Assembly: GCF_001280015.1 (NCBI RefSeq)
Contig: NZ_LGDV01000051.1
Span: 62,001 to 126,000 of the forward strand
Reading direction: 5' to 3'
Length of the DNA stretch: 64,000 bases
Origin: Streptomyces sp. MMG1121
GTDB taxonomy: Bacteria; Actinomycetota; Actinomycetes; Streptomycetales; Streptomycetaceae
The number at the start of each line of letters is the position of its first letter. Position 1 is the first letter of the stretch. The notes under the pieces were generated by a model that worked only from the letters and a program-made list of their open reading frames with translations, did no database searches and was not told where the DNA came from. Both the position numbers and the translations under genes were made by a program. This document shows positions 1 through 64,000 of the stretch, one piece after another.

Positions 1-501
1 CTTCGTCTGGATCTCCCGCGCGGGATGTGCCTTGCCGAGCGCCTCGGCGACCTCCGCCGCGGAGCGGGGCTCCTTCTGCTCCGCCAGGTGGCCCCGGACG
101 AGCTCGACGAGAGTGGGCTGAGCCGTCTGCGGGGCCGCCTTCTTCGCCACGGGCTTCTTCGCCACGGGCTTCTTGGCGGCCCCCTTCTTCGCCTCGGGCT
201 CCGGCGCGCTCGCCTTCTTCGGTGCCTGACCCGCGTGGGGCGCGCTGCTCTTCTTGCGCGGGGCGGGCACCACGGCCGTGTCGGCGGTGGCGCGTGTGCT
301 GGTCGGGGCCGCGAGACCGAGCGCCTGCCGCATGCTCACGAGAACGCCGTGATCGTGCTGCAGAGCCGCCAACTGCTCCTCCAGCGCGGCGATTTCGGCC
401 GTGATGCGCTCCTGCTCCTTGGTGTTGCGCTCGAGGTCGTTGGACACCTGGCTGACGTAGTGCGAGGTCAACTCGGTAACGGGTGTGGTGCTTTCAGACA
501 T
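1..501 (-). CDS. Coiled-coil, Lys/Ala-rich putative regulatory protein (3' end outside window)
   Basis: The gene reads leftward from an ATG at 501 and runs off the window, so its C-terminus is missing. Visible order: a charged N-terminal helix of about 55 residues (SNDLERNTKEQERITAEIAA and on) with coiled-coil heptad character; a low-complexity linker rich in Ala, Lys and Pro with repeated AAKKPVAKKP units; then a start of a folded segment (LVELVRGHLAEQKEPRSAAE) that looks like a winged-helix or HTH tail. Such coiled-coil plus basic-linker plus HTH proteins are common in Streptomyces and are presumed DNA-binding, but I cannot name a function. The plus-strand frames over it are shadows. Confidence 0.6.
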   Translation of the reverse strand, partial: MSESTTPVTELTSHYVSQVSNDLERNTKEQERITAEIAALEEQLAALQHDHGVLVSMRQALGLAAPTSTRATADTAVVPAPRKKSSAPHAGQAPKKASAPEPEAKKGAAKKPVAKKPVAKKAAPQTAQPTLVELVRGHLAEQKEPRSAAEVAEALGKAHPAREIQTK

Positions 502-1023
502 CTGTTCCTCCGCTCGTGACGGTGATGTGCCGCCCCTCGCGGCCGACGGTGGCAGGCGGGGAGCGGGAGTTGCGCTTCGGGGGCGCACAACACCTGGATG
601 ATACGGGTGGGTCGGCCGGTTTTCTGCTGAGTGAAGCCTGTGCGTTGCGTGCCGACAAGATGTGTCACAAGGACCGTTCATGTCTTCATACCGATCCTGC
701 CCCGGGGAAAACGCTGTGAGCGGGGCCGCGGAGGTCTCCGGCGACGGCAAGCCCATGGTGTGCCCCCCAGGCGGAACATCCGGGCCGTCCCACCCTCCTC
801 CCGCGGTCGCTGGTACGAGGCGCCCCAGGCCCACACGGCCGCGGAGAACGACCGGCTGTCACGGTGGCCGAGCTCACTGCACTGTTCCCGCAGGCCGAAC
901 TCGTCGTACGGCCGGGCGCCGGCCACTGTCCCTGGCCGGACGGCGCGGTCCGGTTCGGGCCAGCGGTTATGGCGTTCCCGTGCGGCCGATGACGCGGCCG
1001 ACAGCGCCGATAGCATCGCGATC
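502..1023. other. Intergenic stretch with a hydrolase remnant
   Basis: This 522-bp stretch has no intact gene. It holds the upstream region of the leftward coiled-coil gene and, at 843-992, a short plus-strand fragment resembling the end of an alpha/beta hydrolase (separate entry). No convincing promoter or terminator could be assigned in the remainder. Confidence 0.5.
843..992 (+). pseudogene. C-terminal remnant of an alpha/beta hydrolase
   Basis: In one plus-strand frame the DNA reads VAELTALFPQAELVV, then RPGAGHCPWPDGAVRF, and ends in TGA at 990-992. The GAGH-x-PW pattern is the usual context of the catalytic His near the C-terminus of alpha/beta hydrolases. No start codon, nucleophile elbow or upstream part of the fold is present, so this appears to be the surviving tail of a deleted gene. 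Inference from the motif only. Confidence 0.35.
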
Positions 1024-1485
1024 ATGGCGGACTGGAAGATACGGCCGGCATCGGCGGCGGATGTCGAGGCGGTGGCCGAGCTGCGCGCCGTGGTGCTGAG
1101 GGCGGACCTGGAGCGGCTGGGCCGCTACGACGAACATCGCGTGCGACAGCGATTGCGTGCCGGATTCACCCCGGAGCACACCTGGGTGATCGAGGTGTCC
1201 GGCGCCCTGGCGGGTTGTGTGGCGCTGCGGCCGGCGCAGGACGCTCACCGGCTGGAGCACTTTTATCTCGGCCCGGACCTCCAGGGCAGGGGCATCGGCT
1301 CGGCCGTGCTGCGACTGCTGCTGGAGCGCTGTGACCGCGACCGTGTCCTCGTCCGGCTGAACGTGCTGCGGGGCAGCCGTGCCCGGGAGCTGTACGAGCG
1401 GCACGGTTTCACGGTCGAGTCCGAGGACCCGGTGGATGTGTTCATGGTCCGCGAGCCGGCGGCGGGCGGCACAGGCACCGACTGA
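1024..1485 (+). CDS. GNAT-family N-acetyltransferase
   Basis: A 153-residue protein with the whole GNAT fold. The N-terminus (KIRPASAADVEAVAELRAVV) is the usual beta1-alpha1; the acetyl-CoA pyrophosphate loop is GPDLQGRGIGSAVL (Q/R-x-x-G-x-G/A type, about residues 82-95), followed by LNVLRGSRARELYERHGF, the beta5-alpha4 segment that closes the CoA site. It probably acetylates a small amine or a protein N-terminus; the substrate cannot be predicted. Start chosen at ATG 1024, directly before conserved sequence. It stands alone between a hydrolase remnant and the convergent PaiB-like gene. Confidence 0.85.
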   Translation: MADWKIRPASAADVEAVAELRAVVLRADLERLGRYDEHRVRQRLRAGFTPEHTWVIEVSGALAGCVALRPAQDAHRLEHFYLGPDLQGRGIGSAVLRLLLERCDRDRVLVRLNVLRGSRARELYERHGFTVESEDPVDVFMVREPAAGGTGTD

Positions 1486-1551
1486 GCCCCGACGCCACCG
1501 GCCGCCCGCCCGGCATCCAGCGGCCCGGGGCAGGGTGTCCTCGCACCGCGG

Positions 1552-2195
1552 TCAGGGTGCGTCGGTGTGCGGGCTGTGCGCGCGTACCGCGGCGGCGACC
1601 GCCGCGTCGTCGCCCCGGCCGCGGGCTTCGAGGCCCGCTATGACGCCCTCGACGTTGCGCTGCGGCTGGTTCTGGCTGAGCTTGGCCTTGGCCTCGATCC
1701 GGCTGATGACCAGTTCGACGCCGACCACCGCGCGCAACTGGCCGTCGAGGAACTTCGCCGGGGCCTGGTCGACGGACCACGGTTCGCAGGTGCCCGCTTC
1801 GTGGCGGTCGGTGAGACGGCGCATCTGTGCCGTGATCCAGGCCGGATCGTCGTGTACGACCAACTGGCCGTAGACGTGTGCGAGCACGTAGTTCCAGGTC
1901 GGCACCACACGGTGATGCTCGGCCTTCGTCGCGTACCACGTGGGCGAGACATAGGCCTGCGGCCCGTGGACGATCACCATGGCCTCGCCCTGCACCGGCT
2001 CGCGCCAGTGGCCGTTCCCGCGCGCCATGTGACCGATCAGCGAACCGTGTTCACCACCCTCCGGGTCGTACTCGAAGGGCAGGAGAGTGGCCTGGAGGCC
2101 GTGCGGGGCACGGTGATCAGGTCGGCGGCTCCGAGGTGGCTGAGCAGTGCGCGGACATCGGCGTCGGCGGGCTGGAAGTGCTGGGGGACGTACAC
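1552..2195 (-). pseudogene. PaiB-like FMN-binding protein, frameshifted
   Basis: Reading leftward from a GTG at 2195 gives VYVPQHFQPADADVRALL and ends in LITVP; then the frame breaks. The rest continues in another frame as HGLQATLLPFEYDPEGGEHG, then SLIGHMARGNGHW, to a TGA at 1552-1554. Both halves are typical of the PaiB/FMN-binding split-barrel family (about 210 residues), including HMARGN and YVSPTWY. Restoring one C in the CCCC run (plus strand GGGG, 2105-2108) would give VPPHGLQATLL and an open frame. Either the gene is dead or the consensus lacks one base. PaiB was described as a negative regulator of sporulation and protease genes in Bacillus; the actinobacterial homologues are poorly defined. 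Confidence 0.8.
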
Positions 2196-2219
2196 GGACG
2201 GGCCTTTCGGGCAGAGGAT

Positions 2220-3176
2220 CTACAGCGGGTTCGCACGGAGCCAGTTCAGGACCTGCTCGGCGTGTTCGTCCGGGGGGAACACCGGATAGAAGACGTGCTC
2301 GACCACGCTGTCGCGGACGACGAGCGTCAGCCGTTTGAACAGCCGTGTCCCGTCGGCCTCGAACGTGGGCAGGTCCAGGGCGTCGGCCAGGCCGAGGGCG
2401 GGATCGGAGAGCATGTCGAAGGGCAGCCCGAGGCGTTCCACGACCTCGTTCTGATAGGCGCTGTCCTGGCTGGACAGCCCGTACACCCGGCCGGCGCCCG
2501 CCTCCAGGAGATCCTGGAAGTGGTCACGGAAGCCGCAGGTCTCGGGCGTGCAGCCGCGGGCTCCGGGAATGGAGTTCCAGCCCTCCGGCAGGTCGGTGCC
2601 CGGGCGGCCGGTGAGGGGATAGACGTAGACGACGGCACGACGGGGCCCGAGCTCGTCCAGCCGGACCGCCCTGCCTGCCGTGTCCGGCAAGGCCAGCCGG
2701 GGCACGGGTGTGCCGGGCAGGTGGTCCGCCGCGCCGTCGTCCTCGGGGGTGGGCAGGTCCGCCGGCAGGGTCAGATAGTCCCGGCCCGCGTGGTCGCGTT
2801 CCCCGGGCGGTACGACGGCACTGCCCCGGTGGGCGGCGGCGTCCAGGCTGGCGATCAGTGTCGTACGGCGAGCGGTCAGGGCCTCGATACGCCCGGTGAG
2901 CTCGTCGATGGCCTCGCGATAGGTCGCCAGCGAGGCGGGGCAGTCGTCCGCGTACGCGCGTCCTGCCGCCAGGCACTCGAGGAAGGGCCGGGTGCGCTCG
3001 ACGGGGATCCCCAGCCGGTGCAGAGCCCTGATCTCCCGCACGAGACGCACATCGTCCTCGGCGTAGTCCCGGTAACCGTTGGCGAGGCGCTCGGGAGTGA
3101 TCAGCCCCAGCGACTCGTAGTACCGCACTGCTTTCGTCGTCACGCCGGCCTGACGCGCGAGTTCACCGATCTTCAT
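2220..3176 (-). CDS. MerR-family regulator fused to a peroxiredoxin domain
   Basis: A 318-residue fusion. Residues 1-70 are a MerR winged helix (MKIGELARQAGVTTKAVRYY, then SLGLITPERLANGYRDY), followed by a dimerisation coil (residues 75-125). From about residue 160 comes a thioredoxin-fold peroxiredoxin/redoxin domain with GCTPETCGFRDHF, where the first Cys takes the peroxidatic place of BCP/PrxQ and the second Cys is five residues on; GLSSQD and LPFDMLSDP follow as in that family. Start chosen at ATG 3176, which has GAGGTGA seven bases upstream; an ORF start 48 bp further up would put the operator inside the gene. The build suggests a one-component peroxide or disulfide sensor acting on its own promoter. 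Inference; no such partner domain occurs in classic MerR or SoxR. Confidence 0.85.
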   Translation of the reverse strand: MKIGELARQAGVTTKAVRYYESLGLITPERLANGYRDYAEDDVRLVREIRALHRLGIPVERTRPFLECLAAGRAYADDCPASLATYREAIDELTGRIEALTARRTTLIASLDAAAHRGSAVVPPGERDHAGRDYLTLPADLPTPEDDGAADHLPGTPVPRLALPDTAGRAVRLDELGPRRAVVYVYPLTGRPGTDLPEGWNSIPGARGCTPETCGFRDHFQDLLEAGAGRVYGLSSQDSAYQNEVVERLGLPFDMLSDPALGLADALDLPTFEADGTRLFKRLTLVVRDSVVEHVFYPVFPPDEHAEQVLNWLRANPL

Positions 3177-3199
3177 GCATTCACCTCGCTCAACGCTAA

Positions 3200-3221
3200 A
3201 CCTTGCCCCCGGGGGCAAGGT
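3200..3221 (-). promoter_or_regulatory. Perfect 22-bp palindrome in the promoter of the MerR-peroxiredoxin gene
   Basis: ACCTTGCCCCC is followed directly by its reverse complement. On the minus strand a TTGACC hexamer lies just upstream and a TAGCGT-like -10 lies just downstream, so the palindrome fills an over-long (about 19 bp) spacer. That geometry is the signature of MerR-regulated promoters. It lies 24 bp upstream of the start codon of the adjacent gene, implying autoregulation. Confidence 0.75.
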
Positions 3222-3370
3222 CAAGAGCCGAGTCCGCCCGCGGCTCTGCGCGGACGGCGACTGGCGTTCGAGGTCAACGCGGTGCGCGGCCGTTCCCTGA
3301 AGGGGTGGACCTGCGGGTGCGCGAGGCGTTCGGGGCGGGTCCGTGCCGGTGTGCTTCCTAGGCTGCGGCC

Positions 3371-4441
3371 ATGATGATCCCCACCGAACCCATCGGCAGC
3401 CTCCCCCGTTCTCCCGAGCTGCTCGGGGCGATGGCCGAGTTCCAGGACGGGCGGCTGGACGCCGGCGCTCTCAAGGAGGCCCAGGAACGGGCCGTGCGCG
3501 AGACCGTCGCAGCGCTGGAGGCTGCCGGGTCGCCGGTCGTCACCGACGGCGAGCAGACCAAGCCCGACTTCCTCAGCTACCCCGTCGCGGGCACGCCCGG
3601 TCTGTCCCCCGGCGGCGCGGTGATCCCCTTCGCCGACGGGCACCAGCGACAGCTGCCCGTCCTGACGTCCGGCCCCTTCCGGTACAAGGTGTCCGCCGCC
3701 CAGTACCTGCGCGCCGCTCGGCAGCACACCCATGTGCCGGTGAAGCAGGCCGTCGTCGCGCCGTCCGCGCTGAGCCTGCTCTACCCGGCCGGCGGGATCG
3801 TGGGGTACCCGCGCGAGGAGTTCATCCACCAGCTGGCCGAGGAGTCCGAGGCGGAGATCCGCGCCTGCCTGGACGCGGGCGCGCATGTCGTCCAGCTCGA
3901 CTTCGACGAGGCCCGGCTGTCCCTCAAGCTGGACCCCAGCGGACAACTGCTCGATGATCTCGTCGCCCTGAACAACCAGGTGCTGGCCCGCTTCACCGAG
4001 GACGAGCGGGCCCGGATCGGCGTGTACAGCGGGCCCGGCGCCGACCAGGCCTCCACACACAGCCTCGACGTGGACTACGCCGAGCTGCTGCCCCGGCTCT
4101 TCCGGCTCATGGCGGGCAACTTGTATCTGCAACTGGCGAGCGAGCCCGACCCGGACCGCGTCCTGCGCGTGATCGCCGGCCAGCTCCGGCCCGGCATCAG
4201 GGTCTTCGTCGGCGTGACCGACCCGACCGATCCAGCCGTCGAGACTGCCGGGCAGGTCCGCGACCGGGTGCTCCAGGCCGCCCGGCACATCCCCGTGGAC
4301 CAACTGGGCACCTGCGACGACGCGGGCTTCGCCCCGTTCGCCGACGACACCTCCACGTCACGCGCCACGGCCCTCGCCAAGATCCGCGCCCGCATCGAGG
4401 GAACCGCAGCCGCCGCCCGCACCCTCGGAGCCGGCGACTAG
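3371..4441 (+). CDS. Cobalamin-independent methionine synthase (MetE) C-terminal-domain-like protein
   Basis: A 356-residue protein that matches only the C-terminal catalytic TIM barrel of MetE (about 350 of 760 residues). Visible are IGSLPRSPEL at the N-terminus, VTDGEQTKPDF, the QLDFDEARLSLK strand and LGTCDDAGFAPF near the end, corresponding to the last Cys-containing zinc-ligand loop. The usual His-x-Cys pair of the zinc site is not evident (VGVTDP stands nearby), so methyl transfer to homocysteine is not assured. Such short MetE-like proteins often act on other thiols or C1 carriers. Start at ATG 3371 (ATG 3374 is equally possible); the ribosome site is weak. Confidence 0.75.
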   Translation: MMIPTEPIGSLPRSPELLGAMAEFQDGRLDAGALKEAQERAVRETVAALEAAGSPVVTDGEQTKPDFLSYPVAGTPGLSPGGAVIPFADGHQRQLPVLTSGPFRYKVSAAQYLRAARQHTHVPVKQAVVAPSALSLLYPAGGIVGYPREEFIHQLAEESEAEIRACLDAGAHVVQLDFDEARLSLKLDPSGQLLDDLVALNNQVLARFTEDERARIGVYSGPGADQASTHSLDVDYAELLPRLFRLMAGNLYLQLASEPDPDRVLRVIAGQLRPGIRVFVGVTDPTDPAVETAGQVRDRVLQAARHIPVDQLGTCDDAGFAPFADDTSTSRATALAKIRARIEGTAAAARTLGAGD

Positions 4442-4621
4442 CCTCGCCGACGGACGGACGCCTCGGTGCCGCCGCGCCTGGACCGGCCGGCCGATCACTT
4501 GGCCGTCCAGCCGGTCCTGCTCCCGACGCGGAGTCGCCTCATACCAGAGACCGAGCCGTCCGGGAGGGCACCGTATGGCCGGAGCGGGGGCGTCACAGGA
4601 GCGGCATCTCCGGTCGGCGCG

Positions 4622-5416
4622 TCACGGCGGAGACGGTGTCCGGGGCGCGGCCGCCGCGTCCAGGATGCGTTCGCGCAGTCGGCCGATGTCCCGGGTCACC
4701 TCTTCGGGGACGTTCTCGTTCCAGTCCAGGGCCATCTCCTCCACGGCGTCGGCGAACCACTCGCGCAGCGGTCTGCGGAACATCATGAGGCCGAGTGCGG
4801 CCACCGGGCGGAGGATCGAGCGGCCGTGGAGTGAGGCGGTCAGCCGTATCTCCCACTGGGCGTCGCCGTGCGGCCGGGGTGTCGCTCGTAGCGTGGCCGT
4901 AGCGAACCGGTGCTCGAGGCGGGCCTCGAAGGGGGGACGGGAAGGCCGTCGTCCGTCGGCCGCCTGCCACCACGCACGCAGGTCCACCCGGGCACCGCCG
5001 TGCGCGCGCAGCAGCGCCTTGCGGCCGGCGAGGGGCCGTACGGACCATTTCAGTTCGGCGGTGGCCGGCCGCTCGACGGTGCGCAGTGTGCCTTCCAGGA
5101 CGGTGACCATGCCGTCGTCTCCGGGGCCGTGCTCCACCCGCAGTACCGGTGCGCCTCCCCCTTCCCGCACGGTCAGCCGAGTCGGCTCCTGCTGCCCTTC
5201 GAGGTCCTGGCCCTCCTCGGACTCGTACACCGCCCCCGGTGACAGATGGCGTCCCTTCACCAGGCGCACACCGGTCACCGCCCGTCCGTCGGGAAGCAGG
5301 ACCCGTCCGTCCTCGGCGCATGTCTCGCGCACCACCTCGAAGAGCACCGGGAGAGCCCGCTCGAACCAGGCGCGGGGCACGGGTTCGACGATCACTGAGT
5401 GGCTGAGGCGGCTCAT
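4622..5416 (-). CDS. Hypothetical protein (264 aa), possible SRPBCC-like fold
   Basis: An open leftward frame with good codon bias, from ATG at 5416 to a stop at 4622. It lacks signal peptide and membrane segments. The pattern of short beta strands ending in a long amphipathic helix (EWFADAVEEMALDW) is reminiscent of START/SRPBCC proteins, but I recognise no diagnostic motif. It is followed at about 100 bp by the DUF2993 gene in the same direction, so the two may share a transcript. Function unknown. Confidence 0.6.
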   Translation of the reverse strand: MSRLSHSVIVEPVPRAWFERALPVLFEVVRETCAEDGRVLLPDGRAVTGVRLVKGRHLSPGAVYESEEGQDLEGQQEPTRLTVREGGGAPVLRVEHGPGDDGMVTVLEGTLRTVERPATAELKWSVRPLAGRKALLRAHGGARVDLRAWWQAADGRRPSRPPFEARLEHRFATATLRATPRPHGDAQWEIRLTASLHGRSILRPVAALGLMMFRRPLREWFADAVEEMALDWNENVPEEVTRDIGRLRERILDAAAAPRTPSPP

Positions 5417-5519
5417 CCGTCCGCCTTCGCTCCGTACCGCCGCGGACGGACAGGGGTTCGCGGCGGCGGCGATGGGGTGCGGACGTTGCCGTGCACCGGC
5501 GATGCGGCGTGGCCGGTGC

Positions 5520-6233
5520 TCATCTCTCGAAGCGTGTGCTGCCCAGGGTGACCTGGTGGCCGACCATGCTGATCTCGACGCCGTCCGAGGTCGCGCGTGC
5601 CGCGGTGAAGCCGACGCCGTAGGGGAGGGGGACTCGCCATGCGGTCGCGGCCCGCTGGGCTCCGGCCACGGTCAGCGTGAGCTCGTCGCCCTGGGCGAGG
5701 AGCGTGCCCGTGCCGTCCACGTTCCTTCCGCCGACCATGCCCGTGACCCTGACCTTCGCGGCCTGTTCCGCCGACCCCGGCGCCTGGGACACGCGTACGG
5801 AGCCGCCGCTGCCGGCCAACCGCGTCACCACGCCGGACAGTTCGTCGTACGACAGCGTCAGTGTGCCGGTGGCGAGGTTCGCCTCGGCGCTGCGGGCCGT
5901 CAGGGAAGTCACCTCCACGTCGTGCAGGTCGAGATCGAACTGCTTGACGTGCAGGTAGCCGCCCTGCGCGTTGGTCGTGGTGTCGAGGGTGAACTGCCCG
6001 GCCGTGAGCTTGACGTGGCCGAAGCTCTCGCCCAGCACCTGCGTCAGGAACGGGAAACCCTGGATGGACACGTCCACGTGGCTGTCGGTGGTGTTGGCGT
6101 AGCCGTACTTCTCCTTGACGAGCCGCGCCGCCTCCTTGTCCGCGTAGTGCACGGACACGCGGTCCGCGACCGTGAACAGAACGGCCAGGACGACGACCGT
6201 GATCGCCAGGACCTTGACCCATCGACGTTGCAT
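5520..6233 (-). CDS. DUF2993 (LmeA-like) exported lipid-binding protein
   Basis: A 237-residue protein whose N-terminus is a single membrane anchor or uncleaved signal (MQRRWVKVLAITVVVLAVLF). The body carries features of the DUF2993 family: IQGFPFLTQVLGESFGHVKL near residue 58, repeated short beta strands, and a C-terminal LPYGVGFTAARATSDGVEI. The mycobacterial relative LmeA binds lipids in the cell envelope and takes part in lipomannan maturation. Start moved from an upstream ATG (6314) to ATG 6233 because the signal sequence begins there. It divides away from the lanthipeptide locus, with about 290 bp between them. Confidence 0.8.
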   Translation of the reverse strand: MQRRWVKVLAITVVVLAVLFTVADRVSVHYADKEAARLVKEKYGYANTTDSHVDVSIQGFPFLTQVLGESFGHVKLTAGQFTLDTTTNAQGGYLHVKQFDLDLHDVEVTSLTARSAEANLATGTLTLSYDELSGVVTRLAGSGGSVRVSQAPGSAEQAAKVRVTGMVGGRNVDGTGTLLAQGDELTLTVAGAQRAATAWRVPLPYGVGFTAARATSDGVEISMVGHQVTLGSTRFER

Positions 6234-6271
6234 ACCGACCCCACCCGTTGTCCCGGCCTCGTGCCGCACAC

Positions 6272-6290
6272 GATCAGTGCGGAACTGATC
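6272..6290. promoter_or_regulatory. Inverted repeat upstream of the lanthipeptide operon
   Basis: GATCAGT and ACTGATC are exact inverted copies separated by five bases. The site lies between the divergent DUF2993 and lanthipeptide genes, so it could be an operator for either. No regulator gene is present in the lanthipeptide locus itself, and the binding protein is unknown. Confidence 0.4.
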
Positions 6291-6526
6291 ATGCATGCTC
6301 GGCGGCTCGAACAACAGGCCTGTGGATAACGGTCTGTGGACGACCGCATGCTTCCTCGCGCGCCCCCGATGTGGCGCGCGGAGTGCGCCTTCGGCGCGTC
6401 ACACGCTGGGTGTGCACCAGGCGCAACCCCATTGATCATATGAAGAATTGCCGTCCGTTTTTCGGGTGGGAGTAATTGTGGAATTCCGATGACAGGAGCG
6501 GATATTCGTCCGACTGGAGGACCACG

Positions 6527-7474
6527 GTGGAGGTCGCAGACTTGCTGGCCGATTGTCTTCGGGACGCGCGCGACATGTCTCTGGGTACGGTTCCTGTCGT
6601 CCCCGAGGGACCCGCCTACGCGGCGGCCCGGCGTACCTTTCTGACGGCCGGCCTGTCCGCGCTGCGCGTGGGTGTGCCGCAGACCGGCTGGATCCAGGTC
6701 AATCTCGCACCCGGTCCCTCGGCCTGGCAACGGACGTACCGCTGCATCGCGGACACGGCCCGCGACCTGATCGCCTCGGGCACGGTGGGTTCCTTCTTCT
6801 TCATGCACAAGTCACCGGGCCTGCGCGTCCGGTTCGAGGCCCGTGAGCCCGGACACGTCGTGCTGCGCGAGGAGTTGACGCGCCGCTTCCACGAACTCGA
6901 CGGGCAGACCGCCCCGCCGGTGTGCGGGGTATACGAGCCGGAGACGTACCTCTTCGGCGGGCCGCGGTCGATGCGGCTCGTGCACGAACTGTTCACGGCG
7001 GACTCCCTCGCCTGGCTCGACCACCACACCACGACCGGTCCCGTCACGTTCGCGGACTGGCGCTTGTCCCTGGCCCTGCTGGGCGAACTCCTCGACGGGC
7101 TCGGCATCGTCGGCTGGGAGCACCGCGGGGTGTGGGAGGTGGTGCGCGACGACACCGGGCGCAGGCTGGGCACCGGCCTCGACGAGGACGCCCGCCGTGC
7201 CGCCGCCGCAATCCTCGACGTCTGGCGCACCGGTCCCCGCGCACTGCTGGACCCCTTACCCGACGCGCGGCGGTCGGTGGCCGGGGCGCACGCGGACGCG
7301 GTGCGCCGGAGCGCCGAGCGGTGGCGCACCGGGTACTTCGAGTCCGGCGACGCGGTCGTCGGCCCACGCCGTGCCGCGGCCTACTACGTCGTCTTCCACT
7401 GGAACCGCGGCCGGCTGACCCTCGCCCGGCAGAGCCTGCTGACCCATGCCCTCGCCGGCGACGGGAGGTCCTGA
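6527..7474 (+). CDS. Lantibiotic dehydratase elimination domain as a separate protein (split LanB, C part)
   Basis: A 315-residue protein of the SpaB_C / thiopeptide-type biosynthesis family, which removes glutamate from glutamylated Ser/Thr to give Dha/Dhb. Recognisable parts are WIQVNLAPG near residue 65, FFFMHKSPGLRVRFEA (the conserved R-x-R strand), CGVYEPETYLFGG, and a C-terminal YYVVFHWNRGRLTLARQSLL. In full-length LanB enzymes this domain is the C-terminal third; here it is encoded first and alone. Start chosen at GTG 6527 because GGAGG lies seven bases upstream; a TTG at 6476 is an alternative. The stop is two bases before the next start, so translation is probably coupled. Confidence 0.85.
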   Translation: MEVADLLADCLRDARDMSLGTVPVVPEGPAYAAARRTFLTAGLSALRVGVPQTGWIQVNLAPGPSAWQRTYRCIADTARDLIASGTVGSFFFMHKSPGLRVRFEAREPGHVVLREELTRRFHELDGQTAPPVCGVYEPETYLFGGPRSMRLVHELFTADSLAWLDHHTTTGPVTFADWRLSLALLGELLDGLGIVGWEHRGVWEVVRDDTGRRLGTGLDEDARRAAAAILDVWRTGPRALLDPLPDARRSVAGAHADAVRRSAERWRTGYFESGDAVVGPRRAAAYYVVFHWNRGRLTLARQSLLTHALAGDGRS

Positions 7475-7475
7475 T

Positions 7476-10282
7476 GTGGGCGACAACCCGATGCTGGGCG
7501 GTACGGCACTGCTGAGAGTGGCCGGGATGCCCCTGGCGGCATGGGCGGCGGCGGGCAGCCCGGAACTGTTCGCCCGTATCGCCGAGCACGCGCGCGACGG
7601 CGAACGACGTGCCGCATGCTCCCGCCTGCTGGCCGAGCGACTGGGCCTCACCGTCGTACCGCATCCCGAACTGACCGCCGCCGACCGGCGCGCCGTACTC
7701 GCCCTGCGCCGGCGCCTGCACGCCGGCGCCGCTCCGCGCCCGGCGGACTGCCGGCTGCTGGAGGGCTTGCCCACCGCCCGGGACCTCGCCCAGGAGGCCG
7801 CCCGGCTGCGCCATGACGCCGAGTCGGCGGACGAGGCCCTCGGCGAGCTGGAGCGGGCGGTGACGGCCGAGCGGGCGCGGGTGGGAGAGCTGGGCTGCTC
7901 GCTGGTGCGCGCCACCCCGGTCCTGCGGGCGTTCCTGCACGAGGCGGCACCCGGGGTGGCCGCGGACATCGTCCGGCGCCTTGCCGAGGGCGAGTCCTGG
8001 CACGGGCAACGGCTGCGCAAACGCGGGGCGTACCTGTGGCGGGCGCTGGGCCGGGCCGCGGCGAAGACGACCCCGCGCGGCTGGGCCGGCCAGGTCGTCC
8101 CGCTGCCGGTCGCCTCGGCGGCCCGGGGTGACGAGAGCGGGCACGGCGCCCGCCCACCGCTGATTCCGCCCGGCGCGGCGCTCGGTGCGCTGGCCGCCGA
8201 GGCCGTGGAGAACGTCCATCTGCTGCGCGGCCGGCTCGGCGCCCTGGACCTCAGAGCAGCCGGTCCCACGACCTTCCTCGTCCCCGCACCGCTGCACTTC
8301 CTCGATCCCGCGGGCGACGGCACGGACACCGGTACGGGCGTGTTGCGCTGCTGGGTGATCGACCCGCGCGAGCGCGGCAGAATGCGTCAGGTCGTACTCC
8401 GGCGCACCCGCCCGCTGGACGCCGTTCTCGCCCAACTCGCCGACGGTCCAAGGACGTTGGGTGACATTGAGGCGGCGCTGCTCGGCACGGCGGCGATCCG
8501 GGCAGCCGACCCCGGCCCCGGCGTGTTGCGCGGCTTCCTCGCCCACCTCGTCGAACTCGGCGTACTCCAGGTCTGCGCGGCCCCGCGCCGCCGCAGCACG
8601 GCGTGGGTACCCGCGGAGCAGGTTTGCGCGAGCGGGACACCCTGCCCCGGCCCGTACCGACACCGGCTGCCTCCCACGACGCCGGCCGTCGCGCCGCCCC
8701 GCCCGCCGCGGTCGCCGTACCGACGAGCCAAGGCCGGTCCGCGGGATCCGCGGCCACGCCCTCACCGGGATACGACCGCGGCTCTCCCCTCCCCATGGCG
8801 GACCGTGGCCCGGCCCCGGCCGCGCGGACCGCCGATTCCGACGCCTGGTTCATCGACTCGTACCGCACCGTCTCGGGCGTGGTGCCCGCAGCAGCGGTCG
8901 AGCGGGTGCAGCGGGGGCTGCGGATCGCCGCCCGTGTGGTCCTGCTGCGGGAGGCGGACCGCTCACCGTCGCCGGACGCGCGCCCCCTGCCCCCGGAGTC
9001 GGCGGCACTCGACGAACGGCCGCGCCCCCTCGGCGAGATCCTCGCCCGCAACCTGCCGGACGGTGCCTGCCCGCCACCCCCGCCGCGGACCACGCGCCGG
9101 TACACCGGCTGGCACCCCGCCGAGACCGCGGGTTCCGGCTACGCCCGGCTGCTGGCCCACCTGGCCGCGCGCACCGGTGCGGAACAGGTGGACCTGGACG
9201 ACGGCCTGCTGGACGCCCTCGGCGCGCCACCGCCCCGGACCGCGCTGCCGCCCTGGCCGCTGGACTGCCTGTTACGTCCGCAGCCCGGCCCCGGACCGGT
9301 CGCCGTGCTGGAGACGGCCTCTCCCGCGGGCATCCTCGACGCCCGGTTCGCCGACGCCCTGCACACCCTGTACGGCACCTACGAGAGCCCCGACGCCTAC
9401 CGTGCCTTCCTCGCCGGAGTGGAGCGGCTGACCGGCGCGCGGTTCGTCGAACTGCTGGTGCCCCCGCTGGCCGAGCGCGCCGCCAACGCCGTACGGCGTC
9501 CCGTCATCACCGAGTGGTGGACCGGCGATCCGGACCCCGCGCCGTACCAGGGGCCGGCCGGGGCGGCCGCCCGGTATCTGCCGCTGGACCGGATCACACT
9601 CCGCCGGGCCGGCTCGCAGGTGATCGCCGAGGCCGAGGGGCGGCGCGTGCTGCCCGTCCATCACGCCACCCGTTCCCCGCTGCCCCCGTACGACGTCCTG
9701 GTGCGGCTGCTGATGGCCGCCGCTCACCCCGCCGCCTCGCGAGTGATCCGGCTGGACGGCCCGGCCGGGGCGATTCCCGGTGCCGAGCGCCTGCCCCGGG
9801 TGACCGTCGGCGGGGAACTGGTCGTCAGTCCCGCCGTGTGGCGGGTGCCGCGAGCCCGGCTGTGGCGGCCCGGCGACAGCGACCTGACCAAGGCGCGCGT
9901 GCTCGCCGCCCTTCGGCACTCGGCCGGGCTGCCCCGGTTCGCGTTCGTACGGGCCGTGCCCCAGGCGAAACCGGTGCCCGTGGACTTCGAGGCGCTGACC
10001 GCCCCGCCCCTGCTGGAGCGGATCTGCGCACATCAACCCGGCCCGGAACTCCTGGTGGAGGAGATGCTCCCCGCGCCCGGGCAGCTCCTGCTGCGCGACC
10101 CCCTGCATCAGGGTGCGGCCGTGGCCGCCCAACTGCTCGTGAGACTTCCGTACGACCACAGCGCCGAGGAACTCGCCGCGCTCGCCGCCGCCGCGCTGTG
10201 CGGCACACCAGACGTCCCCGGTGCGCCCGCCCCCAACGGACGGCCCGTCCCCGGGGCGGCCACCACCCAACCCGTCCCCTGA
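7476..10282 (+). CDS. Lantibiotic dehydratase glutamylation domain (split LanB, N part), apparent frameshift
   Basis: Lant_dehydr_N family: glutamyl-tRNA-dependent glutamylation of Ser/Thr in the precursor. From GTG 7476 (GGGAGG seven bases upstream) the protein starts LGGTALLRVAGMPLAAW and runs in frame to WVPAEQV near 8622. The family then continues one frame over as RERDTLPRPVPTP and reaches a stop at 10282, through WFIDSYRT, ANAVRRPVITEWW and AELLV-like segments near the C-terminus, about 935 residues in all. Adding one T to the TTT run at 8623-8625 gives WVPAEQVLRERDTLP with no break. So the gene is either inactivated by one base or misread by one base; programmed shifting is possible but has no precedent I know of here. 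The first frame stays open to 9431 by chance. Confidence 0.8.
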
Positions 10283-10294
10283 AGGAGGACAGCA

Positions 10295-10465
10295 ATGCCC
10301 GAAACGATGCAACTCTCCGACCTCGACACCCTCATCGGCGACCTGGAGGCCCGGATCACCGAGAGCACCCTGCCGACGCCGGAGGCCGACAGCTCCGGGT
10401 GCAGCGGTGTGTGCACGGTCATCGTCTGTGACACGGCAGTGGTCTGCAGCGGCGTGATCTGCTGA
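10295..10465 (+). CDS. Lanthipeptide precursor peptide (LanA), 56 aa
   Basis: A small gene preceded by GGAGG (10284-10288) and only 12 bases after the dehydratase stop. The leader (MPETMQLSDLDTLIGDLEAR) is acidic, helical and free of Cys, with an LSDLD motif in the place of the FNLD-type box of class I leaders. The core from about residue 33 has five Cys (36, 40, 45, 51, 56), each with Ser or Thr three or four residues before it: SSGC, SGVC, TVIVC, TAVVC, SGVIC, with a single Asp between the third and fourth. This predicts five small side-by-side lanthionine or methyllanthionine rings, hydrophobic apart from Asp46, ending at the C-terminal residue. Cleavage site unknown; no protease is encoded nearby. 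Confidence 0.9.
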   Translation: MPETMQLSDLDTLIGDLEARITESTLPTPEADSSGCSGVCTVIVCDTAVVCSGVIC

Positions 10466-10498
10466 TGGTCCGCCGGTAATCCTCCCGCCCGACCGGCC

Positions 10499-10536
10499 GC
10501 CCCGCCCGGCCCCTTCCGATCCCGCCCGGGCGGGGC
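10499..10536 (+). terminator. Strong hairpin between precursor and cyclase genes
   Basis: GCCCCGCCCGG (10499-10509) and CCGGGCGGGGC (10526-10536) form a perfect 11-bp stem with a 16-base loop, without a T-run. Placed just after the precursor stop, it probably stabilises or partly terminates the transcript, giving more precursor than cyclase mRNA. Confidence 0.6.
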
Positions 10537-10583
10537 GCCGGCCGGCCCTCGGGCCACAGCCCCGCACCACAGGAGGAGATGCC

Positions 10584-11798
10584 ATGCCGCACGGCACCCA
10601 CAAGGCCGAGCACACCGGCACCGCCGTCACCTCACTCGCGGTCCGGCTCCTGGACGCCTGGTCCACCAGGGCGTGCGACGGGGGAACGTCCGCCGAGGCC
10701 CCGTCCGACCCCGGAATCCCCGCCCTGGCGGCCCTGTTGCACGAGGTGGGGGAGCCGGTGAGTGCCGGTGCGGCGGTCCGCGCGGTGGCCGTGTGGGCCC
10801 GCACCGCCGGGCAGGGCCGAGGCCATCCCGGCCTGTACGACGGCGGGCTGGCCGGCACCCTGGTGGGCCTGCGCCTGGGCGCCCGGCTGCACCCTCGGCT
10901 GCACGTCGCCGCCGACCGGCTGCGCGACCGACTGGTGTGCACCACGCCGAAACGGGGCTGGCGGCGTGACCATGTCGCCTTCGCCGACTACGACTTGATC
11001 GTCGGGCCCTCCGGCATGCTGCTCGCGCTGTGTGCGGGCGCCCGGCCGACGCCCGCCGAACTCGGCCCGTTCGCCGATCATCTGGCCGCGCTGTGCGACG
11101 CGGACGAGCTGCCGAGGTTGCGGACGGCGGGTTATGCCGGCCATCCGTATCTCGACTGGCTGGACGGACGCGTCAACACCGGTATGGGGCACGGTACGGC
11201 CGGGGTCGTCGCCGCGCTCACCGCCGCGGTCCGCCATCTGGGCCCCCGCCCCGACCTGACCCGCGCCCTGCGCCACGCCACCCGATGGCTGCGGCGACAG
11301 TCCTTCGACGACGCCCGCTCCATCCGCACCTGGGACGGTGCCGGACTCGACGGGCCGCCGCCCACCGGACCACGGGCCCGCCAGGCCTGGTGCTACGGGA
11401 CACCGGGCGTGTCCTGGGCGCTGTGGGACGCGGCGGACGCGCTCGGCGACCAGGAGGCCGCCGACTGGGCGGCCGGAGCCTTCGCCACGCTCGCCGAACA
11501 CCACGACGAGACCTTCCACCTCTTCGGCGACCGCCCGACCGACACCCTGGCCCTGTGCCACGGCGCCGCGGGCGTGCTGGCCGTGGCCGACGCCTTCGAC
11601 CACCACGCCCGCCTGCCGGCAGCGACCGAGCTGAAGACACGCCTGCTCGGCCGGCTGCTGGAGCGCCTGCCCGAACTGCACGGTCTCGGCGCCGAGACCA
11701 TGGGGCTCCTCGGCGGAGCGGCGGGCTCGCTGTGTGCCCTGCTCACCGCGGCACAGGACGCTCCGCGGACCTGGCTGCCCTGTCTCGGGCTGCGCTGA
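10584..11798 (+). CDS. LanC-family lanthionine cyclase
   Basis: A 404-residue zinc enzyme that adds Cys thiols to Dha/Dhb to close rings. All three zinc ligands are present: Cys270 in WCYGTPG, and Cys325-His326 in CHGAAG. The GxxHG-type loop MGHGTAG (201-207) and the first repeat HPGLYDGGLAG (81-91) mark the alpha/alpha toroid of LanC proteins. The length is usual. It starts at ATG 10584 with an unusually strong AGGAGGAG six bases upstream. It is the last gene of the locus; no LanT, LanP, LanD, immunity gene or regulator follows, as the next gene is on the other strand. Confidence 0.93.
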   Translation: MPHGTHKAEHTGTAVTSLAVRLLDAWSTRACDGGTSAEAPSDPGIPALAALLHEVGEPVSAGAAVRAVAVWARTAGQGRGHPGLYDGGLAGTLVGLRLGARLHPRLHVAADRLRDRLVCTTPKRGWRRDHVAFADYDLIVGPSGMLLALCAGARPTPAELGPFADHLAALCDADELPRLRTAGYAGHPYLDWLDGRVNTGMGHGTAGVVAALTAAVRHLGPRPDLTRALRHATRWLRRQSFDDARSIRTWDGAGLDGPPPTGPRARQAWCYGTPGVSWALWDAADALGDQEAADWAAGAFATLAEHHDETFHLFGDRPTDTLALCHGAAGVLAVADAFDHHARLPAATELKTRLLGRLLERLPELHGLGAETMGLLGGAAGSLCALLTAAQDAPRTWLPCLGLR

Positions 11799-11822
11799 GC
11801 CGCGCCTGAAGGGCGCCGCGGC

Positions 11823-12221
11823 TCAGGGGGTGTCATGTGCGAGCCGCCCGAGAACCCCCACCGCCCGCTCGGCGTGCTCGTACGGCACGAAGAGGTGGTC
11901 GTGGTGGAAGCCCGCGACGACGTTGCAGCTCAGGTCCGCGTCGGCGAGGGCGCGCGAGACGGCGGCGGTCAGGCCGACCGCGGCCAGCGCGGAATGCACG
12001 CGCAAGGTGATCCATCCGGCGACATAGTCGTACGCCAGCCCCGCCGCGTCGGCCTGCGCCTGCGGCACCACGAGGGTGAGGCCCTCCTGCTCGGCGACCG
12101 TCACCACCGGGGTCACACCGGACGGCACACCGCCCTGCGCCACGGTGAAGACATAGCGGCCCGGGTTCAGCTCGGGGCGCATGCCGCTGAGCAGGGTGCG
12201 CAGATCAGTCTCGCCGGTCAC
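11823..12221 (-). CDS. ACT-domain protein
   Basis: A 132-residue protein with two ACT-like halves: PGRYVFTVAQGGVP begins the first, LRVHSALAAVGLTAAVSRAL and VVAGFHHDHLFVPYEHAERA make the second. It belongs to the small tandem-ACT family (CASTOR/DUF type) thought to bind amino acids. Start is GTG 12221; codons upstream do not match the family. It begins 28 bp after the esterase stop on the same strand, so the two are probably one operon. It is convergent with the LanC gene, 24 bp apart. Confidence 0.75.
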   Translation of the reverse strand: MTGETDLRTLLSGMRPELNPGRYVFTVAQGGVPSGVTPVVTVAEQEGLTLVVPQAQADAAGLAYDYVAGWITLRVHSALAAVGLTAAVSRALADADLSCNVVAGFHHDHLFVPYEHAERAVGVLGRLAHDTP

Positions 12222-12249
12222 GGACCCACCGTACGGGCCCGAGCGGGTG

Positions 12250-13398
12250 TCAGGGGTGCCCGGCAGCCGAGGCGTCGCCGATGTGCAGGACCGCGTCGGC
12301 CGTGTCGAGCGTCTCCCGGTCGAGCGGGAAGTAGCCCTGCCGTGCGGTGCTGTCGGTCCGGGTGCGGGCGGGGGCGACCGTGCCGGCCGCTGCCAGACCC
12401 CAGCGGGGGAAGCGGGCCTGGAGAAGACCCTCGTAGGTGTCCGGGCCGGGATCCCGCAGGCCCAGGGCCTCGCTGCGGCCCAGGCTGCCCGCGACGAAGC
12501 GATACCGCTCGCCGAGCAGAGGTGCCACGACGGAACCGGCGCCCCACCAGTCGGCCCCCAGGTCACCTTGGCGCCAGCTGCTCAGATTGCGCTGCAGATG
12601 GAGGTTGGCCGAGAAGACCAGGGTGGGACCCCGCTCCGCCTCGATGTCCCGGATGTCCAGGAGGTTCCGGGCCATGAGGGCGTCCCGGACGGCGAGCAGC
12701 CCGGTGACCCGGGGGCCGGGTTCGAGAGGCCGCGCCGCCTGCCGGTGGTAGCGCAGCAGGCCCAGGCCGGCCGTCAGGTGTGTCCTGGCCCTGAACCACT
12801 GCTCGCGTGAGGTGGCCTTGATCAGTTCGGGTGCGCGGACGTAGAGCGAGGTGAGCATGTCGTCCCCGATCAGTCGCAGTTTCTCGGCCTCCGCCGTGGC
12901 ACCGGGGGACCTGGCGGGGTCCATGACCGCCTCCGTGCGGCTCCACCGTTCGTCGTCGCCGGCGAGGTCGGCGACGTCGATGTCGAAGTCCAGGTAGGCG
13001 CGGGCGTGTTCGAGGTAGCCGCGCGGGCTGGGCGCGTTGTAGGTCTCCGTCGGGGTGTCGAAGCCATGGAAGGCGAGGCGCCCCTGCGGCGGCCGGTTCC
13101 GGTTGTAGGACCGCATCCAGGTGATCAGCCGCCTGTTGGGGTCCAGCGCCCCGAAGCCGTGGGAGAAGCCTTCGCCGAGCACCGTCTCCAGGCTGCCCAC
13201 CCCCTCCCGGACGTGGTCGTCCACGGCGAGTGCGGCCACGCGGTCGGTCTCGAGGGCGATGGACCGGAAGCCGCGCTCGACCAGTTGGGCGAACAGCTCG
13301 TTGCGGACCCGCCCGAAGGCCGGCTCCTGGTGTGTCGGCTCGCCCAGTGCCAGCAGGTCGCACGGCGGGGTGACGAAGTCTCGGATGTCCTGAGTCAT
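12250..13398 (-). CDS. Erythromycin esterase-like hydrolase
   Basis: A 382-residue protein of the EreA/EreB-like family. Characteristic segments are LLALGEPTHQEPAFGRVRNE (with the His-Glu region used for lactone hydrolysis), FRSIALETD, FHGFDTPTE, RDALMARNL and VFSANLHLQRN. True Ere enzymes hydrolyse the macrolactone of erythromycin; many actinobacterial relatives have no proven substrate, for example succinoglycan-type hydrolases. Start is ATG 13398, as upstream residues are not family-like and overlap the control region. Divergent from a twin-MerR regulator 92 bp away, a layout that suggests inducible control by a drug-like effector. Confidence 0.85.
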   Translation of the reverse strand: MTQDIRDFVTPPCDLLALGEPTHQEPAFGRVRNELFAQLVERGFRSIALETDRVAALAVDDHVREGVGSLETVLGEGFSHGFGALDPNRRLITWMRSYNRNRPPQGRLAFHGFDTPTETYNAPSPRGYLEHARAYLDFDIDVADLAGDDERWSRTEAVMDPARSPGATAEAEKLRLIGDDMLTSLYVRAPELIKATSREQWFRARTHLTAGLGLLRYHRQAARPLEPGPRVTGLLAVRDALMARNLLDIRDIEAERGPTLVFSANLHLQRNLSSWRQGDLGADWWGAGSVVAPLLGERYRFVAGSLGRSEALGLRDPGPDTYEGLLQARFPRWGLAAAGTVAPARTRTDSTARQGYFPLDRETLDTADAVLHIGDASAAGHP

Positions 13399-13402
13399 GA
13401 GC

Positions 13403-13490
13403 CTCAAGCGTATCCTTGAAAGAACGGTTGAGGCTTTGGGCGAATCCTGCTCTCGTGTCCGTTCGGACACCTGCTGTAAAGTCTCAACCG
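13403..13490. promoter_or_regulatory. Divergent control region of esterase and twin-MerR genes
   Basis: Three related motifs are visible. CGGTTGAG (13425-13432) and its reverse complement CTCAACCG (13483-13490) bracket the plus-strand promoter. A CCTCAA at 13402-13407 pairs with TTGAGG near 13428-13433 on the esterase side. Between them, GTGTCCG and CGGACAC form a tight inverted repeat at 13455-13470, immediately followed by a TGTAAAGT -10-like element. Repeated CTCAA/TTGAG half-sites are consistent with operators of a MerR-type dimer. Confidence 0.5.
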
Positions 13491-14234
13491 GTGAGCACCA
13501 TGCGACCTACCGACCTCGCGCGTGAGCACGGCATCTCGACCCAGGCCGTCCGCAACTACGAGCGGGACGGGTGCATCCCGCCCGCCGAACGCACCCCGAG
13601 CGGCTACCGGATCTACACCGAGGTGCACGCGGCCGCGCTCCGCGCCTATCTCGCGCTCGTCCCGGCGTACGGCTACGCGGTCGCCGGCCAGATCATGAAC
13701 GCACTCCACCGGGACGCGCTCGACGAGGCCCTCGCGATCATCGACCGCGGCCACAGTCGGTCGCTCCGCGACCGGGACACGCTCGACGCGGTGCGTACGG
13801 CGGTGGATCACCTGACGGCGGAATCCGGCGCCGCTGTGCTGCCCGCACCGCACCCCGCACCCGATGCCGGCGCCCGGACCGTCGGCGACCTCGCGCACCG
13901 ACTCGGCGTCACCCCGGCGACCGTGCGCAACTGGGAGGAGGCCGGCATCCTCGCCCCCGGCCGGGACCCCGTCACCGGATACCGCGTCTTCGACGCCGCC
14001 GACATCCGCGACGCCGAGCTGGCACACCTGCTCCGGCGCGGGGGCTATCCGCTGGACCACATCGCCACGGTCGTCCAGCAGATCCGGACCGCCGGCGGCA
14101 CGGACGCACTGGTCGCGTCCCTGGAGGCCTGGCGACGCAGACTCACCGCGCAGGGCCTGGCCATGCTCCGTGCGGCGACGCGCCTCGACACCTACCTGGT
14201 CCTGCTGGACCCCACTCCTGGACGGCTCGGCTGA
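13491..14234 (+). CDS. Regulator with two MerR-type DNA-binding domains
   Basis: A 247-residue protein with two MerR winged helices in tandem: the first starts MRPTDLAREHGISTQAVRNY (residues 4-23) and continues to SGYRIYTEVH; the second starts VGDLAHRLGVTPATVRNWEE (about residue 131) and continues to TGYRVFDAADIRDAELAHLL. Ordinary MerR proteins have one HTH plus an effector or coil domain and bind as dimers, so a twin-HTH chain could bind a half-site pair as a monomer or bridge two operators. GTG 13491 is taken as start; ATG 13500 is nearly as good. Upstream residues run into the promoter. Confidence 0.8.
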   Translation: MSTMRPTDLAREHGISTQAVRNYERDGCIPPAERTPSGYRIYTEVHAAALRAYLALVPAYGYAVAGQIMNALHRDALDEALAIIDRGHSRSLRDRDTLDAVRTAVDHLTAESGAAVLPAPHPAPDAGARTVGDLAHRLGVTPATVRNWEEAGILAPGRDPVTGYRVFDAADIRDAELAHLLRRGGYPLDHIATVVQQIRTAGGTDALVASLEAWRRRLTAQGLAMLRAATRLDTYLVLLDPTPGRLG

Positions 14235-14312
14235 GTCGGCCGCCCGACGTACGGGGGCCACGCCTCGTCCGGAGGGCTGGACCGCCCTGGTCGCGGGCAG
14301 GTCCGGCCGGGC

Positions 14313-15024
14313 TCAGAACCCGTCAGCGCCGTTGCGCAGTTCGTACGTCCAGTAGGCGGTCTTCGCGGCGGCCTCGTCGACGGCGGGAGCGCCGGCCGGA
14401 GCGGACACGAGGACGCTGCCCTCGGCCGGTCCAGTCGGCGGCGAAGAGGTTCACGCTGAACCGGCTGACGACCTTGTCGTCCTCGTGCGCTCCGCCCAGG
14501 GCGATCCGCACCGCTACCGTCCCGCCGCCAGTCGCGACAGCAGTTCCGCCGCCCGTTCCGAGCCCTCGGTGAACCCTGCCGCGTCGGCCGACCGGGGGTC
14601 GCCCCGCGGAGCTGGTCGGCGGGCCTCCGCCAACAGGCCAGGGCGTCCCGCAGCATCCGTACGGTGTCGACGGGCCGGCGCTGTGCCCGGGAGAGCGCGA
14701 CCAGTTCCCCGAAGCGGTGGGCGTCGACCAGGGACTCGGGCATCCGCAGCTCGTACGCCGGGCCCTGGGTGGTGAGTTCGACGCCGTACTCCTGCGCGCC
14801 CTGCTCGGCGAGGAGGGCGCGCGACCGGGAGACGTGTCCCGGCAGGACCGTCTTGAAACGGGTGGGCGGCTCGTCCTCCCACAGGGCGGCCGCCAACTGG
14901 TCCACGCCCACGGTGGTGTGGGGCCGCAGCAGCATGGCCAGGAGGCTGGAGCGCTTGGCCGGACCGGGGGCCACATCACCCCTCTCGGTGATCACCGCCA
15001 CGCGACGAGCAGCCGGAACTCCAT
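14313..15024 (-). pseudogene. Decayed SARP-type activator gene, several frameshifts
   Basis: ATG 15024 begins MEFRLL, the usual SARP start, then the frame breaks and resumes at VAVITERGDVAPGPAKRSSL, followed by the winged helix (VGVDQLAAALWEDEPP, VLPGHVSRSRALL, GPAYELRM) and the first BTAD helices (VDTVRMLRDALACWRR). After about residue 140 the signal moves between frames: GFTEGSERAAELLSRLAAGR, then RIALGGAHEDDKVVSRF and NLFAADW, then KTAYWTYELRNGADGF before TGA at 14313-14315. At least three single-base indels are needed to reconnect them. A SARP is a pathway-specific antibiotic activator; this copy cannot make a full protein as read. Confidence 0.7.
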
Positions 15025-15209
15025 CCCCCGCCTCCCCGAGTCGCTTCCCCCGGAGGTGAGGATACGTGGGCCGGTCACCTGCCTTCGGTCGCGGACCCCG
15101 GGAACGGCCTGATCAGAGGTCCGGGCCGGCGAGCGTGGACGGCGGTGGTGCCGGTCGGAGCGGCGCGGGCGCCCGTTCTCCCGCGCCCCTCCAACCGTTG
15201 GGGGTTCGG

Positions 15210-16133
15210 TCAGCCGGCGGTGGCCGGGGTGTGGAAGTAGTGGCCCTTGTCGAGATCGTCCAGGAGGCCGGGGTGGGTCGGCTGCCAGTCCAGCGGGTCA
15301 CGGGTGAGGGCGCTCGACACCGGGGCGTCGAAACCGACGAAACCGCCCAGCCAGCCGAAGTGCTCGGCCGCCGCCTCGGGGGCCACCGACGTCGCCGGCA
15401 CGCCGAGGTGGCGGCCGATCACCTCGGCGACCTCGCGGAGGGCGACGCCCTCCTCGGCGGCACCGTGCAGGACCGAGCCGGCGGGTGCCTTCTCGACCGC
15501 GAGGCGGAACAGGCGGGCGGCGTCGAAGCGGTGGACGGCCGGCCAGCGGTTGGTGCCGTCGCCGACGTACCCCGAGACGCCCTTGTCGCGGGCGACGGCG
15601 ACCAGGGCGGCCATGAATCCGTTGTCCCCGTCGCCGTGGCAGGTCGGCGAGAGCCGCACCACGGACGAGCGGATGTCGTGCGAGGCGAGATCGAGCACCG
15701 CCAGGGAGGTGGCCGCCCGGACCGACAGCGGCGAGCCGTCGACCGTCGGCATGTCCCGTTCGGTCGCGAGCCTGCCGGGCGCGAGACCGGCCACGCCGGA
15801 GGCGAGGACGAAGGGGCGGTCGGTGCCGGCGAGCGCCTCGCCGAAGGTGTCCACGGCACGGCGGTCGGCCTCGGCGGCGCCCTGGAAGTCGCCGGAGAAG
15901 GCGATGTCGTGCTTGAAGGCGAGGTGGATGACCCCGTCCGAGGCGGCGGCCGCCTCGCGCAGCACGTCGAGGTCGTCGACGGTGCCGCGCACCACCTCGG
16001 CGCCGGCCTCGGCGAGCGCGGTGGCGGAGGCGTCGGAGCGGGCGAGCCCGAGGACCCGGTGTCCGGCGTCGATGAGTTCGGGAACGACGGCGGAACCGAT
16101 CCAGCCGGAGGCGCCGGTCACGAAGATACGCAT
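15210..16133 (-). CDS. NAD(P)-dependent SDR / epimerase-like oxidoreductase
   Basis: A 307-residue extended-SDR protein. The N-terminus has the Rossmann motif VTGASGWIGSAVV (residues 5-17), then GLARSD, the cofactor segment GVIHLAFKHD and SVVRLSPTCHGDGDNGFM. The classical YxxxK pair is not present at its normal place (SVRAATSLAVLDL stands there), which is usual for atypical SDR subgroup 4/5 members acting as NAD(P)-binding reductases. Start moved to ATG 16133, directly before the Rossmann strand; the ORF upstream crosses the operators. It is divergently paired with a TetR gene, which probably represses it. Confidence 0.82.
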   Translation of the reverse strand: MRIFVTGASGWIGSAVVPELIDAGHRVLGLARSDASATALAEAGAEVVRGTVDDLDVLREAAAASDGVIHLAFKHDIAFSGDFQGAAEADRRAVDTFGEALAGTDRPFVLASGVAGLAPGRLATERDMPTVDGSPLSVRAATSLAVLDLASHDIRSSVVRLSPTCHGDGDNGFMAALVAVARDKGVSGYVGDGTNRWPAVHRFDAARLFRLAVEKAPAGSVLHGAAEEGVALREVAEVIGRHLGVPATSVAPEAAAEHFGWLGGFVGFDAPVSSALTRDPLDWQPTHPGLLDDLDKGHYFHTPATAG

Positions 16134-16152
16134 GGGAAGCCCCAGAAAGTCG

Positions 16153-16200
16153 ATGTCAGTGACTGTCATAGACGGTACACCTGATGTCAGGAGCTGTCAT
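16153..16200. promoter_or_regulatory. Two 17-bp operator repeats between SDR and TetR genes
   Basis: ATGTCAG-TGA-CTGTCAT (16153-16169) and ATGTCAG-GAG-CTGTCAT (16184-16200) are almost identical, imperfect palindromes with centres 31 bp apart, about three helical turns. They fill the space between the SDR start (16133) and the TetR start (16217). This fits paired TetR dimers that repress both genes. Confidence 0.75.
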
Positions 16201-16216
16201 CACGTAGGATCGGCGC

Positions 16217-16783
16217 ATGGGCAGATGGACGCCGGACGCGCGCGGACGCCTCGCGACGGCCGCACTTGAGCTGTACGGCGAGCGCGGGTACGAGCAGACC
16301 ACCGTGGCGGAGATCGCCAAGAGGGCCGGGCTCACGGAGCGGACCTTCTTCCGGCACTACGCCGACAAGCGCGAGGTGCTGTTCGCCGGCGCCCGTGAGC
16401 TGGAGGACCTGTTCGTGCGCGCGGTCACGGACGCCCCCGAGTCCGCGGCGCCGATCGAAGCGCTGGCGCTCGGTCTGTACGCCGCCGCCGAGATGTTCAC
16501 GGGCCGGCGCCCCTTCGCCCGCACGCGCCATGCCGTGATCACGGCCAACGCGGAACTCCTGGAACGCGAACTGATCAAGCTCGCCTCGCTGTCGGCGGCA
16601 CTCGCCGACACCCTGCGCGGCCGAGGTGTGGCGGAACCGACGGCGAGCCTGGCCGCCGAGGCGGGCGTCGCCGTCTTCAAGGTCGCCTTCGAGCGCTGGA
16701 TCGTCGCGGGCGAGGAACGCGAGCTGGCCGAGCTGACGCGGGAGTCACTGGACGAACTGAAGGCTGTGGCTTCGGGGGGCTAG
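16217..16783 (+). CDS. TetR-family repressor
   Basis: A 188-residue protein. The N-terminal HTH is complete: ATAALELYGERGYEQTTVAE, then IAKRAGLTERTFFRHYADK (residues 15-54), the usual TetR recognition helix. The remaining residues form the variable ligand-binding helices (PFARTRHAVITANAELLERE). It reads away from the SDR gene, and the two near-identical repeats in the shared control region are its likely binding sites. Effector unknown. Confidence 0.9.
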   Translation: MGRWTPDARGRLATAALELYGERGYEQTTVAEIAKRAGLTERTFFRHYADKREVLFAGARELEDLFVRAVTDAPESAAPIEALALGLYAAAEMFTGRRPFARTRHAVITANAELLERELIKLASLSAALADTLRGRGVAEPTASLAAEAGVAVFKVAFERWIVAGEERELAELTRESLDELKAVASGG

Positions 16784-17099
16784 ACGGGGAAGGGGAGTTG
16801 TGGCCTCGGGAGGTCGCACGAGGGGGCGGACGAGGGGGCCGTACCCGCGGTGGGGCGGGGATACGGCCCGTCGCTCGTCCGGGTGCGGGCCGGTGCCGGC
16901 CCGCACCCCCGACTGCTCAGCGACAGCAGGCGCGCAGGCCCGGATGCCACGGGCGGGCGATGGCCGCGAAGCCGCCGTCGGCCGCGACGCCGGCGCCGAG
17001 CGTGTCGCCGTCGCGCAGCACCTGCCGGTCCTGGACGAGGCCGCCCGTGCCGTCCCGGATCGTCTCGACCAGCCAGCGGCCGGTGCCGGGGTGGCATCG
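16784..17099. other. Intergenic, with a possible protein remnant on the minus strand
   Basis: No intact gene. On the minus strand from 17099 down to a TGA at 16917-16919 the frame reads HPGTGRWLVETIRDGTGG and ends GFAAIARPWHPGLRACCR, about 55 residues without a start. It may be the tail of a deleted glycosidase or oxidoreductase gene, but no family could be assigned. The first 130 bases hold nothing recognisable. Confidence 0.3.
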
Positions 17100-19424
17100 C
17101 TACGGCAGCCCCCACGCCGGGCCGGGCTCGCTTACGGCGACGGGCGCGATGACGAGGTCGGGCCGGGAACCGGAGTGGACGAGCACCTCGCGGCCCCTGG
17201 GCAGGTCGATGGCGAGGGTGCCGTCGCCCAGGTCCCTGCTGTGCGCCGGCGTGCCGTCGTCCAGTACCGCCGTGAGGGTCCCGCTCAGACCGTGCCGGAG
17301 CCTGAGCGGCTCGCCCGCCAGGCTCCTGACCCGGACGAACCGGGTGACCCCCGCCGTGCGGACGGCGCTGACCAGGAAGGCACCCTGCGTACGGAAGTCG
17401 TGCAGGGTCACATCCGCCCAGGCGGTCGGGACGGCAGGGAAGACGCGGACGACGCCGCCCCAGCTCTGGCAGAACATGTCGTGCAGGGACTGCGAGGCGG
17501 ACAGCGGCGTCTCGATGACCGGGCCCGCCTCGGTGTAGTGCGTGTTGGCGCGGCAGGGGAAACGGGTGGTGGGGTCGAAGAACTTCCGCAGATAGGTGAT
17601 CGCGGTGTCGCCGTCGCCGGTCATCGCGTACATCGAGGCGGCACCGGTGTAGCTGTAGCCCCGGTGGGCGCCGGTCAGCGCGTGCCAGTGGGCCACCGAC
17701 CTGGTGATCAGGTCACGGCTTGTCGGCTGGTCCCAGTTGACGAGATACAGCGGATACACCATCAGCAGATGCGAGTAGTGCCGGTGGGACTGGGCGTAGG
17801 GGGTGTCGGCGCCGATCATGAAGCCGTTGTCGTCGACCGGATACGGCGTGAGCCTGGCCAGCACCTCCTGCCAGCGCGGAGTCAACTCGTCCTCGACGCC
17901 GAGGAGTTGGGCCGACTCGACGAGGGTCTGGCAGCCCCAGCGGATCAGGGCCAGATCGTAGTTGGTGTCCTGCGGCGGCACCACGGGGTACTCGGGCGAG
18001 AGCGTGCTCGGCAGATGGAGCTTGCCGTCGCTGCCCGGTGTGAGGAAGTGCAGGTAGTAGGTGACGGCCCGGCGCAGCACCGGGTAGATGGTGTCGCGCA
18101 GCAGCGCCTTGTCCATGGAGTGCCGGTACGACAGCCACACGTTGTGCAGCGCCCAGGTGAGGTCGCCGGTCTCGGCACCGGTGCCCGGTTGTCCCACCTC
18201 GCGGTCGCCGAACATGTCGGAACTGCGGCCGATGCCGGAGCTGTCCGTGCGGTAGGCGGTGGGCACGTTGGCGGCGAGCTGCTCCTGGTTCTGCCGCAGC
18301 GTCGTGGCGAGCGCGTCGAGCTCCGGGTGATTGAAGCCATGGATCAGCCAGTACTCCAGCTGGACGTTGAGGTTCCACCAGACGGCCGGCCAGGGGGTGG
18401 GCTCCAGCCATGGCCCGGGGGTGGCCATGACGGGCCCGCCCGCGCGGCTGGCCGAGGCGACCTTGTAGAGCTGGATCCAGTGGAAGCTCTGCAGCCGCTG
18501 GTCGGGGAACGACACGAAGCTCTTGCGGTAGAACGCGTGCCACCAGCGGGTGTGCCGCCGTCTGAGCCCGGCGTACGACGACGCGCGCCGCAGGCTCCGC
18601 AGCGAGTCGGCCTCGGCGGCGGTGTGGGACGGGAAGCTGTGTCCGACGCTGAGCAGGAGGTCGTCGCCGGTGCGGCGGTACGCCGTCGCGGTCTGGCCGC
18701 CGCCGGTCAGCGGCTGGAGCACCTGCTCGGTGCCGTCGGCGGTGGTCCGCGTCGTCCAGGCCGGGTTGGCGGTGTAGCCCGAGGGCGGGGCTTCGCTGAT
18801 GTGCCGGGGGCTCAGCGCCTCCTCGGGATGGAACGTCCAGGTGACCTGCTCACCGCCAAAGGCCGTGACGCGGGCGGCGAAGACCTCGTCGTGGATGTGG
18901 GCGCGGAGGGTGAGCGTGCCGGCGGTCGTGGTGACGGTGCCGGTCAGCTCGGCGTCGAACAGGCTCAGCCGCCAGTCGACGGCGGTGATCGTGCCGACCG
19001 GATCGAGGGTGAGGTGGCCGACCGGCAGGCGGCAGGTGCCCCATGTGCTGCCGAACTCGGGTCGGTGGTCCTGGACGCGGCCGTGCTGGACGGTGAAGCG
19101 GATCCGGTTGGCCCCGGGTTCCTGATAGACCATGCTGCCGAGCAGTCCGTCCCCGAGGAACGGGCCCTCGTACCAGAGGGTCGGCAGTTTCTTCCACAAC
19201 AGGTCCTGGCCGCCCAGGAAACGCTGCCAGGAGCCGTCGGTGGTCATGGTGTCGCGCAGTCTCCAGGGGCGTCCCGCGCCCGCGGACGGAGCGGACCGCG
19301 CTGAGTCGGCTGACGTGCCGGCGTGGGCCGTTCCGGGGAGCGCCGCCATGGCCGCCCCGCCCAGTGCGGTGCCGAGCACGGATCTGCGGGCAACTGGCGA
19401 GCGCTTCTCCGGCTGCGAGGTCAT
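17100..19424 (-). CDS. Exported GH95-like glycoside hydrolase (alpha-L-fucosidase family)
   Basis: A 774-residue enzyme with a Tat signal: twin Arg in ARRSVLGTALGGAAMAAL, cleavage near AHA about residue 35. The architecture resembles GH95: an N-terminal beta-sandwich (GDGLLGSMVYQEPGANRIRF), then an (alpha/alpha)6 barrel with WWNLNVQLEYWLIHGFNHPE, EVGQPGTGAETGDLTWALHN and MYAMTGDGDTAITYL, and a C-terminal beta domain. GH95 inverts alpha-L-fucosides or alpha-L-galactosides of plant and host glycans. Start moved to ATG 19424, with GGAGAG upstream and the twin Arg 13 residues in. It would act outside the cell. No transporter gene accompanies it. Confidence 0.8.
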   Translation of the reverse strand: MTSQPEKRSPVARRSVLGTALGGAAMAALPGTAHAGTSADSARSAPSAGAGRPWRLRDTMTTDGSWQRFLGGQDLLWKKLPTLWYEGPFLGDGLLGSMVYQEPGANRIRFTVQHGRVQDHRPEFGSTWGTCRLPVGHLTLDPVGTITAVDWRLSLFDAELTGTVTTTAGTLTLRAHIHDEVFAARVTAFGGEQVTWTFHPEEALSPRHISEAPPSGYTANPAWTTRTTADGTEQVLQPLTGGGQTATAYRRTGDDLLLSVGHSFPSHTAAEADSLRSLRRASSYAGLRRRHTRWWHAFYRKSFVSFPDQRLQSFHWIQLYKVASASRAGGPVMATPGPWLEPTPWPAVWWNLNVQLEYWLIHGFNHPELDALATTLRQNQEQLAANVPTAYRTDSSGIGRSSDMFGDREVGQPGTGAETGDLTWALHNVWLSYRHSMDKALLRDTIYPVLRRAVTYYLHFLTPGSDGKLHLPSTLSPEYPVVPPQDTNYDLALIRWGCQTLVESAQLLGVEDELTPRWQEVLARLTPYPVDDNGFMIGADTPYAQSHRHYSHLLMVYPLYLVNWDQPTSRDLITRSVAHWHALTGAHRGYSYTGAASMYAMTGDGDTAITYLRKFFDPTTRFPCRANTHYTEAGPVIETPLSASQSLHDMFCQSWGGVVRVFPAVPTAWADVTLHDFRTQGAFLVSAVRTAGVTRFVRVRSLAGEPLRLRHGLSGTLTAVLDDGTPAHSRDLGDGTLAIDLPRGREVLVHSGSRPDLVIAPVAVSEPGPAWGLP

Positions 19425-19658
19425 CGTCGCTCTCCAAACCTGACGGATCATCGAAACATCGGGTGTATCGGGGAACGTAGGGATGCATCGTGCACCTGTC
19501 AATGGCTCCGGGGGTCATTGCTTCCAGACACCTCCGATGTCTTGGGAAGGGGCTGAGGGCAGGGAAGTGGGGGAGAAGGTCCCGGCAACTCGACGGTCCG
19601 ATAACGATCTGCGGACGACCGGAACGCGCGTCCATGAAATGTACATACCATCCGCCGC

Positions 19659-21317
19659 ATGAACAGAGCTGTGAAGATCGGCATCGCCGGTACGTGCACC
19701 GCACTGCTCGCTCTCGGGGGAATCGGTACCTACCACATCGTTCAGGGCCTGACCTCCGGTTCCGCGGGTGACGCCAAGCCGGGGGCGGGGGGCACCTTCG
19801 ACGCGTCCGAGATGTCGAGCACGCCGCCGACGGGCGCCGAAGCGGTGAAGCTGGCCCGCGCGTTCCTGGACAGCTGGTCCAAGCAGCACCTCGACGGCGC
19901 GGCGAGCGACACCGACGTGCCGGACGCCGCCTCCCAGGCACTGCAGGACTACCGTGCCGGGCTGCGTCTGAAGAAGCTGTCGTTCGACCACATCGTCGCG
20001 GTGGGGCCGTCGACGGCGACGCCGGGTGCCACGAAGGTCACCTTCGACGTCACCGCCCAGGTGGCCGGCGGCACCTGGAACTACTCCAGCGCGATCGCGG
20101 TACTCAAGAGCACCAGCGGGCAGCTGGCGGTGCACTGGAACAACTCGGTGCTCCACCCGGGCATGAGCGACGAGCAGAAGCTCACCGCGGGCGAGCTCCC
20201 GGCCGACCCGAGCGCGACCAAGGTGGTCGCGAGCGACGGCAGGACGGACCTGTCCGGCTTCCCGTCCCTGCGGGACATCACGGCGACGATCCGCCAGAAC
20301 GCCAAGCCCGCCGGCGGCAGCGAGGGGACGGGCGTCGCCGTGGTCGACAGCGGTGGCGCGGCGGTGGAGCGGGTGAAGGTCTTCACCAAGGGCCGGGCCC
20401 CCGTGGTCAGGACGACCATCGACGCGGGCCTGCAGCGGGTGGCCGAGACCGCGGTGAAGGACGCCCACCTCCAGGGCAAGCCCGCCGGAACAGTGGCGCT
20501 CGACTGGCGCGACGGCCACATCCTGGCCCTCGCGCACACGGGCGACGACGGGGACATCGCCATCAACGGCATCAAGTCGCCCGGCTCCACGATGAAGATC
20601 ATCACTGCGGCGGCCCTCTTCGACCGGGCCGGACTCACGGCGAGCAGCCCGGCGCCCTGCACGGACTCGCTGATGGCCAACAGCCAGATGTTCCACAACG
20701 ACCCCGGCGTACGGCCCGATCCCGGCGCCTCGCTCGCCCAGGCGTTCACGGTGTCGTGCAACACCTCCTTCATCAAGGACGGGTTCCGCTACCTCGTGCA
20801 CGACGGCGACGCCTCCGCCCTGCACGACGAGGCCGTGAACGTCTTCGGCATGGGCAGCTGGACCATCGGCGGCGGGGTCGCCACCACCGACCCGAGCATC
20901 CCGTCGGACGTGCAAGGCGGCGACCAGGCGGCCCAGTTCATCGGCCAGGGCAAGGTCACGGCCACCCCGCTGTTCATGGCGTCGGTGGCGGCGACCGTCC
21001 GCAACGCCGGCTTCGAGCAGCCCGTCCTGCTGCCCGGACAGCACCAGGAGACCGCGCCCCGGCCCATCTCCGCGCGCACGGCCGGGTATCTCCAGTCGAT
21101 GATGCGCAGTGTCGCCACCAGCGGTACGGCGGCTCCCCGCCTCGGCGGCCTGGCGGGCGTAGGCGCCAAGACCGGCACCGCGGAGGAAGGGGACCACACC
21201 AACGGCTGGCTGACCGCCTACAACTCCCGCGTCTCGGTCGCGGCACTCGTCGAAGGGGGCACCTCGGGCGTGGACTCCGCCGGATACGTCGTACGACGAC
21301 TGCTGACCGGCGGCTGA
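19659..21317 (+). CDS. Penicillin-binding protein (NTF2-like domain plus transpeptidase)
   Basis: A 552-residue, single-membrane-anchor protein (signal or anchor IGIAGTCTALLALGG). Residues 60-165 form an NTF2/MecA_N-like domain, and the rest a penicillin-binding transpeptidase with all three motifs: SxxK at Ser310-Lys313 (PGSTMK), SxN at 366-368 (SCN), KTG at 504-506 (AKTGTAEE). This is the layout of actinobacterial PbpA-like class B proteins that cross-link peptidoglycan; many have lowered beta-lactam affinity. It is shorter than the usual class B dimerisation region. It stands alone upstream of the conflict module and has its own control region. Confidence 0.88.
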   Translation: MNRAVKIGIAGTCTALLALGGIGTYHIVQGLTSGSAGDAKPGAGGTFDASEMSSTPPTGAEAVKLARAFLDSWSKQHLDGAASDTDVPDAASQALQDYRAGLRLKKLSFDHIVAVGPSTATPGATKVTFDVTAQVAGGTWNYSSAIAVLKSTSGQLAVHWNNSVLHPGMSDEQKLTAGELPADPSATKVVASDGRTDLSGFPSLRDITATIRQNAKPAGGSEGTGVAVVDSGGAAVERVKVFTKGRAPVVRTTIDAGLQRVAETAVKDAHLQGKPAGTVALDWRDGHILALAHTGDDGDIAINGIKSPGSTMKIITAAALFDRAGLTASSPAPCTDSLMANSQMFHNDPGVRPDPGASLAQAFTVSCNTSFIKDGFRYLVHDGDASALHDEAVNVFGMGSWTIGGGVATTDPSIPSDVQGGDQAAQFIGQGKVTATPLFMASVAATVRNAGFEQPVLLPGQHQETAPRPISARTAGYLQSMMRSVATSGTAAPRLGGLAGVGAKTGTAEEGDHTNGWLTAYNSRVSVAALVEGGTSGVDSAGYVVRRLLTGG

Positions 21318-21513
21318 ACCCGGAGCCCCCGGCGGGCGGCAACCGCCCTTGCCGGACGCGACGTGAGGCACCCCGAGTCCTGCGCGCCGTCCGGCCGGTC
21401 GACCGGGGCGGGTGCGCCGTAAAGGCCTTGTGGTGACGGGAGTTATGAACACCGCTACCGGGCAGGCTCGGGGTGGAGCCGCCCGGGCGGGTGGCTTGGA
21501 GGGGGCCGGGCAC

Positions 21514-21900
21514 ATGGCGTATCTGGTGGAACTTCCGCTCGGCGCGGCCGGCGGCCAGCCGCAGGACACCGTCAGGGTGGCGATCACGGAGCAGCCCGCG
21601 GACGGTCTGGTCCAGGTCGCCCGGCCGGGCCAGGTGGTGGCCCGAGCCAGCCGTTCGCTCGCCGAACTGCTCTCCGGCGTACGCCCCGTGGCCGAGAACT
21701 TCGTGGACACCTTCCGCGGGATGGCGCACGGGCCGGACGAGATCTCCATCGAGTTCGGACTCTCGCTCTCCGCCGAGGCCGACGTGGTGATCAGCAGCAC
21801 CTCCGCCCAGGCCAACTTCGCCGTACGGCTGACCTGGGACCGGCGGATACCGCAGGACCCGGCGCCGGACGCGCCCTCCGCCGCCACGGCCGACCGGTGA
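21514..21900 (+). CDS. Trypsin-co-occurring domain protein (trypco1)
   Basis: A 128-residue protein of the CU044_2847/trypco1 type: MAYLVELPLGAAG at the start, VARASRSLAELLSGVRPVAE in the centre, and DEISIEFGLSLSAEADVVIS followed by QANFAVRLTW at the end. Members occur beside trypsin-like proteases and STAND NTPases in predicted bacterial conflict systems, exactly as here, where the next gene starts 26 bp later. ATG 21514, with GGAGGGGG eight bases upstream, is preferred over an ATG at 21445 because the family starts there. Its proposed role is as a sensor or a substrate of the protease. Confidence 0.82.
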   Translation: MAYLVELPLGAAGGQPQDTVRVAITEQPADGLVQVARPGQVVARASRSLAELLSGVRPVAENFVDTFRGMAHGPDEISIEFGLSLSAEADVVISSTSAQANFAVRLTWDRRIPQDPAPDAPSAATADR

Positions 21901-21925
21901 TGGTCTCCCCGGCCGGCGCCGCGGC

Positions 21926-24900
21926 ATGACCGAGACCGCGCGGCAGCCGGACGGCGCGGTACCGGGGCCGGGCCCCGCCACGCTCGGCGCGGCCCTGCTG
22001 CGGATCAGCGACGCGCACGGCGGCCCCCGCGGCGTCGGCTTCCTCGTCACCGAGGACCTCGCCTTCACCTGCGCGCATGTCGTCTCCGCCGCGCTCGGCC
22101 TGCCCGAGGGCACGCGGCCGCCCGCGGCCGCGGAGATCGCCGTCGACCTGCCTCTGGCACAGGGACCGCAGACGCCGGGCCCCGACGCCATCGCCCCCGA
22201 CGCCGTGAGCCCCTCCCGCGCGGCGGCCCGTATCGCGCACTGGGTGCCCGCCGAGCAGTCCGGCGCCGGGGACATCGCGCTCCTGCGGCTGACGGCCCCC
22301 CTGCCCGGGGCGCGGCCGGTGCGGCTGGTCGAGGCGGACGACACCTGGGGGCACCCGGCGCGTGCCTTCGGCTTTCCCGTCGGGCGGCCGGGCGGCGCCT
22401 GGCACTCGGGTGTGCTGCGCGCCCGGCAGGCCGGCGGCTGGGTGCAGGCCGACCTCGCCGCGAGCGGCGGCTACCGCGTGAGCGGCGGGTTCAGCGGCAG
22501 CCCCGTCTGGGACGATCGACTCGGCGGCGTGGTCGGCATGATCACCGTGGCCGAGGCGGGCGATCCCCCGGCCAGCTATCTGATCCCCACCACCACCCTG
22601 CTCGCCGCTCGGCCGGATCTGCGGACCCTGACCCTGCCGCCGTCGCCGTTCCGGGGCCTGGCCGCCTTCCGCGAGGCCGACGCCGCCCTCTTCCACGGCC
22701 GGTCGACGGAGGGCGCGGAACTCGCGGAGCAGGTCCCCGGCCGGCGCTGGACCTGCCTCGTCGGCCCCTCGGGCTGCGGCAAGTCCTCGCTCGCCCTGGC
22801 CGGAGTCGTTCCCCGGCTACGGGCCGACGGTTTCGCCGTGGCCGTCCTGCGCCCGGCCTCCGGCAGCGGACCCGCCGCCGCACTGGCCGCCGTCCTGCTG
22901 CCGCTGCTGGAGCCGGAGTTCTCCGAGGCGGCCCGGCTCGCCGTCCTGCCGAACATCACCGCCCTGCTCACCCGGGGCGCCCTGCCCGATGTCGTCGCCC
23001 GGGTGCTGCACCGCCAGGAACGCGACCGGCTGCTGATCGTCGTGGACCAGTTGGAGGAGGCCTACGGCGCCGGGCCCGGCCTCGCGGGCGAACTGGCCGC
23101 CCTGCTCTTCGCCGACCGGCTCCCGGACCCCGTGCACATCCTGGCCACCCTGCGCGCCGACTTCCTGGAGGCGGCCCTCGCACACCCGGCCACCGGACCC
23201 GCCGTGCGCCGTGGCCTGTATGCACTCGGCCCGCTGGAGCCCGGACAACTGCGGCAGATCGTCACCGCCCCGGTCGACGCGACACCGGGAGTCGGGTACG
23301 AGTCCGGACTCGTCGCCCGCATCCTCACCGACACCGGCGACGCACCGGGCGCGCTGCCACTGCTCGGCTTCACCCTCGACCAGCTCTGGCTGCGGCAGAG
23401 CGGCGGACTGCTCACCCACCGGGCGTACGAGGAACTCGGCGGTGTCACCGGCGCGTTGGGCCGGCACGCCGGCAAGGAGTGGGCGGCACGGGTACCGGCC
23501 GCCGACGAGCCGACCGCCCGCGGGCTGCTCACCGCGCTGGTCCGGGTGCCGATCGGCTCGACCGCCGCCACGCGCCGGACCGCCCGGCGCACCGAACTCG
23601 GCGACACCCGCTGGGAGATCGCGCAACGGCTCGCCCGGAGCAGGCTGCTGGTCACCGGCCTGAGCCCCGACGGCACCGAGACGGTGGAACTCGCCCACGA
23701 GGCACTGATCGGCGGCTGGCCCCGGCTGGCCGCTCGGGTGGCCGAGGACCGGGCGTTCCTGGTGTGGCGCGAGACGCTCCGGCTCGACCTGGACCGCTGG
23801 GAGCGCGCCGGACGCGTCCCCGACCTGCTGCCGGGCCCCGCCGCGCTCACCACCGCCGAACCCTGGCTGCGCGAGCGCCCCGCCGACCTCAGCGACGCGG
23901 AACGCGGCTATCTGGACGTGGGGCGCGCCCATCAGCGCGCGCGGGGCCGCCGGCGCCGTACGTTCCGCTCGGGCCTTGCCCTCTTCGCCGCGCTCGCCCT
24001 CGTGTTCGGCTCGCTCTTCGGCTACTACCGGCACGTCAGCGCCGAGCGGGCCGCGGAGTCCGCCTCCCGCGCGCTCGCCGAGTACTCCGCCGGCCAGGCC
24101 GACGGTGACCCCGTGCGCTCGGCGCAGCTGGCCCTCGCCGCGTACCGCACGTCGCACACCCGCGAGGCACGGGACGCACTGCTGCGGGCCTACCTGGCGA
24201 ACAACTTCTCCGACCGTGTCCTGACCGGGCCACAGGACGCCCCGATCGGAGCCCCGAGCATCACCAGCATCGTCAGCGGTGACGCGGACGCCGTCCAGAC
24301 GAGCCTGGACGGCGACGTGGTGGTCGCCAACTCGGCCGGGGGCCGGGCCACGGTCTTCGTGCACGCGACTGGCGGCCGCGTCCTCAGCCAGCGTTTCGAC
24401 GTGGGCGTACAGGCTGCGCACCCGCTGGTCTCCGGCGACGGCCGACGGGCCGGTTTCCTCACCCTGGACGGCGGCCTGATCTGGTACGACGTGCACCGGG
24501 ACGGCACCGACGGACACCTGCTCGGGGCCGAGGCGCACCGGCTGCCGGCGGTGTCCGGCGCGAACGGCCCGGACCGCGAGTACGACGGCTACCGCGCGGT
24601 GATGTCCGCGGACGGCCGCTACGCCGCCGCCCTCGGTGACGCCGACCTGCTCTGGTGGGACCTGGACGCGCCGGGCGGGACCGCGCACAGCGGCTGGGTT
24701 CCCGCGCCGTCCGGCGTGCTGACGCCGCACGACATCCGGTTCACCCCCGACGGCCGTACACTGCTCGTCCAGGTCAGCCGGTCGATCAAGGACGGCGTCG
24801 GTTACGGGGTGCTGGCGGTCGACCGGATCACCGGCAGGAACCGGACGGTGGTGGCCGGCAAGGACATCCAGGGCGTGAGCATCTCCGGGGACGGCACGGC

Positions 24901-26329
24901 CGTGGCGGTCTGCGCGCAGCACGGCACCGGCGACAGCGTCACCCTGTGGCGGCAGCCCGTCGCGGACGGGCCGGCGAAGCACAGGCCGCCCGGGTACACG
25001 GAGCGGGACCTCTACTGCGACGCGGTGAAGGCCGTCGACACCACCGGCCGCCACGTCGCGGTCCACGAGGACGGGTGGTACAACCTGGTCGACCTGGACC
25101 AACGCACCATCGCGGTCAGTGCCGGGCCGCCGTCCGACGCCGGCCGGATGACCGAATATCCGCTGCTCGGCACCGTCGGCGGTCAGCCCGCGCTGATCGC
25201 GGTGGGCGCCAATCGCGTGGTCTACGGCAGCCTCTCCGCCGCCCGTCGCATCATCCCGGTCGGCCCCGCGGTCCTCACCCGCGACGGCGGAAAGGTGATC
25301 ACCATACTCAAGGACGGCTCGCGCATCGGGATCGTGCCCGTCGGTGCCTCCCGGCCCACGGTCAGGGCCTACCGCCCCGAGCCGTACTGGAAGCCGGCGC
25401 AGAACGACCTCATCGTGTTCGACGGCGGGGAGAAACACCTGGCGGAACGGGTCGGCAGCAACCGTGTCATGATCCGCACGGTGGCCGACCTCCGGCCGCT
25501 CCACGAGATCACCACGGCCGCCTTGCCGGGCGGCGCGAGGGGAAGCCTCAGCTACTTCTTCGACCGGTCGCGGAGCCTTATCACCGTCTCCGGAACGGTG
25601 ATCCAGCGCTGGAACCCGTCCGACGGACGGCAGTTGGCACGCTACGACGCCAAGAACCTCCACCCGTCCTGGACGAACGGCGCACCCAACCTGGTGGTGG
25701 CGGACTACCCCACGCCGGGCCGGGTCGCGATCACCGTGTGGGACCAGCGGCAGGTACGCATCGTCGCCCTCTCCACCGGCCGTACGCAATCCACGCTGGC
25801 CACGGGCCCGGACACCAACACCGTGAACTTCACCAGGGACGACCGGTACTTCGCCCTGTTGCGCCTGGGCGGTGCGGTGGAGTTGTGGCAGCGTGATCCG
25901 CTGCGCAGAGTGCTGGGACCCGTGGGGCTGGGGGAGTTCGACGCGAAGTTCGCGCTCTCCTATCCGAGCAGGAGTACGTTCCTGCTGGCCAGCCATGGCC
26001 TGATCCACCTCTACCGGCTCGGGGACCCGGCCGGGGAGGACGACGTCTACAACCTCGGACCGGCGCCCCCGCAGAACACGCCGTACACCTTCGAAGCCGC
26101 GTCGGCCGACGGCCGGACCGTGATCTACACCGACAGCGACGGCCACAGCGCCCCCCTGCGCCTGGACCCCGACGCCTGGCGCCGCGCCCTGTGCGGGGTC
26201 ATCGGATACCGCGAACTGACCGCCGAGGAACGCTCGGGACTGCCGGTCAAGGTGCCCGACGGCTCCCTCTGTCCGGACCCCCACTCCGGTACGACCGCCC
26301 CCGATCCCGGTCGGCCGGAACTGATGTGA
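21926..26329 (+). CDS. Trypsin-like protease / STAND NTPase / beta-propeller conflict protein
   Basis: A 1467-residue multidomain protein. Residues 15-230: trypsin-like domain with His51 (TCAHVV), Asp116 (GDIALLRL) and Ser190 (GGFSGSPVW), so the triad is intact. Residues 240-660: nSTAND1 NTPase with Walker A GPSGCGKSS (280-288) and Walker B LLIVVDQLEEAY (369-380). One membrane helix at about 682-705 (LALFAALALVFGSLFGYY). The remainder is a degenerate WD40/propeller-like region with repeated DGRYAA- and DGGKVI-type turns, ending in an acidic tail. It couples a ligand-sensing propeller and a NTP switch to a protease. The arrangement suggests an antiphage or cell-suicide response, but no activity is shown. 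Confidence 0.88.
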   Translation: MTETARQPDGAVPGPGPATLGAALLRISDAHGGPRGVGFLVTEDLAFTCAHVVSAALGLPEGTRPPAAAEIAVDLPLAQGPQTPGPDAIAPDAVSPSRAAARIAHWVPAEQSGAGDIALLRLTAPLPGARPVRLVEADDTWGHPARAFGFPVGRPGGAWHSGVLRARQAGGWVQADLAASGGYRVSGGFSGSPVWDDRLGGVVGMITVAEAGDPPASYLIPTTTLLAARPDLRTLTLPPSPFRGLAAFREADAALFHGRSTEGAELAEQVPGRRWTCLVGPSGCGKSSLALAGVVPRLRADGFAVAVLRPASGSGPAAALAAVLLPLLEPEFSEAARLAVLPNITALLTRGALPDVVARVLHRQERDRLLIVVDQLEEAYGAGPGLAGELAALLFADRLPDPVHILATLRADFLEAALAHPATGPAVRRGLYALGPLEPGQLRQIVTAPVDATPGVGYESGLVARILTDTGDAPGALPLLGFTLDQLWLRQSGGLLTHRAYEELGGVTGALGRHAGKEWAARVPAADEPTARGLLTALVRVPIGSTAATRRTARRTELGDTRWEIAQRLARSRLLVTGLSPDGTETVELAHEALIGGWPRLAARVAEDRAFLVWRETLRLDLDRWERAGRVPDLLPGPAALTTAEPWLRERPADLSDAERGYLDVGRAHQRARGRRRRTFRSGLALFAALALVFGSLFGYYRHVSAERAAESASRALAEYSAGQADGDPVRSAQLALAAYRTSHTREARDALLRAYLANNFSDRVLTGPQDAPIGAPSITSIVSGDADAVQTSLDGDVVVANSAGGRATVFVHATGGRVLSQRFDVGVQAAHPLVSGDGRRAGFLTLDGGLIWYDVHRDGTDGHLLGAEAHRLPAVSGANGPDREYDGYRAVMSADGRYAAALGDADLLWWDLDAPGGTAHSGWVPAPSGVLTPHDIRFTPDGRTLLVQVSRSIKDGVGYGVLAVDRITGRNRTVVAGKDIQGVSISGDGTAVAVCAQHGTGDSVTLWRQPVADGPAKHRPPGYTERDLYCDAVKAVDTTGRHVAVHEDGWYNLVDLDQRTIAVSAGPPSDAGRMTEYPLLGTVGGQPALIAVGANRVVYGSLSAARRIIPVGPAVLTRDGGKVITILKDGSRIGIVPVGASRPTVRAYRPEPYWKPAQNDLIVFDGGEKHLAERVGSNRVMIRTVADLRPLHEITTAALPGGARGSLSYFFDRSRSLITVSGTVIQRWNPSDGRQLARYDAKNLHPSWTNGAPNLVVADYPTPGRVAITVWDQRQVRIVALSTGRTQSTLATGPDTNTVNFTRDDRYFALLRLGGAVELWQRDPLRRVLGPVGLGEFDAKFALSYPSRSTFLLASHGLIHLYRLGDPAGEDDVYNLGPAPPQNTPYTFEAASADGRTVIYTDSDGHSAPLRLDPDAWRRALCGVIGYRELTAEERSGLPVKVPDGSLCPDPHSGTTAPDPGRPELM

Positions 26330-26686
26330 CGGTGCGGGGATGTAGGGCGGCAATTGGAATGCCCCATTCCGTCGTGACGACCTGCGTGTTCTCGCGTTGT
26401 CTCATTCGGATGGCCCGGCATTCTGTCTCACGGTCTTGGCCCGTCAGACCCGGGCGGGGGTGGTGCGCCGTGTGCCGAGGCGCCCGTAAGCACCGTCGTC
26501 TTGCTGCGCGAGCTGGTGGAGTTGGCCCGCCAGGAGCACCTTGCCGAGGTGTGGATCCACCTCGACGGCGATGCGCGGTGGGTGACGCGGGCCGCGCGGG
26601 CCCTGCGCCTGCCGGTCGCCCCGGACACCGACGACGGCACCTCAACGACGCTTGTGTTCCGGCTCGATGCGCCCGGAGGCATGCCG
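26330..26686. other. Intergenic, with a possible gene remnant on the plus strand
   Basis: From about 26471 to 26690 one plus-strand frame has protein-like sequence: STVVLLRELVELARQEHLAE, then VWIHLDGDARWVTRAARALR and TTLVFRLDAPGG. No good start precedes it, and the frame runs on into the convergent CDF gene, so it is probably a truncated gene; the family is not recognised. The first 140 bases, between the conflict gene and this segment, show nothing identifiable. Confidence 0.3.
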
Positions 26687-27289
26687 TCAGTGGGCGCCGG
26701 TGAAGATCTCGCGCGCCTCGCGGAGGGCGTAGTAGACCAGCACGTATCCCGCGGCCGGGTCGGCCCACCACCAGCCGAGCCAGGTGTTGAGGACCAGGCC
26801 GACGAGGACGGCGGTGGCGAGCAGGCCGTCGATCAGGGTGACGCGGCCCTCGGTCGTCAGGACCGGGCTGTCCAGTGCGGCGCCGGTGCCGGCCTTGCCG
26901 AAGGCGAGGGCGAACATCACCGCGGCGGTGACCGCCGTCCAGCCAATGCCCAGCGGTGACGAGTCGGGGTGGAATCCGGCGGCCAGGACCCAGGTGGACT
27001 GCACCAGCAAGTACACCGCCAGCAGTGCGAAGGCGCCCCCGATCAGCTTCAGTGCGCGCTTCTGGCGGGCTTCTCCGGTGCCGGACAGTTCCCAGATCAC
27101 CACGGTGGACGCGCCGATCTCGATCAGCGAGTCCAGGCCGAAGCCGGCCAGCGCCACTGAGCGGGCCGACAGCGCCGCGGCGGCCAGGACCACGATGCCG
27201 ACCACGTTCCAGGCCAGCGTCGTGTATTCCAGGGCGCAGCCCCGGCGCAGCAGCACCTGGTGGGAGAGTGTCCGGGGAGTGGTCGTCAC
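26687..27289 (-). CDS. Cation diffusion facilitator (CDF)-type transporter
   Basis: A 200-residue membrane protein with five to six hydrophobic helices: LEYTTLAWNVVGIVVLAAAA, LAGFGLDSLIEIGAS (holding the conserved D of the metal site), GGAFALLAVYLLVQSTW, AAVMFALAFGK, LIDGLLATAVLVGLVLN and WWWADPAAGYVLVYYAL. It lacks the C-terminal cytoplasmic domain of full CDF proteins. It would export a divalent metal by proton exchange. Start is GTG 27289, overlapping the stop of the upstream DUF1232 gene by four bases (GTGA), a mark of translational coupling. Confidence 0.85.
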   Translation of the reverse strand: MTTTPRTLSHQVLLRRGCALEYTTLAWNVVGIVVLAAAALSARSVALAGFGLDSLIEIGASTVVIWELSGTGEARQKRALKLIGGAFALLAVYLLVQSTWVLAAGFHPDSSPLGIGWTAVTAAVMFALAFGKAGTGAALDSPVLTTEGRVTLIDGLLATAVLVGLVLNTWLGWWWADPAAGYVLVYYALREAREIFTGAH

Positions 27290-27750
27290 CGCTGGTTTCC
27301 TCCGGGCTTCTGCTCGTCTGAAATGGCGGGAGCGTGCGGGCCGTCTGCTCCCCGGTTGAGGCCGGTGAGCCGCGCCAGGGCGGTGAAGCCGTCGTCGCTG
27401 CCGGGCCAGTGACCGCGTACCGCGTCGATGCCGGCCCGGCGCACGACGCCGCGCAGCACGAACGCGACGATGATCGCGTCGTCCGCGTAGCCGATGACCG
27501 GCAGGAAGTCCGGGATCAGGTCGATGGGGCTGGCCAGATAGACCATCAGCAACGCGAGCCGGACCCGCACGCCGCGCGGCAGGTTCTTGTCGGCGGCGAG
27601 TCGTTTCAGCAGCCGCAGCAGATCCGGCAGCAGGCGCACCGCCTCTGCGAGCAGGGCGCCCTTGGGGCGGATCAGCAGCAGGGCGATCAGCAGCGCCAGC
27701 CACGCGGCCGCCAGTCCCACGCCGATCCCGATCGCTATGTCCCACCACAT
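27286..27750 (-). CDS. DUF1232 (YkvA-like) membrane protein
   Basis: A 154-residue protein. It opens with a membrane helix (WWDIAIGIGVGLAAAWLALL), and the DUF1232 core is VYLASPIDLIPDFLPVIGYA followed by DDAIIVAFVLRGVVRRAG. The family is widespread and of unknown function. ATG 27750 is chosen as start because AGGAGGAG is 6-7 bases upstream; the longer ORF upstream would overlap the ChrB-like gene. It lies 17 bp after that gene and overlaps the CDF gene, so ChrB-like, DUF1232 and CDF form one leftward operon. Confidence 0.82.
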   Translation of the reverse strand: MWWDIAIGIGVGLAAAWLALLIALLLIRPKGALLAEAVRLLPDLLRLLKRLAADKNLPRGVRVRLALLMVYLASPIDLIPDFLPVIGYADDAIIVAFVLRGVVRRAGIDAVRGHWPGSDDGFTALARLTGLNRGADGPHAPAISDEQKPGGNQR

Positions 27751-27767
27751 GCGGGGCTCCTCCTGCC

Positions 27768-28388
27768 CTACTCGACCGCGCGCAGCCGCGCCGAGGCGGG
27801 CAGCACCGTCTCGGCCGCTTCGCCACTGGCTGTGTGCTCGCCGGCCTGCGCGGCGATGGCCGCGTCCTCGAAGGCGGCGAGCGCCTCGCGGCACCGCTCC
27901 ACCGCCGACCGCGCCGCCTCACCTCCCGGGGCGCCGAAGTAGTCCCGGGCCGCGATCTTGGCGAGCCACTTGTCGAACCGCTCCAGGTCCGCCTCGGACT
28001 CCTCCACCTCCGCATAGGTGGCCCGCCCCCGGGCGGTCTCCTTCTCCAGCTCGGCAAGAAGGTCCGGGGCACGCTCGACCACCTCGGCGTACTCGGTGTC
28101 CCGCTCGGCGTTGAACTCCGCGACGAGCTGCGCGTATTCGCCCGCATCGGTGACCGCCACGGTCAGCGAGCGGGCCGTACCGCCGTCCTTGCGGACCGAG
28201 GCGATCAGCCGCTGCACCTGACGGCGCACCGGGTCCCGGTCGGGCAGCAGGCACACCGACTGCTGCAGATACAGCGCCCCCAGCGAGCGCAGCTTGCGCC
28301 ACACCCGCACCCGGGTCGCCGCCGGCGCCCCTGCCGTGCTCGCCGACACCAGCAAGAACCCGTCCGGCTCCACCACATCTTGGGTCAT
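27768..28388 (-). CDS. ChrB-like (chromate resistance N-terminal domain) protein
   Basis: A 206-residue protein. It carries the hallmarks of the ChrB family: FLLVSASTAGAPAATRVRVW followed by RKLRSLGALYLQQSVCLLPD, then a helical region rich in charged residues (EYAQLVAEFNAERDTEYAEV). In proteobacteria ChrB senses chromate and controls the ChrA exporter. No chrA gene is visible here, so a broader metal- or stress-related role is possible. It is the first gene of a three-gene operon with DUF1232 and CDF genes and reads away from the PAP2 gene. Confidence 0.75.
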   Translation of the reverse strand: MTQDVVEPDGFLLVSASTAGAPAATRVRVWRKLRSLGALYLQQSVCLLPDRDPVRRQVQRLIASVRKDGGTARSLTVAVTDAGEYAQLVAEFNAERDTEYAEVVERAPDLLAELEKETARGRATYAEVEESEADLERFDKWLAKIAARDYFGAPGGEAARSAVERCREALAAFEDAAIAAQAGEHTASGEAAETVLPASARLRAVE

Positions 28389-28511
28389 GTAACGACCGTA
28401 ACATCCATGATGAAACGCAGAGCACGAAGAGCCGCTGAGGTGCTGCTGTCCAGGGACCTGCCGCAGCGTCCCGGGCCGCCCGTCCCGCCTGTACATCCCG
28501 GAGTAGCGCCC

Positions 28512-29217
28512 ATGCCGCACGCCCTGCCGAGCCCGCCCCGTCTGCCCAACGCCCGCCAGGCCGCCGGGGCAACGCTCGCCGTCCTGGCCCTGGCGGCGAT
28601 GCTCGCGCTGTTCGTCAAGGTCGCCGACCTGCTCGCCGAGCGACACGCCGGACTAATCGACCACACCGCGCTCGCCGAGGCCGTCGAGCACCGCAGCCCG
28701 CTCGCGACCGCCTGCATGGAGGCGGTCAGCACCCTGGCCGAGCTGCCCCTGATGGCCGCGACCGCCCTGCTGGCCCTCACCTTGTCCTACCGCGCGCGCA
28801 GCTGGCGGCCCCTCGCCTTGACCGGGGGCACGGCCGTGCTCGCCATCGGGCTCGCCACGCTCGTCAAGGAGGTCGCCGCGCGCACCCGGCCCCCGCTGGC
28901 CTCCGCCGTGATCCAGGAGACCGGACACTCCTTCCCCTCCCGCCACACCACCGTGGCCACCGCCCTCCTGCTCGCCACCGCCTACCTCCCTGGCCCGCCG
29001 CGCAGGCTCGCGCTCCTGTGCACTCGCCTGATGGACCGCCGCCCTGGCGCTGTCCGCGCTGGTCGCCGCCAGCCGCGTCTACCTCGGCGTTCACTGGGCT
29101 ACCGACGTCACCGCCGGTTTCGCCCTCGGCGCCGCCGCCACCCTCACCCTGATCACCATCGACGTCGGACTTCACCTCTGGGCCCGCGGGCCGCAAGGAC
29201 CGCACCCGAGGCACTGA
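28512..29217 (+). pseudogene. PAP2-family phosphatase, frameshifted near the C-terminus
   Basis: From ATG 28512 the frame encodes membrane helices and the first two phosphatase motifs, KEVAARTRPP and SFPSRHTT. After LALLCTRLM near 29030 the frame departs; in the neighbouring frame the protein continues as TAALALSALVAASRVYLGVH, then WATDVTAGFALG (motif 3, with the catalytic His), to TGA at 29215-29217. Removing one G from GG at 29033-29034 would restore a 234-residue PAP2 protein that removes phosphate from undecaprenyl- or phosphatidyl-type lipids. As written, motif 3 is lost and the enzyme would be dead. Confidence 0.78.
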
Positions 29218-29264
29218 CGCCTCCCACGCATGCTCGGGGCCGACGGCCGGTGACCGACGGCGGC

Positions 29265-31265
29265 TTACGAGCGGGTCCCCTGCGGGGCGGCGGCGCGGCT
29301 CCAGGCGGCGTCCCGCAGCAGGCGGAGCCCGTTGAGGCCGACGATGACGGTCGAGCCCTCGTGGCCGAGGACACCGAGCGGCAGCGGCAGGTGACCGACC
29401 AGGTCCCAGATGACCAGCCCGGAGATGAACACGGCGGCGATGACCAGGTTCTGCACCACCAGGCGGCGGGCTGCCCGCGAGAGGCCAATGACCTTGGGGA
29501 CGGTGGCGAGTTCGTCGCGGACGATGACGGCGTCGGCCGTCTCCAGGGCGAGGTCGGAGCCCGCGCGGCCCATGGCGATGCCAGTGTGGGCGGCGGCCAG
29601 GGCGGGTGCGTCGTTGACCCCGTCGCCGATGACCAGCACCTTGCGCCCCCGCGCCTCCAGGCGCCGTACGGCTTCGACCTTGTCCTGGGGCAGCAGACCG
29701 GCGTGGACCTCGTCGCTGGTGATACCGACCTCGGCGCCCAGGCGGGCGGCGGCGCGCGGGTTGTCGCCCGTCACCAGCATCGGAGAGCTGCCGGTCAGCA
29801 TGGTCAGGGCGGCGACGGTCTCGGAGGCGTCGGGCCGCAGCCGGTCGGCGATGCCCAGCACCCCGACGGGGACGCCATCGCGCAGGACCAGGACGGCCGT
29901 GCGACCGCCGTCCTCCAGGTCGGCCGCGACCTGGGCGGCGCGGGCCGCCTCGGTGTCGTCGGCGCCGTCGAGGAGGCGGGCGGGTGCGCCGACCGCGACC
30001 GTGTGGCCGTCGACAGTGGCGGTGACGCCGACGCCCGGCGTGGAGGTGAAGTCCCGCATGTCGGCGATGGGCAGGCCGCGGGTGCGGGCGGCGTCGACGA
30101 CGGCGCGGGCCAGCGGGTGTTCGCTGGGGTGCTCGGCGGCGGCCGCGAGTGCCAGCAGGGCGTCCTCGGCCAGCCCGGAGCCGTCCAGGGGGCGGATGTC
30201 GGTGACGCGAGGGGTGCCCTCGGTGAGGGTGCCGGTCTTGTCCAGGGCGACCGCGTCGACCTGCCCGAGACGCTCCATCACCACGGCGGACTTCACCAGG
30301 ACGCCGTGGCGCCCGGCGTTGGCGATCGCGGACAGCAGCGGCGGCATCGTCGCCAGGACCACCGCGCAGGGCGAGGCCACGATCATGAAGGTCATCGCCC
30401 GCAGCAGCGAGCCGGTCAGGTCTCCGCCGAACGCGAGGGGGACCAGGAAGACCGCCAGGGTCGCGACGACCATGCCCAGGCTGTACCGCTGCTCGACCTT
30501 CTCGATGAACAGCTGGGTGGGCGCCTTGGTCTCGGAAGCCTCCTCGACCATCGCCACGATCCGGGCGATCACCGAGTCCGAGGCATCCCGTTCGACCTTC
30601 ACCCGCAGCGCGCCGGTGCCGTTGAGGGTGCCGGCGAAGACCTCGTCCCCGGTCTCCTTCGCGACCGGCAGCGGCTCGCCGGTGATGGTGGCCTGGTCCA
30701 CCTCGCTGGCCCCGGTAAGAACACGGCCGTCCGCGCCGACCCGCTCGCCGGGGCGGACCAGGATGGTGTCCCCGACCACCAGTTCCTCGGTGGGGACCGT
30801 CGCCTCGCTCCCGTCGTCGGCCAGCCGGGTGGCCGTGGCGGGCGCGAGGTCGAGCAGACCCCGCACCGCGTCCTGAGTACGGGCGGTGGCCAGCGCCTCC
30901 AGCGCGCCGGAGGTGGCGAAGATGACGATCAGCAGCGCGCCGTCCATCACCTGCCCGATCGAGGCCGCGCCGATCGCGGCCACGATCATCAACAGGTCCA
31001 CATCCAGGGTCTTCTCCCGCAGCGCCGTCAGCCCCGCCCAGGCTGGCTCCCACCCGCCGGTGAGGTAGGAGGCGGCGCACAGCGGACCCCACGCCCAGGC
31101 GGGTGCGCCGGTCAGCTGAAGCGGCAGCGCGATCAGGAACAGCGCCAGTGCAGCGGCGGCCCAGCGCGCTTCCGCCAGGGCGAACACCCGCGTACGGCGC
31201 TTCGGCGCCGTACGCGAGGCGGCCGGAGCCGCCTGCGCGGGCCGCTGGATCAGGTCGGAAGGCAT
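29265..31265 (-). CDS. P1B-4-type heavy-metal translocating P-type ATPase
   Basis: A 666-residue metal pump without an N-terminal HMA domain. Motifs: SPC at 298-300 (FMIVASPCAVV), which replaces the CPC of Cu/Zn pumps and marks the P1B-4 group; phosphorylation Asp342 in DKTGT; TGEP near 195; HP in SEHPLARAV; hinge GDGVNDAPALA. P1B-4 pumps such as CtpD export Co(II), Fe(II) or Ni/Zn. Start at ATG 31265. It is divergent from an NmtR-like repressor with a shared operator, so metal-induced expression is likely. Homologues in actinobacteria guard against cobalt or iron overload. Confidence 0.9.
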   Translation of the reverse strand: MPSDLIQRPAQAAPAASRTAPKRRTRVFALAEARWAAAALALFLIALPLQLTGAPAWAWGPLCAASYLTGGWEPAWAGLTALREKTLDVDLLMIVAAIGAASIGQVMDGALLIVIFATSGALEALATARTQDAVRGLLDLAPATATRLADDGSEATVPTEELVVGDTILVRPGERVGADGRVLTGASEVDQATITGEPLPVAKETGDEVFAGTLNGTGALRVKVERDASDSVIARIVAMVEEASETKAPTQLFIEKVEQRYSLGMVVATLAVFLVPLAFGGDLTGSLLRAMTFMIVASPCAVVLATMPPLLSAIANAGRHGVLVKSAVVMERLGQVDAVALDKTGTLTEGTPRVTDIRPLDGSGLAEDALLALAAAAEHPSEHPLARAVVDAARTRGLPIADMRDFTSTPGVGVTATVDGHTVAVGAPARLLDGADDTEAARAAQVAADLEDGGRTAVLVLRDGVPVGVLGIADRLRPDASETVAALTMLTGSSPMLVTGDNPRAAARLGAEVGITSDEVHAGLLPQDKVEAVRRLEARGRKVLVIGDGVNDAPALAAAHTGIAMGRAGSDLALETADAVIVRDELATVPKVIGLSRAARRLVVQNLVIAAVFISGLVIWDLVGHLPLPLGVLGHEGSTVIVGLNGLRLLRDAAWSRAAAPQGTRS

Positions 31266-31317
31266 GACAAAACAACCCCTTCAGGGCGGTGGATGGCGAC
31301 ACACTCACCGTACAGGA

Positions 31318-31341
31318 ACATCTGAACAGGTCTTCACATGT
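31318..31341. promoter_or_regulatory. Operator between the metal ATPase and NmtR-like repressor genes
   Basis: An imperfect 24-bp palindrome of two half-sites, ACATnTGAA and TTCAnATGT, with centre near 31329. It lies between the divergent start codons (31265 and 31361). The TGAA/TTCA 12-2-12-like pattern is typical of ArsR-family operators such as those of NmtR and SmtB, so it very probably binds the adjacent repressor. Confidence 0.75.
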
Positions 31342-31360
31342 CACCGGTAGGATGGGGTCC

Positions 31361-31750
31361 ATGGGTCATGGAACCGACGACAAGCACCACGCCACCCCGC
31401 GCGAGCGCCTGGACGCGGCCGGGGCCACCGACGTCGCCGCCACCCTCCAGGCCCTGGCGACGCCGTCGCGGCTGTACATCCTGGCCCGCCTCCAAGAAGG
31501 CCCCTGTGCGGTCGGTGACCTCGCCGAGGCGGTGGGCATGGAGGCATCGGCCTGTTCCCACCAGCTGCGCCTGCTGCGCAATCTCGGGCTTGTCACCGGA
31601 GAGCGCCGGGGCCGCTCCATCGTCTACGCCCTCTACGACAACCACGTCGCCGAGCTGCTGGAACAGGCCCTGTACCACGTCGAGCATCTGCGGCTCGGCT
31701 TGCGTGATGTCCTCGCCGCCGAAGTGGCTCCGGCCGCGGTCCGGCGGTAG
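31361..31750 (+). CDS. ArsR-family metal sensor, NmtR-like
   Basis: A 129-residue repressor. The N-terminus MGHGTDDKHH resembles the start of mycobacterial NmtR, whose N-terminal Gly-His arm binds Ni(II)/Co(II). The winged helix follows: LQALATPSRLYILARLQEGP, then LAEAVGMEASACSHQLRLLR. The alpha5 helix keeps the metal residues in DNHVAELLEQALYHVEHLRL (Asp, His, His, His). Metal binding would release the operator and turn on the divergent P1B-4 pump. Start chosen at ATG 31361 to match NmtR; the ORF extends 24 codons upstream, across the operator. Confidence 0.88.
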   Translation: MGHGTDDKHHATPRERLDAAGATDVAATLQALATPSRLYILARLQEGPCAVGDLAEAVGMEASACSHQLRLLRNLGLVTGERRGRSIVYALYDNHVAELLEQALYHVEHLRLGLRDVLAAEVAPAAVRR

Positions 31751-31867
31751 CCGGCCGCCGCCCACTGGCGTCCGCCGGCCGCGGCGAAAGGCGGCCGGTA
31801 GCCGGGCGGGGATCGGCGAGAATGCCCCCGAGCGCCCGCGACCGCTGTCGAATGGAGTCATCGAGAC

Positions 31868-32374
31868 GTGACAGCTCCGATCGCTGTGCTGCTGGTCGGC
31901 ATCACCGGCTCCGGCAAGACCGTCCTCGCCCAGGCTCTCCAAGAGCGGGGCCTGGTCCGCCTCTCCGTCGACGAGGAGGTCCACCGCCTCCACGGCCGCT
32001 ACGGCGTCGACTACCCCGAGCACGAATACTCCGAGCGCGAACGCCCCGTCGTCGACGCCGTACGCGCCCAGCTCACCCAGCAGCTGGGCGCCGGACACGA
32101 CGTCGTCCTGGACCACGGTCTGTGGCTCCGCGCTGACCGCGAAGCGTGGAAGAAGCTGGTGGAGGCCGCGGGCGGACGCCCGCGCCTGGTGTACCTCCCC
32201 GTCGAGAAGGCGGAGCTGCTGCGGCGCCTCGAGCAACGCAACCAGCGCGAGGACGCCAACGCGCTCACCGTCACCCCCGAGGCGCTCGACGACTTCTTCG
32301 CCCGCTTCGAGCCCCCAGCCGACGACGAGGGCGCCCTCGTCTACACCGGCGACGTGGACGCGGTTCTGCGGTGA
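31868..32374 (+). CDS. P-loop AAA_33-type kinase or ATPase
   Basis: A 168-residue single-domain P-loop protein with Walker A GITGSGKTVLAQ (residues 11-22), VDEEVHRLHGRYG, a DxD-like VVLDHGLWLRADRE, and LVYLPVEKAELLRRLEQRN, the lid segment. The family includes small kinases of sugars, aminoglycosides and zeta-toxin relatives; no substrate can be assigned. GTG 31868 is the start, with GGAG about ten bases upstream. It follows the NmtR-like gene at 117 bp and converges on the regulator gene, whose end it overlaps by 34 bp. Confidence 0.78.
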   Translation: MTAPIAVLLVGITGSGKTVLAQALQERGLVRLSVDEEVHRLHGRYGVDYPEHEYSERERPVVDAVRAQLTQQLGAGHDVVLDHGLWLRADREAWKKLVEAAGGRPRLVYLPVEKAELLRRLEQRNQREDANALTVTPEALDDFFARFEPPADDEGALVYTGDVDAVLR

Positions 32375-33008
32375 CCGTCACCGAGCAGAGCAGCGAGCGG
32401 ACCTGCCGCGGCGAGGACCTCTTTCCCGAAATCGGTCAGGCGCATCCGGTGCCCGCACTGTCCGCGTATCAAGAGCTGCCCTCGTAGGTCGCGCTCCAGG
32501 TGCTGCAGCTGCACGGTCATCGTCGACGGTGACGTGCCCACGGCGCGGCAGTACGCCGCGAGCGAGGGATAGTCCACGGCCTGCAACAACCGCAGGAGTC
32601 GGCGGCGCCCGTCGAAGGTGCGCACAGCAGGCTGCACAAGGGCGGGGAAGCGGTCGACGCCCGACGCGTCTGCGGGGCGGCGGGGCTTGCGCTTCTTCTT
32701 GTGCGGGCGGCGTACGGTCGCGCGGTCCCAGGTCTCCCGTGGCAGGTCGGCCAGGGTGCAGGCCCAGCTCTCGACGGCTTGGACGACTTCCCGGCCCAAG
32801 GCGGTGAGTTCCAGCTTTCGGCCCCGGCTCGCGCGGAGCAGCAGCGGTCCGCCGAGGTCCTCCTCCAGGCGCTTGAGCTGCATGGTGAGCGTGGCCGGGT
32901 TGAGGCCGTGCGTCTGGCACGCCTCGGTGAGGGTGGGGTAGTGGTCACCTGGATGAAGATGCGCAGCCGGCGGAGTGCGTAGGAGTTGCCCAGGGCGGGC
33001 CGCAGCAC
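32341..33008 (-). pseudogene. Twin LysR-type HTH regulator, frameshifted
   Basis: Two LysR-like HTH units follow each other. The N-terminal segment (GNSYALRRLRIFIQV) lies in one frame; from GDHYPTLTEACQTHGLNPAT the rest lies in the next and runs through LKRLEEDLGGPLLLR, a basic linker (RRPHKKKRKPRR), then a second unit with DYPSLAAYCRAVGTSPSTMT and LEHLERDLRG-type text (HLERDLRGQLLIRG). The join is near 32945, where one added base would give IQVDHYPTLTEAC. No ligand-binding domain follows, so this would be a DNA-binding-only protein. A GTG at 33008 is the only plausible start; it may be truncated upstream as well. Confidence 0.6.
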
Positions 33009-33190
33009 TTCCGGGGCCGTAGCGAACTCCTGCAGGAGTACGTCTCACCGCGTTGTCCCTTGGGCCGGACGAGGGCCATCGTCAATGAGAAAGGGGCACG
33101 CGAAATGCGAACCTACAGTCCGGGAGCGTCGTCACACGCTTGTCACGCGTGAACCGGAATGCCCTTCCCTGGGCGCCGGTTGCCCCCTCC

Positions 33191-35607
<2,417 letters not shown>

Positions 35608-35635
35608 GCGCACTCCCCGGTTCTGCGATCCCCGG

Positions 35636-35676
35636 ACAGCGGGCCCCGTCGGTTCACCACCGGCGGGGCCCGCTGT
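35636..35676 (+). terminator. argG terminator
   Basis: ACAGCGGGCCCCG and its exact reverse complement form a 13-bp GC stem around a 15-base loop, starting 29 bases after the argG stop. There is no T-tail, as is common in Streptomyces terminators. Confidence 0.85.
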
Positions 35677-36005
35677 CGTGTCCGGCGTGGCGACGGACGT
35701 GCCCCACCAGTGGCGCAAAATAGTCAGGTCCATGATCTGTCACCTGTGGTACACATGGAAGTCGCGAAGCGGGGGCCCACCTCACACTCACGCCCACATA
35801 CCGGCGGCACGGCCATCTTGCACTGCAGCACACATGTTCCCGGGGACCAGGCCGTATGCCGTACCTCCCGTGAGCCACCGCATCCGGCCCGATGCGGAGC
35901 GGGACGCGAATCAGCCGATCACGCCAGCCTCTTCGACCGGTCAAGGGAGCACTGTGCCCGCACATTCAGCCATGCCCGACACGGCACGACCCCGGTAGCA
36001 GCGGC
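35677..36005. other. Intergenic between argG and the peptide cluster
   Basis: About 330 bases without a convincing gene; the small open frames here lack family similarity and have poor codon bias. The lower-GC segment around 35710-35760 may carry the promoter for the thioesterase gene, but no clear -35/-10 pair was found. Confidence 0.4.
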
Positions 36006-36752
36006 GTGTCTCTGCACCGCTTCGCCTCGCCGGCCCCCGACGCCTCCGAAGTCCCCGACGCCCCACGAGCCGCTCTGGTCTGCTTCCCGCACGCGGGCGG
36101 CGGGGCGACGACGTTCGCTCCCTGGCGACGCCGACTCCCCGACCGGCTCGATCTGTACGCCTATGTGGCGCCCGGGCGTGAGGAACGCGGCAGGGAGGCG
36201 ACCCTGGGATCGGTCGCCGAACTCGTCGCGGACGCCCTGCCGGCCGTGCTGGCGCTTCCCGGACCGCTGGTCCTGCTCGGACACAGCTTCGGCGCCTGTC
36301 TGGCCTACGAGCTGACCCATCGGCTGACGGCGGAAGGGCGCCCGCCGGCCCATCTCGTCGTGCTCGCCGCCGGAGCGCCGGGTCCGACGACACCCCGGCC
36401 CGTCCGGGACGACCACGACATCGAGTTGCTGTGGAAGCGCCTCGGCGCGAACCCGGCGGGGCTCGGGCGCCCCGAGTTCCGGGAGAGGTTCTTTCCGCCG
36501 CTGCGCGCCGACCTCACCGCGCACGCGTCCTTCCGTCCGCCATCGAACCGGCCCCTGCTGACCACGCCGGTCACCGTGATGTACGGGGACGAGGACTCCG
36601 ATGTGACGGCCGACGCGGCAGCCACCTGGCGCGAGCTGTGCGCCGGACCGTTCCGCCTTACCGCGATACCGGGCGGGCACTTCTTTCCGCAGAACTCGAC
36701 AACTGCCACGATCGGCGCGCTCGTCCACGCTCTTGACGTCCAGTTCGGGTGA
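36006..36752 (+). CDS. Type II thioesterase of an NRPS cluster
   Basis: A 248-residue alpha/beta hydrolase of the TEII family, which clears wrongly loaded or stalled acyl groups from carrier proteins. Motifs: VCFPHAGGGATTFAPW near residue 22, the nucleophile elbow GHSFGA (Ser, about residue 88), the Asp in YGDEDSDV and the His in GGHFFP. It is first of a rightward group TEII, A-PCP, halogenase. GTG 36006 is the default start since frames upstream lack family similarity, but its ribosome site is weak. Because no NRPS protein in the window ends in a TE domain, this protein may also release the final product. Confidence 0.85.
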   Translation: MSLHRFASPAPDASEVPDAPRAALVCFPHAGGGATTFAPWRRRLPDRLDLYAYVAPGREERGREATLGSVAELVADALPAVLALPGPLVLLGHSFGACLAYELTHRLTAEGRPPAHLVVLAAGAPGPTTPRPVRDDHDIELLWKRLGANPAGLGRPEFRERFFPPLRADLTAHASFRPPSNRPLLTTPVTVMYGDEDSDVTADAAATWRELCAGPFRLTAIPGGHFFPQNSTTATIGALVHALDVQFG

Positions 36753-36803
36753 AATCGGTCATGTTCCGTCGCGGTCGCTGTGGCGGAATACGGAGACGCG
36801 CCC

Positions 36804-36832
36804 TTGATCGCTCGATTGACGGCCGATAAAGT
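36804..36832 (+). promoter_or_regulatory. Promoter upstream of the His A-PCP gene
   Basis: TTGATC (36804-36809), a 17-bp spacer, then TAAAGT (36827-36832), close to the consensus for the housekeeping sigma factor. It lies about 48 bases upstream of the ATG at 36880 in an AT-richer gap, so the A-PCP and halogenase genes probably have their own transcript. Confidence 0.6.
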
Positions 36833-36879
36833 GCCGGAGTCGAGAATTCACGGTAATCGCACTAGGGGGACGTGTTTCG

Positions 36880-38670
36880 ATGACATCCGACACACCGCGG
36901 ACCCTGCACCAGTTTTTCGAGGAGTGCGTACGGAAAGCTCCCGAAAACATCGCCCTGGAGTACGACGGAGAATGCATCGCCTACGGTGATCTCAATCGTC
37001 GGGCGAACAGACTGGCGCATTATCTGCGCGACACCGCCGGAGTCCGGCCGGACGATCCGGTGGCCATCCTGGTGCGGCACCCGCCGAGCGTGATCGTCGG
37101 CATGCTCGCCGTCCTCAAGGCCGGCGGCGCCTACCTCGCGCTGGATCCGGACAATCCGCCGGGTGTGACACAGCGGATCATCGAGAGCGTCGAGCCCCGG
37201 GCCGTACTGGTCGAGTCCTCGGCGGTGGCGGGCGCGGCCTTCTTCAGCGGCGAGCTGTTCGTCATGGACGTGATGAGCGCGGCCCTCGACACACCGGACA
37301 CCGATCCGGCCCCGGTGACGGCGTCCTCGGACCTCGCCTATGTGATCCACACGTCGGGCACGACGGGCACGCCCAAGGCCATCGCCGTCGAGCACCATGC
37401 GATCATCCGCACCCTGCACTGGCGCAACGCGTTCTACGGATTCGGCCCGGACGACACGACGCTCGCGATGCCGCGCCCCTCGTTCGACAGTTCCGTGGCG
37501 GACACCTTCTGCGCCCTCACCTCGGGTGCCCGTCTGCTCCTTCCGCTGCGGGACCGGATTACCGACCGGCGTTATCTCGTCGGTTTGATGGAGCAGCGCG
37601 AAATCTCCCATTTCCTCATCACGCCGGCCCTGTACCATCGCCTGCTCAGGGGTATGAGCCCGCAGACGACCAAAGCCCTGCGGAGCGTCACGATCGCCGG
37701 GGAATGGTTTACCTCAAGCCTTGTGCGGGAACATTTCTCGCGACTTCCGGACGTGAAACTCTTCAACGAATACGGACCGTCCGAGAATTCGGTGTGCTCC
37801 ACGGTTCATCCCCTCGCCGCGACGGACCGGAACGTGCTCATCGGAAAGCCGATCGACCACACCGAGGCCTTCGTGGTGGGCGAGGACGGAGAGCCACTGG
37901 GGCCGGGCGGCACGGGTGAACTCCTGCTCGCCGGGGCCAGGCTGGCCAGAGGCTATCTGGGCGATCCCGCACTGACCGCGGAGAAGTTCTTCGTGCCCGC
38001 CTCGCCCCGGTTCGGCGGACAGCGCGTCTACCGGACCGGGGACATCGTCCGGGTCTGCGAGGACGGCGATCTGCAGTTCGTCGAGCGCCGCGACCAGCAG
38101 GTGAAGATCCGCGGCCGGCGTGTGGAGCTGAGCCAGGTGGCCGAGGTGCTGACCAAGGACGACGCGGTCGACCACGTCCACCTCCTGCGCCGTGCCACCG
38201 ACTCGGCGACCCCCCGGCTGGTCGCCTTCGTCGTGGGCCCCACGGTGCGGGACATCGACCGGCTGCGCACGAGCGCGAAGGAGAACCTGCCGGACTACAT
38301 GGTCCCCTCGGCGATCATCCCGGTCGACGCCGTGCCCGTGACCGGCAACGGCAAGGTCGACGAAGCGGCCCTGGCCGCGCTGTACTCCGACGCCACCGAC
38401 CGGCCCGGGCCCACGCCCGAGGCGGCGACACCCGTCGAATCCGCGCTGCTCGCGATCTGGCAGAAGATCTTCGCCCCCCTCGGCGTCGGCCTCGACGACG
38501 ACTTCTTCGACCTCGGCGGCGACTCCCTCAGCGTGATGGATCTCGTGTCCGACGCGGAGGAGCGCCTCGGCATCCAGCTCGACAACTCGGACCCCTACAC
38601 GGCCCGGACCATTCGGAGCCTGGCGCTCCTCATCGAGAACCGACGCAGCAGCGAGGTGGGTATAGCGTGA
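36880..38670 (+). CDS. Free-standing NRPS A-PCP didomain, histidine-type code
   Basis: A 596-residue protein: adenylation domain (about 1-500; HTSGTTGTPKAIA, FNEYGPSENS, YRTGD, NGKVDE) and a PCP (about 515-590) with Ser549 in DLGGDSLS. By hand alignment to GrsA the specificity residues are D-S-A-L-T-A-E-V-C-K, very close to the histidine code DSELTAEVCK known from bacitracin synthetase. No C or TE domain is attached. Its stop overlaps the start of the halogenase gene (GTGA), so the two are translationally coupled. The simplest reading is that it loads histidine on its PCP for chlorination in trans, as with other PCP-bound amino-acid halogenases. Confidence 0.88.
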   Translation: MTSDTPRTLHQFFEECVRKAPENIALEYDGECIAYGDLNRRANRLAHYLRDTAGVRPDDPVAILVRHPPSVIVGMLAVLKAGGAYLALDPDNPPGVTQRIIESVEPRAVLVESSAVAGAAFFSGELFVMDVMSAALDTPDTDPAPVTASSDLAYVIHTSGTTGTPKAIAVEHHAIIRTLHWRNAFYGFGPDDTTLAMPRPSFDSSVADTFCALTSGARLLLPLRDRITDRRYLVGLMEQREISHFLITPALYHRLLRGMSPQTTKALRSVTIAGEWFTSSLVREHFSRLPDVKLFNEYGPSENSVCSTVHPLAATDRNVLIGKPIDHTEAFVVGEDGEPLGPGGTGELLLAGARLARGYLGDPALTAEKFFVPASPRFGGQRVYRTGDIVRVCEDGDLQFVERRDQQVKIRGRRVELSQVAEVLTKDDAVDHVHLLRRATDSATPRLVAFVVGPTVRDIDRLRTSAKENLPDYMVPSAIIPVDAVPVTGNGKVDEAALAALYSDATDRPGPTPEAATPVESALLAIWQKIFAPLGVGLDDDFFDLGGDSLSVMDLVSDAEERLGIQLDNSDPYTARTIRSLALLIENRRSSEVGIA

Positions 38671-40427
38671 GCGGACAGGGCGGTACTCATTCCATGTTCC
38701 CGGACGTCGACCACGACGTGGTCATCGCGGGCGGCGGACTGGCCGGGCTCTGCCTCGCCAAACAGCTCAAGGACGCCCACCCCGCGCTCAGCGTGCTCGT
38801 GTGCGAACGTGAACGTTCCCCCATCCCCCTGTCCGCGTTCAAGGTGGGCGAGTCGTCGGTCGAGGTCGGCGCGTACTACTTCGCCGCGGTCATCGGCCTG
38901 CGGGACTACCTGGAGGAGCACCAGCTGGAGAAGCTCGGGCTGCGCTACTTCTACGGCGACCGCCCCGACTTCCACCGCGAGTCCGAATTCGGCGTCAACC
39001 GGTTCCTGCCCGCCAAGTCCTACCAGCTCAACCGGGGCTCCCTGGAGGAGCACCTGCGCCTCGTCGTGGCCGGCGCGGGGGCCGAACTCACCCAGGGCGT
39101 CAGGGTCCTGGACATCGAGCTGGGCGAGCAGGAGGAGCCGCACCGGGTGACGTACCAGCCCGACGGCGAAGGCGACCGGCAGGCCACCACCGTCACCTGC
39201 CGCTGGGTCGTCGACGCCACCGGCCGCCACCGTCTGCTGCAACGCAAGCTCGGGCTCACCAAGCGGTATCCCAAGCCGCACAACTCGGTCTGGTTCCGGC
39301 TCGAAGGACGCCTCGACACGGACGAGTTGGTGGCGCCGGGCCACAACGTCTGGCACGACCGCGTGCACGAGCCGCGGTGGAACTCCACCAACCACTTCAT
39401 GTTCGAGGGCGGTTGGGTGTGGGCCATCCCGCTGGCCCCGAACCACACCAGCGTCGGCATCGTGGTGGCCGACGAACTCCATCCGGTGACGAAGTTCAAC
39501 CGGATCGAGAAGGCCATCGACTTCGTGGTCGAGCGCGTCCCCGGCTTCGATCCCGCCATCCGCAAGCTGCCGGTGCTCGACTTCCGGGTCCTGAAGAACT
39601 ACAGCCACTCCTCGCACCAGGTCTTCTCGCACGACCGCTGGGCGTGCGTCGGCGACGCCGCGGTCTTCGCGGACCCCTACTACTCGGTCGGCTCCAACCT
39701 GATCGGCTACGCCAACAGCTTCGTGACCGAGATGGTCGGCAGGGACCGGGCGAACGCGTTCCAGCCGGACTTCGTGCGCTACGCGAACCGGTGGTTCCTC
39801 TCGCTGGCCGAAGGACTCACCCAGAACATCCAGGGCTCCTACGCCTTCCACGACAATCCCGTGATCATGTCCCTGAAGACGATCTGGGACTACTACGTGG
39901 GGTGGTCGTTCTCCGACCCGCAGTTCTACGCGAAGACCTTCCTGGACGAGTCCGCGAGCACGACGCTCAGCGCTCTGGGCGCGCACGCGGTGTCGACCCA
40001 GGGCGCGGTGATGAACCTGTTCAAGGCCTGGTCGCGCAGCTACCGGGGTGTCTTCGAGTTCGACTACATCGACTACTTCGACGACCTGCCGACCCTGGCC
40101 CGCCTCTTCGTGCAGAACCTGCCCGCCGCCGACGGCGTGACGCCTGCCTTCGGCCCGGTGCTCGCGAGCATCCGTGACGGCATCGACCGCATCGAGGAGC
40201 TGGCCCACGTCATCTTCTACCTGGCCCTGGAGGACGCGCTGCCCGAGCACCTCGACTCCGTCCGCGCCCGTGGCTGGCTGAACGTGTCGGCGCTGAGCCT
40301 GGACCCGGACCGCTGGGAGAAGGACGGCCTGTTCACGCCGAAGAGCCGGCCCCGCCTCGCGGAGGTCGAGGCGCTCGAGGCGGAGATGCGCGGGCTGTAC
40401 CGGGCGGGGACGCCCGTCGAGTCGTAG
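38667..40427 (+). CDS. Flavin-dependent halogenase (probable PCP-bound histidine chlorinase)
   Basis: A 586-residue FADH2-dependent halogenase. It has the FAD motif GGGLAG (22-27), the KVGES segment with the active-site Lys59, the halogenase signature W250-V-W-A-I-P255, and CVGDAAVFADPYYSVGSN around residue 325. It is longer than tryptophan halogenases and resembles those acting on carrier-bound substrates. Coupled to the His-code A-PCP gene, it most likely chlorinates the imidazole ring of His-S-PCP. A flavin reductase is not encoded nearby. A GTG at 38667 is the start, overlapping the previous stop; ATG 38694 is an alternative. Strong terminator downstream. Confidence 0.88.
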   Translation: MSGQGGTHSMFPDVDHDVVIAGGGLAGLCLAKQLKDAHPALSVLVCERERSPIPLSAFKVGESSVEVGAYYFAAVIGLRDYLEEHQLEKLGLRYFYGDRPDFHRESEFGVNRFLPAKSYQLNRGSLEEHLRLVVAGAGAELTQGVRVLDIELGEQEEPHRVTYQPDGEGDRQATTVTCRWVVDATGRHRLLQRKLGLTKRYPKPHNSVWFRLEGRLDTDELVAPGHNVWHDRVHEPRWNSTNHFMFEGGWVWAIPLAPNHTSVGIVVADELHPVTKFNRIEKAIDFVVERVPGFDPAIRKLPVLDFRVLKNYSHSSHQVFSHDRWACVGDAAVFADPYYSVGSNLIGYANSFVTEMVGRDRANAFQPDFVRYANRWFLSLAEGLTQNIQGSYAFHDNPVIMSLKTIWDYYVGWSFSDPQFYAKTFLDESASTTLSALGAHAVSTQGAVMNLFKAWSRSYRGVFEFDYIDYFDDLPTLARLFVQNLPAADGVTPAFGPVLASIRDGIDRIEELAHVIFYLALEDALPEHLDSVRARGWLNVSALSLDPDRWEKDGLFTPKSRPRLAEVEALEAEMRGLYRAGTPVES

Positions 40428-40442
40428 ACCCCGCACCCTTGT

Positions 40443-40477
40443 GCGGCGGGTTCGCCCTCACGGGGTGAACCCGCCGC
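40443..40477. terminator. Bidirectional terminator after the halogenase gene
   Basis: GCGGCGGGTTC (40443-40453) pairs with GAACCCGCCGC (40467-40477) in a perfect 11-bp stem, between the convergent halogenase and antiporter genes. Confidence 0.85.
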
Positions 40478-40489
40478 CCCGCGTCCGCG

Positions 40490-41779
40490 TCAGTGACCGC
40501 CCGGAGCCGCCACGGACACCGGATCGGCCGAGGAGCGCGGGTCGCCGTCCGCCGCCCGCACCCGGCGGCACAGCACCAGCAGGGGCTGCGTCAGCAGCGT
40601 GGTGGCGAGCGCCATCAACACGAACACGGTGTAGAGCGGACCGCTCAACAACCCCGCCTGCAAACCGGCGTTGAGGGCGATCAGCTCGGTCAGCCCACGG
40701 GTGCTGAGCAGCACCCCGATGGTGAGCGAGGTCCGCCTGTCCAGCCGGCAGGCGCGCGCCGCGAGGGCACCGGAGCCCACCTTGGCGACGACGGCGAGCA
40801 CCGTCACACCGCCCAGGACGGCCACCGCGGTGCCCCCCAGCGCGCCGACGGACACGCTGCGGCCCGACACCACGAAGAAGAACGGCAGCAGCAGCGATCC
40901 GATGCCGTCCAGGGAGCGCACCAGCTCCGGGTCCAGGGTGCCGTCCGGCTCACGGGGCGTGACCACACCGGCGAGCAGCGCCCCGAAGATGACGTGCAGG
41001 CCGAGCGCGCTGGTGGCCCATGCGGCGGCGAAGGCGAACCCGATCAGCACCGCCAGCCGGGGCTGCGCGGCGACACCGGGCGAGCGCATGAGGCGGCGCA
41101 GCACCAGCCGGGCCGGACCGACCATCACGGCGACGAACACCAGGAGCAGGAACAGCCGCAACGGCAGGGACATCCCGGACCCGTCGCCGCTCTCCATGAT
41201 GGTGCCGAGCAAGACGGCCCACCCCACGACGTCGATGAGCCCGGCGGCCGAGACGGCGAGGACCCCGGGCACCGTGCCGGCCAGGCCGTTCTCCCGCACC
41301 ACGACGATCAGCACCGGAACGGCCGTGATCGACAGCGCGACGGCCAGGAAGAGGACCGAGCTCGCCGACATGTCACGGGGCACGCCCAGGTGCTCCAGGG
41401 GGCCGTGGAAGAGCAGCGCGGCGCCCGCGCCCACCAGCATCGGTACCGCGAAGGCCGCCGTCGCGATGGTGAGCGTCGCGCGGGACCTGCCGCGCAGCAG
41501 GTTCAGGTCCAGCTCGTATCCGACGACATACAGGAAGAGCACCAGGGAGACCTGGCTCAGTGCGGTCAGCATCGGTGCGATGGCCTGCGGGAACAGGGTG
41601 TCGCCGACGGCGGAGGGGAGTTGGGAGAGCAGACTGGGGCCGAGGGCGATGCCGGCGATCAACTGGCCGACGATGCTGGGCTGTCCGAGTTTCCGGGACA
41701 GCCACCCTCCGGCGTTGGCGGCTATGAGGATCACCGCCGACGCTCCGACCAGGTGGGTTACGGTCGCGTCCGGACTCAT
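40490..41779 (-). CDS. CPA2-type cation/proton antiporter
   Basis: A 429-residue membrane protein with about 12 hydrophobic helices. Family marks are GQLIAGIALGPSLL near residue 38, LFLYVVGYELDLNLL near 82, AVALSITAVPVLIVVV and GVLLSTRGLTELIAL. CPA2 members exchange Na+ or K+ for H+. Relatives occur in several antibiotic clusters, where they are thought to support export or pH balance. Its ATG (41779) overlaps the stop of the NRPS gene (ATGA), so it belongs to the cluster operon. It could be an exporter or accessory tolerance factor for the peptide. Confidence 0.85.
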   Translation of the reverse strand: MSPDATVTHLVGASAVILIAANAGGWLSRKLGQPSIVGQLIAGIALGPSLLSQLPSAVGDTLFPQAIAPMLTALSQVSLVLFLYVVGYELDLNLLRGRSRATLTIATAAFAVPMLVGAGAALLFHGPLEHLGVPRDMSASSVLFLAVALSITAVPVLIVVVRENGLAGTVPGVLAVSAAGLIDVVGWAVLLGTIMESGDGSGMSLPLRLFLLLVFVAVMVGPARLVLRRLMRSPGVAAQPRLAVLIGFAFAAAWATSALGLHVIFGALLAGVVTPREPDGTLDPELVRSLDGIGSLLLPFFFVVSGRSVSVGALGGTAVAVLGGVTVLAVVAKVGSGALAARACRLDRRTSLTIGVLLSTRGLTELIALNAGLQAGLLSGPLYTVFVLMALATTLLTQPLLVLCRRVRAADGDPRSSADPVSVAAPGGH

Positions 41780-44700
41780 GTGTTCCTCCCGTTGCCTGTG
41801 CCGTGCGCGATGGGCGTGCCGGAGGGCGATCGTCGGTGCGGGAACGGTTCCCGGGGCCGTGCGAAGGAGCTGAGCGCCCCGTCGAGCCCGTGCCGTAGGG
41901 CCTCGGCCGCGCGCTGCCCGGCTGTGCCCGCGTCCGCTTCGACGCGCAACACCCGGCGGCCGGGCCCGCTCGTCCCGAGCAGGGTCACGACCAGCGGTAC
42001 GCCGGTCGCGGCCGGGGCGACGGCCTGTGACGCCACGAGCACCCCGGGCAGTCCTCGGGCCGGGGCCCCCGTTCTGACCGCCTCGTCCACCGCGACGACC
42101 AGGTCGGCCGGGGTCATCGCGGCCGCCGCGTCGACCGGGCAGTGCACGCGCGCCGCCGACCGCTGCACCTGAAGCTCTCCGGCACCGCCCGCGCCCGCCG
42201 TCACCAGGGCCACCGCGGAGGTCAGCACTACCAGTTCCTCGGCGGCCCGTCCCCCGCTGATCCGCGCGAGGGCCCGCACGGCTCCCTCGGACAGGGGCAG
42301 TTCGGTCGTGGTACGAGCGAACAGGGCGGCCAGTGGGGCGTCGGGGTCGCACAGCACGGCCCGAAGGACCTCGCGCAGCTGCTCGCCGATCCGGGCCGCA
42401 CTCCGCGGGGTGAACCGGTCGCGGCGGTAGCCGACGCGGATCTGGGTGTGCTGCCCGGAGCCGGGTTCCGGCAGCAGGAAGCCGAAGGAGAGGTCGAAGT
42501 CGCTGACCTCGGGCGGGTCGTCGAGATGGCGCGCGGTGCGCCGGCCGGAGCCCGTGCCGCCTTCGACGGTCGGTGACATCACCGTCTCCACCAGCACGTC
42601 GAACAGCGGATTTCGGCCCGCCTCCCGCGGCAGCGCGAGATCCTCCACGATCCGGTCGAACGGATACTCCTCGTGTTCCTGCACATCGAGGGCGGTCCGG
42701 CGGACCCGGTCGAGCAGGTCGGTGAAGGAGCCCGCCGGATCCAGGGCGGTGCGCAGCACGACCGTGTTGGCGAACAGCCCCACCTCCTCGGCCAGTTCGG
42801 GCAGCGAGCGTCCGGCCACCACCGTGCCGAGTGGCAGGTCGGTGACGCCCGTGAGCCGGTGCAGCAGCACGCGCGCCGCCGCGACACACACCATGAACGG
42901 CGTGGCGCCGGCCCGCAGGGCAAGGGCCCGCAGCCTCCGCGTCCCCTCCTCGTCCAGGGCCAGCCGGATCTGCCCGCCCGCGCCGCCCCGCACGTGTGCC
43001 GGCACATGGTCGGCGGGCAGCGGGGCGAGCGGAGGCAGATCGCCGAGCGTCCGCCGCCAATACCGTGCGTGGGCCTGCCCGCCCGCTCCGGCCAGTCGGG
43101 CGGCCAGCGCCCGCGTGTGCGCGCGGTAGCCCGGGAGCCCGGGCAGCGGGCACGGCTGCCCCGCCTCGAACGCCGCGGCCGCGGTGAGCAGGTCGCGCAG
43201 CAGCACGGAGTACGACCAGCCGTCGTTGACGCAGTGGTGGACGTTGAACAGCAGGACGGGCGGCCGTCCCCCGGCGCTCAGCTGGCGCAGCCGCACCAGC
43301 GGACCGGCGGCCAGGTCGAACCGCCACCTGGTCTCCTCGTCGTGCGCCCGGGCGAGCGCGGCCTCGAACCGCTCGGGGGGGACCCGCTCCACCAGCGGTT
43401 CGAGGTCCACCTCCGCGACCTCGTGGACGACCTGCCGCAGCACCGCGCCCGCGCCGTCCCGCGGCAGGTCGAAGGTGGTCCGCAGCGACTCGTGCCGGAC
43501 CGCCAGGGCCAGCAGCCCGGCACGCAGCGCCTCCTCGGACAGGGGGCGGTCGAGTTCGTAGGCCTCCACCATGTTGTAGGCACGCGACTCGCCCTCGTCC
43601 AGGGCCTCCAGGAGCCACATGCGGCGTTGTGCGTTGCTGGCCTCGGTCTCGGCGGGGAGGGGCTGCCGGGGGGGCCGCGGTGGGGCGGCGGACGGGGTCG
43701 TGCGGGCGCCGTGCAGGCCCCGCCGTACCGCCTCGGCCAGCGCCTCGGGGGTTCGCGCGGTGAAGATCTGCCGTACGGCCACACCGCATTCGGGTTCCGC
43801 CGCGCACAGGGCGCTGACGAGCTGTGCGGCGGTGAGGCTGTGGCCGCCGGCCGCGAAGAAGTCCTCGTCCGCGGCGCGCGGCGGCTGCCCGAACACGCTC
43901 TCCCAGGCCTGTGCGACGGTCCGCGACGCGCCGTCCTGCGGCGTCCACACGGCCCGCGGCCCGGGAGCCGGGGAGGCCGCGAGCGCGGTCCGGTCGATCT
44001 TGCCGTGCGGGGTCCGGGGCAGCGCGGGCACCTGGGTGAGCAGGGCGGGGACCATGTGCGCGGGCAGCTGATCGGCCAACCGGGCCCGTACGACGGCGGG
44101 TTCGAGGGGCGGGTCGGCCGTGTACCAGCCGGCCAGGGTCACGGCGTCCCGGCCGCCGGACCGGGGCAGTACCACCGCCTCCCGTACCCCGGCGAGCCGC
44201 ACCAGTGCCTGCTCCACCTCGCCGGGCTCCACACGGTGGCCGTGCAGCTGGACCTGACCGTCGATCCGGCCGAGGTAGTCCAGTGTGCCGTCGGCGTTCC
44301 AGCGGGCGAGGTCGCCCGTGCGGAAGCTGTGGCCGGCGCCGCCGACCGGGCAGGCGACGAACCGCCGGGCCGTGGCGTCGGGCGCGTTGAGATAGCCGGA
44401 CGCCACGCCCGGGCCGGCGACATAGATCTCGCCGGGGACCCCGACGGGCGCGAGCGTCCCCCAGGGCGTCACGAGCAGGACACCGAAGCCCGGCGAGGGG
44501 GAGCCGATGGGCACCGACATCAGCTCGGCGGCCCGGTCGCCGTCACAGACGTACGACACGCACTCCACGGTCGCCTCGCACGGGCCGTAGAGATTGACCA
44601 GCCTGCCGATCCTGAGCCGGCCCCGGGTGCGGGCCATCAGACCGCGCGGCACCGCGTCACCGCCGAGGATCAGATGGGACAGGGGCAGCCCGGCCGACGG

Positions 44701-46257
44701 CGGGAGCGCCTCCAGCATGGCCGACAGCAGGCCCGGCACACAGTTGACGAGGGTGACCCGCTCGGCGCGGATCCGATCCCAGAAGGTGACGGGGTCCAGT
44801 TCGTCGGGCGCCCCCATCGCGATCAGCGTGCCGCCCGCGCCGAGCGTCACGAAGATCTGGTACGCCGTCGCGTCGGACGTGAGCGCCGAGAGCAGGGCGC
44901 ACCGGACCTCGGCGTCGATGCCGAGTTGCTCCGCCGAACTGACCGCCTTGTGCCGCAGTTGGTCGTGCCGCAGGCTCACCGGGCGGGGCAGTCCGGTGGA
45001 GCCCGAGGTGAAGAGCACCATGGCCTCGTCCTCGGGCCGTACGCGTGGCGCGGGCGGCGGTTCGGAGGCGACCGGTGCGGTGTCGAGGACCCGGGCCGCG
45101 GGCAGGACGGGCAGGGCGGGGTCGGCGCAGGAGTGGTCGCCGATCAGGAGCCCGGCCTCGCTGAGGCGCAGCAGATGGCTGACGCGCTGTGCGGGATGGG
45201 CGGGATCGACGGGCACCCAGGCGGCGCCCGCGCGCAGCACGGCCAGTACGGCCACGACGAGGCCCGCGCCGCGCGGCAGGACCACGGCCACCCGGTCGCC
45301 GGGCACGACACCGTGTTCGGTGCGCAACACGGCGGCCAGGTGCGCCGAACGGCGCATCAGGTCGTCGTACGTCAGCCGGGTGGCGCCGTCGGCCACGGCG
45401 ACTTTGCCGCCGTGCCGCGCGGCGGCCGAGTCGACCAGGTCGAGGAGGGTGCGGGCGGGATAGGCGGTCGGCAGCGGCAGCCCGCTCCAGCGCGCCAGCT
45501 CCGCGCGCCGGGCGGGGCCGTGGATGTCCACCTCCCGGGCTGGACGCCGTGGATCGCGGGCGAGGTCGGCCAGCGCGGCGGCCACACAGCGGGGCAGACT
45601 GCCCGCGGCGGCCGGTACCCGCGCGTACGGGGAGGCGACCGCCACCCGCAGGGTGCCGTCCTCCGTCAGCCGGCCGCGTACCTCGACTCCCGCCGACGCC
45701 GGACGTCCGGGTCCGTCCGCCGTCTCCCAGCACACGGCCAGCTGGGACAGGGCGTCGGTCTCGGCCGCGCCGGCCGCTTCGAGCCGGGCCGCGAGCGGCT
45801 CACGGTGGCGCCAGGCGAACGGTGTCGCGGCGACGAGGTCGGCGTGGGCGCGGGCGAGGAACTCGGTCATCGGCGTGCCCGGTGCGATCCCGGTGCGCAG
45901 GGCGATTTCGGCGTCCGGGTCGGCGGGCGAGGGGCACAGCACGGCCAGCTCCTCGGCCGCCCCGAACGCGCCCAGGCACAGCCGGGTCGCGGCGAAGAGC
46001 AGCAGCTGCAGGCCGACCGGATCGTCCCCCGCCATGCGCCGCAGGGCCGCCGTCCGATCGGCCGGTACGTATCCGGCCTCCGGCACCGGCGCGCTCGTCC
46101 CTCCCGGTTGGAGCAGGGGCTCGCGGCGGATGCCCCGCAGCGTGGCGAGCCAGTGGACGCGTACGGCCGCGGAGTCCCTTTCCGCACCATGGCCAAAAAG
46201 TGCGGCCGCCGGCGCGGAACGCACCGGTCCGGAGGTATGGTCGGGGCATTTCGACAA
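41776..46257 (-). CDS. NRPS: half-C lobe, A, PCP, C, terminal C-lobe
   Basis: A 1493-residue synthetase. Order: about 60-250, a fragment resembling only the C-terminal half of a C domain; 270-770, A domain (FTSGSTGLPRPV, LYGPCEATVE, FRTGDLARW, HGKIDRTA); 790-860, PCP with GGHSLTA; 880-1310, complete C domain with HHCVNDG; 1310-1480, a second half-C-like segment. Hand-derived code D-A-Y-N-I-G-L-V-E-K matches nothing I know. TTG 46257 is proposed as start since GAGGAG lies six bases upstream; ATG 46344 would add 29 residues without family similarity. It shares a divergent control region with an oxygenase gene. Confidence 0.87.
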   Translation of the reverse strand: MSKCPDHTSGPVRSAPAAALFGHGAERDSAAVRVHWLATLRGIRREPLLQPGGTSAPVPEAGYVPADRTAALRRMAGDDPVGLQLLLFAATRLCLGAFGAAEELAVLCPSPADPDAEIALRTGIAPGTPMTEFLARAHADLVAATPFAWRHREPLAARLEAAGAAETDALSQLAVCWETADGPGRPASAGVEVRGRLTEDGTLRVAVASPYARVPAAAGSLPRCVAAALADLARDPRRPAREVDIHGPARRAELARWSGLPLPTAYPARTLLDLVDSAAARHGGKVAVADGATRLTYDDLMRRSAHLAAVLRTEHGVVPGDRVAVVLPRGAGLVVAVLAVLRAGAAWVPVDPAHPAQRVSHLLRLSEAGLLIGDHSCADPALPVLPAARVLDTAPVASEPPPAPRVRPEDEAMVLFTSGSTGLPRPVSLRHDQLRHKAVSSAEQLGIDAEVRCALLSALTSDATAYQIFVTLGAGGTLIAMGAPDELDPVTFWDRIRAERVTLVNCVPGLLSAMLEALPPSAGLPLSHLILGGDAVPRGLMARTRGRLRIGRLVNLYGPCEATVECVSYVCDGDRAAELMSVPIGSPSPGFGVLLVTPWGTLAPVGVPGEIYVAGPGVASGYLNAPDATARRFVACPVGGAGHSFRTGDLARWNADGTLDYLGRIDGQVQLHGHRVEPGEVEQALVRLAGVREAVVLPRSGGRDAVTLAGWYTADPPLEPAVVRARLADQLPAHMVPALLTQVPALPRTPHGKIDRTALAASPAPGPRAVWTPQDGASRTVAQAWESVFGQPPRAADEDFFAAGGHSLTAAQLVSALCAAEPECGVAVRQIFTARTPEALAEAVRRGLHGARTTPSAAPPRPPRQPLPAETEASNAQRRMWLLEALDEGESRAYNMVEAYELDRPLSEEALRAGLLALAVRHESLRTTFDLPRDGAGAVLRQVVHEVAEVDLEPLVERVPPERFEAALARAHDEETRWRFDLAAGPLVRLRQLSAGGRPPVLLFNVHHCVNDGWSYSVLLRDLLTAAAAFEAGQPCPLPGLPGYRAHTRALAARLAGAGGQAHARYWRRTLGDLPPLAPLPADHVPAHVRGGAGGQIRLALDEEGTRRLRALALRAGATPFMVCVAAARVLLHRLTGVTDLPLGTVVAGRSLPELAEEVGLFANTVVLRTALDPAGSFTDLLDRVRRTALDVQEHEEYPFDRIVEDLALPREAGRNPLFDVLVETVMSPTVEGGTGSGRRTARHLDDPPEVSDFDLSFGFLLPEPGSGQHTQIRVGYRRDRFTPRSAARIGEQLREVLRAVLCDPDAPLAALFARTTTELPLSEGAVRALARISGGRAAEELVVLTSAVALVTAGAGGAGELQVQRSAARVHCPVDAAAAMTPADLVVAVDEAVRTGAPARGLPGVLVASQAVAPAATGVPLVVTLLGTSGPGRRVLRVEADAGTAGQRAAEALRHGLDGALSSFARPREPFPHRRSPSGTPIAHGTGNGRNT

Positions 46258-46692
46258 TGGTGGCTCCTCGGCTCGAAAAGGGCAGGAGAAGACGCGTGTC
46301 AGGAAAACGGATCGGCGCCGCCGAGGAGAGCTATAATGCCTCAAGACCCTTGACGGTGCGAATATCCGCGACGGTTGCGATGAATGTGGGAACCTGGGGA
46401 GTGACGTGGCTCACATGTCGAGCCGCTGGGGTATTTTGTCTGGTGAGACTAGGCTTCGACCTAGTCTTTTCCGGCGACGTGGGGATGATGGCCGGTGGAC
46501 GGAAACGGGGGACGGGGGCGCTCGACGGCGTTCTCGGCATGCCGTTCGAGTAATTCTAGACCGAGCCGAATTTCCCTGGATTTTAAACTGGAAAAGGTTT
46601 TCCCCGGTCCGGATCGATATGTGTCCGAAATCTCTCGTGAGGGTCCGTCTGTCCCGAATACTGCCTGAGTACAGAAAAGGAAAGCACACCTC
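46258..46692. promoter_or_regulatory. Divergent control region of an NRPS gene and an oxygenase gene
   Basis: 435 bases, AT-richer than the surroundings. A plus-strand TATAAT (46332-46337) is the best -10 in the region, but its -35 is poor. At 46447-46466, GACTAGG and CCTAGTC flank a six-base loop and are followed by TTTT, which could be an operator or an intrinsic terminator ending a short leader RNA. The plus-strand start at 46693 is preceded by a purine-rich AAAAGGAAAG stretch. Confidence 0.5.
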
Positions 46693-47775
46693 ATGGATAT
46701 CAGAGGAGCTCTTCCCGTCGCGGAACTCCCGACGCGAGCCGACGACGGCATGCCCTGCCTGGAGCTGACCGATGCGGAGCGTACCGCCCTGCACGACCTG
46801 GCGGAGGCGGCCCTGGACGACAGCCACGAGCAGCCGCTCGACCAGCGGCTCGACCAACTGACCCTGCTCGCCCACGAGATGCCCGTGCGGATCCGGTCCC
46901 ACCTCGTGCGTTTCCGGCTCACCGGACGCCCCTACGGCGGTCTCGTCGTCGCCAACCTGCCCGTGTCCGAAGCCCTGGCCGGCCCGACCCCCACCGACTA
47001 CGTCCACGAGCCGGTGAGCGCGGAGGCGGAGCGCGCCACCGCCCTGCTGCTCCTGTTCGGCACCCTCCTCGGCGATCCGGTCTCCTTCCTGACCCAGCAG
47101 CGGGGCCGCCTGGTCCTCGACCTGTTCCCGATCAAGGGACACGAGGCGGAACAGCTCGGCTCCAGCTCCACGACCCCGCTGGAGTGGCACAACGAGGACG
47201 CCTTCCACCCGCTGCGCGCCGACTGGATCATGCTGGCGGGGATCCGCAACCACGACCGGGTGCCGACCACCTTCGCCACCGTCCAGGACATCCGGCTGGA
47301 GGACCGGCTGCGCGCGTTGCTCTTCGAGGAGCGCTTCGTCATCCGGCCCGACGAGTCGCACACCGCCGCGTTCAACAGCAGGACCACCGGACTGGAGGAG
47401 GAGAGCTGGGTCGCCGAGGCGTTCCGTGACATCGCGGACCAGCAGACCGAGCCCCGGCGCACGGCCGTCCTCTCCGGCGACCGCGCCGCCCCCTACATCC
47501 GGATCGACCCGGCCTTCATGCCGCGCACGCTCGACAGCGAGGCACTTCAGGCCCTCGACGCCGCGATCGCGGCCATCGACGCCGGCCTGCGGGACGTCGT
47601 GGTCGGACCCGGCGAGCTGCTCATCGTCGACAACAAGCGTGCCGTACACGGACGCAGGCCCTTCGCGGCCCGCTACGACGGCACCGATCGATGGCTGCGC
47701 CGCATCAACGTCCTGGCCGACCTGCGCCGGGCCGGCGGACGCCGCTACGCACCGCACGGCCGGGCCCTGGTCTGA
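46693..47775 (+). CDS. Fe(II)/2-oxoglutarate oxygenase, VioC/AsnO (clavaminate synthase-like) family
   Basis: A 360-residue amino-acid hydroxylase. The facial triad is H-x-E in EWHNEDAFHP (about residue 173) and the distal His in VHGRRPFAARYDG near the C-terminus, with the 2-oxoglutarate Arg after it. H-x-E in place of H-x-D is characteristic of VioC, AsnO and relatives, which hydroxylate Arg, citrulline, Asn, Glu or His at beta or gamma carbons, often before incorporation. In the setting of this cluster the likely substrate is citrulline or histidine. Start ATG 46693. It is one of two such genes here; the other is at 55767-56804. Confidence 0.87.
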   Translation: MDIRGALPVAELPTRADDGMPCLELTDAERTALHDLAEAALDDSHEQPLDQRLDQLTLLAHEMPVRIRSHLVRFRLTGRPYGGLVVANLPVSEALAGPTPTDYVHEPVSAEAERATALLLLFGTLLGDPVSFLTQQRGRLVLDLFPIKGHEAEQLGSSSTTPLEWHNEDAFHPLRADWIMLAGIRNHDRVPTTFATVQDIRLEDRLRALLFEERFVIRPDESHTAAFNSRTTGLEEESWVAEAFRDIADQQTEPRRTAVLSGDRAAPYIRIDPAFMPRTLDSEALQALDAAIAAIDAGLRDVVVGPGELLIVDNKRAVHGRRPFAARYDGTDRWLRRINVLADLRRAGGRRYAPHGRALV

Positions 47776-47790
47776 GGCACCGTGACAGTG

Positions 47791-47812
47791 GCGGCCCGCG
47801 CCGGCGGGCCGC
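47791..47812. terminator. Terminator between convergent oxygenase and NRPS genes
   Basis: GCGGCCCGC and GCGGGCCGC form a perfect 9-bp stem with a four-base loop, 15 bases after the oxygenase stop. Confidence 0.75.
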
Positions 47813-47858
47813 CCCGCGGTACCCGGCACAGCCGCGCCCCGCACGCCAGCCGGGGGCG

Positions 47859-50800
47859 TCAGAAGTCGTAAGCCGTGGCACCCCATACGCCCTCCTCCCG
47901 CTCCGCCCCGTCGCCCGGACCCACCGGTGTGCCCGGTTCGTTCACCACGGCGGACACCAGGCACACGAGGTCGTCCGCGAACCCTGTCGCCTCGTCCTGC
48001 GTCACCAGGTTCCGGTCGTAGGTGAGATCCAGGTGCAGCACGTCACCGCGCACGCTCGCGTACAGCCACAGGTCGCTGTCGGCGGGCAAGGTGTCGGACA
48101 GCACGTCCTCGACCTGCCGGGCAGTGCCGCCGACGGTCGCGTTCTCCCAGCTCACGCCCAGATCGAACAGGACGCTGCGGCCCGGCCGCGCCGGGATGCC
48201 GAGGCGCTCCACCAGGGCGTCGAAGGGCAGCCGGGCATGCTCGTACGCCTCCACGACGCGCTCTCCCACATGCTCCAGCAGTGCGCCCAGCCCGTCCCCG
48301 GCGGCGAACTCCAGGCGCAGTGGCACCGCGTTGGCGAAGTATCCGACCAGCGCGTCGGCCGCCGGCGTGTGCCGCAGGCTCGCGGGGAAGCCCAGCAGCA
48401 GGTCCGTCGCCCCGGTGGTCCGGTGGAGCAGCGCGGTGAAGGCGGTCACCACGACGGCGTACGGCGTCCCTGGGGAGCCTTGCACCGAGGCGGCCGGCAG
48501 CGTGCGCCGGACCAGTCCGGAAAGGCCTCGGCGCCGGCCCCGGCGCGCGGCGTCGACCGGATCGGGGGCCGGGCGGACCCCTTCCAGCCGCTTCCGCCAG
48601 AACGCCTCCTGCTGTGCCGCCTCCGCCGAGCCGAGCCAGGCCTCCTCCTCGGCGGCCCAGTCGCGGTACTGGTAGTGCAGCGGCGGCAGTTCGGGGCCGC
48701 CGCCGCGCTCCACCGCGTCGTACGCGGTGAACAGGTCGTCCAGCAGCACGCTGACGCTGGCACCGTCGTAGATCAGATGGTGGGCGCTGACCGTGACCAG
48801 GTCGCCGCCGGCCGGGCCCTTGATCAGGCACACCTCGAACAGCGGGGCCTGCGCGAGGTCGAAGGTCACCGACCGGGCGTCGCGCAGTGCCTCCCGCACC
48901 CCGGGTCCGTCCGGATCCGCTCCAGGCAGCTCCGTCACGCGCAGCGGAACGCCTGCGGGGAGCCGCTCCACCACCGTCAGCTCGGCCGCCGCGCCCGAGG
49001 CCCGTACCCGTGCCCGCAACAGCTCCTGGCGGTCCACGACGGCGGCGAGCGCCGTGCGCAGGGTGTCGGGGGAGAGGGAGCGGCCGGTGCGGACGAGGTC
49101 CGAGATGATGAAGCGGTCCGCGTGGGTGCGCCGCGAGGTCAGCCAGACCCTGCGCTGGGCCCGGGACAGCGGGAAGGCACCGCTCCCGCCCCGGAGCCGG
49201 GCAGGGGCTGCCGTCGGCTTCGGCGCGTGCTCGGGTACGACGGCCGCGAGCAGCCGTACGGTCGGTCGGGCGAAGACCGTACTGACCGCGATCCCCAGTT
49301 CCTTGGCGATGCGTGCCGCGATCAGGCTGTGGCCGCCCAGCGCGAACAGGTCGGCGTCCGGCCGGCGCACCGTGCGGCCGAGCACCGCCGACCACACCTC
49401 GGCGACCCGCAGCTCGGCCGCGGTCAGCGCGCTGTGGGCCGCCTCTTCGGCCGCCGCCCCGGGCTCGGGCGGGACCGGCAGCGCGGCGCGGTCCAGCTTG
49501 CCGATGGAGGTCACCGGGAGCGCGGGCAGCGGGACATAGGTGTCGGGCACCATGTGCGCGGGCAGCCGGTCGGCGAGGTGGGCCCGCAGCCGGGACGGCT
49601 CGTGCTCGCCGACGACATAGGCGACCAGACGCAGCGAGCCGTCCGCGCCCGGGACCGCCACGACGGCCGCGTTCCGTACCCCGGCAGCCTGGGACAGGAC
49701 CTCCGTGACCTCCCCGGGCTCCACCCGGTGGCCACGGATCTGTACCTGGTCGTCGATGCGGCCCAGGCACAGCAAAGCGCCGTCGGCAAGCCAGCGCCCC
49801 AGGTCGCCGGTGCGGTACATACGCTCCCCGGAACGCACCGGGTTCGCCACGAACCGCGCCTCGGTCTGCCGTTCGTCGTGGAGGTAGCCGCGGGCGAGTC
49901 CGATGCCGCCGACACAGATCTCCCCGGGGGCGCCGAACGGCACCGGCACGCCGTGCTCGTCGAGGAGGTCCACCGTCTTGTTGGGGAACGGCATGCCCAC
50001 GGGCGGCTCCGCGACACCGGGTTCGACCTTGACGAGCGTGGTGGCCACGCTGTCCTCGGACGGTCCGTACTCGTTGAACAGCTCGGCGTCCGGCAGGAGT
50101 TGATGGTGCCGGGCGGCCAGGGCGCCGGTGAGCCGCTCTCCGCCCAGGACCACCTGGCGCAGCGAGGGGAGTCGGTCGCCTGCGTAGTCCAGGATCAGCT
50201 GGTAGAGGCTGGGGACGGTCTGCACATGGGTCACGTGTTCCCGCCGGATGACGGCGGCGACCTCGTCGGGATCGATCAGCTGCTCCCGCTCCAGCACCAC
50301 CAGGTGCGCGCCGGCGCCGAGGGCCGAGAGCACGTCGGAGATACCGGCGTCGGCGTGCACGGGGTCGACCTGGAGGATGCGGGAGTGCGGTCCGAGACCG
50401 TAGTACCCGATGCGGTACAGGACGGTGTTCAGGATGCCCAGGTGCTCGACCATGACCCCCTTCGGGGAGCCGGTGGAGCCCGAGGTGTGGACGACGTACG
50501 CCAGGTCGCTCCGGCCCGCCGGGCGGAATCGCACCTCGGCCGGCTCGGGGGCGGTGTCCTCGCCGAGGACCACGACCGGCCGCGCCGTGCCGGACAGCAG
50601 GTCGGCCCGGGCGGCGTCGGCCAGCACCGCCGCCGCTGTGCTGCCGGCCAGCAACTCGTGCAGCCGGCGTGCCGGTTGCTCCGGGTCCAGCGGCAGGAAC
50701 GCCGAGCCGGTCTTGAGGATGGCCAGCAGGGAGACCAGCATCCACTCCGTGCGGGCGCACAGCAGGGCGACGATCCGTTCGGGCCCGGTCGGCGCCACCG

Positions 50801-51491
50801 CGGCCAGCCGTGCGGCCAGCCGTGCGGCCATGCCGTCCAGTTCGGCATAGGTGTACGTACGGTCGCCGCAGACGGCCGCGGTCGCGTCGGGGCGCCGGCG
50901 CACCTGCTCGGCGAACAGGTCGAGGACGGTGCCGTGCGTCGCAAGGGCGTGCCGCGGTCCGGTGCCGAGCGCCAGCAGATCGGCCTGCTGTCGTTGCGGC
51001 AGGACCGGCAGCAGGCCCACCGGGGTGTCCGGTGCGGCGCAGGCCTCCCGTGCCAGGAGGGCGAGTTGAGCCGCCGTCCGGCGGGCACCGCTCGCGTCGG
51101 AGGTGCCGCTGCGCACGGTCAGCGCGATCCGGGCCGGGCCCGCGCCGATGACCTCGCCGGGAACGACGGCGTGCTCCCGCGCCACCAGCGTGACCGCCGA
51201 GAGCGACGCTGCGCCGATCGCCGCCTCCACGGCATGCTGTTCCGCGCCCAGACAGGACCGAAAGCCGACGCCCGGATCGAACGGCGTCATCAATTCGACC
51301 TCCCTGTCCGGCAGTTCGGCCCGCAGGGCGATCGCCCTGCTCCGGGTCAGCCGGTGCAGCAGGATCCGCAGCAGCGCCGACACGGCCGTCGGTACCTGCG
51401 CGCCCGCCGACGTACACAGCGCACCGAGCGCCGCGCTGGTCTCGTCGTCGAGCGCGACGGTCACCCGCGCTCGGCCTTCCGCAACGCTCAC
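47859..51491 (-). CDS. NRPS: half-C lobe, A, PCP, C
   Basis: A 1210-residue synthetase. Residues 1-150 form a fragment like the C-terminal half of a C domain (SALLRILLHRLTRSRAIAL), without HHxxxDG. About 165-660: A domain (VHTSGSTGSPKGVMVEH, LFNEYGPSEDS, YRTGDLGRW, IGKLDRAAL). About 690-760: PCP with ALGGHSLIAA. About 785-1200: C domain with AHHLIYDGAS. Hand-derived code D-A-S-Q-V-G-E-V-A-K has the small/acidic look of polar side chains such as Orn, Arg or citrulline derivatives, but I cannot match it. GTG 51491 is chosen because AGAGGAG lies seven bases before; GTG 51509 is an alternative. Upstream open frame is a shadow of the GTPase gene. Confidence 0.87.
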   Translation of the reverse strand: MSVAEGRARVTVALDDETSAALGALCTSAGAQVPTAVSALLRILLHRLTRSRAIALRAELPDREVELMTPFDPGVGFRSCLGAEQHAVEAAIGAASLSAVTLVAREHAVVPGEVIGAGPARIALTVRSGTSDASGARRTAAQLALLAREACAAPDTPVGLLPVLPQRQQADLLALGTGPRHALATHGTVLDLFAEQVRRRPDATAAVCGDRTYTYAELDGMAARLAARLAAVAPTGPERIVALLCARTEWMLVSLLAILKTGSAFLPLDPEQPARRLHELLAGSTAAAVLADAARADLLSGTARPVVVLGEDTAPEPAEVRFRPAGRSDLAYVVHTSGSTGSPKGVMVEHLGILNTVLYRIGYYGLGPHSRILQVDPVHADAGISDVLSALGAGAHLVVLEREQLIDPDEVAAVIRREHVTHVQTVPSLYQLILDYAGDRLPSLRQVVLGGERLTGALAARHHQLLPDAELFNEYGPSEDSVATTLVKVEPGVAEPPVGMPFPNKTVDLLDEHGVPVPFGAPGEICVGGIGLARGYLHDERQTEARFVANPVRSGERMYRTGDLGRWLADGALLCLGRIDDQVQIRGHRVEPGEVTEVLSQAAGVRNAAVVAVPGADGSLRLVAYVVGEHEPSRLRAHLADRLPAHMVPDTYVPLPALPVTSIGKLDRAALPVPPEPGAAAEEAAHSALTAAELRVAEVWSAVLGRTVRRPDADLFALGGHSLIAARIAKELGIAVSTVFARPTVRLLAAVVPEHAPKPTAAPARLRGGSGAFPLSRAQRRVWLTSRRTHADRFIISDLVRTGRSLSPDTLRTALAAVVDRQELLRARVRASGAAAELTVVERLPAGVPLRVTELPGADPDGPGVREALRDARSVTFDLAQAPLFEVCLIKGPAGGDLVTVSAHHLIYDGASVSVLLDDLFTAYDAVERGGGPELPPLHYQYRDWAAEEEAWLGSAEAAQQEAFWRKRLEGVRPAPDPVDAARRGRRRGLSGLVRRTLPAASVQGSPGTPYAVVVTAFTALLHRTTGATDLLLGFPASLRHTPAADALVGYFANAVPLRLEFAAGDGLGALLEHVGERVVEAYEHARLPFDALVERLGIPARPGRSVLFDLGVSWENATVGGTARQVEDVLSDTLPADSDLWLYASVRGDVLHLDLTYDRNLVTQDEATGFADDLVCLVSAVVNEPGTPVGPGDGAEREEGVWGATAYDF

Positions 51492-51684
51492 CAGGATCTC
51501 CTCTGCCACAGGACGCCTCGGTCGAGGCGCCGGACGGGGGTGCGCCGAGCTTGGTGTGTGGACGGCTCCCGGGGCGCGATCGGCGTCCGGGGCCGGGCGG
51601 TCACAGGCCTGGGGTCCCGCGGGGCGACGCACGTCGCGACGCGGCCGTGGGCACCGGCACCGGGACGGCGAGGGTGAAGGCTCC

Positions 51685-51720
51685 GCCGGTGCCGGTGCCG
51701 GTGCCGGTGCCGGTGCCGGT
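51685..51720. repeat. Six tandem copies of GCCGGT
   Basis: A perfect hexamer repeat in the 281-bp gap between the RsgA-like and NRPS genes. It appears noncoding in the chosen gene models and is prone to slippage, so its length may vary between strains. Confidence 0.9.
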
Positions 51721-51772
51721 GACCGGAGTCCCGCCCGGGCCGGAGCCCGTCGCCCGGTGCGGCGGTGTGACC

Positions 51773-52867
51773 TCAGCGGTGTGGGCGCCGGTTCAGCGCG
51801 CGCTGGCGGGCACGGATGCGCTTGTGCTCCTCGGCGCGGGCCCGGGAGTCCTGCTGCAACTCCAGCCGCTGTTGTTCGCGTTGGAGCTTCTCCCAGTTGG
51901 CGACCCGGTCCCCGGAGAGATCGCCGGCGTCGACGGCGGCGTTGACCGCGCACCCGGGCTCGCCCTGGTGGGTGCAGTCGCCGAACCGGCACTCGTCGGC
52001 GAGCTGCTCGACATCGCCGAAGGCCTGCTGGAGACCCTCCTCGATGTCCCAGGCGCCGAGCGCGCGCATCCCGGGCGTGTCGATGAGCAGGGAGCCGTCC
52101 GGCATGGGGACCAGCTCGCGATGGGTCGTGGTGTGCCGGCCCTTGCCGTCGCCGCGGATCTCCTGGGTGGCCTGCCGGTCCTTTCCGTACAGATGGTTGA
52201 CCAGCGTGGACTTGCCGACACCGGAGGCGCCGACGAGGGAGACCGTGCGTCCCGGCAGCAGATGCTCGTACAGCGCCTCGATGCCCTCGCCCAGACGGAC
52301 GCTCAGCGGGACGACGGGCACCCCGAAGGCCACGGACTCGACCTCCTGCACCGCTTCGGCGACATCCGGGCACAGATCGGCCTTGGTCAGGACGATCACC
52401 GGCTGGGCGCCGCTCTGCCAGGCCACCGCGAGATACCGCTCGATGGTCCGCAGCCGCTGGCGGCCCGTCAGCGGCACGACGACGAAGACGACGTCGATGT
52501 TCGAGGCCACCACCTGCTCGACGGTCTCGCGCCCGGCCGCCCGCCGGGTGAACGCGGACCGGCGCGGCAACAGGCCGACGAGCGAGGCGAGTTCGTCCCC
52601 CGCCTCGGCGGGTGCGACGGCGGCCCAGTCGCCGACGGCCGGCTGTCCCTCGGTGCTCTGCCGGACCGTGGCCGGCAGGGAGACCCTGGCGCGCTGCTCG
52701 CCGTCGCCGCCGAGGACCGTGCAGACACCGCGGTCCACCCGGACCACGCGGGCGGGGCGGGCCAGGTCCCGCCACCGGTGGTCGAGGTCGTCGAGGGCGG
52801 CCGTCCAGCTCTCGGCGAAGCCCTCGTCCCAGCCGAGGGGAGTCAGTGCCTCCGGTTCGGGCGTCAT
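51773..52867 (-). CDS. RsgA (YjeQ/EngC)-family ribosome small-subunit GTPase
   Basis: A 364-residue, circularly permuted GTPase. N-terminal OB-fold (about 40-115), then G4 TKAD (161-164) ahead of G1 GASGVGKS (213-220), G3 DTPG (263-266), and the zinc knuckle Cys293, Cys298, His300, Cys306. All motifs are intact, so it should be active. RsgA binds the decoding side of the 30S subunit and releases RbfA in late maturation. It is embedded between two NRPS genes in the same direction as one of them, which is unusual for a housekeeping factor. If the peptide targets the 30S P site, as GE81112 does, this could protect the producer. ATG 52867 has an AAAGGA about ten bases upstream. Confidence 0.9.
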   Translation of the reverse strand: MTPEPEALTPLGWDEGFAESWTAALDDLDHRWRDLARPARVVRVDRGVCTVLGGDGEQRARVSLPATVRQSTEGQPAVGDWAAVAPAEAGDELASLVGLLPRRSAFTRRAAGRETVEQVVASNIDVVFVVVPLTGRQRLRTIERYLAVAWQSGAQPVIVLTKADLCPDVAEAVQEVESVAFGVPVVPLSVRLGEGIEALYEHLLPGRTVSLVGASGVGKSTLVNHLYGKDRQATQEIRGDGKGRHTTTHRELVPMPDGSLLIDTPGMRALGAWDIEEGLQQAFGDVEQLADECRFGDCTHQGEPGCAVNAAVDAGDLSGDRVANWEKLQREQQRLELQQDSRARAEEHKRIRARQRALNRRPHR

Positions 52868-53300
52868 GGAAGTGCGGTCCTTTCGTCATTCACGATCGTG
52901 ACCTTCCCCGTCGAGAGTGCCATAGTGTCCAGGCGTCAGCCAAGTGTTTTCCGGGGAGATTTTACTGATGCTGCGCCAGGCTCGGCAGGGGACTGCCCAG
53001 TGATCTGTTCCGCTGCTATCCTGCAATCGTTGGCATGAATATACCTTCGCCGAACTGACGGCATCATGGCAGGTCAGAGCGGTTGTACAAGGAAAATTGC
53101 ATGCCGCATTCGGATTCGTCGACCGTTAATTCATCAACGTGCGGAGACGCTCGTTCACGGAATCTAGCAGCGCTCCGGAAAGCCTAGCGGAACGTGATTC
53201 ATGGTGGCGGGATCCAGTGTTTTGCGAGGCTTCCCGACGGGAAGTCAATCCTGGAATTCCGGTAAGATATTCCTTGCTCCGACCCCCTTGAGGACCCGTC
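52868..53300. promoter_or_regulatory. Divergent control region of the RsgA-like and NRPS genes
   Basis: 433 bases with clearly lower GC than the flanks, as expected for a two-way promoter region. Candidate elements include ATATACC near 53040 and TAAGAT near 53262 for the plus strand, but no full -35/-10 pair is convincing. The downstream start has GAGGAC about ten bases before it. No gene or long inverted repeat is seen. Confidence 0.45.
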
Positions 53301-55730
<2,430 letters not shown>

Positions 55731-55734
55731 CCCC

Positions 55735-55761
55735 GGGCCGGGTGCCTCGGGCGCCCGGCCC
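55735..55761. terminator. Terminator between convergent NRPS and oxygenase genes
   Basis: GGGCCGGG (55735-55742) pairs with CCCGGCCC (55754-55761) around an 11-base loop in the 36-bp gap between two convergent genes. Confidence 0.7.
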
Positions 55762-55766
55762 CGCGC

Positions 55767-56804
55767 CTAGCCGATCAGCCGCGCCCCGACCGAACGCCGT
55801 AGCCCTCGGGACTTGCGCAGGTCGTGGGTGACGTTCACGCGCTTGAGCCAGCGGTCCGTGCCGTCGTAGCGCGCCGTGAAGGACTCCCGGCCGTGCACGA
55901 CCCGGTGGTTGTTGAGGAAGACGAACGTACCGGGGTCCAGCGGACAGGGGCGGGTGCCGTCGGTCAGCAGCTCGCGGGCGGCGGCGAAGGCGTGCACCGC
56001 CGCCGGGTCGTCCTTGGGCGGCGACATGTGTGTGGCGTCGAAGCACAGCAGCGGATCGGTCCGTGAGCCGAACAGCACGGGCACCAGACCGAGTCCGCTG
56101 ATCAGTCGTGAGATGCCGGCGAAGATCCGGCGGTCCTCCGGTGTGCTCACCGTGTTGTTGTGCGCCAGGTGGGAATCGTCGGAGATGATCCGGAAGCGGC
56201 TCTCGAAGAGGACGTCCAGCACGTCCGCCGGCAGCGTGGTGAAGTCGGCCTCCGCCACCACCACGGGGATGCCGTCCGGATTGCGCAGCGAGGCCAGGAT
56301 GATGTAGTCCGCGCGGTACGGGTGGAAGGCGTCCTCCGTGTGCAGGGTCAGCGCCGTCCGGCTCCCGGTGCCGAGCAGCAGGGTCTCGTACTCCTTGATC
56401 GGGAACACGTCGTTGACCAGGTGCCCGTCCTGCTGGGTCGCCCAGCCGAACGGCTCCCCGAGCAGCGAGGCGTACAGCAACAGCAGGATCTCCTCGGGCA
56501 GTTCGTGATGGACCCGCCGTTCGTCCCGCCAGTGCTCCGGAGTGGGCCCGATCCGCTCGTCGTCCACCTGGTGACCGCTGATGGCGCAGTACCCGCCCGC
56601 CCGGTCCAGCTGGAAGGACCGCAGGAACCGCCGGACCCGTTCGGGCAGCCGGGAGGCGAGCAACGGCAGCTCCTCCAGCAGGCCTTCGCCGTCCGCCGAG
56701 GGGTGGTCCCGGGCGAGTTCCATGGTCAGCCGGGCCGTCTCGGCCGCCTCCTGGGGTGTCAGGCGCAGCTCGGTCAGCGGGAGCGTGTCCGGGGTCGTCG
56801 TCAT
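55767..56804 (-). CDS. Second VioC/AsnO-type Fe(II)/2-oxoglutarate oxygenase
   Basis: A 345-residue relative of the oxygenase at 46693. The triad H-x-E is in TLHTEDAFHPYRADYI, and the distal His and cofactor Arg lie in VVHGRESFTARYDG near the C-terminus. FLNNHRVVHGRE and INDVFPIKEYE-like text (LVNDVFPIKEYE) mark the family. The two paralogues probably hydroxylate different residues, for example citrulline at C4 and histidine at the beta carbon. Start moved from an upstream ATG to ATG 56804, which has AGGAG six bases before it. It follows the PCP-C gene by 41 bp on the same strand and is likely co-transcribed with it. Confidence 0.87.
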   Translation of the reverse strand: MTTTPDTLPLTELRLTPQEAAETARLTMELARDHPSADGEGLLEELPLLASRLPERVRRFLRSFQLDRAGGYCAISGHQVDDERIGPTPEHWRDERRVHHELPEEILLLLYASLLGEPFGWATQQDGHLVNDVFPIKEYETLLLGTGSRTALTLHTEDAFHPYRADYIILASLRNPDGIPVVVAEADFTTLPADVLDVLFESRFRIISDDSHLAHNNTVSTPEDRRIFAGISRLISGLGLVPVLFGSRTDPLLCFDATHMSPPKDDPAAVHAFAAARELLTDGTRPCPLDPGTFVFLNNHRVVHGRESFTARYDGTDRWLKRVNVTHDLRKSRGLRRSVGARLIG

Positions 56805-56845
56805 GGGGGTCTCCTGTTCCACGAAGGGGGTCTGGGCAAGGCCGG

Positions 56846-58423
56846 TCACGTGTCGAAGCGGAAGCCCTGGAAGGCGGGGGCGGGCAGGGGCGCGGCAGGC
56901 CCGGGCCCGGGTTTCCCGGTGATCCGGCCGAGTTGGGCGAGGACCCGGCCGGCGATCTGCTCGGCCGTGTCACGGTCGTAGCGCGCGGTGTCGTACTGCA
57001 GACACAGCCGCAGTCCCCGCGCGTGCTCGACGAACTGGAACGACAGCTCGAACATGCCCTGCCGCAGCAGGAAGGGGCCGCCGCGCAGCGAGATGCCTCC
57101 CGGCACGGCGGGGCCGGTGTCGATGTGCGGGTACAGCGCCACCCACACGTCGAAGAAGGGGCCGCGCCCCGGCGGCCGCGGCGGGTCGAGGGTCGCCACC
57201 AGCTCGTCGAAGGCGACCCCGCTGTGGTCGAGCGCGTCCGCCGTCCGTGCCGCCACATGCCGCACCAGAGCGGCCGGGTCGTCGCGACCGGTCAGGTCGA
57301 GCCGCAGCGGGACGGTCGCGACGTGGAAGCCCACGGCGCCGTCCCGGCCGAGCAGGGACCGGCGGTCCACGGGCGTGCCCAGACAGATGTCGTCGCTGCG
57401 CGTCAGCTCGCCCAGCGCACTCGCCACGGCCGCCGCGAGCGGGGCGAAGGTTCCGGCGTGCGCGCTCGCGGCCAGGCCCGGGAGCCGGTCCGTGAGGCGC
57501 TGATCGAGGTCCAGGGCGACCGTTTCCGTCACCGCGCCCGCCGGCCCCTGCCGGCGGCGGTCCACGGGGAGGAGCAGCGGCGTCGGCGGGGGCGTGAGCA
57601 GGTCACGCCAGTACGCCAGCGACTCCTCCCGCGACCGTGTGCTTCGCGGCGGACCGGGGGCGAACTCCGGTGCCGGAACGGGGAGTCCGCCGTACACCGT
57701 CACGAGTTCAGCCGCCAGGACCGTCAGCGACCGCCCGTCGCAGACCAGGTGATCGGCCGTGAGCAGCAGCGCCCAGGCGCCCTCGGCGAGCAGGAAGAGC
57801 GTGGCGCGGAAGAGCGGCCCTTCCGCGAGGTCGAAGGGGATCTCGACGCGGTCGTGGACGAGCGCCTCGAACTCCCGGTCGGCCAGGGCCTCGTCGCGCA
57901 GGTCGACCACGTCCAGCGGGGCGACCCGGTCGGTGACGACGGCCTGTGGACCGCCCTGCCGTTCTACGAACACCGTCCGCAGCGCCGTGTGGCGGACGGG
58001 GAGCGTGGCGACGGCCGCGGCGAGCCGCTGCGGGTCCGGCTGGCCCTGGCCCCGCAGCAGACACGGCACGGTGTACGCACCCTTCCCGCCGTGCGCGCCC
58101 TGGCGTGCCAGCCACAGCCAGCGGACCGACTCGGACACCGCCCCGTCCTGGACCGTCCCGGCATCGGACGATGCCCCGGAACGGGCGTCGGTGTCAGTGC
58201 CGCCCGCCTCGGTCAGGCGCGCCGCCAGCAGCTTCGGGGTGGCGCATTCGAGGATGTCGCGCACCCGCACCGGAACCCCGACCGCCGCCTCGACGGACAC
58301 GGCGAGGGACAGCGCGGACAGGCTGTGCCCGCCGGCCAGGTAGAAGTCCGTGTCATCACTCACGTACTCCAACTCCAGCGCCCGGGCGAACATCCGGCAC
58401 AGATCCTGGGTGAGGTCAGTCAT
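56846..58423 (-). CDS. NRPS PCP-C didomain
   Basis: A 525-residue protein. Residues 1-75: PCP with Ser34 in AGGHSLSA. Residues 95-510: condensation domain whose active-site motif is D224-H-L-V-C-D-G230; the first His of HHxxxDG is replaced by Asp, while the catalytic second His and the Asp-Gly are kept. DICLGTPVDRR and FDELVATLDPPR are typical of C domains. As it has no A domain, its PCP must be loaded in trans, most simply by the free-standing A domain at 59357-60988. It would then start the chain with pipecolate or proline. Divergent from the hydroxylase at 58545. Start ATG 58423. Confidence 0.87.
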   Translation of the reverse strand: MTDLTQDLCRMFARALELEYVSDDTDFYLAGGHSLSALSLAVSVEAAVGVPVRVRDILECATPKLLAARLTEAGGTDTDARSGASSDAGTVQDGAVSESVRWLWLARQGAHGGKGAYTVPCLLRGQGQPDPQRLAAAVATLPVRHTALRTVFVERQGGPQAVVTDRVAPLDVVDLRDEALADREFEALVHDRVEIPFDLAEGPLFRATLFLLAEGAWALLLTADHLVCDGRSLTVLAAELVTVYGGLPVPAPEFAPGPPRSTRSREESLAYWRDLLTPPPTPLLLPVDRRRQGPAGAVTETVALDLDQRLTDRLPGLAASAHAGTFAPLAAAVASALGELTRSDDICLGTPVDRRSLLGRDGAVGFHVATVPLRLDLTGRDDPAALVRHVAARTADALDHSGVAFDELVATLDPPRPPGRGPFFDVWVALYPHIDTGPAVPGGISLRGGPFLLRQGMFELSFQFVEHARGLRLCLQYDTARYDRDTAEQIAGRVLAQLGRITGKPGPGPAAPLPAPAFQGFRFDT

Positions 58424-58544
58424 GGTTCCCCTCCGTACGACAAAGGAATTCCGGGGATGGACAGTGGACATTGCGAGGGGCGGAAATTTTGGCGAGACTG
58501 GGTGTCCTGCGCATCAACTCGCCCATCGGTGAAGGGGAATTGCC

Positions 58545-59381
58545 ATGCTCAAGTCGCAGCGGCTTGCGGTATTGCCCATCGACTCCTACGACCTGGAATC
58601 CGAACTGACGCTCGTGGACCGGCACGACCCCGGAGGCGAGTACGACGCCTTCACCTTCGGCGCCTGGTCGGCCCATGTGCTGGCCAACGGCAGCGGTGCC
58701 GACTCCGACACCGCGTTCCGGCCGCACGGTGACAGCCTGACCCTCACCGAGCTGGGCAGGCAGCTGCCCGGCATCATGTCCCTGGTCACCGAACACTTCC
58801 CCTTGGAGCGGCTGCAGTGGGTCCGTGTCTTCAGTCTCAGCGACGGAATTCTCGCCCCGCACGTGGACTTTCTCGAATTCGCCGAACCCGGCACCAGGCT
58901 TCAAGTTCCGTTGCGCACCAGCGAGGAATCCCTGCATTCCGAGGGCGATCTCGTCTACCACCTCCGTCGTGGTGAGGTCTGGAAAATTCACACCACACAT
59001 CCTCATTCGGCTCGCAGCGCCGCCGGGCCCGCCCGGCTTTCCCTCTGCCTCGACTTCGCGGACGCCGACGAGCCCATCGAGATCCGCAACGACATTCCCG
59101 CGGCACACCCCGTTCGGCTGATCGACCTTCCCGCGGTGACCGACGCCGATGTCGAGGAACTCATCGGCTCCGGCCCTGAGCTGACCCCGGACACCCTGCG
59201 CACCGCCTTCCGCCGGTTCGCCGCCCTGCACTTCGAGCGGCGGGCCCCGGTCGTCGCCGCCTTCGACTGGTACCTGGAGGCCGCCCGGCGAACCGGGGAC
59301 GACGCCATGGCCGACAAGGTGCGGGCGTTCCGGACGTACTGCATCGGCAAGCGGGGCTACCGGGAGGCCTTCGACTGGTGA
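58545..59381 (+). CDS. Proline cis-3-hydroxylase / GetF-type hydroxylase
   Basis: A 278-residue Fe(II)/2-oxoglutarate oxygenase of the aspartyl/asparaginyl beta-hydroxylase fold. It lines up by eye with Streptomyces L-proline cis-3-hydroxylase: EYDAFTFGAWSAHVLANGSG, then LAPHVDFLEF (first His and Asp ligands), VYHLRRGEVWKIHTTHPHSA (last His ligand), and RLSLCLDFADAD with the cofactor Arg. In the GE81112 pathway the homologue GetF hydroxylates pipecolic acid at C3. Given the neighbouring cyclodeaminase and Pro/Pip-code A domain, free pipecolate is the likely substrate. AAGGGG lies six to nine bases before ATG 58545. The last 25 bases overlap the end of the convergent A-domain gene. Confidence 0.85.
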   Translation: MLKSQRLAVLPIDSYDLESELTLVDRHDPGGEYDAFTFGAWSAHVLANGSGADSDTAFRPHGDSLTLTELGRQLPGIMSLVTEHFPLERLQWVRVFSLSDGILAPHVDFLEFAEPGTRLQVPLRTSEESLHSEGDLVYHLRRGEVWKIHTTHPHSARSAAGPARLSLCLDFADADEPIEIRNDIPAAHPVRLIDLPAVTDADVEELIGSGPELTPDTLRTAFRRFAALHFERRAPVVAAFDWYLEAARRTGDDAMADKVRAFRTYCIGKRGYREAFDW

Positions 59382-60988
59382 AGGACCACGGCCAGTTGTC
59401 TGGCCCCCGGCCCCGGCAGGGCCCTGCGGTCGAGCTTGCCGTTGGCGGAGTACGGCAGCTCGTCCGTCACCCACCAGCGCACCGGCACCATGTAGTCCGG
59501 CAGAACGGCGAGCAGCGCCCGGCGCAACTCCTGGGCCGGCGGCGGATCCCCGGTCAGCGCCGCGTGCAGCTCCGTTCCGCCGTCGGCCCGCGCCACCCCG
59601 AACACCGCCGCGTCCTTGACCCCCGGAAGCCCGGTGAGCCGGGCCTCGGGCTCCCGGGGCTCCACCGCGTTGCCCCGGATCTTGATCAGGTCGTCGATCC
59701 GCCCCAGGAGCTGAAGCGTCCCGTCGGCGGACCGCCACACGCCCCGGTCGCGCGTGCGGTACAGCCGGGCCCCGGGGACGAAGGGGTCCGCCACGAACAC
59801 GGTCCGGGTCAGTTCGGGGTCGGTGTAGCCGCGCGCCACCCCCACCCCGCCGATGTACACCTCGCCGACCTCGCCGTCGGGCACCGGCGCCCGCTCCTCG
59901 TCCAGGATGCGGACGTAGGTGTTCCACACCAGGGACCCGACCGGCGGACGGGGTTCCAGATTCCCTCTGGCCGCGCTCACCGAGTGACTCGTCACCATGT
60001 GGTTCTCGGCCGGCCCGTAGTGGTTGTGCAGGGTGATCTCGGGCCGTCTGGTGAGCAGCCCCGCCAGCTCCGGCGTGACCCGCACCGTCTCGCCCGCGCT
60101 GATGATGTGCCGCAGGGCCGGGGCGTGTTCGAGCGTGACGGGCAGCGACATGAGGATGTCGATGAGGGACTGCGGAAAGTCCACCACCTCGACGCCCTCG
60201 CCGATGACGTAGTCCATCAGGTCCCGGGGATCCCGCCGTACTTCGGGGGACGGCACGTACAGGCAGCCGCCCGAGGCGAGCGTGGAGAAGATCTCCTGGA
60301 CCGACACGTCGAAGGTGAGCGGCGCGCACTGGAGCACCTTGCGCCGCCGGCCCAGACCGGATCCGTCCGCCTGCCAGGCCGCCAGGTTGGCCAGCGTCCG
60401 GTGTGTCTGCACGATGCCCTTCGGCGCGCCCGTCGAACCGGAAGTGAAGATCACGTAGGAGACGTCCTCGGGAGCGATCACCGGGCGGGCCGGCGGTGGA
60501 TCCGCGTACTCCACGAGCAGTCGGCTGAGCGTGGTCGTCGTGGTGTCCGGGCCCGGGACGGCCGGACCGGACACCCCGTCGTCCAGCACCATCAGGCGGG
60601 CGCTGCTGGTGCGGAAGATCTGCTCGATGCGCTCGCGCGGATAGGTCATGTCCACCGGCAGATAGGCCGCGCCGGCCCGCAGTGTCCCGAGCACCACCGC
60701 CGTGAAGCCGACCCCGGCGCGCCCGGCGATCAGCACGGTGTCCCCGGCGCCGACGCCGAACTCCCCGAGCAGACGGTCGGCGACGGTGTCCGCGAGCCGG
60801 TTCAGCTCCGCGTACGACACGGGCCGGCGGCCCTGCTCGCGGATCGCCCAGGCGTCGGGGCGGGCCGCGATCTCGCGGTCCACCAGGTCCAGGGCCGTAG
60901 CCGCGCCGATGTCCACGACCGGTCCCCGGTGGTGTCCCGGCAGGGCGTTCTCGAAGGGCGGGTGAGGAGGGTCGGTGTGCTGCGACAT
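59357..60988 (-). CDS. Free-standing NRPS adenylation domain, proline/pipecolate-type code
   Basis: A 543-residue A domain with no PCP. Core motifs: VIFTSGSTGAPKGIVQTHRT (A3), LTFDVSVQEIFS (A4), HNHYGPAENH (A5), YRTRDRGVW (A7, with TRD in place of TGD) and ANGKLDRRAL (A10). The hand-aligned code D-V-Q-D-I-A-H-M-V-K is close to the proline code DVQxIAHVVK; pipecolate-activating domains resemble this. Its ATG (60988) follows the cyclodeaminase stop by six bases, with GGAGGTG at the junction, so the two are coupled. It would load pipecolate (or proline) onto the PCP of the 56846-58423 protein. Confidence 0.88.
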   Translation of the reverse strand: MSQHTDPPHPPFENALPGHHRGPVVDIGAATALDLVDREIAARPDAWAIREQGRRPVSYAELNRLADTVADRLLGEFGVGAGDTVLIAGRAGVGFTAVVLGTLRAGAAYLPVDMTYPRERIEQIFRTSSARLMVLDDGVSGPAVPGPDTTTTTLSRLLVEYADPPPARPVIAPEDVSYVIFTSGSTGAPKGIVQTHRTLANLAAWQADGSGLGRRRKVLQCAPLTFDVSVQEIFSTLASGGCLYVPSPEVRRDPRDLMDYVIGEGVEVVDFPQSLIDILMSLPVTLEHAPALRHIISAGETVRVTPELAGLLTRRPEITLHNHYGPAENHMVTSHSVSAARGNLEPRPPVGSLVWNTYVRILDEERAPVPDGEVGEVYIGGVGVARGYTDPELTRTVFVADPFVPGARLYRTRDRGVWRSADGTLQLLGRIDDLIKIRGNAVEPREPEARLTGLPGVKDAAVFGVARADGGTELHAALTGDPPPAQELRRALLAVLPDYMVPVRWWVTDELPYSANGKLDRRALPGPGARQLAVVLHQSKASR

Positions 60989-60994
60989 GGGGGG

Positions 60995-62077
60995 TCACAC
61001 CTCCTGCGCGGGCCAGGACGCCCGCGCGACCGATTCGGGCAGGAACGAGTAGGGGTCCTGTGGGTCGTGGGCGGTCGCCTCGATGACGAGCCGGTGTCCG
61101 GCCCCCACCTGGAGGGCCAGTTCCTCCAGCAGCTCGACCATCACGAGGTCCTGGAGCGCCAGCCCGGTCGAGTCGTAGACGGTACGGCCGCCGCGCAGCT
61201 CCCGCTGCCGGTCGGGATCGCCCAGCAGCTCCGGGAGCGAGGGGCCGATCCCGGCCGGGGCGAGCCGCTGGCACTCGCCCTCGGCCATCGCCTGCTCGCG
61301 GTGGTCCGGGACGACGACCGCGTCCCGTAACAGGTCCAGCGGCAGTTCCGTCTTGCCGGGCATGTCCGAGCCGACCGCGTTGATGTGCACCCAGGGCCGC
61401 AGCGCGGAGCCCTGGATCACCGGTCCCTGCGCGGGGGCGACGGAGGTCGCCGTGCACAGGACGTCGGCGCGCTCCTCCACCTCCGCCAGGTCGGCCACCC
61501 GGACCAGCCCGTCGGGCACGCGCGCCCTGGCCGCGAACGTGCTCTCGGCCTGGATGTCGGTGTCGCACACCAGCACCTCGGTGAGCGGCAGCACCCGGGC
61601 CAGGGCGTGCAGTTGCGTGACCGCCTGGGCGCCGCAGCCGACGAGCCCGAGCACGCCGCTGCCGGGCCGGGCCAGTGCGCGCGTGGCCAGGGCCGACGCG
61701 GCCCCGGTCCGCACGGCCGTGGCGAACGTACCGTCCACGATCGCGCGCAGATGACCGGAGTCGACGTCGAAGGCGAGCAACGTCGAGAGAATCGTGGGCA
61801 GTTGGTTCTTGACCGGATTGTGCGGGTGATAGCCGACCATCTTCATGGACACGGTCGCTCCGTGGCGGACGGCCGGCATCCATTCCAGCAGACCCAGCCG
61901 GGGCGCGGTGAGCAGGAATCCGTCACGCGCCTTCATCTCGGCGGGAGCGGGTCCGGCCGAGGCGAGCACCCCGGTCAGCCGCTCGATCACCAGGTCGTAC
62001 AGCCGGCCGAGACCGACCTCGCTGACGACCGTGGCGACGGCCGCGGCATCGACTACATGGGTGGGTTCCGGTTTCAC
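60995..62077 (-). CDS. Ornithine/lysine cyclodeaminase (mu-crystallin family)
   Basis: A 360-residue NAD-dependent enzyme that converts L-lysine to L-pipecolate (or ornithine to proline). The Rossmann motif is GLVGCGAQAVTQLHAL (about residues 145-160), preceded by VDGTFATAVRTGAASALATR, with HINAVGSDMPGKTELP and DSTGLALQDL in the second half. The substrate cannot be read directly; the hydroxylase, the A-domain code and the likeness to GE81112 favour lysine. GTG 62077 with AGGAG upstream is preferred over the longer frame, whose first 56 residues are not family-like. It is followed at six bases by the A-domain gene. Confidence 0.87.
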   Translation of the reverse strand: MKPEPTHVVDAAAVATVVSEVGLGRLYDLVIERLTGVLASAGPAPAEMKARDGFLLTAPRLGLLEWMPAVRHGATVSMKMVGYHPHNPVKNQLPTILSTLLAFDVDSGHLRAIVDGTFATAVRTGAASALATRALARPGSGVLGLVGCGAQAVTQLHALARVLPLTEVLVCDTDIQAESTFAARARVPDGLVRVADLAEVEERADVLCTATSVAPAQGPVIQGSALRPWVHINAVGSDMPGKTELPLDLLRDAVVVPDHREQAMAEGECQRLAPAGIGPSLPELLGDPDRQRELRGGRTVYDSTGLALQDLVMVELLEELALQVGAGHRLVIEATAHDPQDPYSFLPESVARASWPAQEV

Positions 62078-62159
62078 GTCACTCTCCTGATGCCTCGTGT
62101 CCCGCTTCCGGAGGGCTCTCCGCCGGCGGCCCGGCACTCTTCGGGTGAACCGGCCGCGC

Positions 62160-63914
62160 TCAGGTGGCCGCGGCGTCGGCCGTCGGACCGTGCCAGGAGT
62201 CCCACAGCGCGGCGTAGGAGCCACCGGCACGGACCAGGTCGTCATGGCTGCCGCGCTCCGTGATCCGCCCGTCCTCCATGACGAGCACCGTGTCGGCGTC
62301 GTGCGCGGTGTGCAGCCGGTGGGCGATGGCGATGACGGTACGGCCGCGCAGCACGGCGGCCAGGGAACGCTCCAGATGCCGGGCCGCCCGGGGATCCAGC
62401 AGCGAGGTGGCCTCGTCGAGCACCAGCGTGTGCGGATCGGCGAGGACCAGCCGGGCGAGCGCCAGTTGCTGCGCCTGGCCGGGGGAGACCTCGTGGCCGC
62501 CGGAGCCCAGCTCGGTGCCGAGCCCGTCGGGCAGCTCGCGCACCCAGTCCCCGGCGTCCACCGCCTCGAGCGCGGCCCACACCCGCTCGTCCGCCGCCTC
62601 GGGATCCGCCAGCGTCACGTTGTCGCGCACCGTCCCCAGGAACACATGGTGCTCCTGGGTGACCAGCGCGACGTGCCGGCGCAGCTCCTCCAGGGGCAGT
62701 TCACCCACAGGTACGTCCCCGATGGTGACCGAGCCGTGGTGCGGCGCGTGGATCCCGGCGAGGATCCGGCCCAGCGTCGACTTGCCCGCTCCGGAGGGGC
62801 CGACGACGGCCACCCGCTCCCCGGCCCGCACCCGCAGTGTCACGTCGCGTACGACGTCGTGGCCCTCGCGGTAGGCGTAGCTGACCCCGTCCGCGGCGAT
62901 CCGCCGGTCTTCGGGCCGGCGCCCGCCGCCGGCGCTCTCGGGCACGGCGGCGCCCACCCCGATGAGCCGGGCCAGCGAGGCGTCGCCCACCTGCAACTCG
63001 TCCAGCCAGCCGAGCAGTTCGTCCAGCGGGTCGATCACCGCGCGGGTGTAGAGCGCCGCCGCGGTGACCTCCCCGAGGCTCACCCAGCCGTGGATGTAGA
63101 ACAGGCCTCCGCACAGCAGGGTGGAGGCCACCGGCAGGATGTAGCCGAAGTCCATCAGGGGGAACCACACGCTGCGCAGGAAGAGCGTGCCGCGCTCGGC
63201 CGCGTTGGAGCGCAGCACGTCCTCGTCGGTCCGCCGGATCCGCCGCTCGGCGAGGTCCAGCGCCTCGACCGTACGCGCGCCCGTCACGGTCTCGGCCAGC
63301 CCCTGCGTCAGGTCCGAGTAACTGGCGGCCTCCTTCAGATAGGCGGACCGCGCGCGCTTGAGGTACCAGCGCGTCGACCCCCAGATCACCGGCACGGCCA
63401 CCAGGCAGGGCAGCGCCATCAGCGGGCTGGTCACCAGCAGTGCGACGAAGGTGAGCAGGACCGACAGACCGGCCACGAGAATCGACGGGGCGCCCATCCG
63501 TACGGCGTTGGACAGGGCGTCCACGTCCCGGGTGCTGCGGGTGAGCAGGTCACCGGTGCCCGCCTTCTCGACGGCCGACAGCGGCAGCGCCAGGATCCGG
63601 CGGACGAAGCCCTCGCGGATGTCGGCCAGCACCTGTTCGCCGAGCCGGGCGCCGAGCAGCCTTGCGGTTCGGGTGAACACGCCCTGGGCCAGCAGCAGTC
63701 CGGCGATCACCACGACGATGACGTCCACCCGGGTGGTGGAGATGCCCTTCTCCACCTCCTCCACGAGATGGCCGAGCAGCGCAGGCACGACCAGCCCGCA
63801 CGCGGTGGCGAGGACGAACCAGAGGACCGTGCGGCCGAGCAGGCCGGAATGGCCCCGGACCAGACCTCGGACATGACGGCGCACTTCTGGCGCGTCGGCG
63901 ACCGGGAGACTCAC
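62160..63914 (-). CDS. ABC exporter half-transporter (membrane domain fused to ATPase)
   Basis: A 584-residue protein: six membrane helices in residues 25-310 (VLWFVLATACGLVVPALLG and others), then an ATPase with Walker A GPSGAGKST (about 377), Q-loop VTQEHHVF, Walker B HTLVLDEATS and H-loop AIAHR. The signature is VSPGQ rather than LSGGQ, a known but less common variant. It would export the peptide. GTG 63914 has AAGGAG six bases before. A second half-transporter probably lies just upstream, outside the window, as such genes usually come in pairs. Transcription then continues into the cyclodeaminase and A-domain genes. Confidence 0.88.
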   Translation of the reverse strand: MSLPVADAPEVRRHVRGLVRGHSGLLGRTVLWFVLATACGLVVPALLGHLVEEVEKGISTTRVDVIVVVIAGLLLAQGVFTRTARLLGARLGEQVLADIREGFVRRILALPLSAVEKAGTGDLLTRSTRDVDALSNAVRMGAPSILVAGLSVLLTFVALLVTSPLMALPCLVAVPVIWGSTRWYLKRARSAYLKEAASYSDLTQGLAETVTGARTVEALDLAERRIRRTDEDVLRSNAAERGTLFLRSVWFPLMDFGYILPVASTLLCGGLFYIHGWVSLGEVTAAALYTRAVIDPLDELLGWLDELQVGDASLARLIGVGAAVPESAGGGRRPEDRRIAADGVSYAYREGHDVVRDVTLRVRAGERVAVVGPSGAGKSTLGRILAGIHAPHHGSVTIGDVPVGELPLEELRRHVALVTQEHHVFLGTVRDNVTLADPEAADERVWAALEAVDAGDWVRELPDGLGTELGSGGHEVSPGQAQQLALARLVLADPHTLVLDEATSLLDPRAARHLERSLAAVLRGRTVIAIAHRLHTAHDADTVLVMEDGRITERGSHDDLVRAGGSYAALWDSWHGPTADAAAT

Positions 63915-63963
63915 TGGGCACTCCTTCGCGGGACGGCGATCGATCGGAGAAGGACGCGGTCGG

Positions 63964-64000
63964 TCATGTTCCGTCCCGCATGACGGTGGCGGCGTACTGG
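63964..64000 (-). CDS. 3' end of an upstream gene (partial), possibly the partner ABC protein
   Basis: On the minus strand the last codons read QYAATVMRDGT and end in TGA at 63964-63966, 49 bases before the ABC start. The gene lies mostly beyond the right edge. The short tail does not identify it, but position and strand suggest a partner half-transporter. Confidence 0.4.
   Translation of the reverse strand, partial: QYAATVMRDGT

Follow-up and report, generated by a model that had tools for sequence, protein, structure and literature searches.

A probable GE81112-type peptide cluster of a second subtype, with an extra oxygenase and an RsgA-type GTPase gene

We analysed a stretch of 64,000 nt, referred to below as the window, and all coordinates are in window numbering. 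A preliminary description of this DNA had proposed that positions 36006..64000 encode GE81112 or a new congener. The contents of that span held up but its borders did not: 36006 falls within the gene of a thioesterase (35892-36752), and the cluster runs from about 35.9 to 72.2 kb, with its right end beyond the window at about 72247. Past the window edge are a CmlA-type hydroxylase, a NodU-type carbamoyltransferase and two further thioesterases. The genes of the cluster in the window are as follows.

35892..36752, + strand: TE1, a type II thioesterase beside the histidine cassette (PF00975, 139.2 bits; GHSFG motif)
36880..38670, + strand: A-PCP didomain with the His-type code DSALTAEVCK (PF00501, PF00550; code aligned to GrsA)
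38667..40427, + strand: flavin-dependent halogenase (PF04820, 44.2 bits against a cut-off of 21; FADPYYSVG and GGGLAG)
40490..41791, - strand: CPA2-type Na+/H+ antiporter (PF00999, 171.8 bits)
41776..46257, - strand: ACPC1, with N-terminal stub, A (DAYNIGLVEK), PCP, C and C-terminal extension (profile search; HHCVNDG and GGHS intact)
46693..47775, + strand: VioC1, an extra Fe(II)/2-oxoglutarate oxygenase, NapI/VioC-like (profile search; HxE...H present)
47859..51491, - strand: ATC2, with N-terminal stub, A (DASQVGEVAK), PCP and C (profile search; HHLIYDG and GGHS intact)
51773..52867, - strand: RsgA-type 30S-dependent GTPase (TIGR00157, 146.3 bits, cut-off 100)
53301..55730, + strand: AT3, with N-terminal stub (condensation-domain-like fold), A (DSSTTAEVGK) and PCP (profile search)
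55767..56849, - strand: VioC2, a GetI-like amino acid hydroxylase (TIGR03946, 405.8 bits, slightly below the cut-off of 418.6)
56846..58471, - strand: PCP-C didomain without an A domain (PF00550, PF00668)
58545..59381, + strand: GetF-type pipecolate hydroxylase candidate (TIGR04531, 529.5 bits, cut-off 300; HVD motif)
59357..60988, - strand: stand-alone A domain, code DVQDIAHMVK (profile search, code alignment)
60995..62245, - strand: ornithine/lysine cyclodeaminase (PF02423, 185.2 bits)
62160..63914, - strand: ABC exporter subunit (PF00664, PF00005); its partner gene, from 63964, leaves the window

Profile searches recovered every enzyme that the preliminary description had listed: the His-type A-PCP with its halogenase (which has the FxxPxxSxG motif), two VioC-family oxygenases, the GetF-type hydroxylase, the cyclodeaminase with the adjoining stand-alone A domain, the A-PCP-C proteins (41776-46344 and 47859-51491), and the transporters, which are the ABC exporter and the antiporter. 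The RsgA-type GTPase was absent from that inventory. The start of ACPC1 is uncertain (46224 or 46257 among others), while ATC2 starts at a GTG codon with AGGAG upstream. We rejected a single NRPS protein at 47859-52889 because its upstream third encodes RsgA in a different frame of that strand. We also rejected an RsgA on the + strand at 51816-52901, which had neither an NCBIfam nor a PDB match. Left of this span are two possible further members, an F420-type oxidoreductase gene (33140-34108) and an ArgG gene (34141-35607); ArgG adjoins the cluster in G681 as well and was not seen beside the cluster in S. actinomycinicus C41.

The cluster is collinear with counterparts in other Streptomyces. 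Counting the window, we compared nine get-type clusters, which fall into two subtypes. The six of type I (for example in S. hirsutus and S. katrae) have a single large NRPS. The three of type II (the window, S. actinomycinicus and G681) have a split NRPS, an extra NapI/VioC-like oxygenase and changed A-domain pockets. One type I cluster, H27-C3, is known only in part. Of the 21 intact genes of the window cluster, 20 have G681 homologues, in matching order and 70-90% identical, which puts the gene set far beyond chance; 16 have S. katrae orthologues. The antiporter is present in five of the nine clusters. The same synteny bears on whether 36-72 kb might be two neighbouring clusters, with the right-hand genes (CmlA, carbamoyltransferase) foreign to the rest. 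A separate NRPS cluster does follow on the contig, starting at 74.3 kb. However, S. actinomycinicus and G681 share the synteny of NodU, SDR, CmlA and the exporter with the other cluster genes, type I clusters share it for NodU, SDR and the exporter, and the 74.3-kb NRPS lacks a full counterpart in the compared clusters. We therefore regard two clusters as very improbable, and synteny excludes the 74.3-kb NRPS as a member.

The A-domain codes of the His A-PCP, ATC2, AT3 and the stand-alone A were read by alignment to GrsA. There are three full C domains and one terminal A-PCP, so the NRPS is set for four residues. Two of the C domains have the HHxxxDG motif, and the variant in PCP-C is DHLVCDG. 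We considered whether the stubs are what is left of former C domains. The N-terminal stubs of ATC2 and ACPC1 match the C-domain profile weakly (E 0.002 and 0.028, with the best shuffle at 0.23); the AT3 stub and the ACPC1 C-terminus did no better than shuffles against this profile. In a structure search, a model of the AT3 stub (pLDDT 83) matched condensation domains (best E 1.9e-10, TMq 0.64).

The code of the His A-PCP also occurs in type I and is the same in several of those clusters. We take it to be the histidine code by comparison with a reference code, for which no literature source was found. Relatives of the halogenase in Streptomyces are 82-88% identical. The chlorohistidine cassette is present in other NRPS settings too, and further peptides that carry it can be sought. 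For TE1 we suggest a NikP2-like role; PMC4147253 describes NikP1/NikP2 as an A-PCP and a type II thioesterase that releases hydroxyhistidine.

The GetF-type hydroxylase, the cyclodeaminase and the stand-alone A occur together in eight of the nine clusters. For the ninth, H27-C3, the comparison covered two of the three: the contig of the cluster carries GetF, and the end of another contig carries the cyclodeaminase. The later His of the GetF-type enzyme matches that of the solved L-proline cis-4-hydroxylase. VioC1 has the facial triad HxE...H and the guanidine-binding Asp (WHNEDAFH, VHGR, IDPAF), and the best fold match of its model (pLDDT 85) is NapI, 6daw. VioC2 has OrfP as its best PDB match (E 6.8e-111) and is about 70% identical to its positional counterpart in type I clusters. 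The GntD enduracididine beta-hydroxylase model NF041363 (cut-off 345) scores VioC1 and VioC2 alike, at 367.7 and 369.6 bits, too close for the GntD name to settle what either enzyme acts on.

Taken together, we think it quite probable that this is a GE81112-type NRPS cluster belonging to a second subtype, whose product is a tetrapeptide congener, chlorinated and hydroxylated, with the 30S subunit as its target. The cluster call uses observed enzymes, domains, motifs and synteny, and the route is our reading of the sequence. Three C domains, the stand-alone A and an off-line cassette of His A-PCP, halogenase and thioesterase fit a GE81112-like tetrapeptide, and the predicted residues that fit are hydroxypipecolate, a hydroxylated citrulline/arginine-type residue, an altered third residue and chloro-hydroxyhistidine.

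We propose that the cyclodeaminase would convert lysine to pipecolate, which the GetF-type enzyme would 3-hydroxylate and the stand-alone A would load onto PCP-C. Going by codes and homology, ACPC1 and ATC2 would act at residue positions 2 and 3. ACPC1 would add a citrulline/arginine-derived residue that VioC2 would hydroxylate and the NodU-type enzyme might carbamoylate, and ATC2, with a pocket unlike type I, would add the third. For the altered position, on the same grounds, VioC1, with its NapI-like guanidine site, may supply a hydroxylated guanidine or 2-aminoimidazole amino acid. Off the line, the His A-PCP would load histidine, the halogenase and the CmlA-type oxygenase would modify it, and TE1 or TE2 would release it. 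AT3 would then re-activate chloro-hydroxyhistidine and add it as the last residue, and the ABC pumps would export the peptide.

The earlier suggestion, GE81112 or else a new congener, is supported by the gene content, the number of modules and the collinear clusters; the ways in which the window departs from type I make a congener the likelier of the two. We consider GE81112 itself (A, B or B1) an unlikely product; on that reading VioC1 and the altered codes would be neutral or serve a minor step such as B-type 2-aminohistidine. All core enzymes are common to type I, eight of eight clusters read have an identical stand-alone A code, that of the His A-PCP is shared as described above, and the shift in the ACPC1 pocket is conservative (DAYNLGLIEK in type I to DAYNIGLVEK in type II). 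However, VioC1 is in three of three type II clusters and was found in none of six of type I (H27-C3 covered in part), three positions set the ATC2 pocket (DASQVGEVAK) apart from those of type I (DAAMVGEVVK and similar), and position 239 of AT3 is Ser in all five VioC1-bearing clusters that have AT3 and Ala in all six of type I.

The RsgA gene has the G1, G3, G4 and Zn motifs, with TKAD, GASGVGKS and DTPG in that (permuted) order and CRFGDCTHQGEPGC, and matches solved RsgA with E 3e-35. RsgA binds h44 near h24 and h45 (PMC6912228), and the GE81112 binding site is h23/h24/h44 (PMC11903750). We propose the window RsgA as a putative self-protection gene of the producer: acting at h44 beside the GE81112 site, it may protect the 30S subunits of the producer, or clear them. 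The RsgA gene could instead be a passenger, the duplicate of a housekeeping-type gene, present in the cluster by chance and without an immunity role, and we give this an even chance. RsgA is carried by six of six type I clusters and one of three of type II, and was not found in the clusters of the closest sisters, S. actinomycinicus C41 and G681, nor in 95 kb of S. actinomycinicus C52 or 40 kb of G248 C2. Since sister and related clusters are without it, RsgA cannot be the sole immunity of the wider family. At least one RsgA lies outside the cluster in all nine genomes checked (exactly one in S. hirsutus), and no tie to GE81112 immunity was found in the literature, searched largely at the level of search results.

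Against a passenger, the cluster RsgA genes belong to two lineages at two different positions in collinear clusters, and the type I copy is retained in six of six, 85-88% identical to that of S. hirsutus. A related further NRPS cluster in G254 also contains RsgA. A tree and an AU test ruled out a single origin of the cluster genes (p-AU 8.9e-38 for one clade); the tree, which includes long branches according to the program's warning, used 39 of 46 gathered sequences (six duplicates and the distant GTPase L073 were left out) and took 20 of the 120 homologues in one listing, while alignment A1 took 20 of the 120 in a second. Only tentatively do we entertain the fuller proposal that RsgA was recruited more than once, from different lineages, as an immunity factor against tetrapeptides that target the 30S subunit, clearing or protecting h44/h24, where GE81112 binds; the cluster would here yield a congener with a new third residue that VioC1 prepares. 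If true, a ribosome-assembly GTPase would be serving in target protection. The cluster RsgA makes producer immunity directly testable.

GE81112 is a preclinical scaffold active on Gram-negative bacteria (PMC10269895, PMC10167690). The structure of GE81112A is described in PMC10167690, and GE81112 masses of 643-658 Da in PMC5960728; in the published structure, residue 3 stacks on G693. A natural second subtype reveals which residues evolution has varied, and the extra oxygenase and re-tuned A domains are parts for making analogues.

The GE81112 (get) cluster of Streptomyces sp. L-49973 would have in common with the window the GetF-type pipecolate hydroxylase, a GetI-like hydroxylase, the His A-PCP with halogenase, and a four-residue assembly. 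Type I clusters are our presumed stand-in for it. Presumably GetL is the halogenase of the get cluster. The S. katrae gene order appears to match the letter spacing of F (hydroxylase), I (citrulline hydroxylase) and L (halogenase), and by the same letter count RsgA would be getK and CmlA getN. GetF and GetI are named in PMC9271919 and PMC10884159. Compared with type I, the window cluster has its NRPS in two genes, the extra VioC1 and TE2, CmlA at the opposite end, an RsgA different in lineage and location, and no GNAT gene that was found intact.

The clusters of S. actinomycinicus (NZ_JAERRK010000004.1, C41) and G681:C2 have the common genes in the same order and orientation as the window, VioC1 proteins 89-90% identical to the window's, and the identical five A codes. 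Unlike the window cluster, both are without RsgA and retain a GNAT acetyltransferase gene, of which no intact copy was found in the window cluster. The window RsgA has GTPase and zinc motifs in common with housekeeping RsgA (YjeQ), and it is a cluster-borne extra copy, separate from the two further types of RsgA that the same genome has. VioC1 is 39-40% identical to NapI across the fold, and its guanidine site has Asp and Ala, like Asp245 and Ala247 of NapI (PMC10884159). Unlike the arginine oxygenases NapI, VioC and OrfP, VioC1 sits in an NRPS cluster that already has a GetI-like enzyme.

Within its 9.45-Mb genome the window is G000:C50:62001-126000, and we extended the reading rightward to the contig end at 144327 (stretch L011; window position = 64000 + L011 position). 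In window numbering, the first gene of the cluster is that of the thioesterase TE1, starting at 35892, and the last is that of a NodU-type carbamoyltransferase, ending at 72247. The preliminary description had placed a GE81112-like cluster at 36006..64000. A cluster is there and its gene content bears out the GE81112 type, but it starts with TE1 and its right end lies beyond the window. There are 21 intact genes: eight on the left (TE1, His A-PCP, halogenase, CPA2 antiporter, ACPC1, VioC1, ATC2 and RsgA), six in the middle (AT3, VioC2, PCP-C, GetF-type hydroxylase, stand-alone A and cyclodeaminase) and seven on the right, namely two ABC genes and these five:

about 65823-66530, thioesterase TE3
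66551-67348, thioesterase TE2
67368-69080, CmlA-type diiron hydroxylase
69465-70337, SDR
70541-72247, NodU-type carbamoyltransferase

The halogenase, CmlA, the GetF-type enzyme and both VioC-type enzymes carry the sequence motifs expected of active proteins, and so do the PCPs and C domains; the condensation domain of PCP-C has DHLVCDG in place of HHxxxDG. Judged from gene content, the cluster is complete. We conclude that it is real, GE81112-type and of a distinct subtype, and that its product is most likely a congener of GE81112. What is new here is a variant of the GE81112-type cluster, and the link to RsgA is the part that merits experiment.

The halogenase is rare. Of 394 genomes sampled across the family, 5 have it at E<=1e-150, as do 4 of 392 sampled within the genus, each count including the window's own genome; a single GTDB contig scan yielded 6 loci from 5 genomes. 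After fetching neighbours, we compared nine get-type clusters, window included. Type I has six (S. hirsutus, S. katrae, genomes G248, G254 and G442, and Streptomyces sp. H27-C3, whose cluster is incomplete, with 18 kb compared) and type II has three (the window, S. actinomycinicus contig C41 and genome G681). G681 matched 20 of the 21 genes with order and orientation kept (70-90% identity), and S. katrae matched 16 (tblastn, 45-83% identity, RsgA left out of the count).

The His A-PCP/halogenase pair also occurs in other NRPS settings, in S. actinomycinicus C52, the family relative G066 and Catenulispora pinistramenti, and therefore looks like a re-used chlorohistidine cassette. CmlA accompanies it in C. 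pinistramenti (locus L017); for G066 (L048) the 40 kb compared gave no CmlA match. The S. actinomycinicus cluster (G394:C52; L050, L075, L082) is a second one of chlorohistidine type in that strain; it has a VioC1 (70%), pieces of a VioC2-like gene and the A codes DASQVGEVLK and DSSTTAEVGK. Related clusters at G254:C4 (L078/L080/L081) and G248:C2 (L083) have homologues of VioC1 (52%) and of ACPC1/ATC2. The former additionally has CmlA, AT3 and an RsgA with 59% identity to the window copy; AT3 was not found within the 40 kb fetched for the latter. The halogenase, GetF and the pipecolate A domain had no match in the compared stretches of either. These two make up a further family, possibly aimed at the same target.

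The 2.35-kaa NRPS of type I is two proteins, ACPC1 and ATC2, in type II. VioC1 is present in 3/3 type II clusters and was found in 0/6 type I clusters (H27-C3 seen in part only), and TE2 is a further type II addition. The ATC2 code is DASQVGEVAK in all three type II clusters; in five type I clusters, leaving out H27-C3 where it is cut, it reads DAVLVGEVLK (one), DAAMVGEVVK (two) or DAALVGEVVK (two). The AT3 code is DSATTAEVGK in all six type I clusters and DSSTTAEVGK in all five VioC1-bearing clusters that have AT3 (window, S. actinomycinicus C41 and C52, G681, G254 C4). Since the clusters are related, the AT3/VioC1 pattern may go back to a single historical event.

The RsgA-type GTPase at 51773-52867 lies between AT3 and ATC2 (TIGR00157 146.3 bits, cut-off 100; a solved RsgA matched at E 3e-35). 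All six type I clusters have RsgA between the halogenase and AT3, with 85-88% identity to the S. hirsutus copy, whereas the window's is 44-45% identical to these. The stretches compared from S. actinomycinicus C52 and G248 C2 yielded no RsgA. All nine genomes have at least two RsgA genes over the TIGR00157 cut-off: two in S. hirsutus (one in the cluster) and in S. actinomycinicus and G681 (none in the cluster), three in the window's genome, G248, S. katrae and H27-C3, and four in G254 and G442. The fourth in G442 (G442:C2:134864-135550) is outside its get-type cluster, and its surroundings might hold another such cluster. In a tree of 39 rows, the RsgA copies of type I clusters group with a second RsgA that Streptomyces genomes carry (99/100). 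The window's pairs with a database protein (93%) and, with weaker support (90/96), groups with a set including the G254 C4 copy. A single clade of cluster copies was rejected (p-AU 8.9e-38 with 8 rows, 1.6e-104 with 14 rows); the tree and this test have long branches, of which the program itself warns.

A self-protection role for the cluster RsgA is plausible because both published sites involve the h44/h24 region. PMC6912228 puts RsgA on h44, close to h24 and h45; PMC11903750 puts GE81112 at the h23/h24 tips, where its hydroxypipecolate contacts h44 and its third residue stacks on G693. A literature search on RsgA with GE81112, self-resistance and resistance genes, mostly at listing level, found no tie; a table in PMC9290621 names rsgA as one of the translation genes that a study of producer self-resistance scored. 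In the S. katrae gene order RsgA falls at letter K of getA-N, so it may already be among the get genes published in the 2010 paper.

In related clusters a GNAT acetyltransferase gene sits between the SDR and the carbamoyltransferase. S. hirsutus, S. katrae, G248, G442, G681 and S. actinomycinicus C41 each match most of it in a single frame; in G254 it is cut by the edge of the fetched stretch, and it was not seen in the 18 kb of H27-C3. The window's cluster has a single short likeness near 70.45-70.51 kb (18 residues, 50%, E 0.001, 900-base search). Type I clusters have both RsgA and GNAT; in type II, the RsgA-bearing cluster is without an intact GNAT and the two RsgA-less clusters have one. 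These three cases hint that RsgA and GNAT are alternative immunity genes in type II.

Several neighbours deserve mention. A second NRPS cluster (L011:10295-18327, window-equivalent 74295-82327) runs off the contig end; its 2230-aa protein has two A domains and two carrier motifs, and visual inspection suggests a methyltransferase-like insert as well. A luciferase-like monooxygenase comes next, and an MFS exporter gene adjoins. The gene at 34141-35607 codes for an additional argininosuccinate synthase of E. coli type (PRK05370, 847 bits), 32% identical to another in the genome. One likewise adjoins the G681 cluster (93%), and it may therefore supply arginine or citrulline chemistry. A 1467-aa protein at 21926-26329, with trypsin-like and nSTAND1 NTPase domains, is possibly a defence or signalling protein.

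VioC1 gives a good structure model (pLDDT 85); among solved structures, NapI matches it best. In sequence, the guanidine-binding Asp is conserved in VioC1, and Ala stands at the position of VioC's Asp270. Residue data in PMC10884159 give NapI the same Ala, so the two share Asp and Ala at the guanidine site. Because of these residues and the NapI match, the VioC1 substrate is expected to be an amino acid with a guanidine or 2-aminoimidazole group. Near its substrate site VioC2 reads TDP in type II and SHP or AHP in type I; OrfP has LDP where type II reads TDP.

With complete C domains in ACPC1, ATC2 and PCP-C, and AT3 as the one terminal A-PCP, the assembly line would join four residues through three peptide bonds. 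Stubs of ~200-250 aa precede the A domains, at 53301-53990 (AT3) and at the N-termini of 41776-46257 and 47859-51491; the AT3 stub has a predicted fold like that of a condensation-domain segment (best E 1.9e-10). PCP-C is without an A domain and would presumably be loaded by the stand-alone A domain, whose code DVQDIAHMVK is identical in the 8 clusters for which we read it. The His A-PCP and its own thioesterase would then work off line, much as NikP1/NikP2 make free hydroxyhistidine for nikkomycin (PMC4147253). We infer that ACPC1 corresponds to residue 2 and ATC2 to residue 3. As given in PMC10167690, GE81112A consists of 3-hydroxypipecolate, 5-carbamoyloxy-4-hydroxynorvaline, histidine and 2-chloro-3-hydroxyhistidine, and these four residues agree with the assembly logic of the window cluster.
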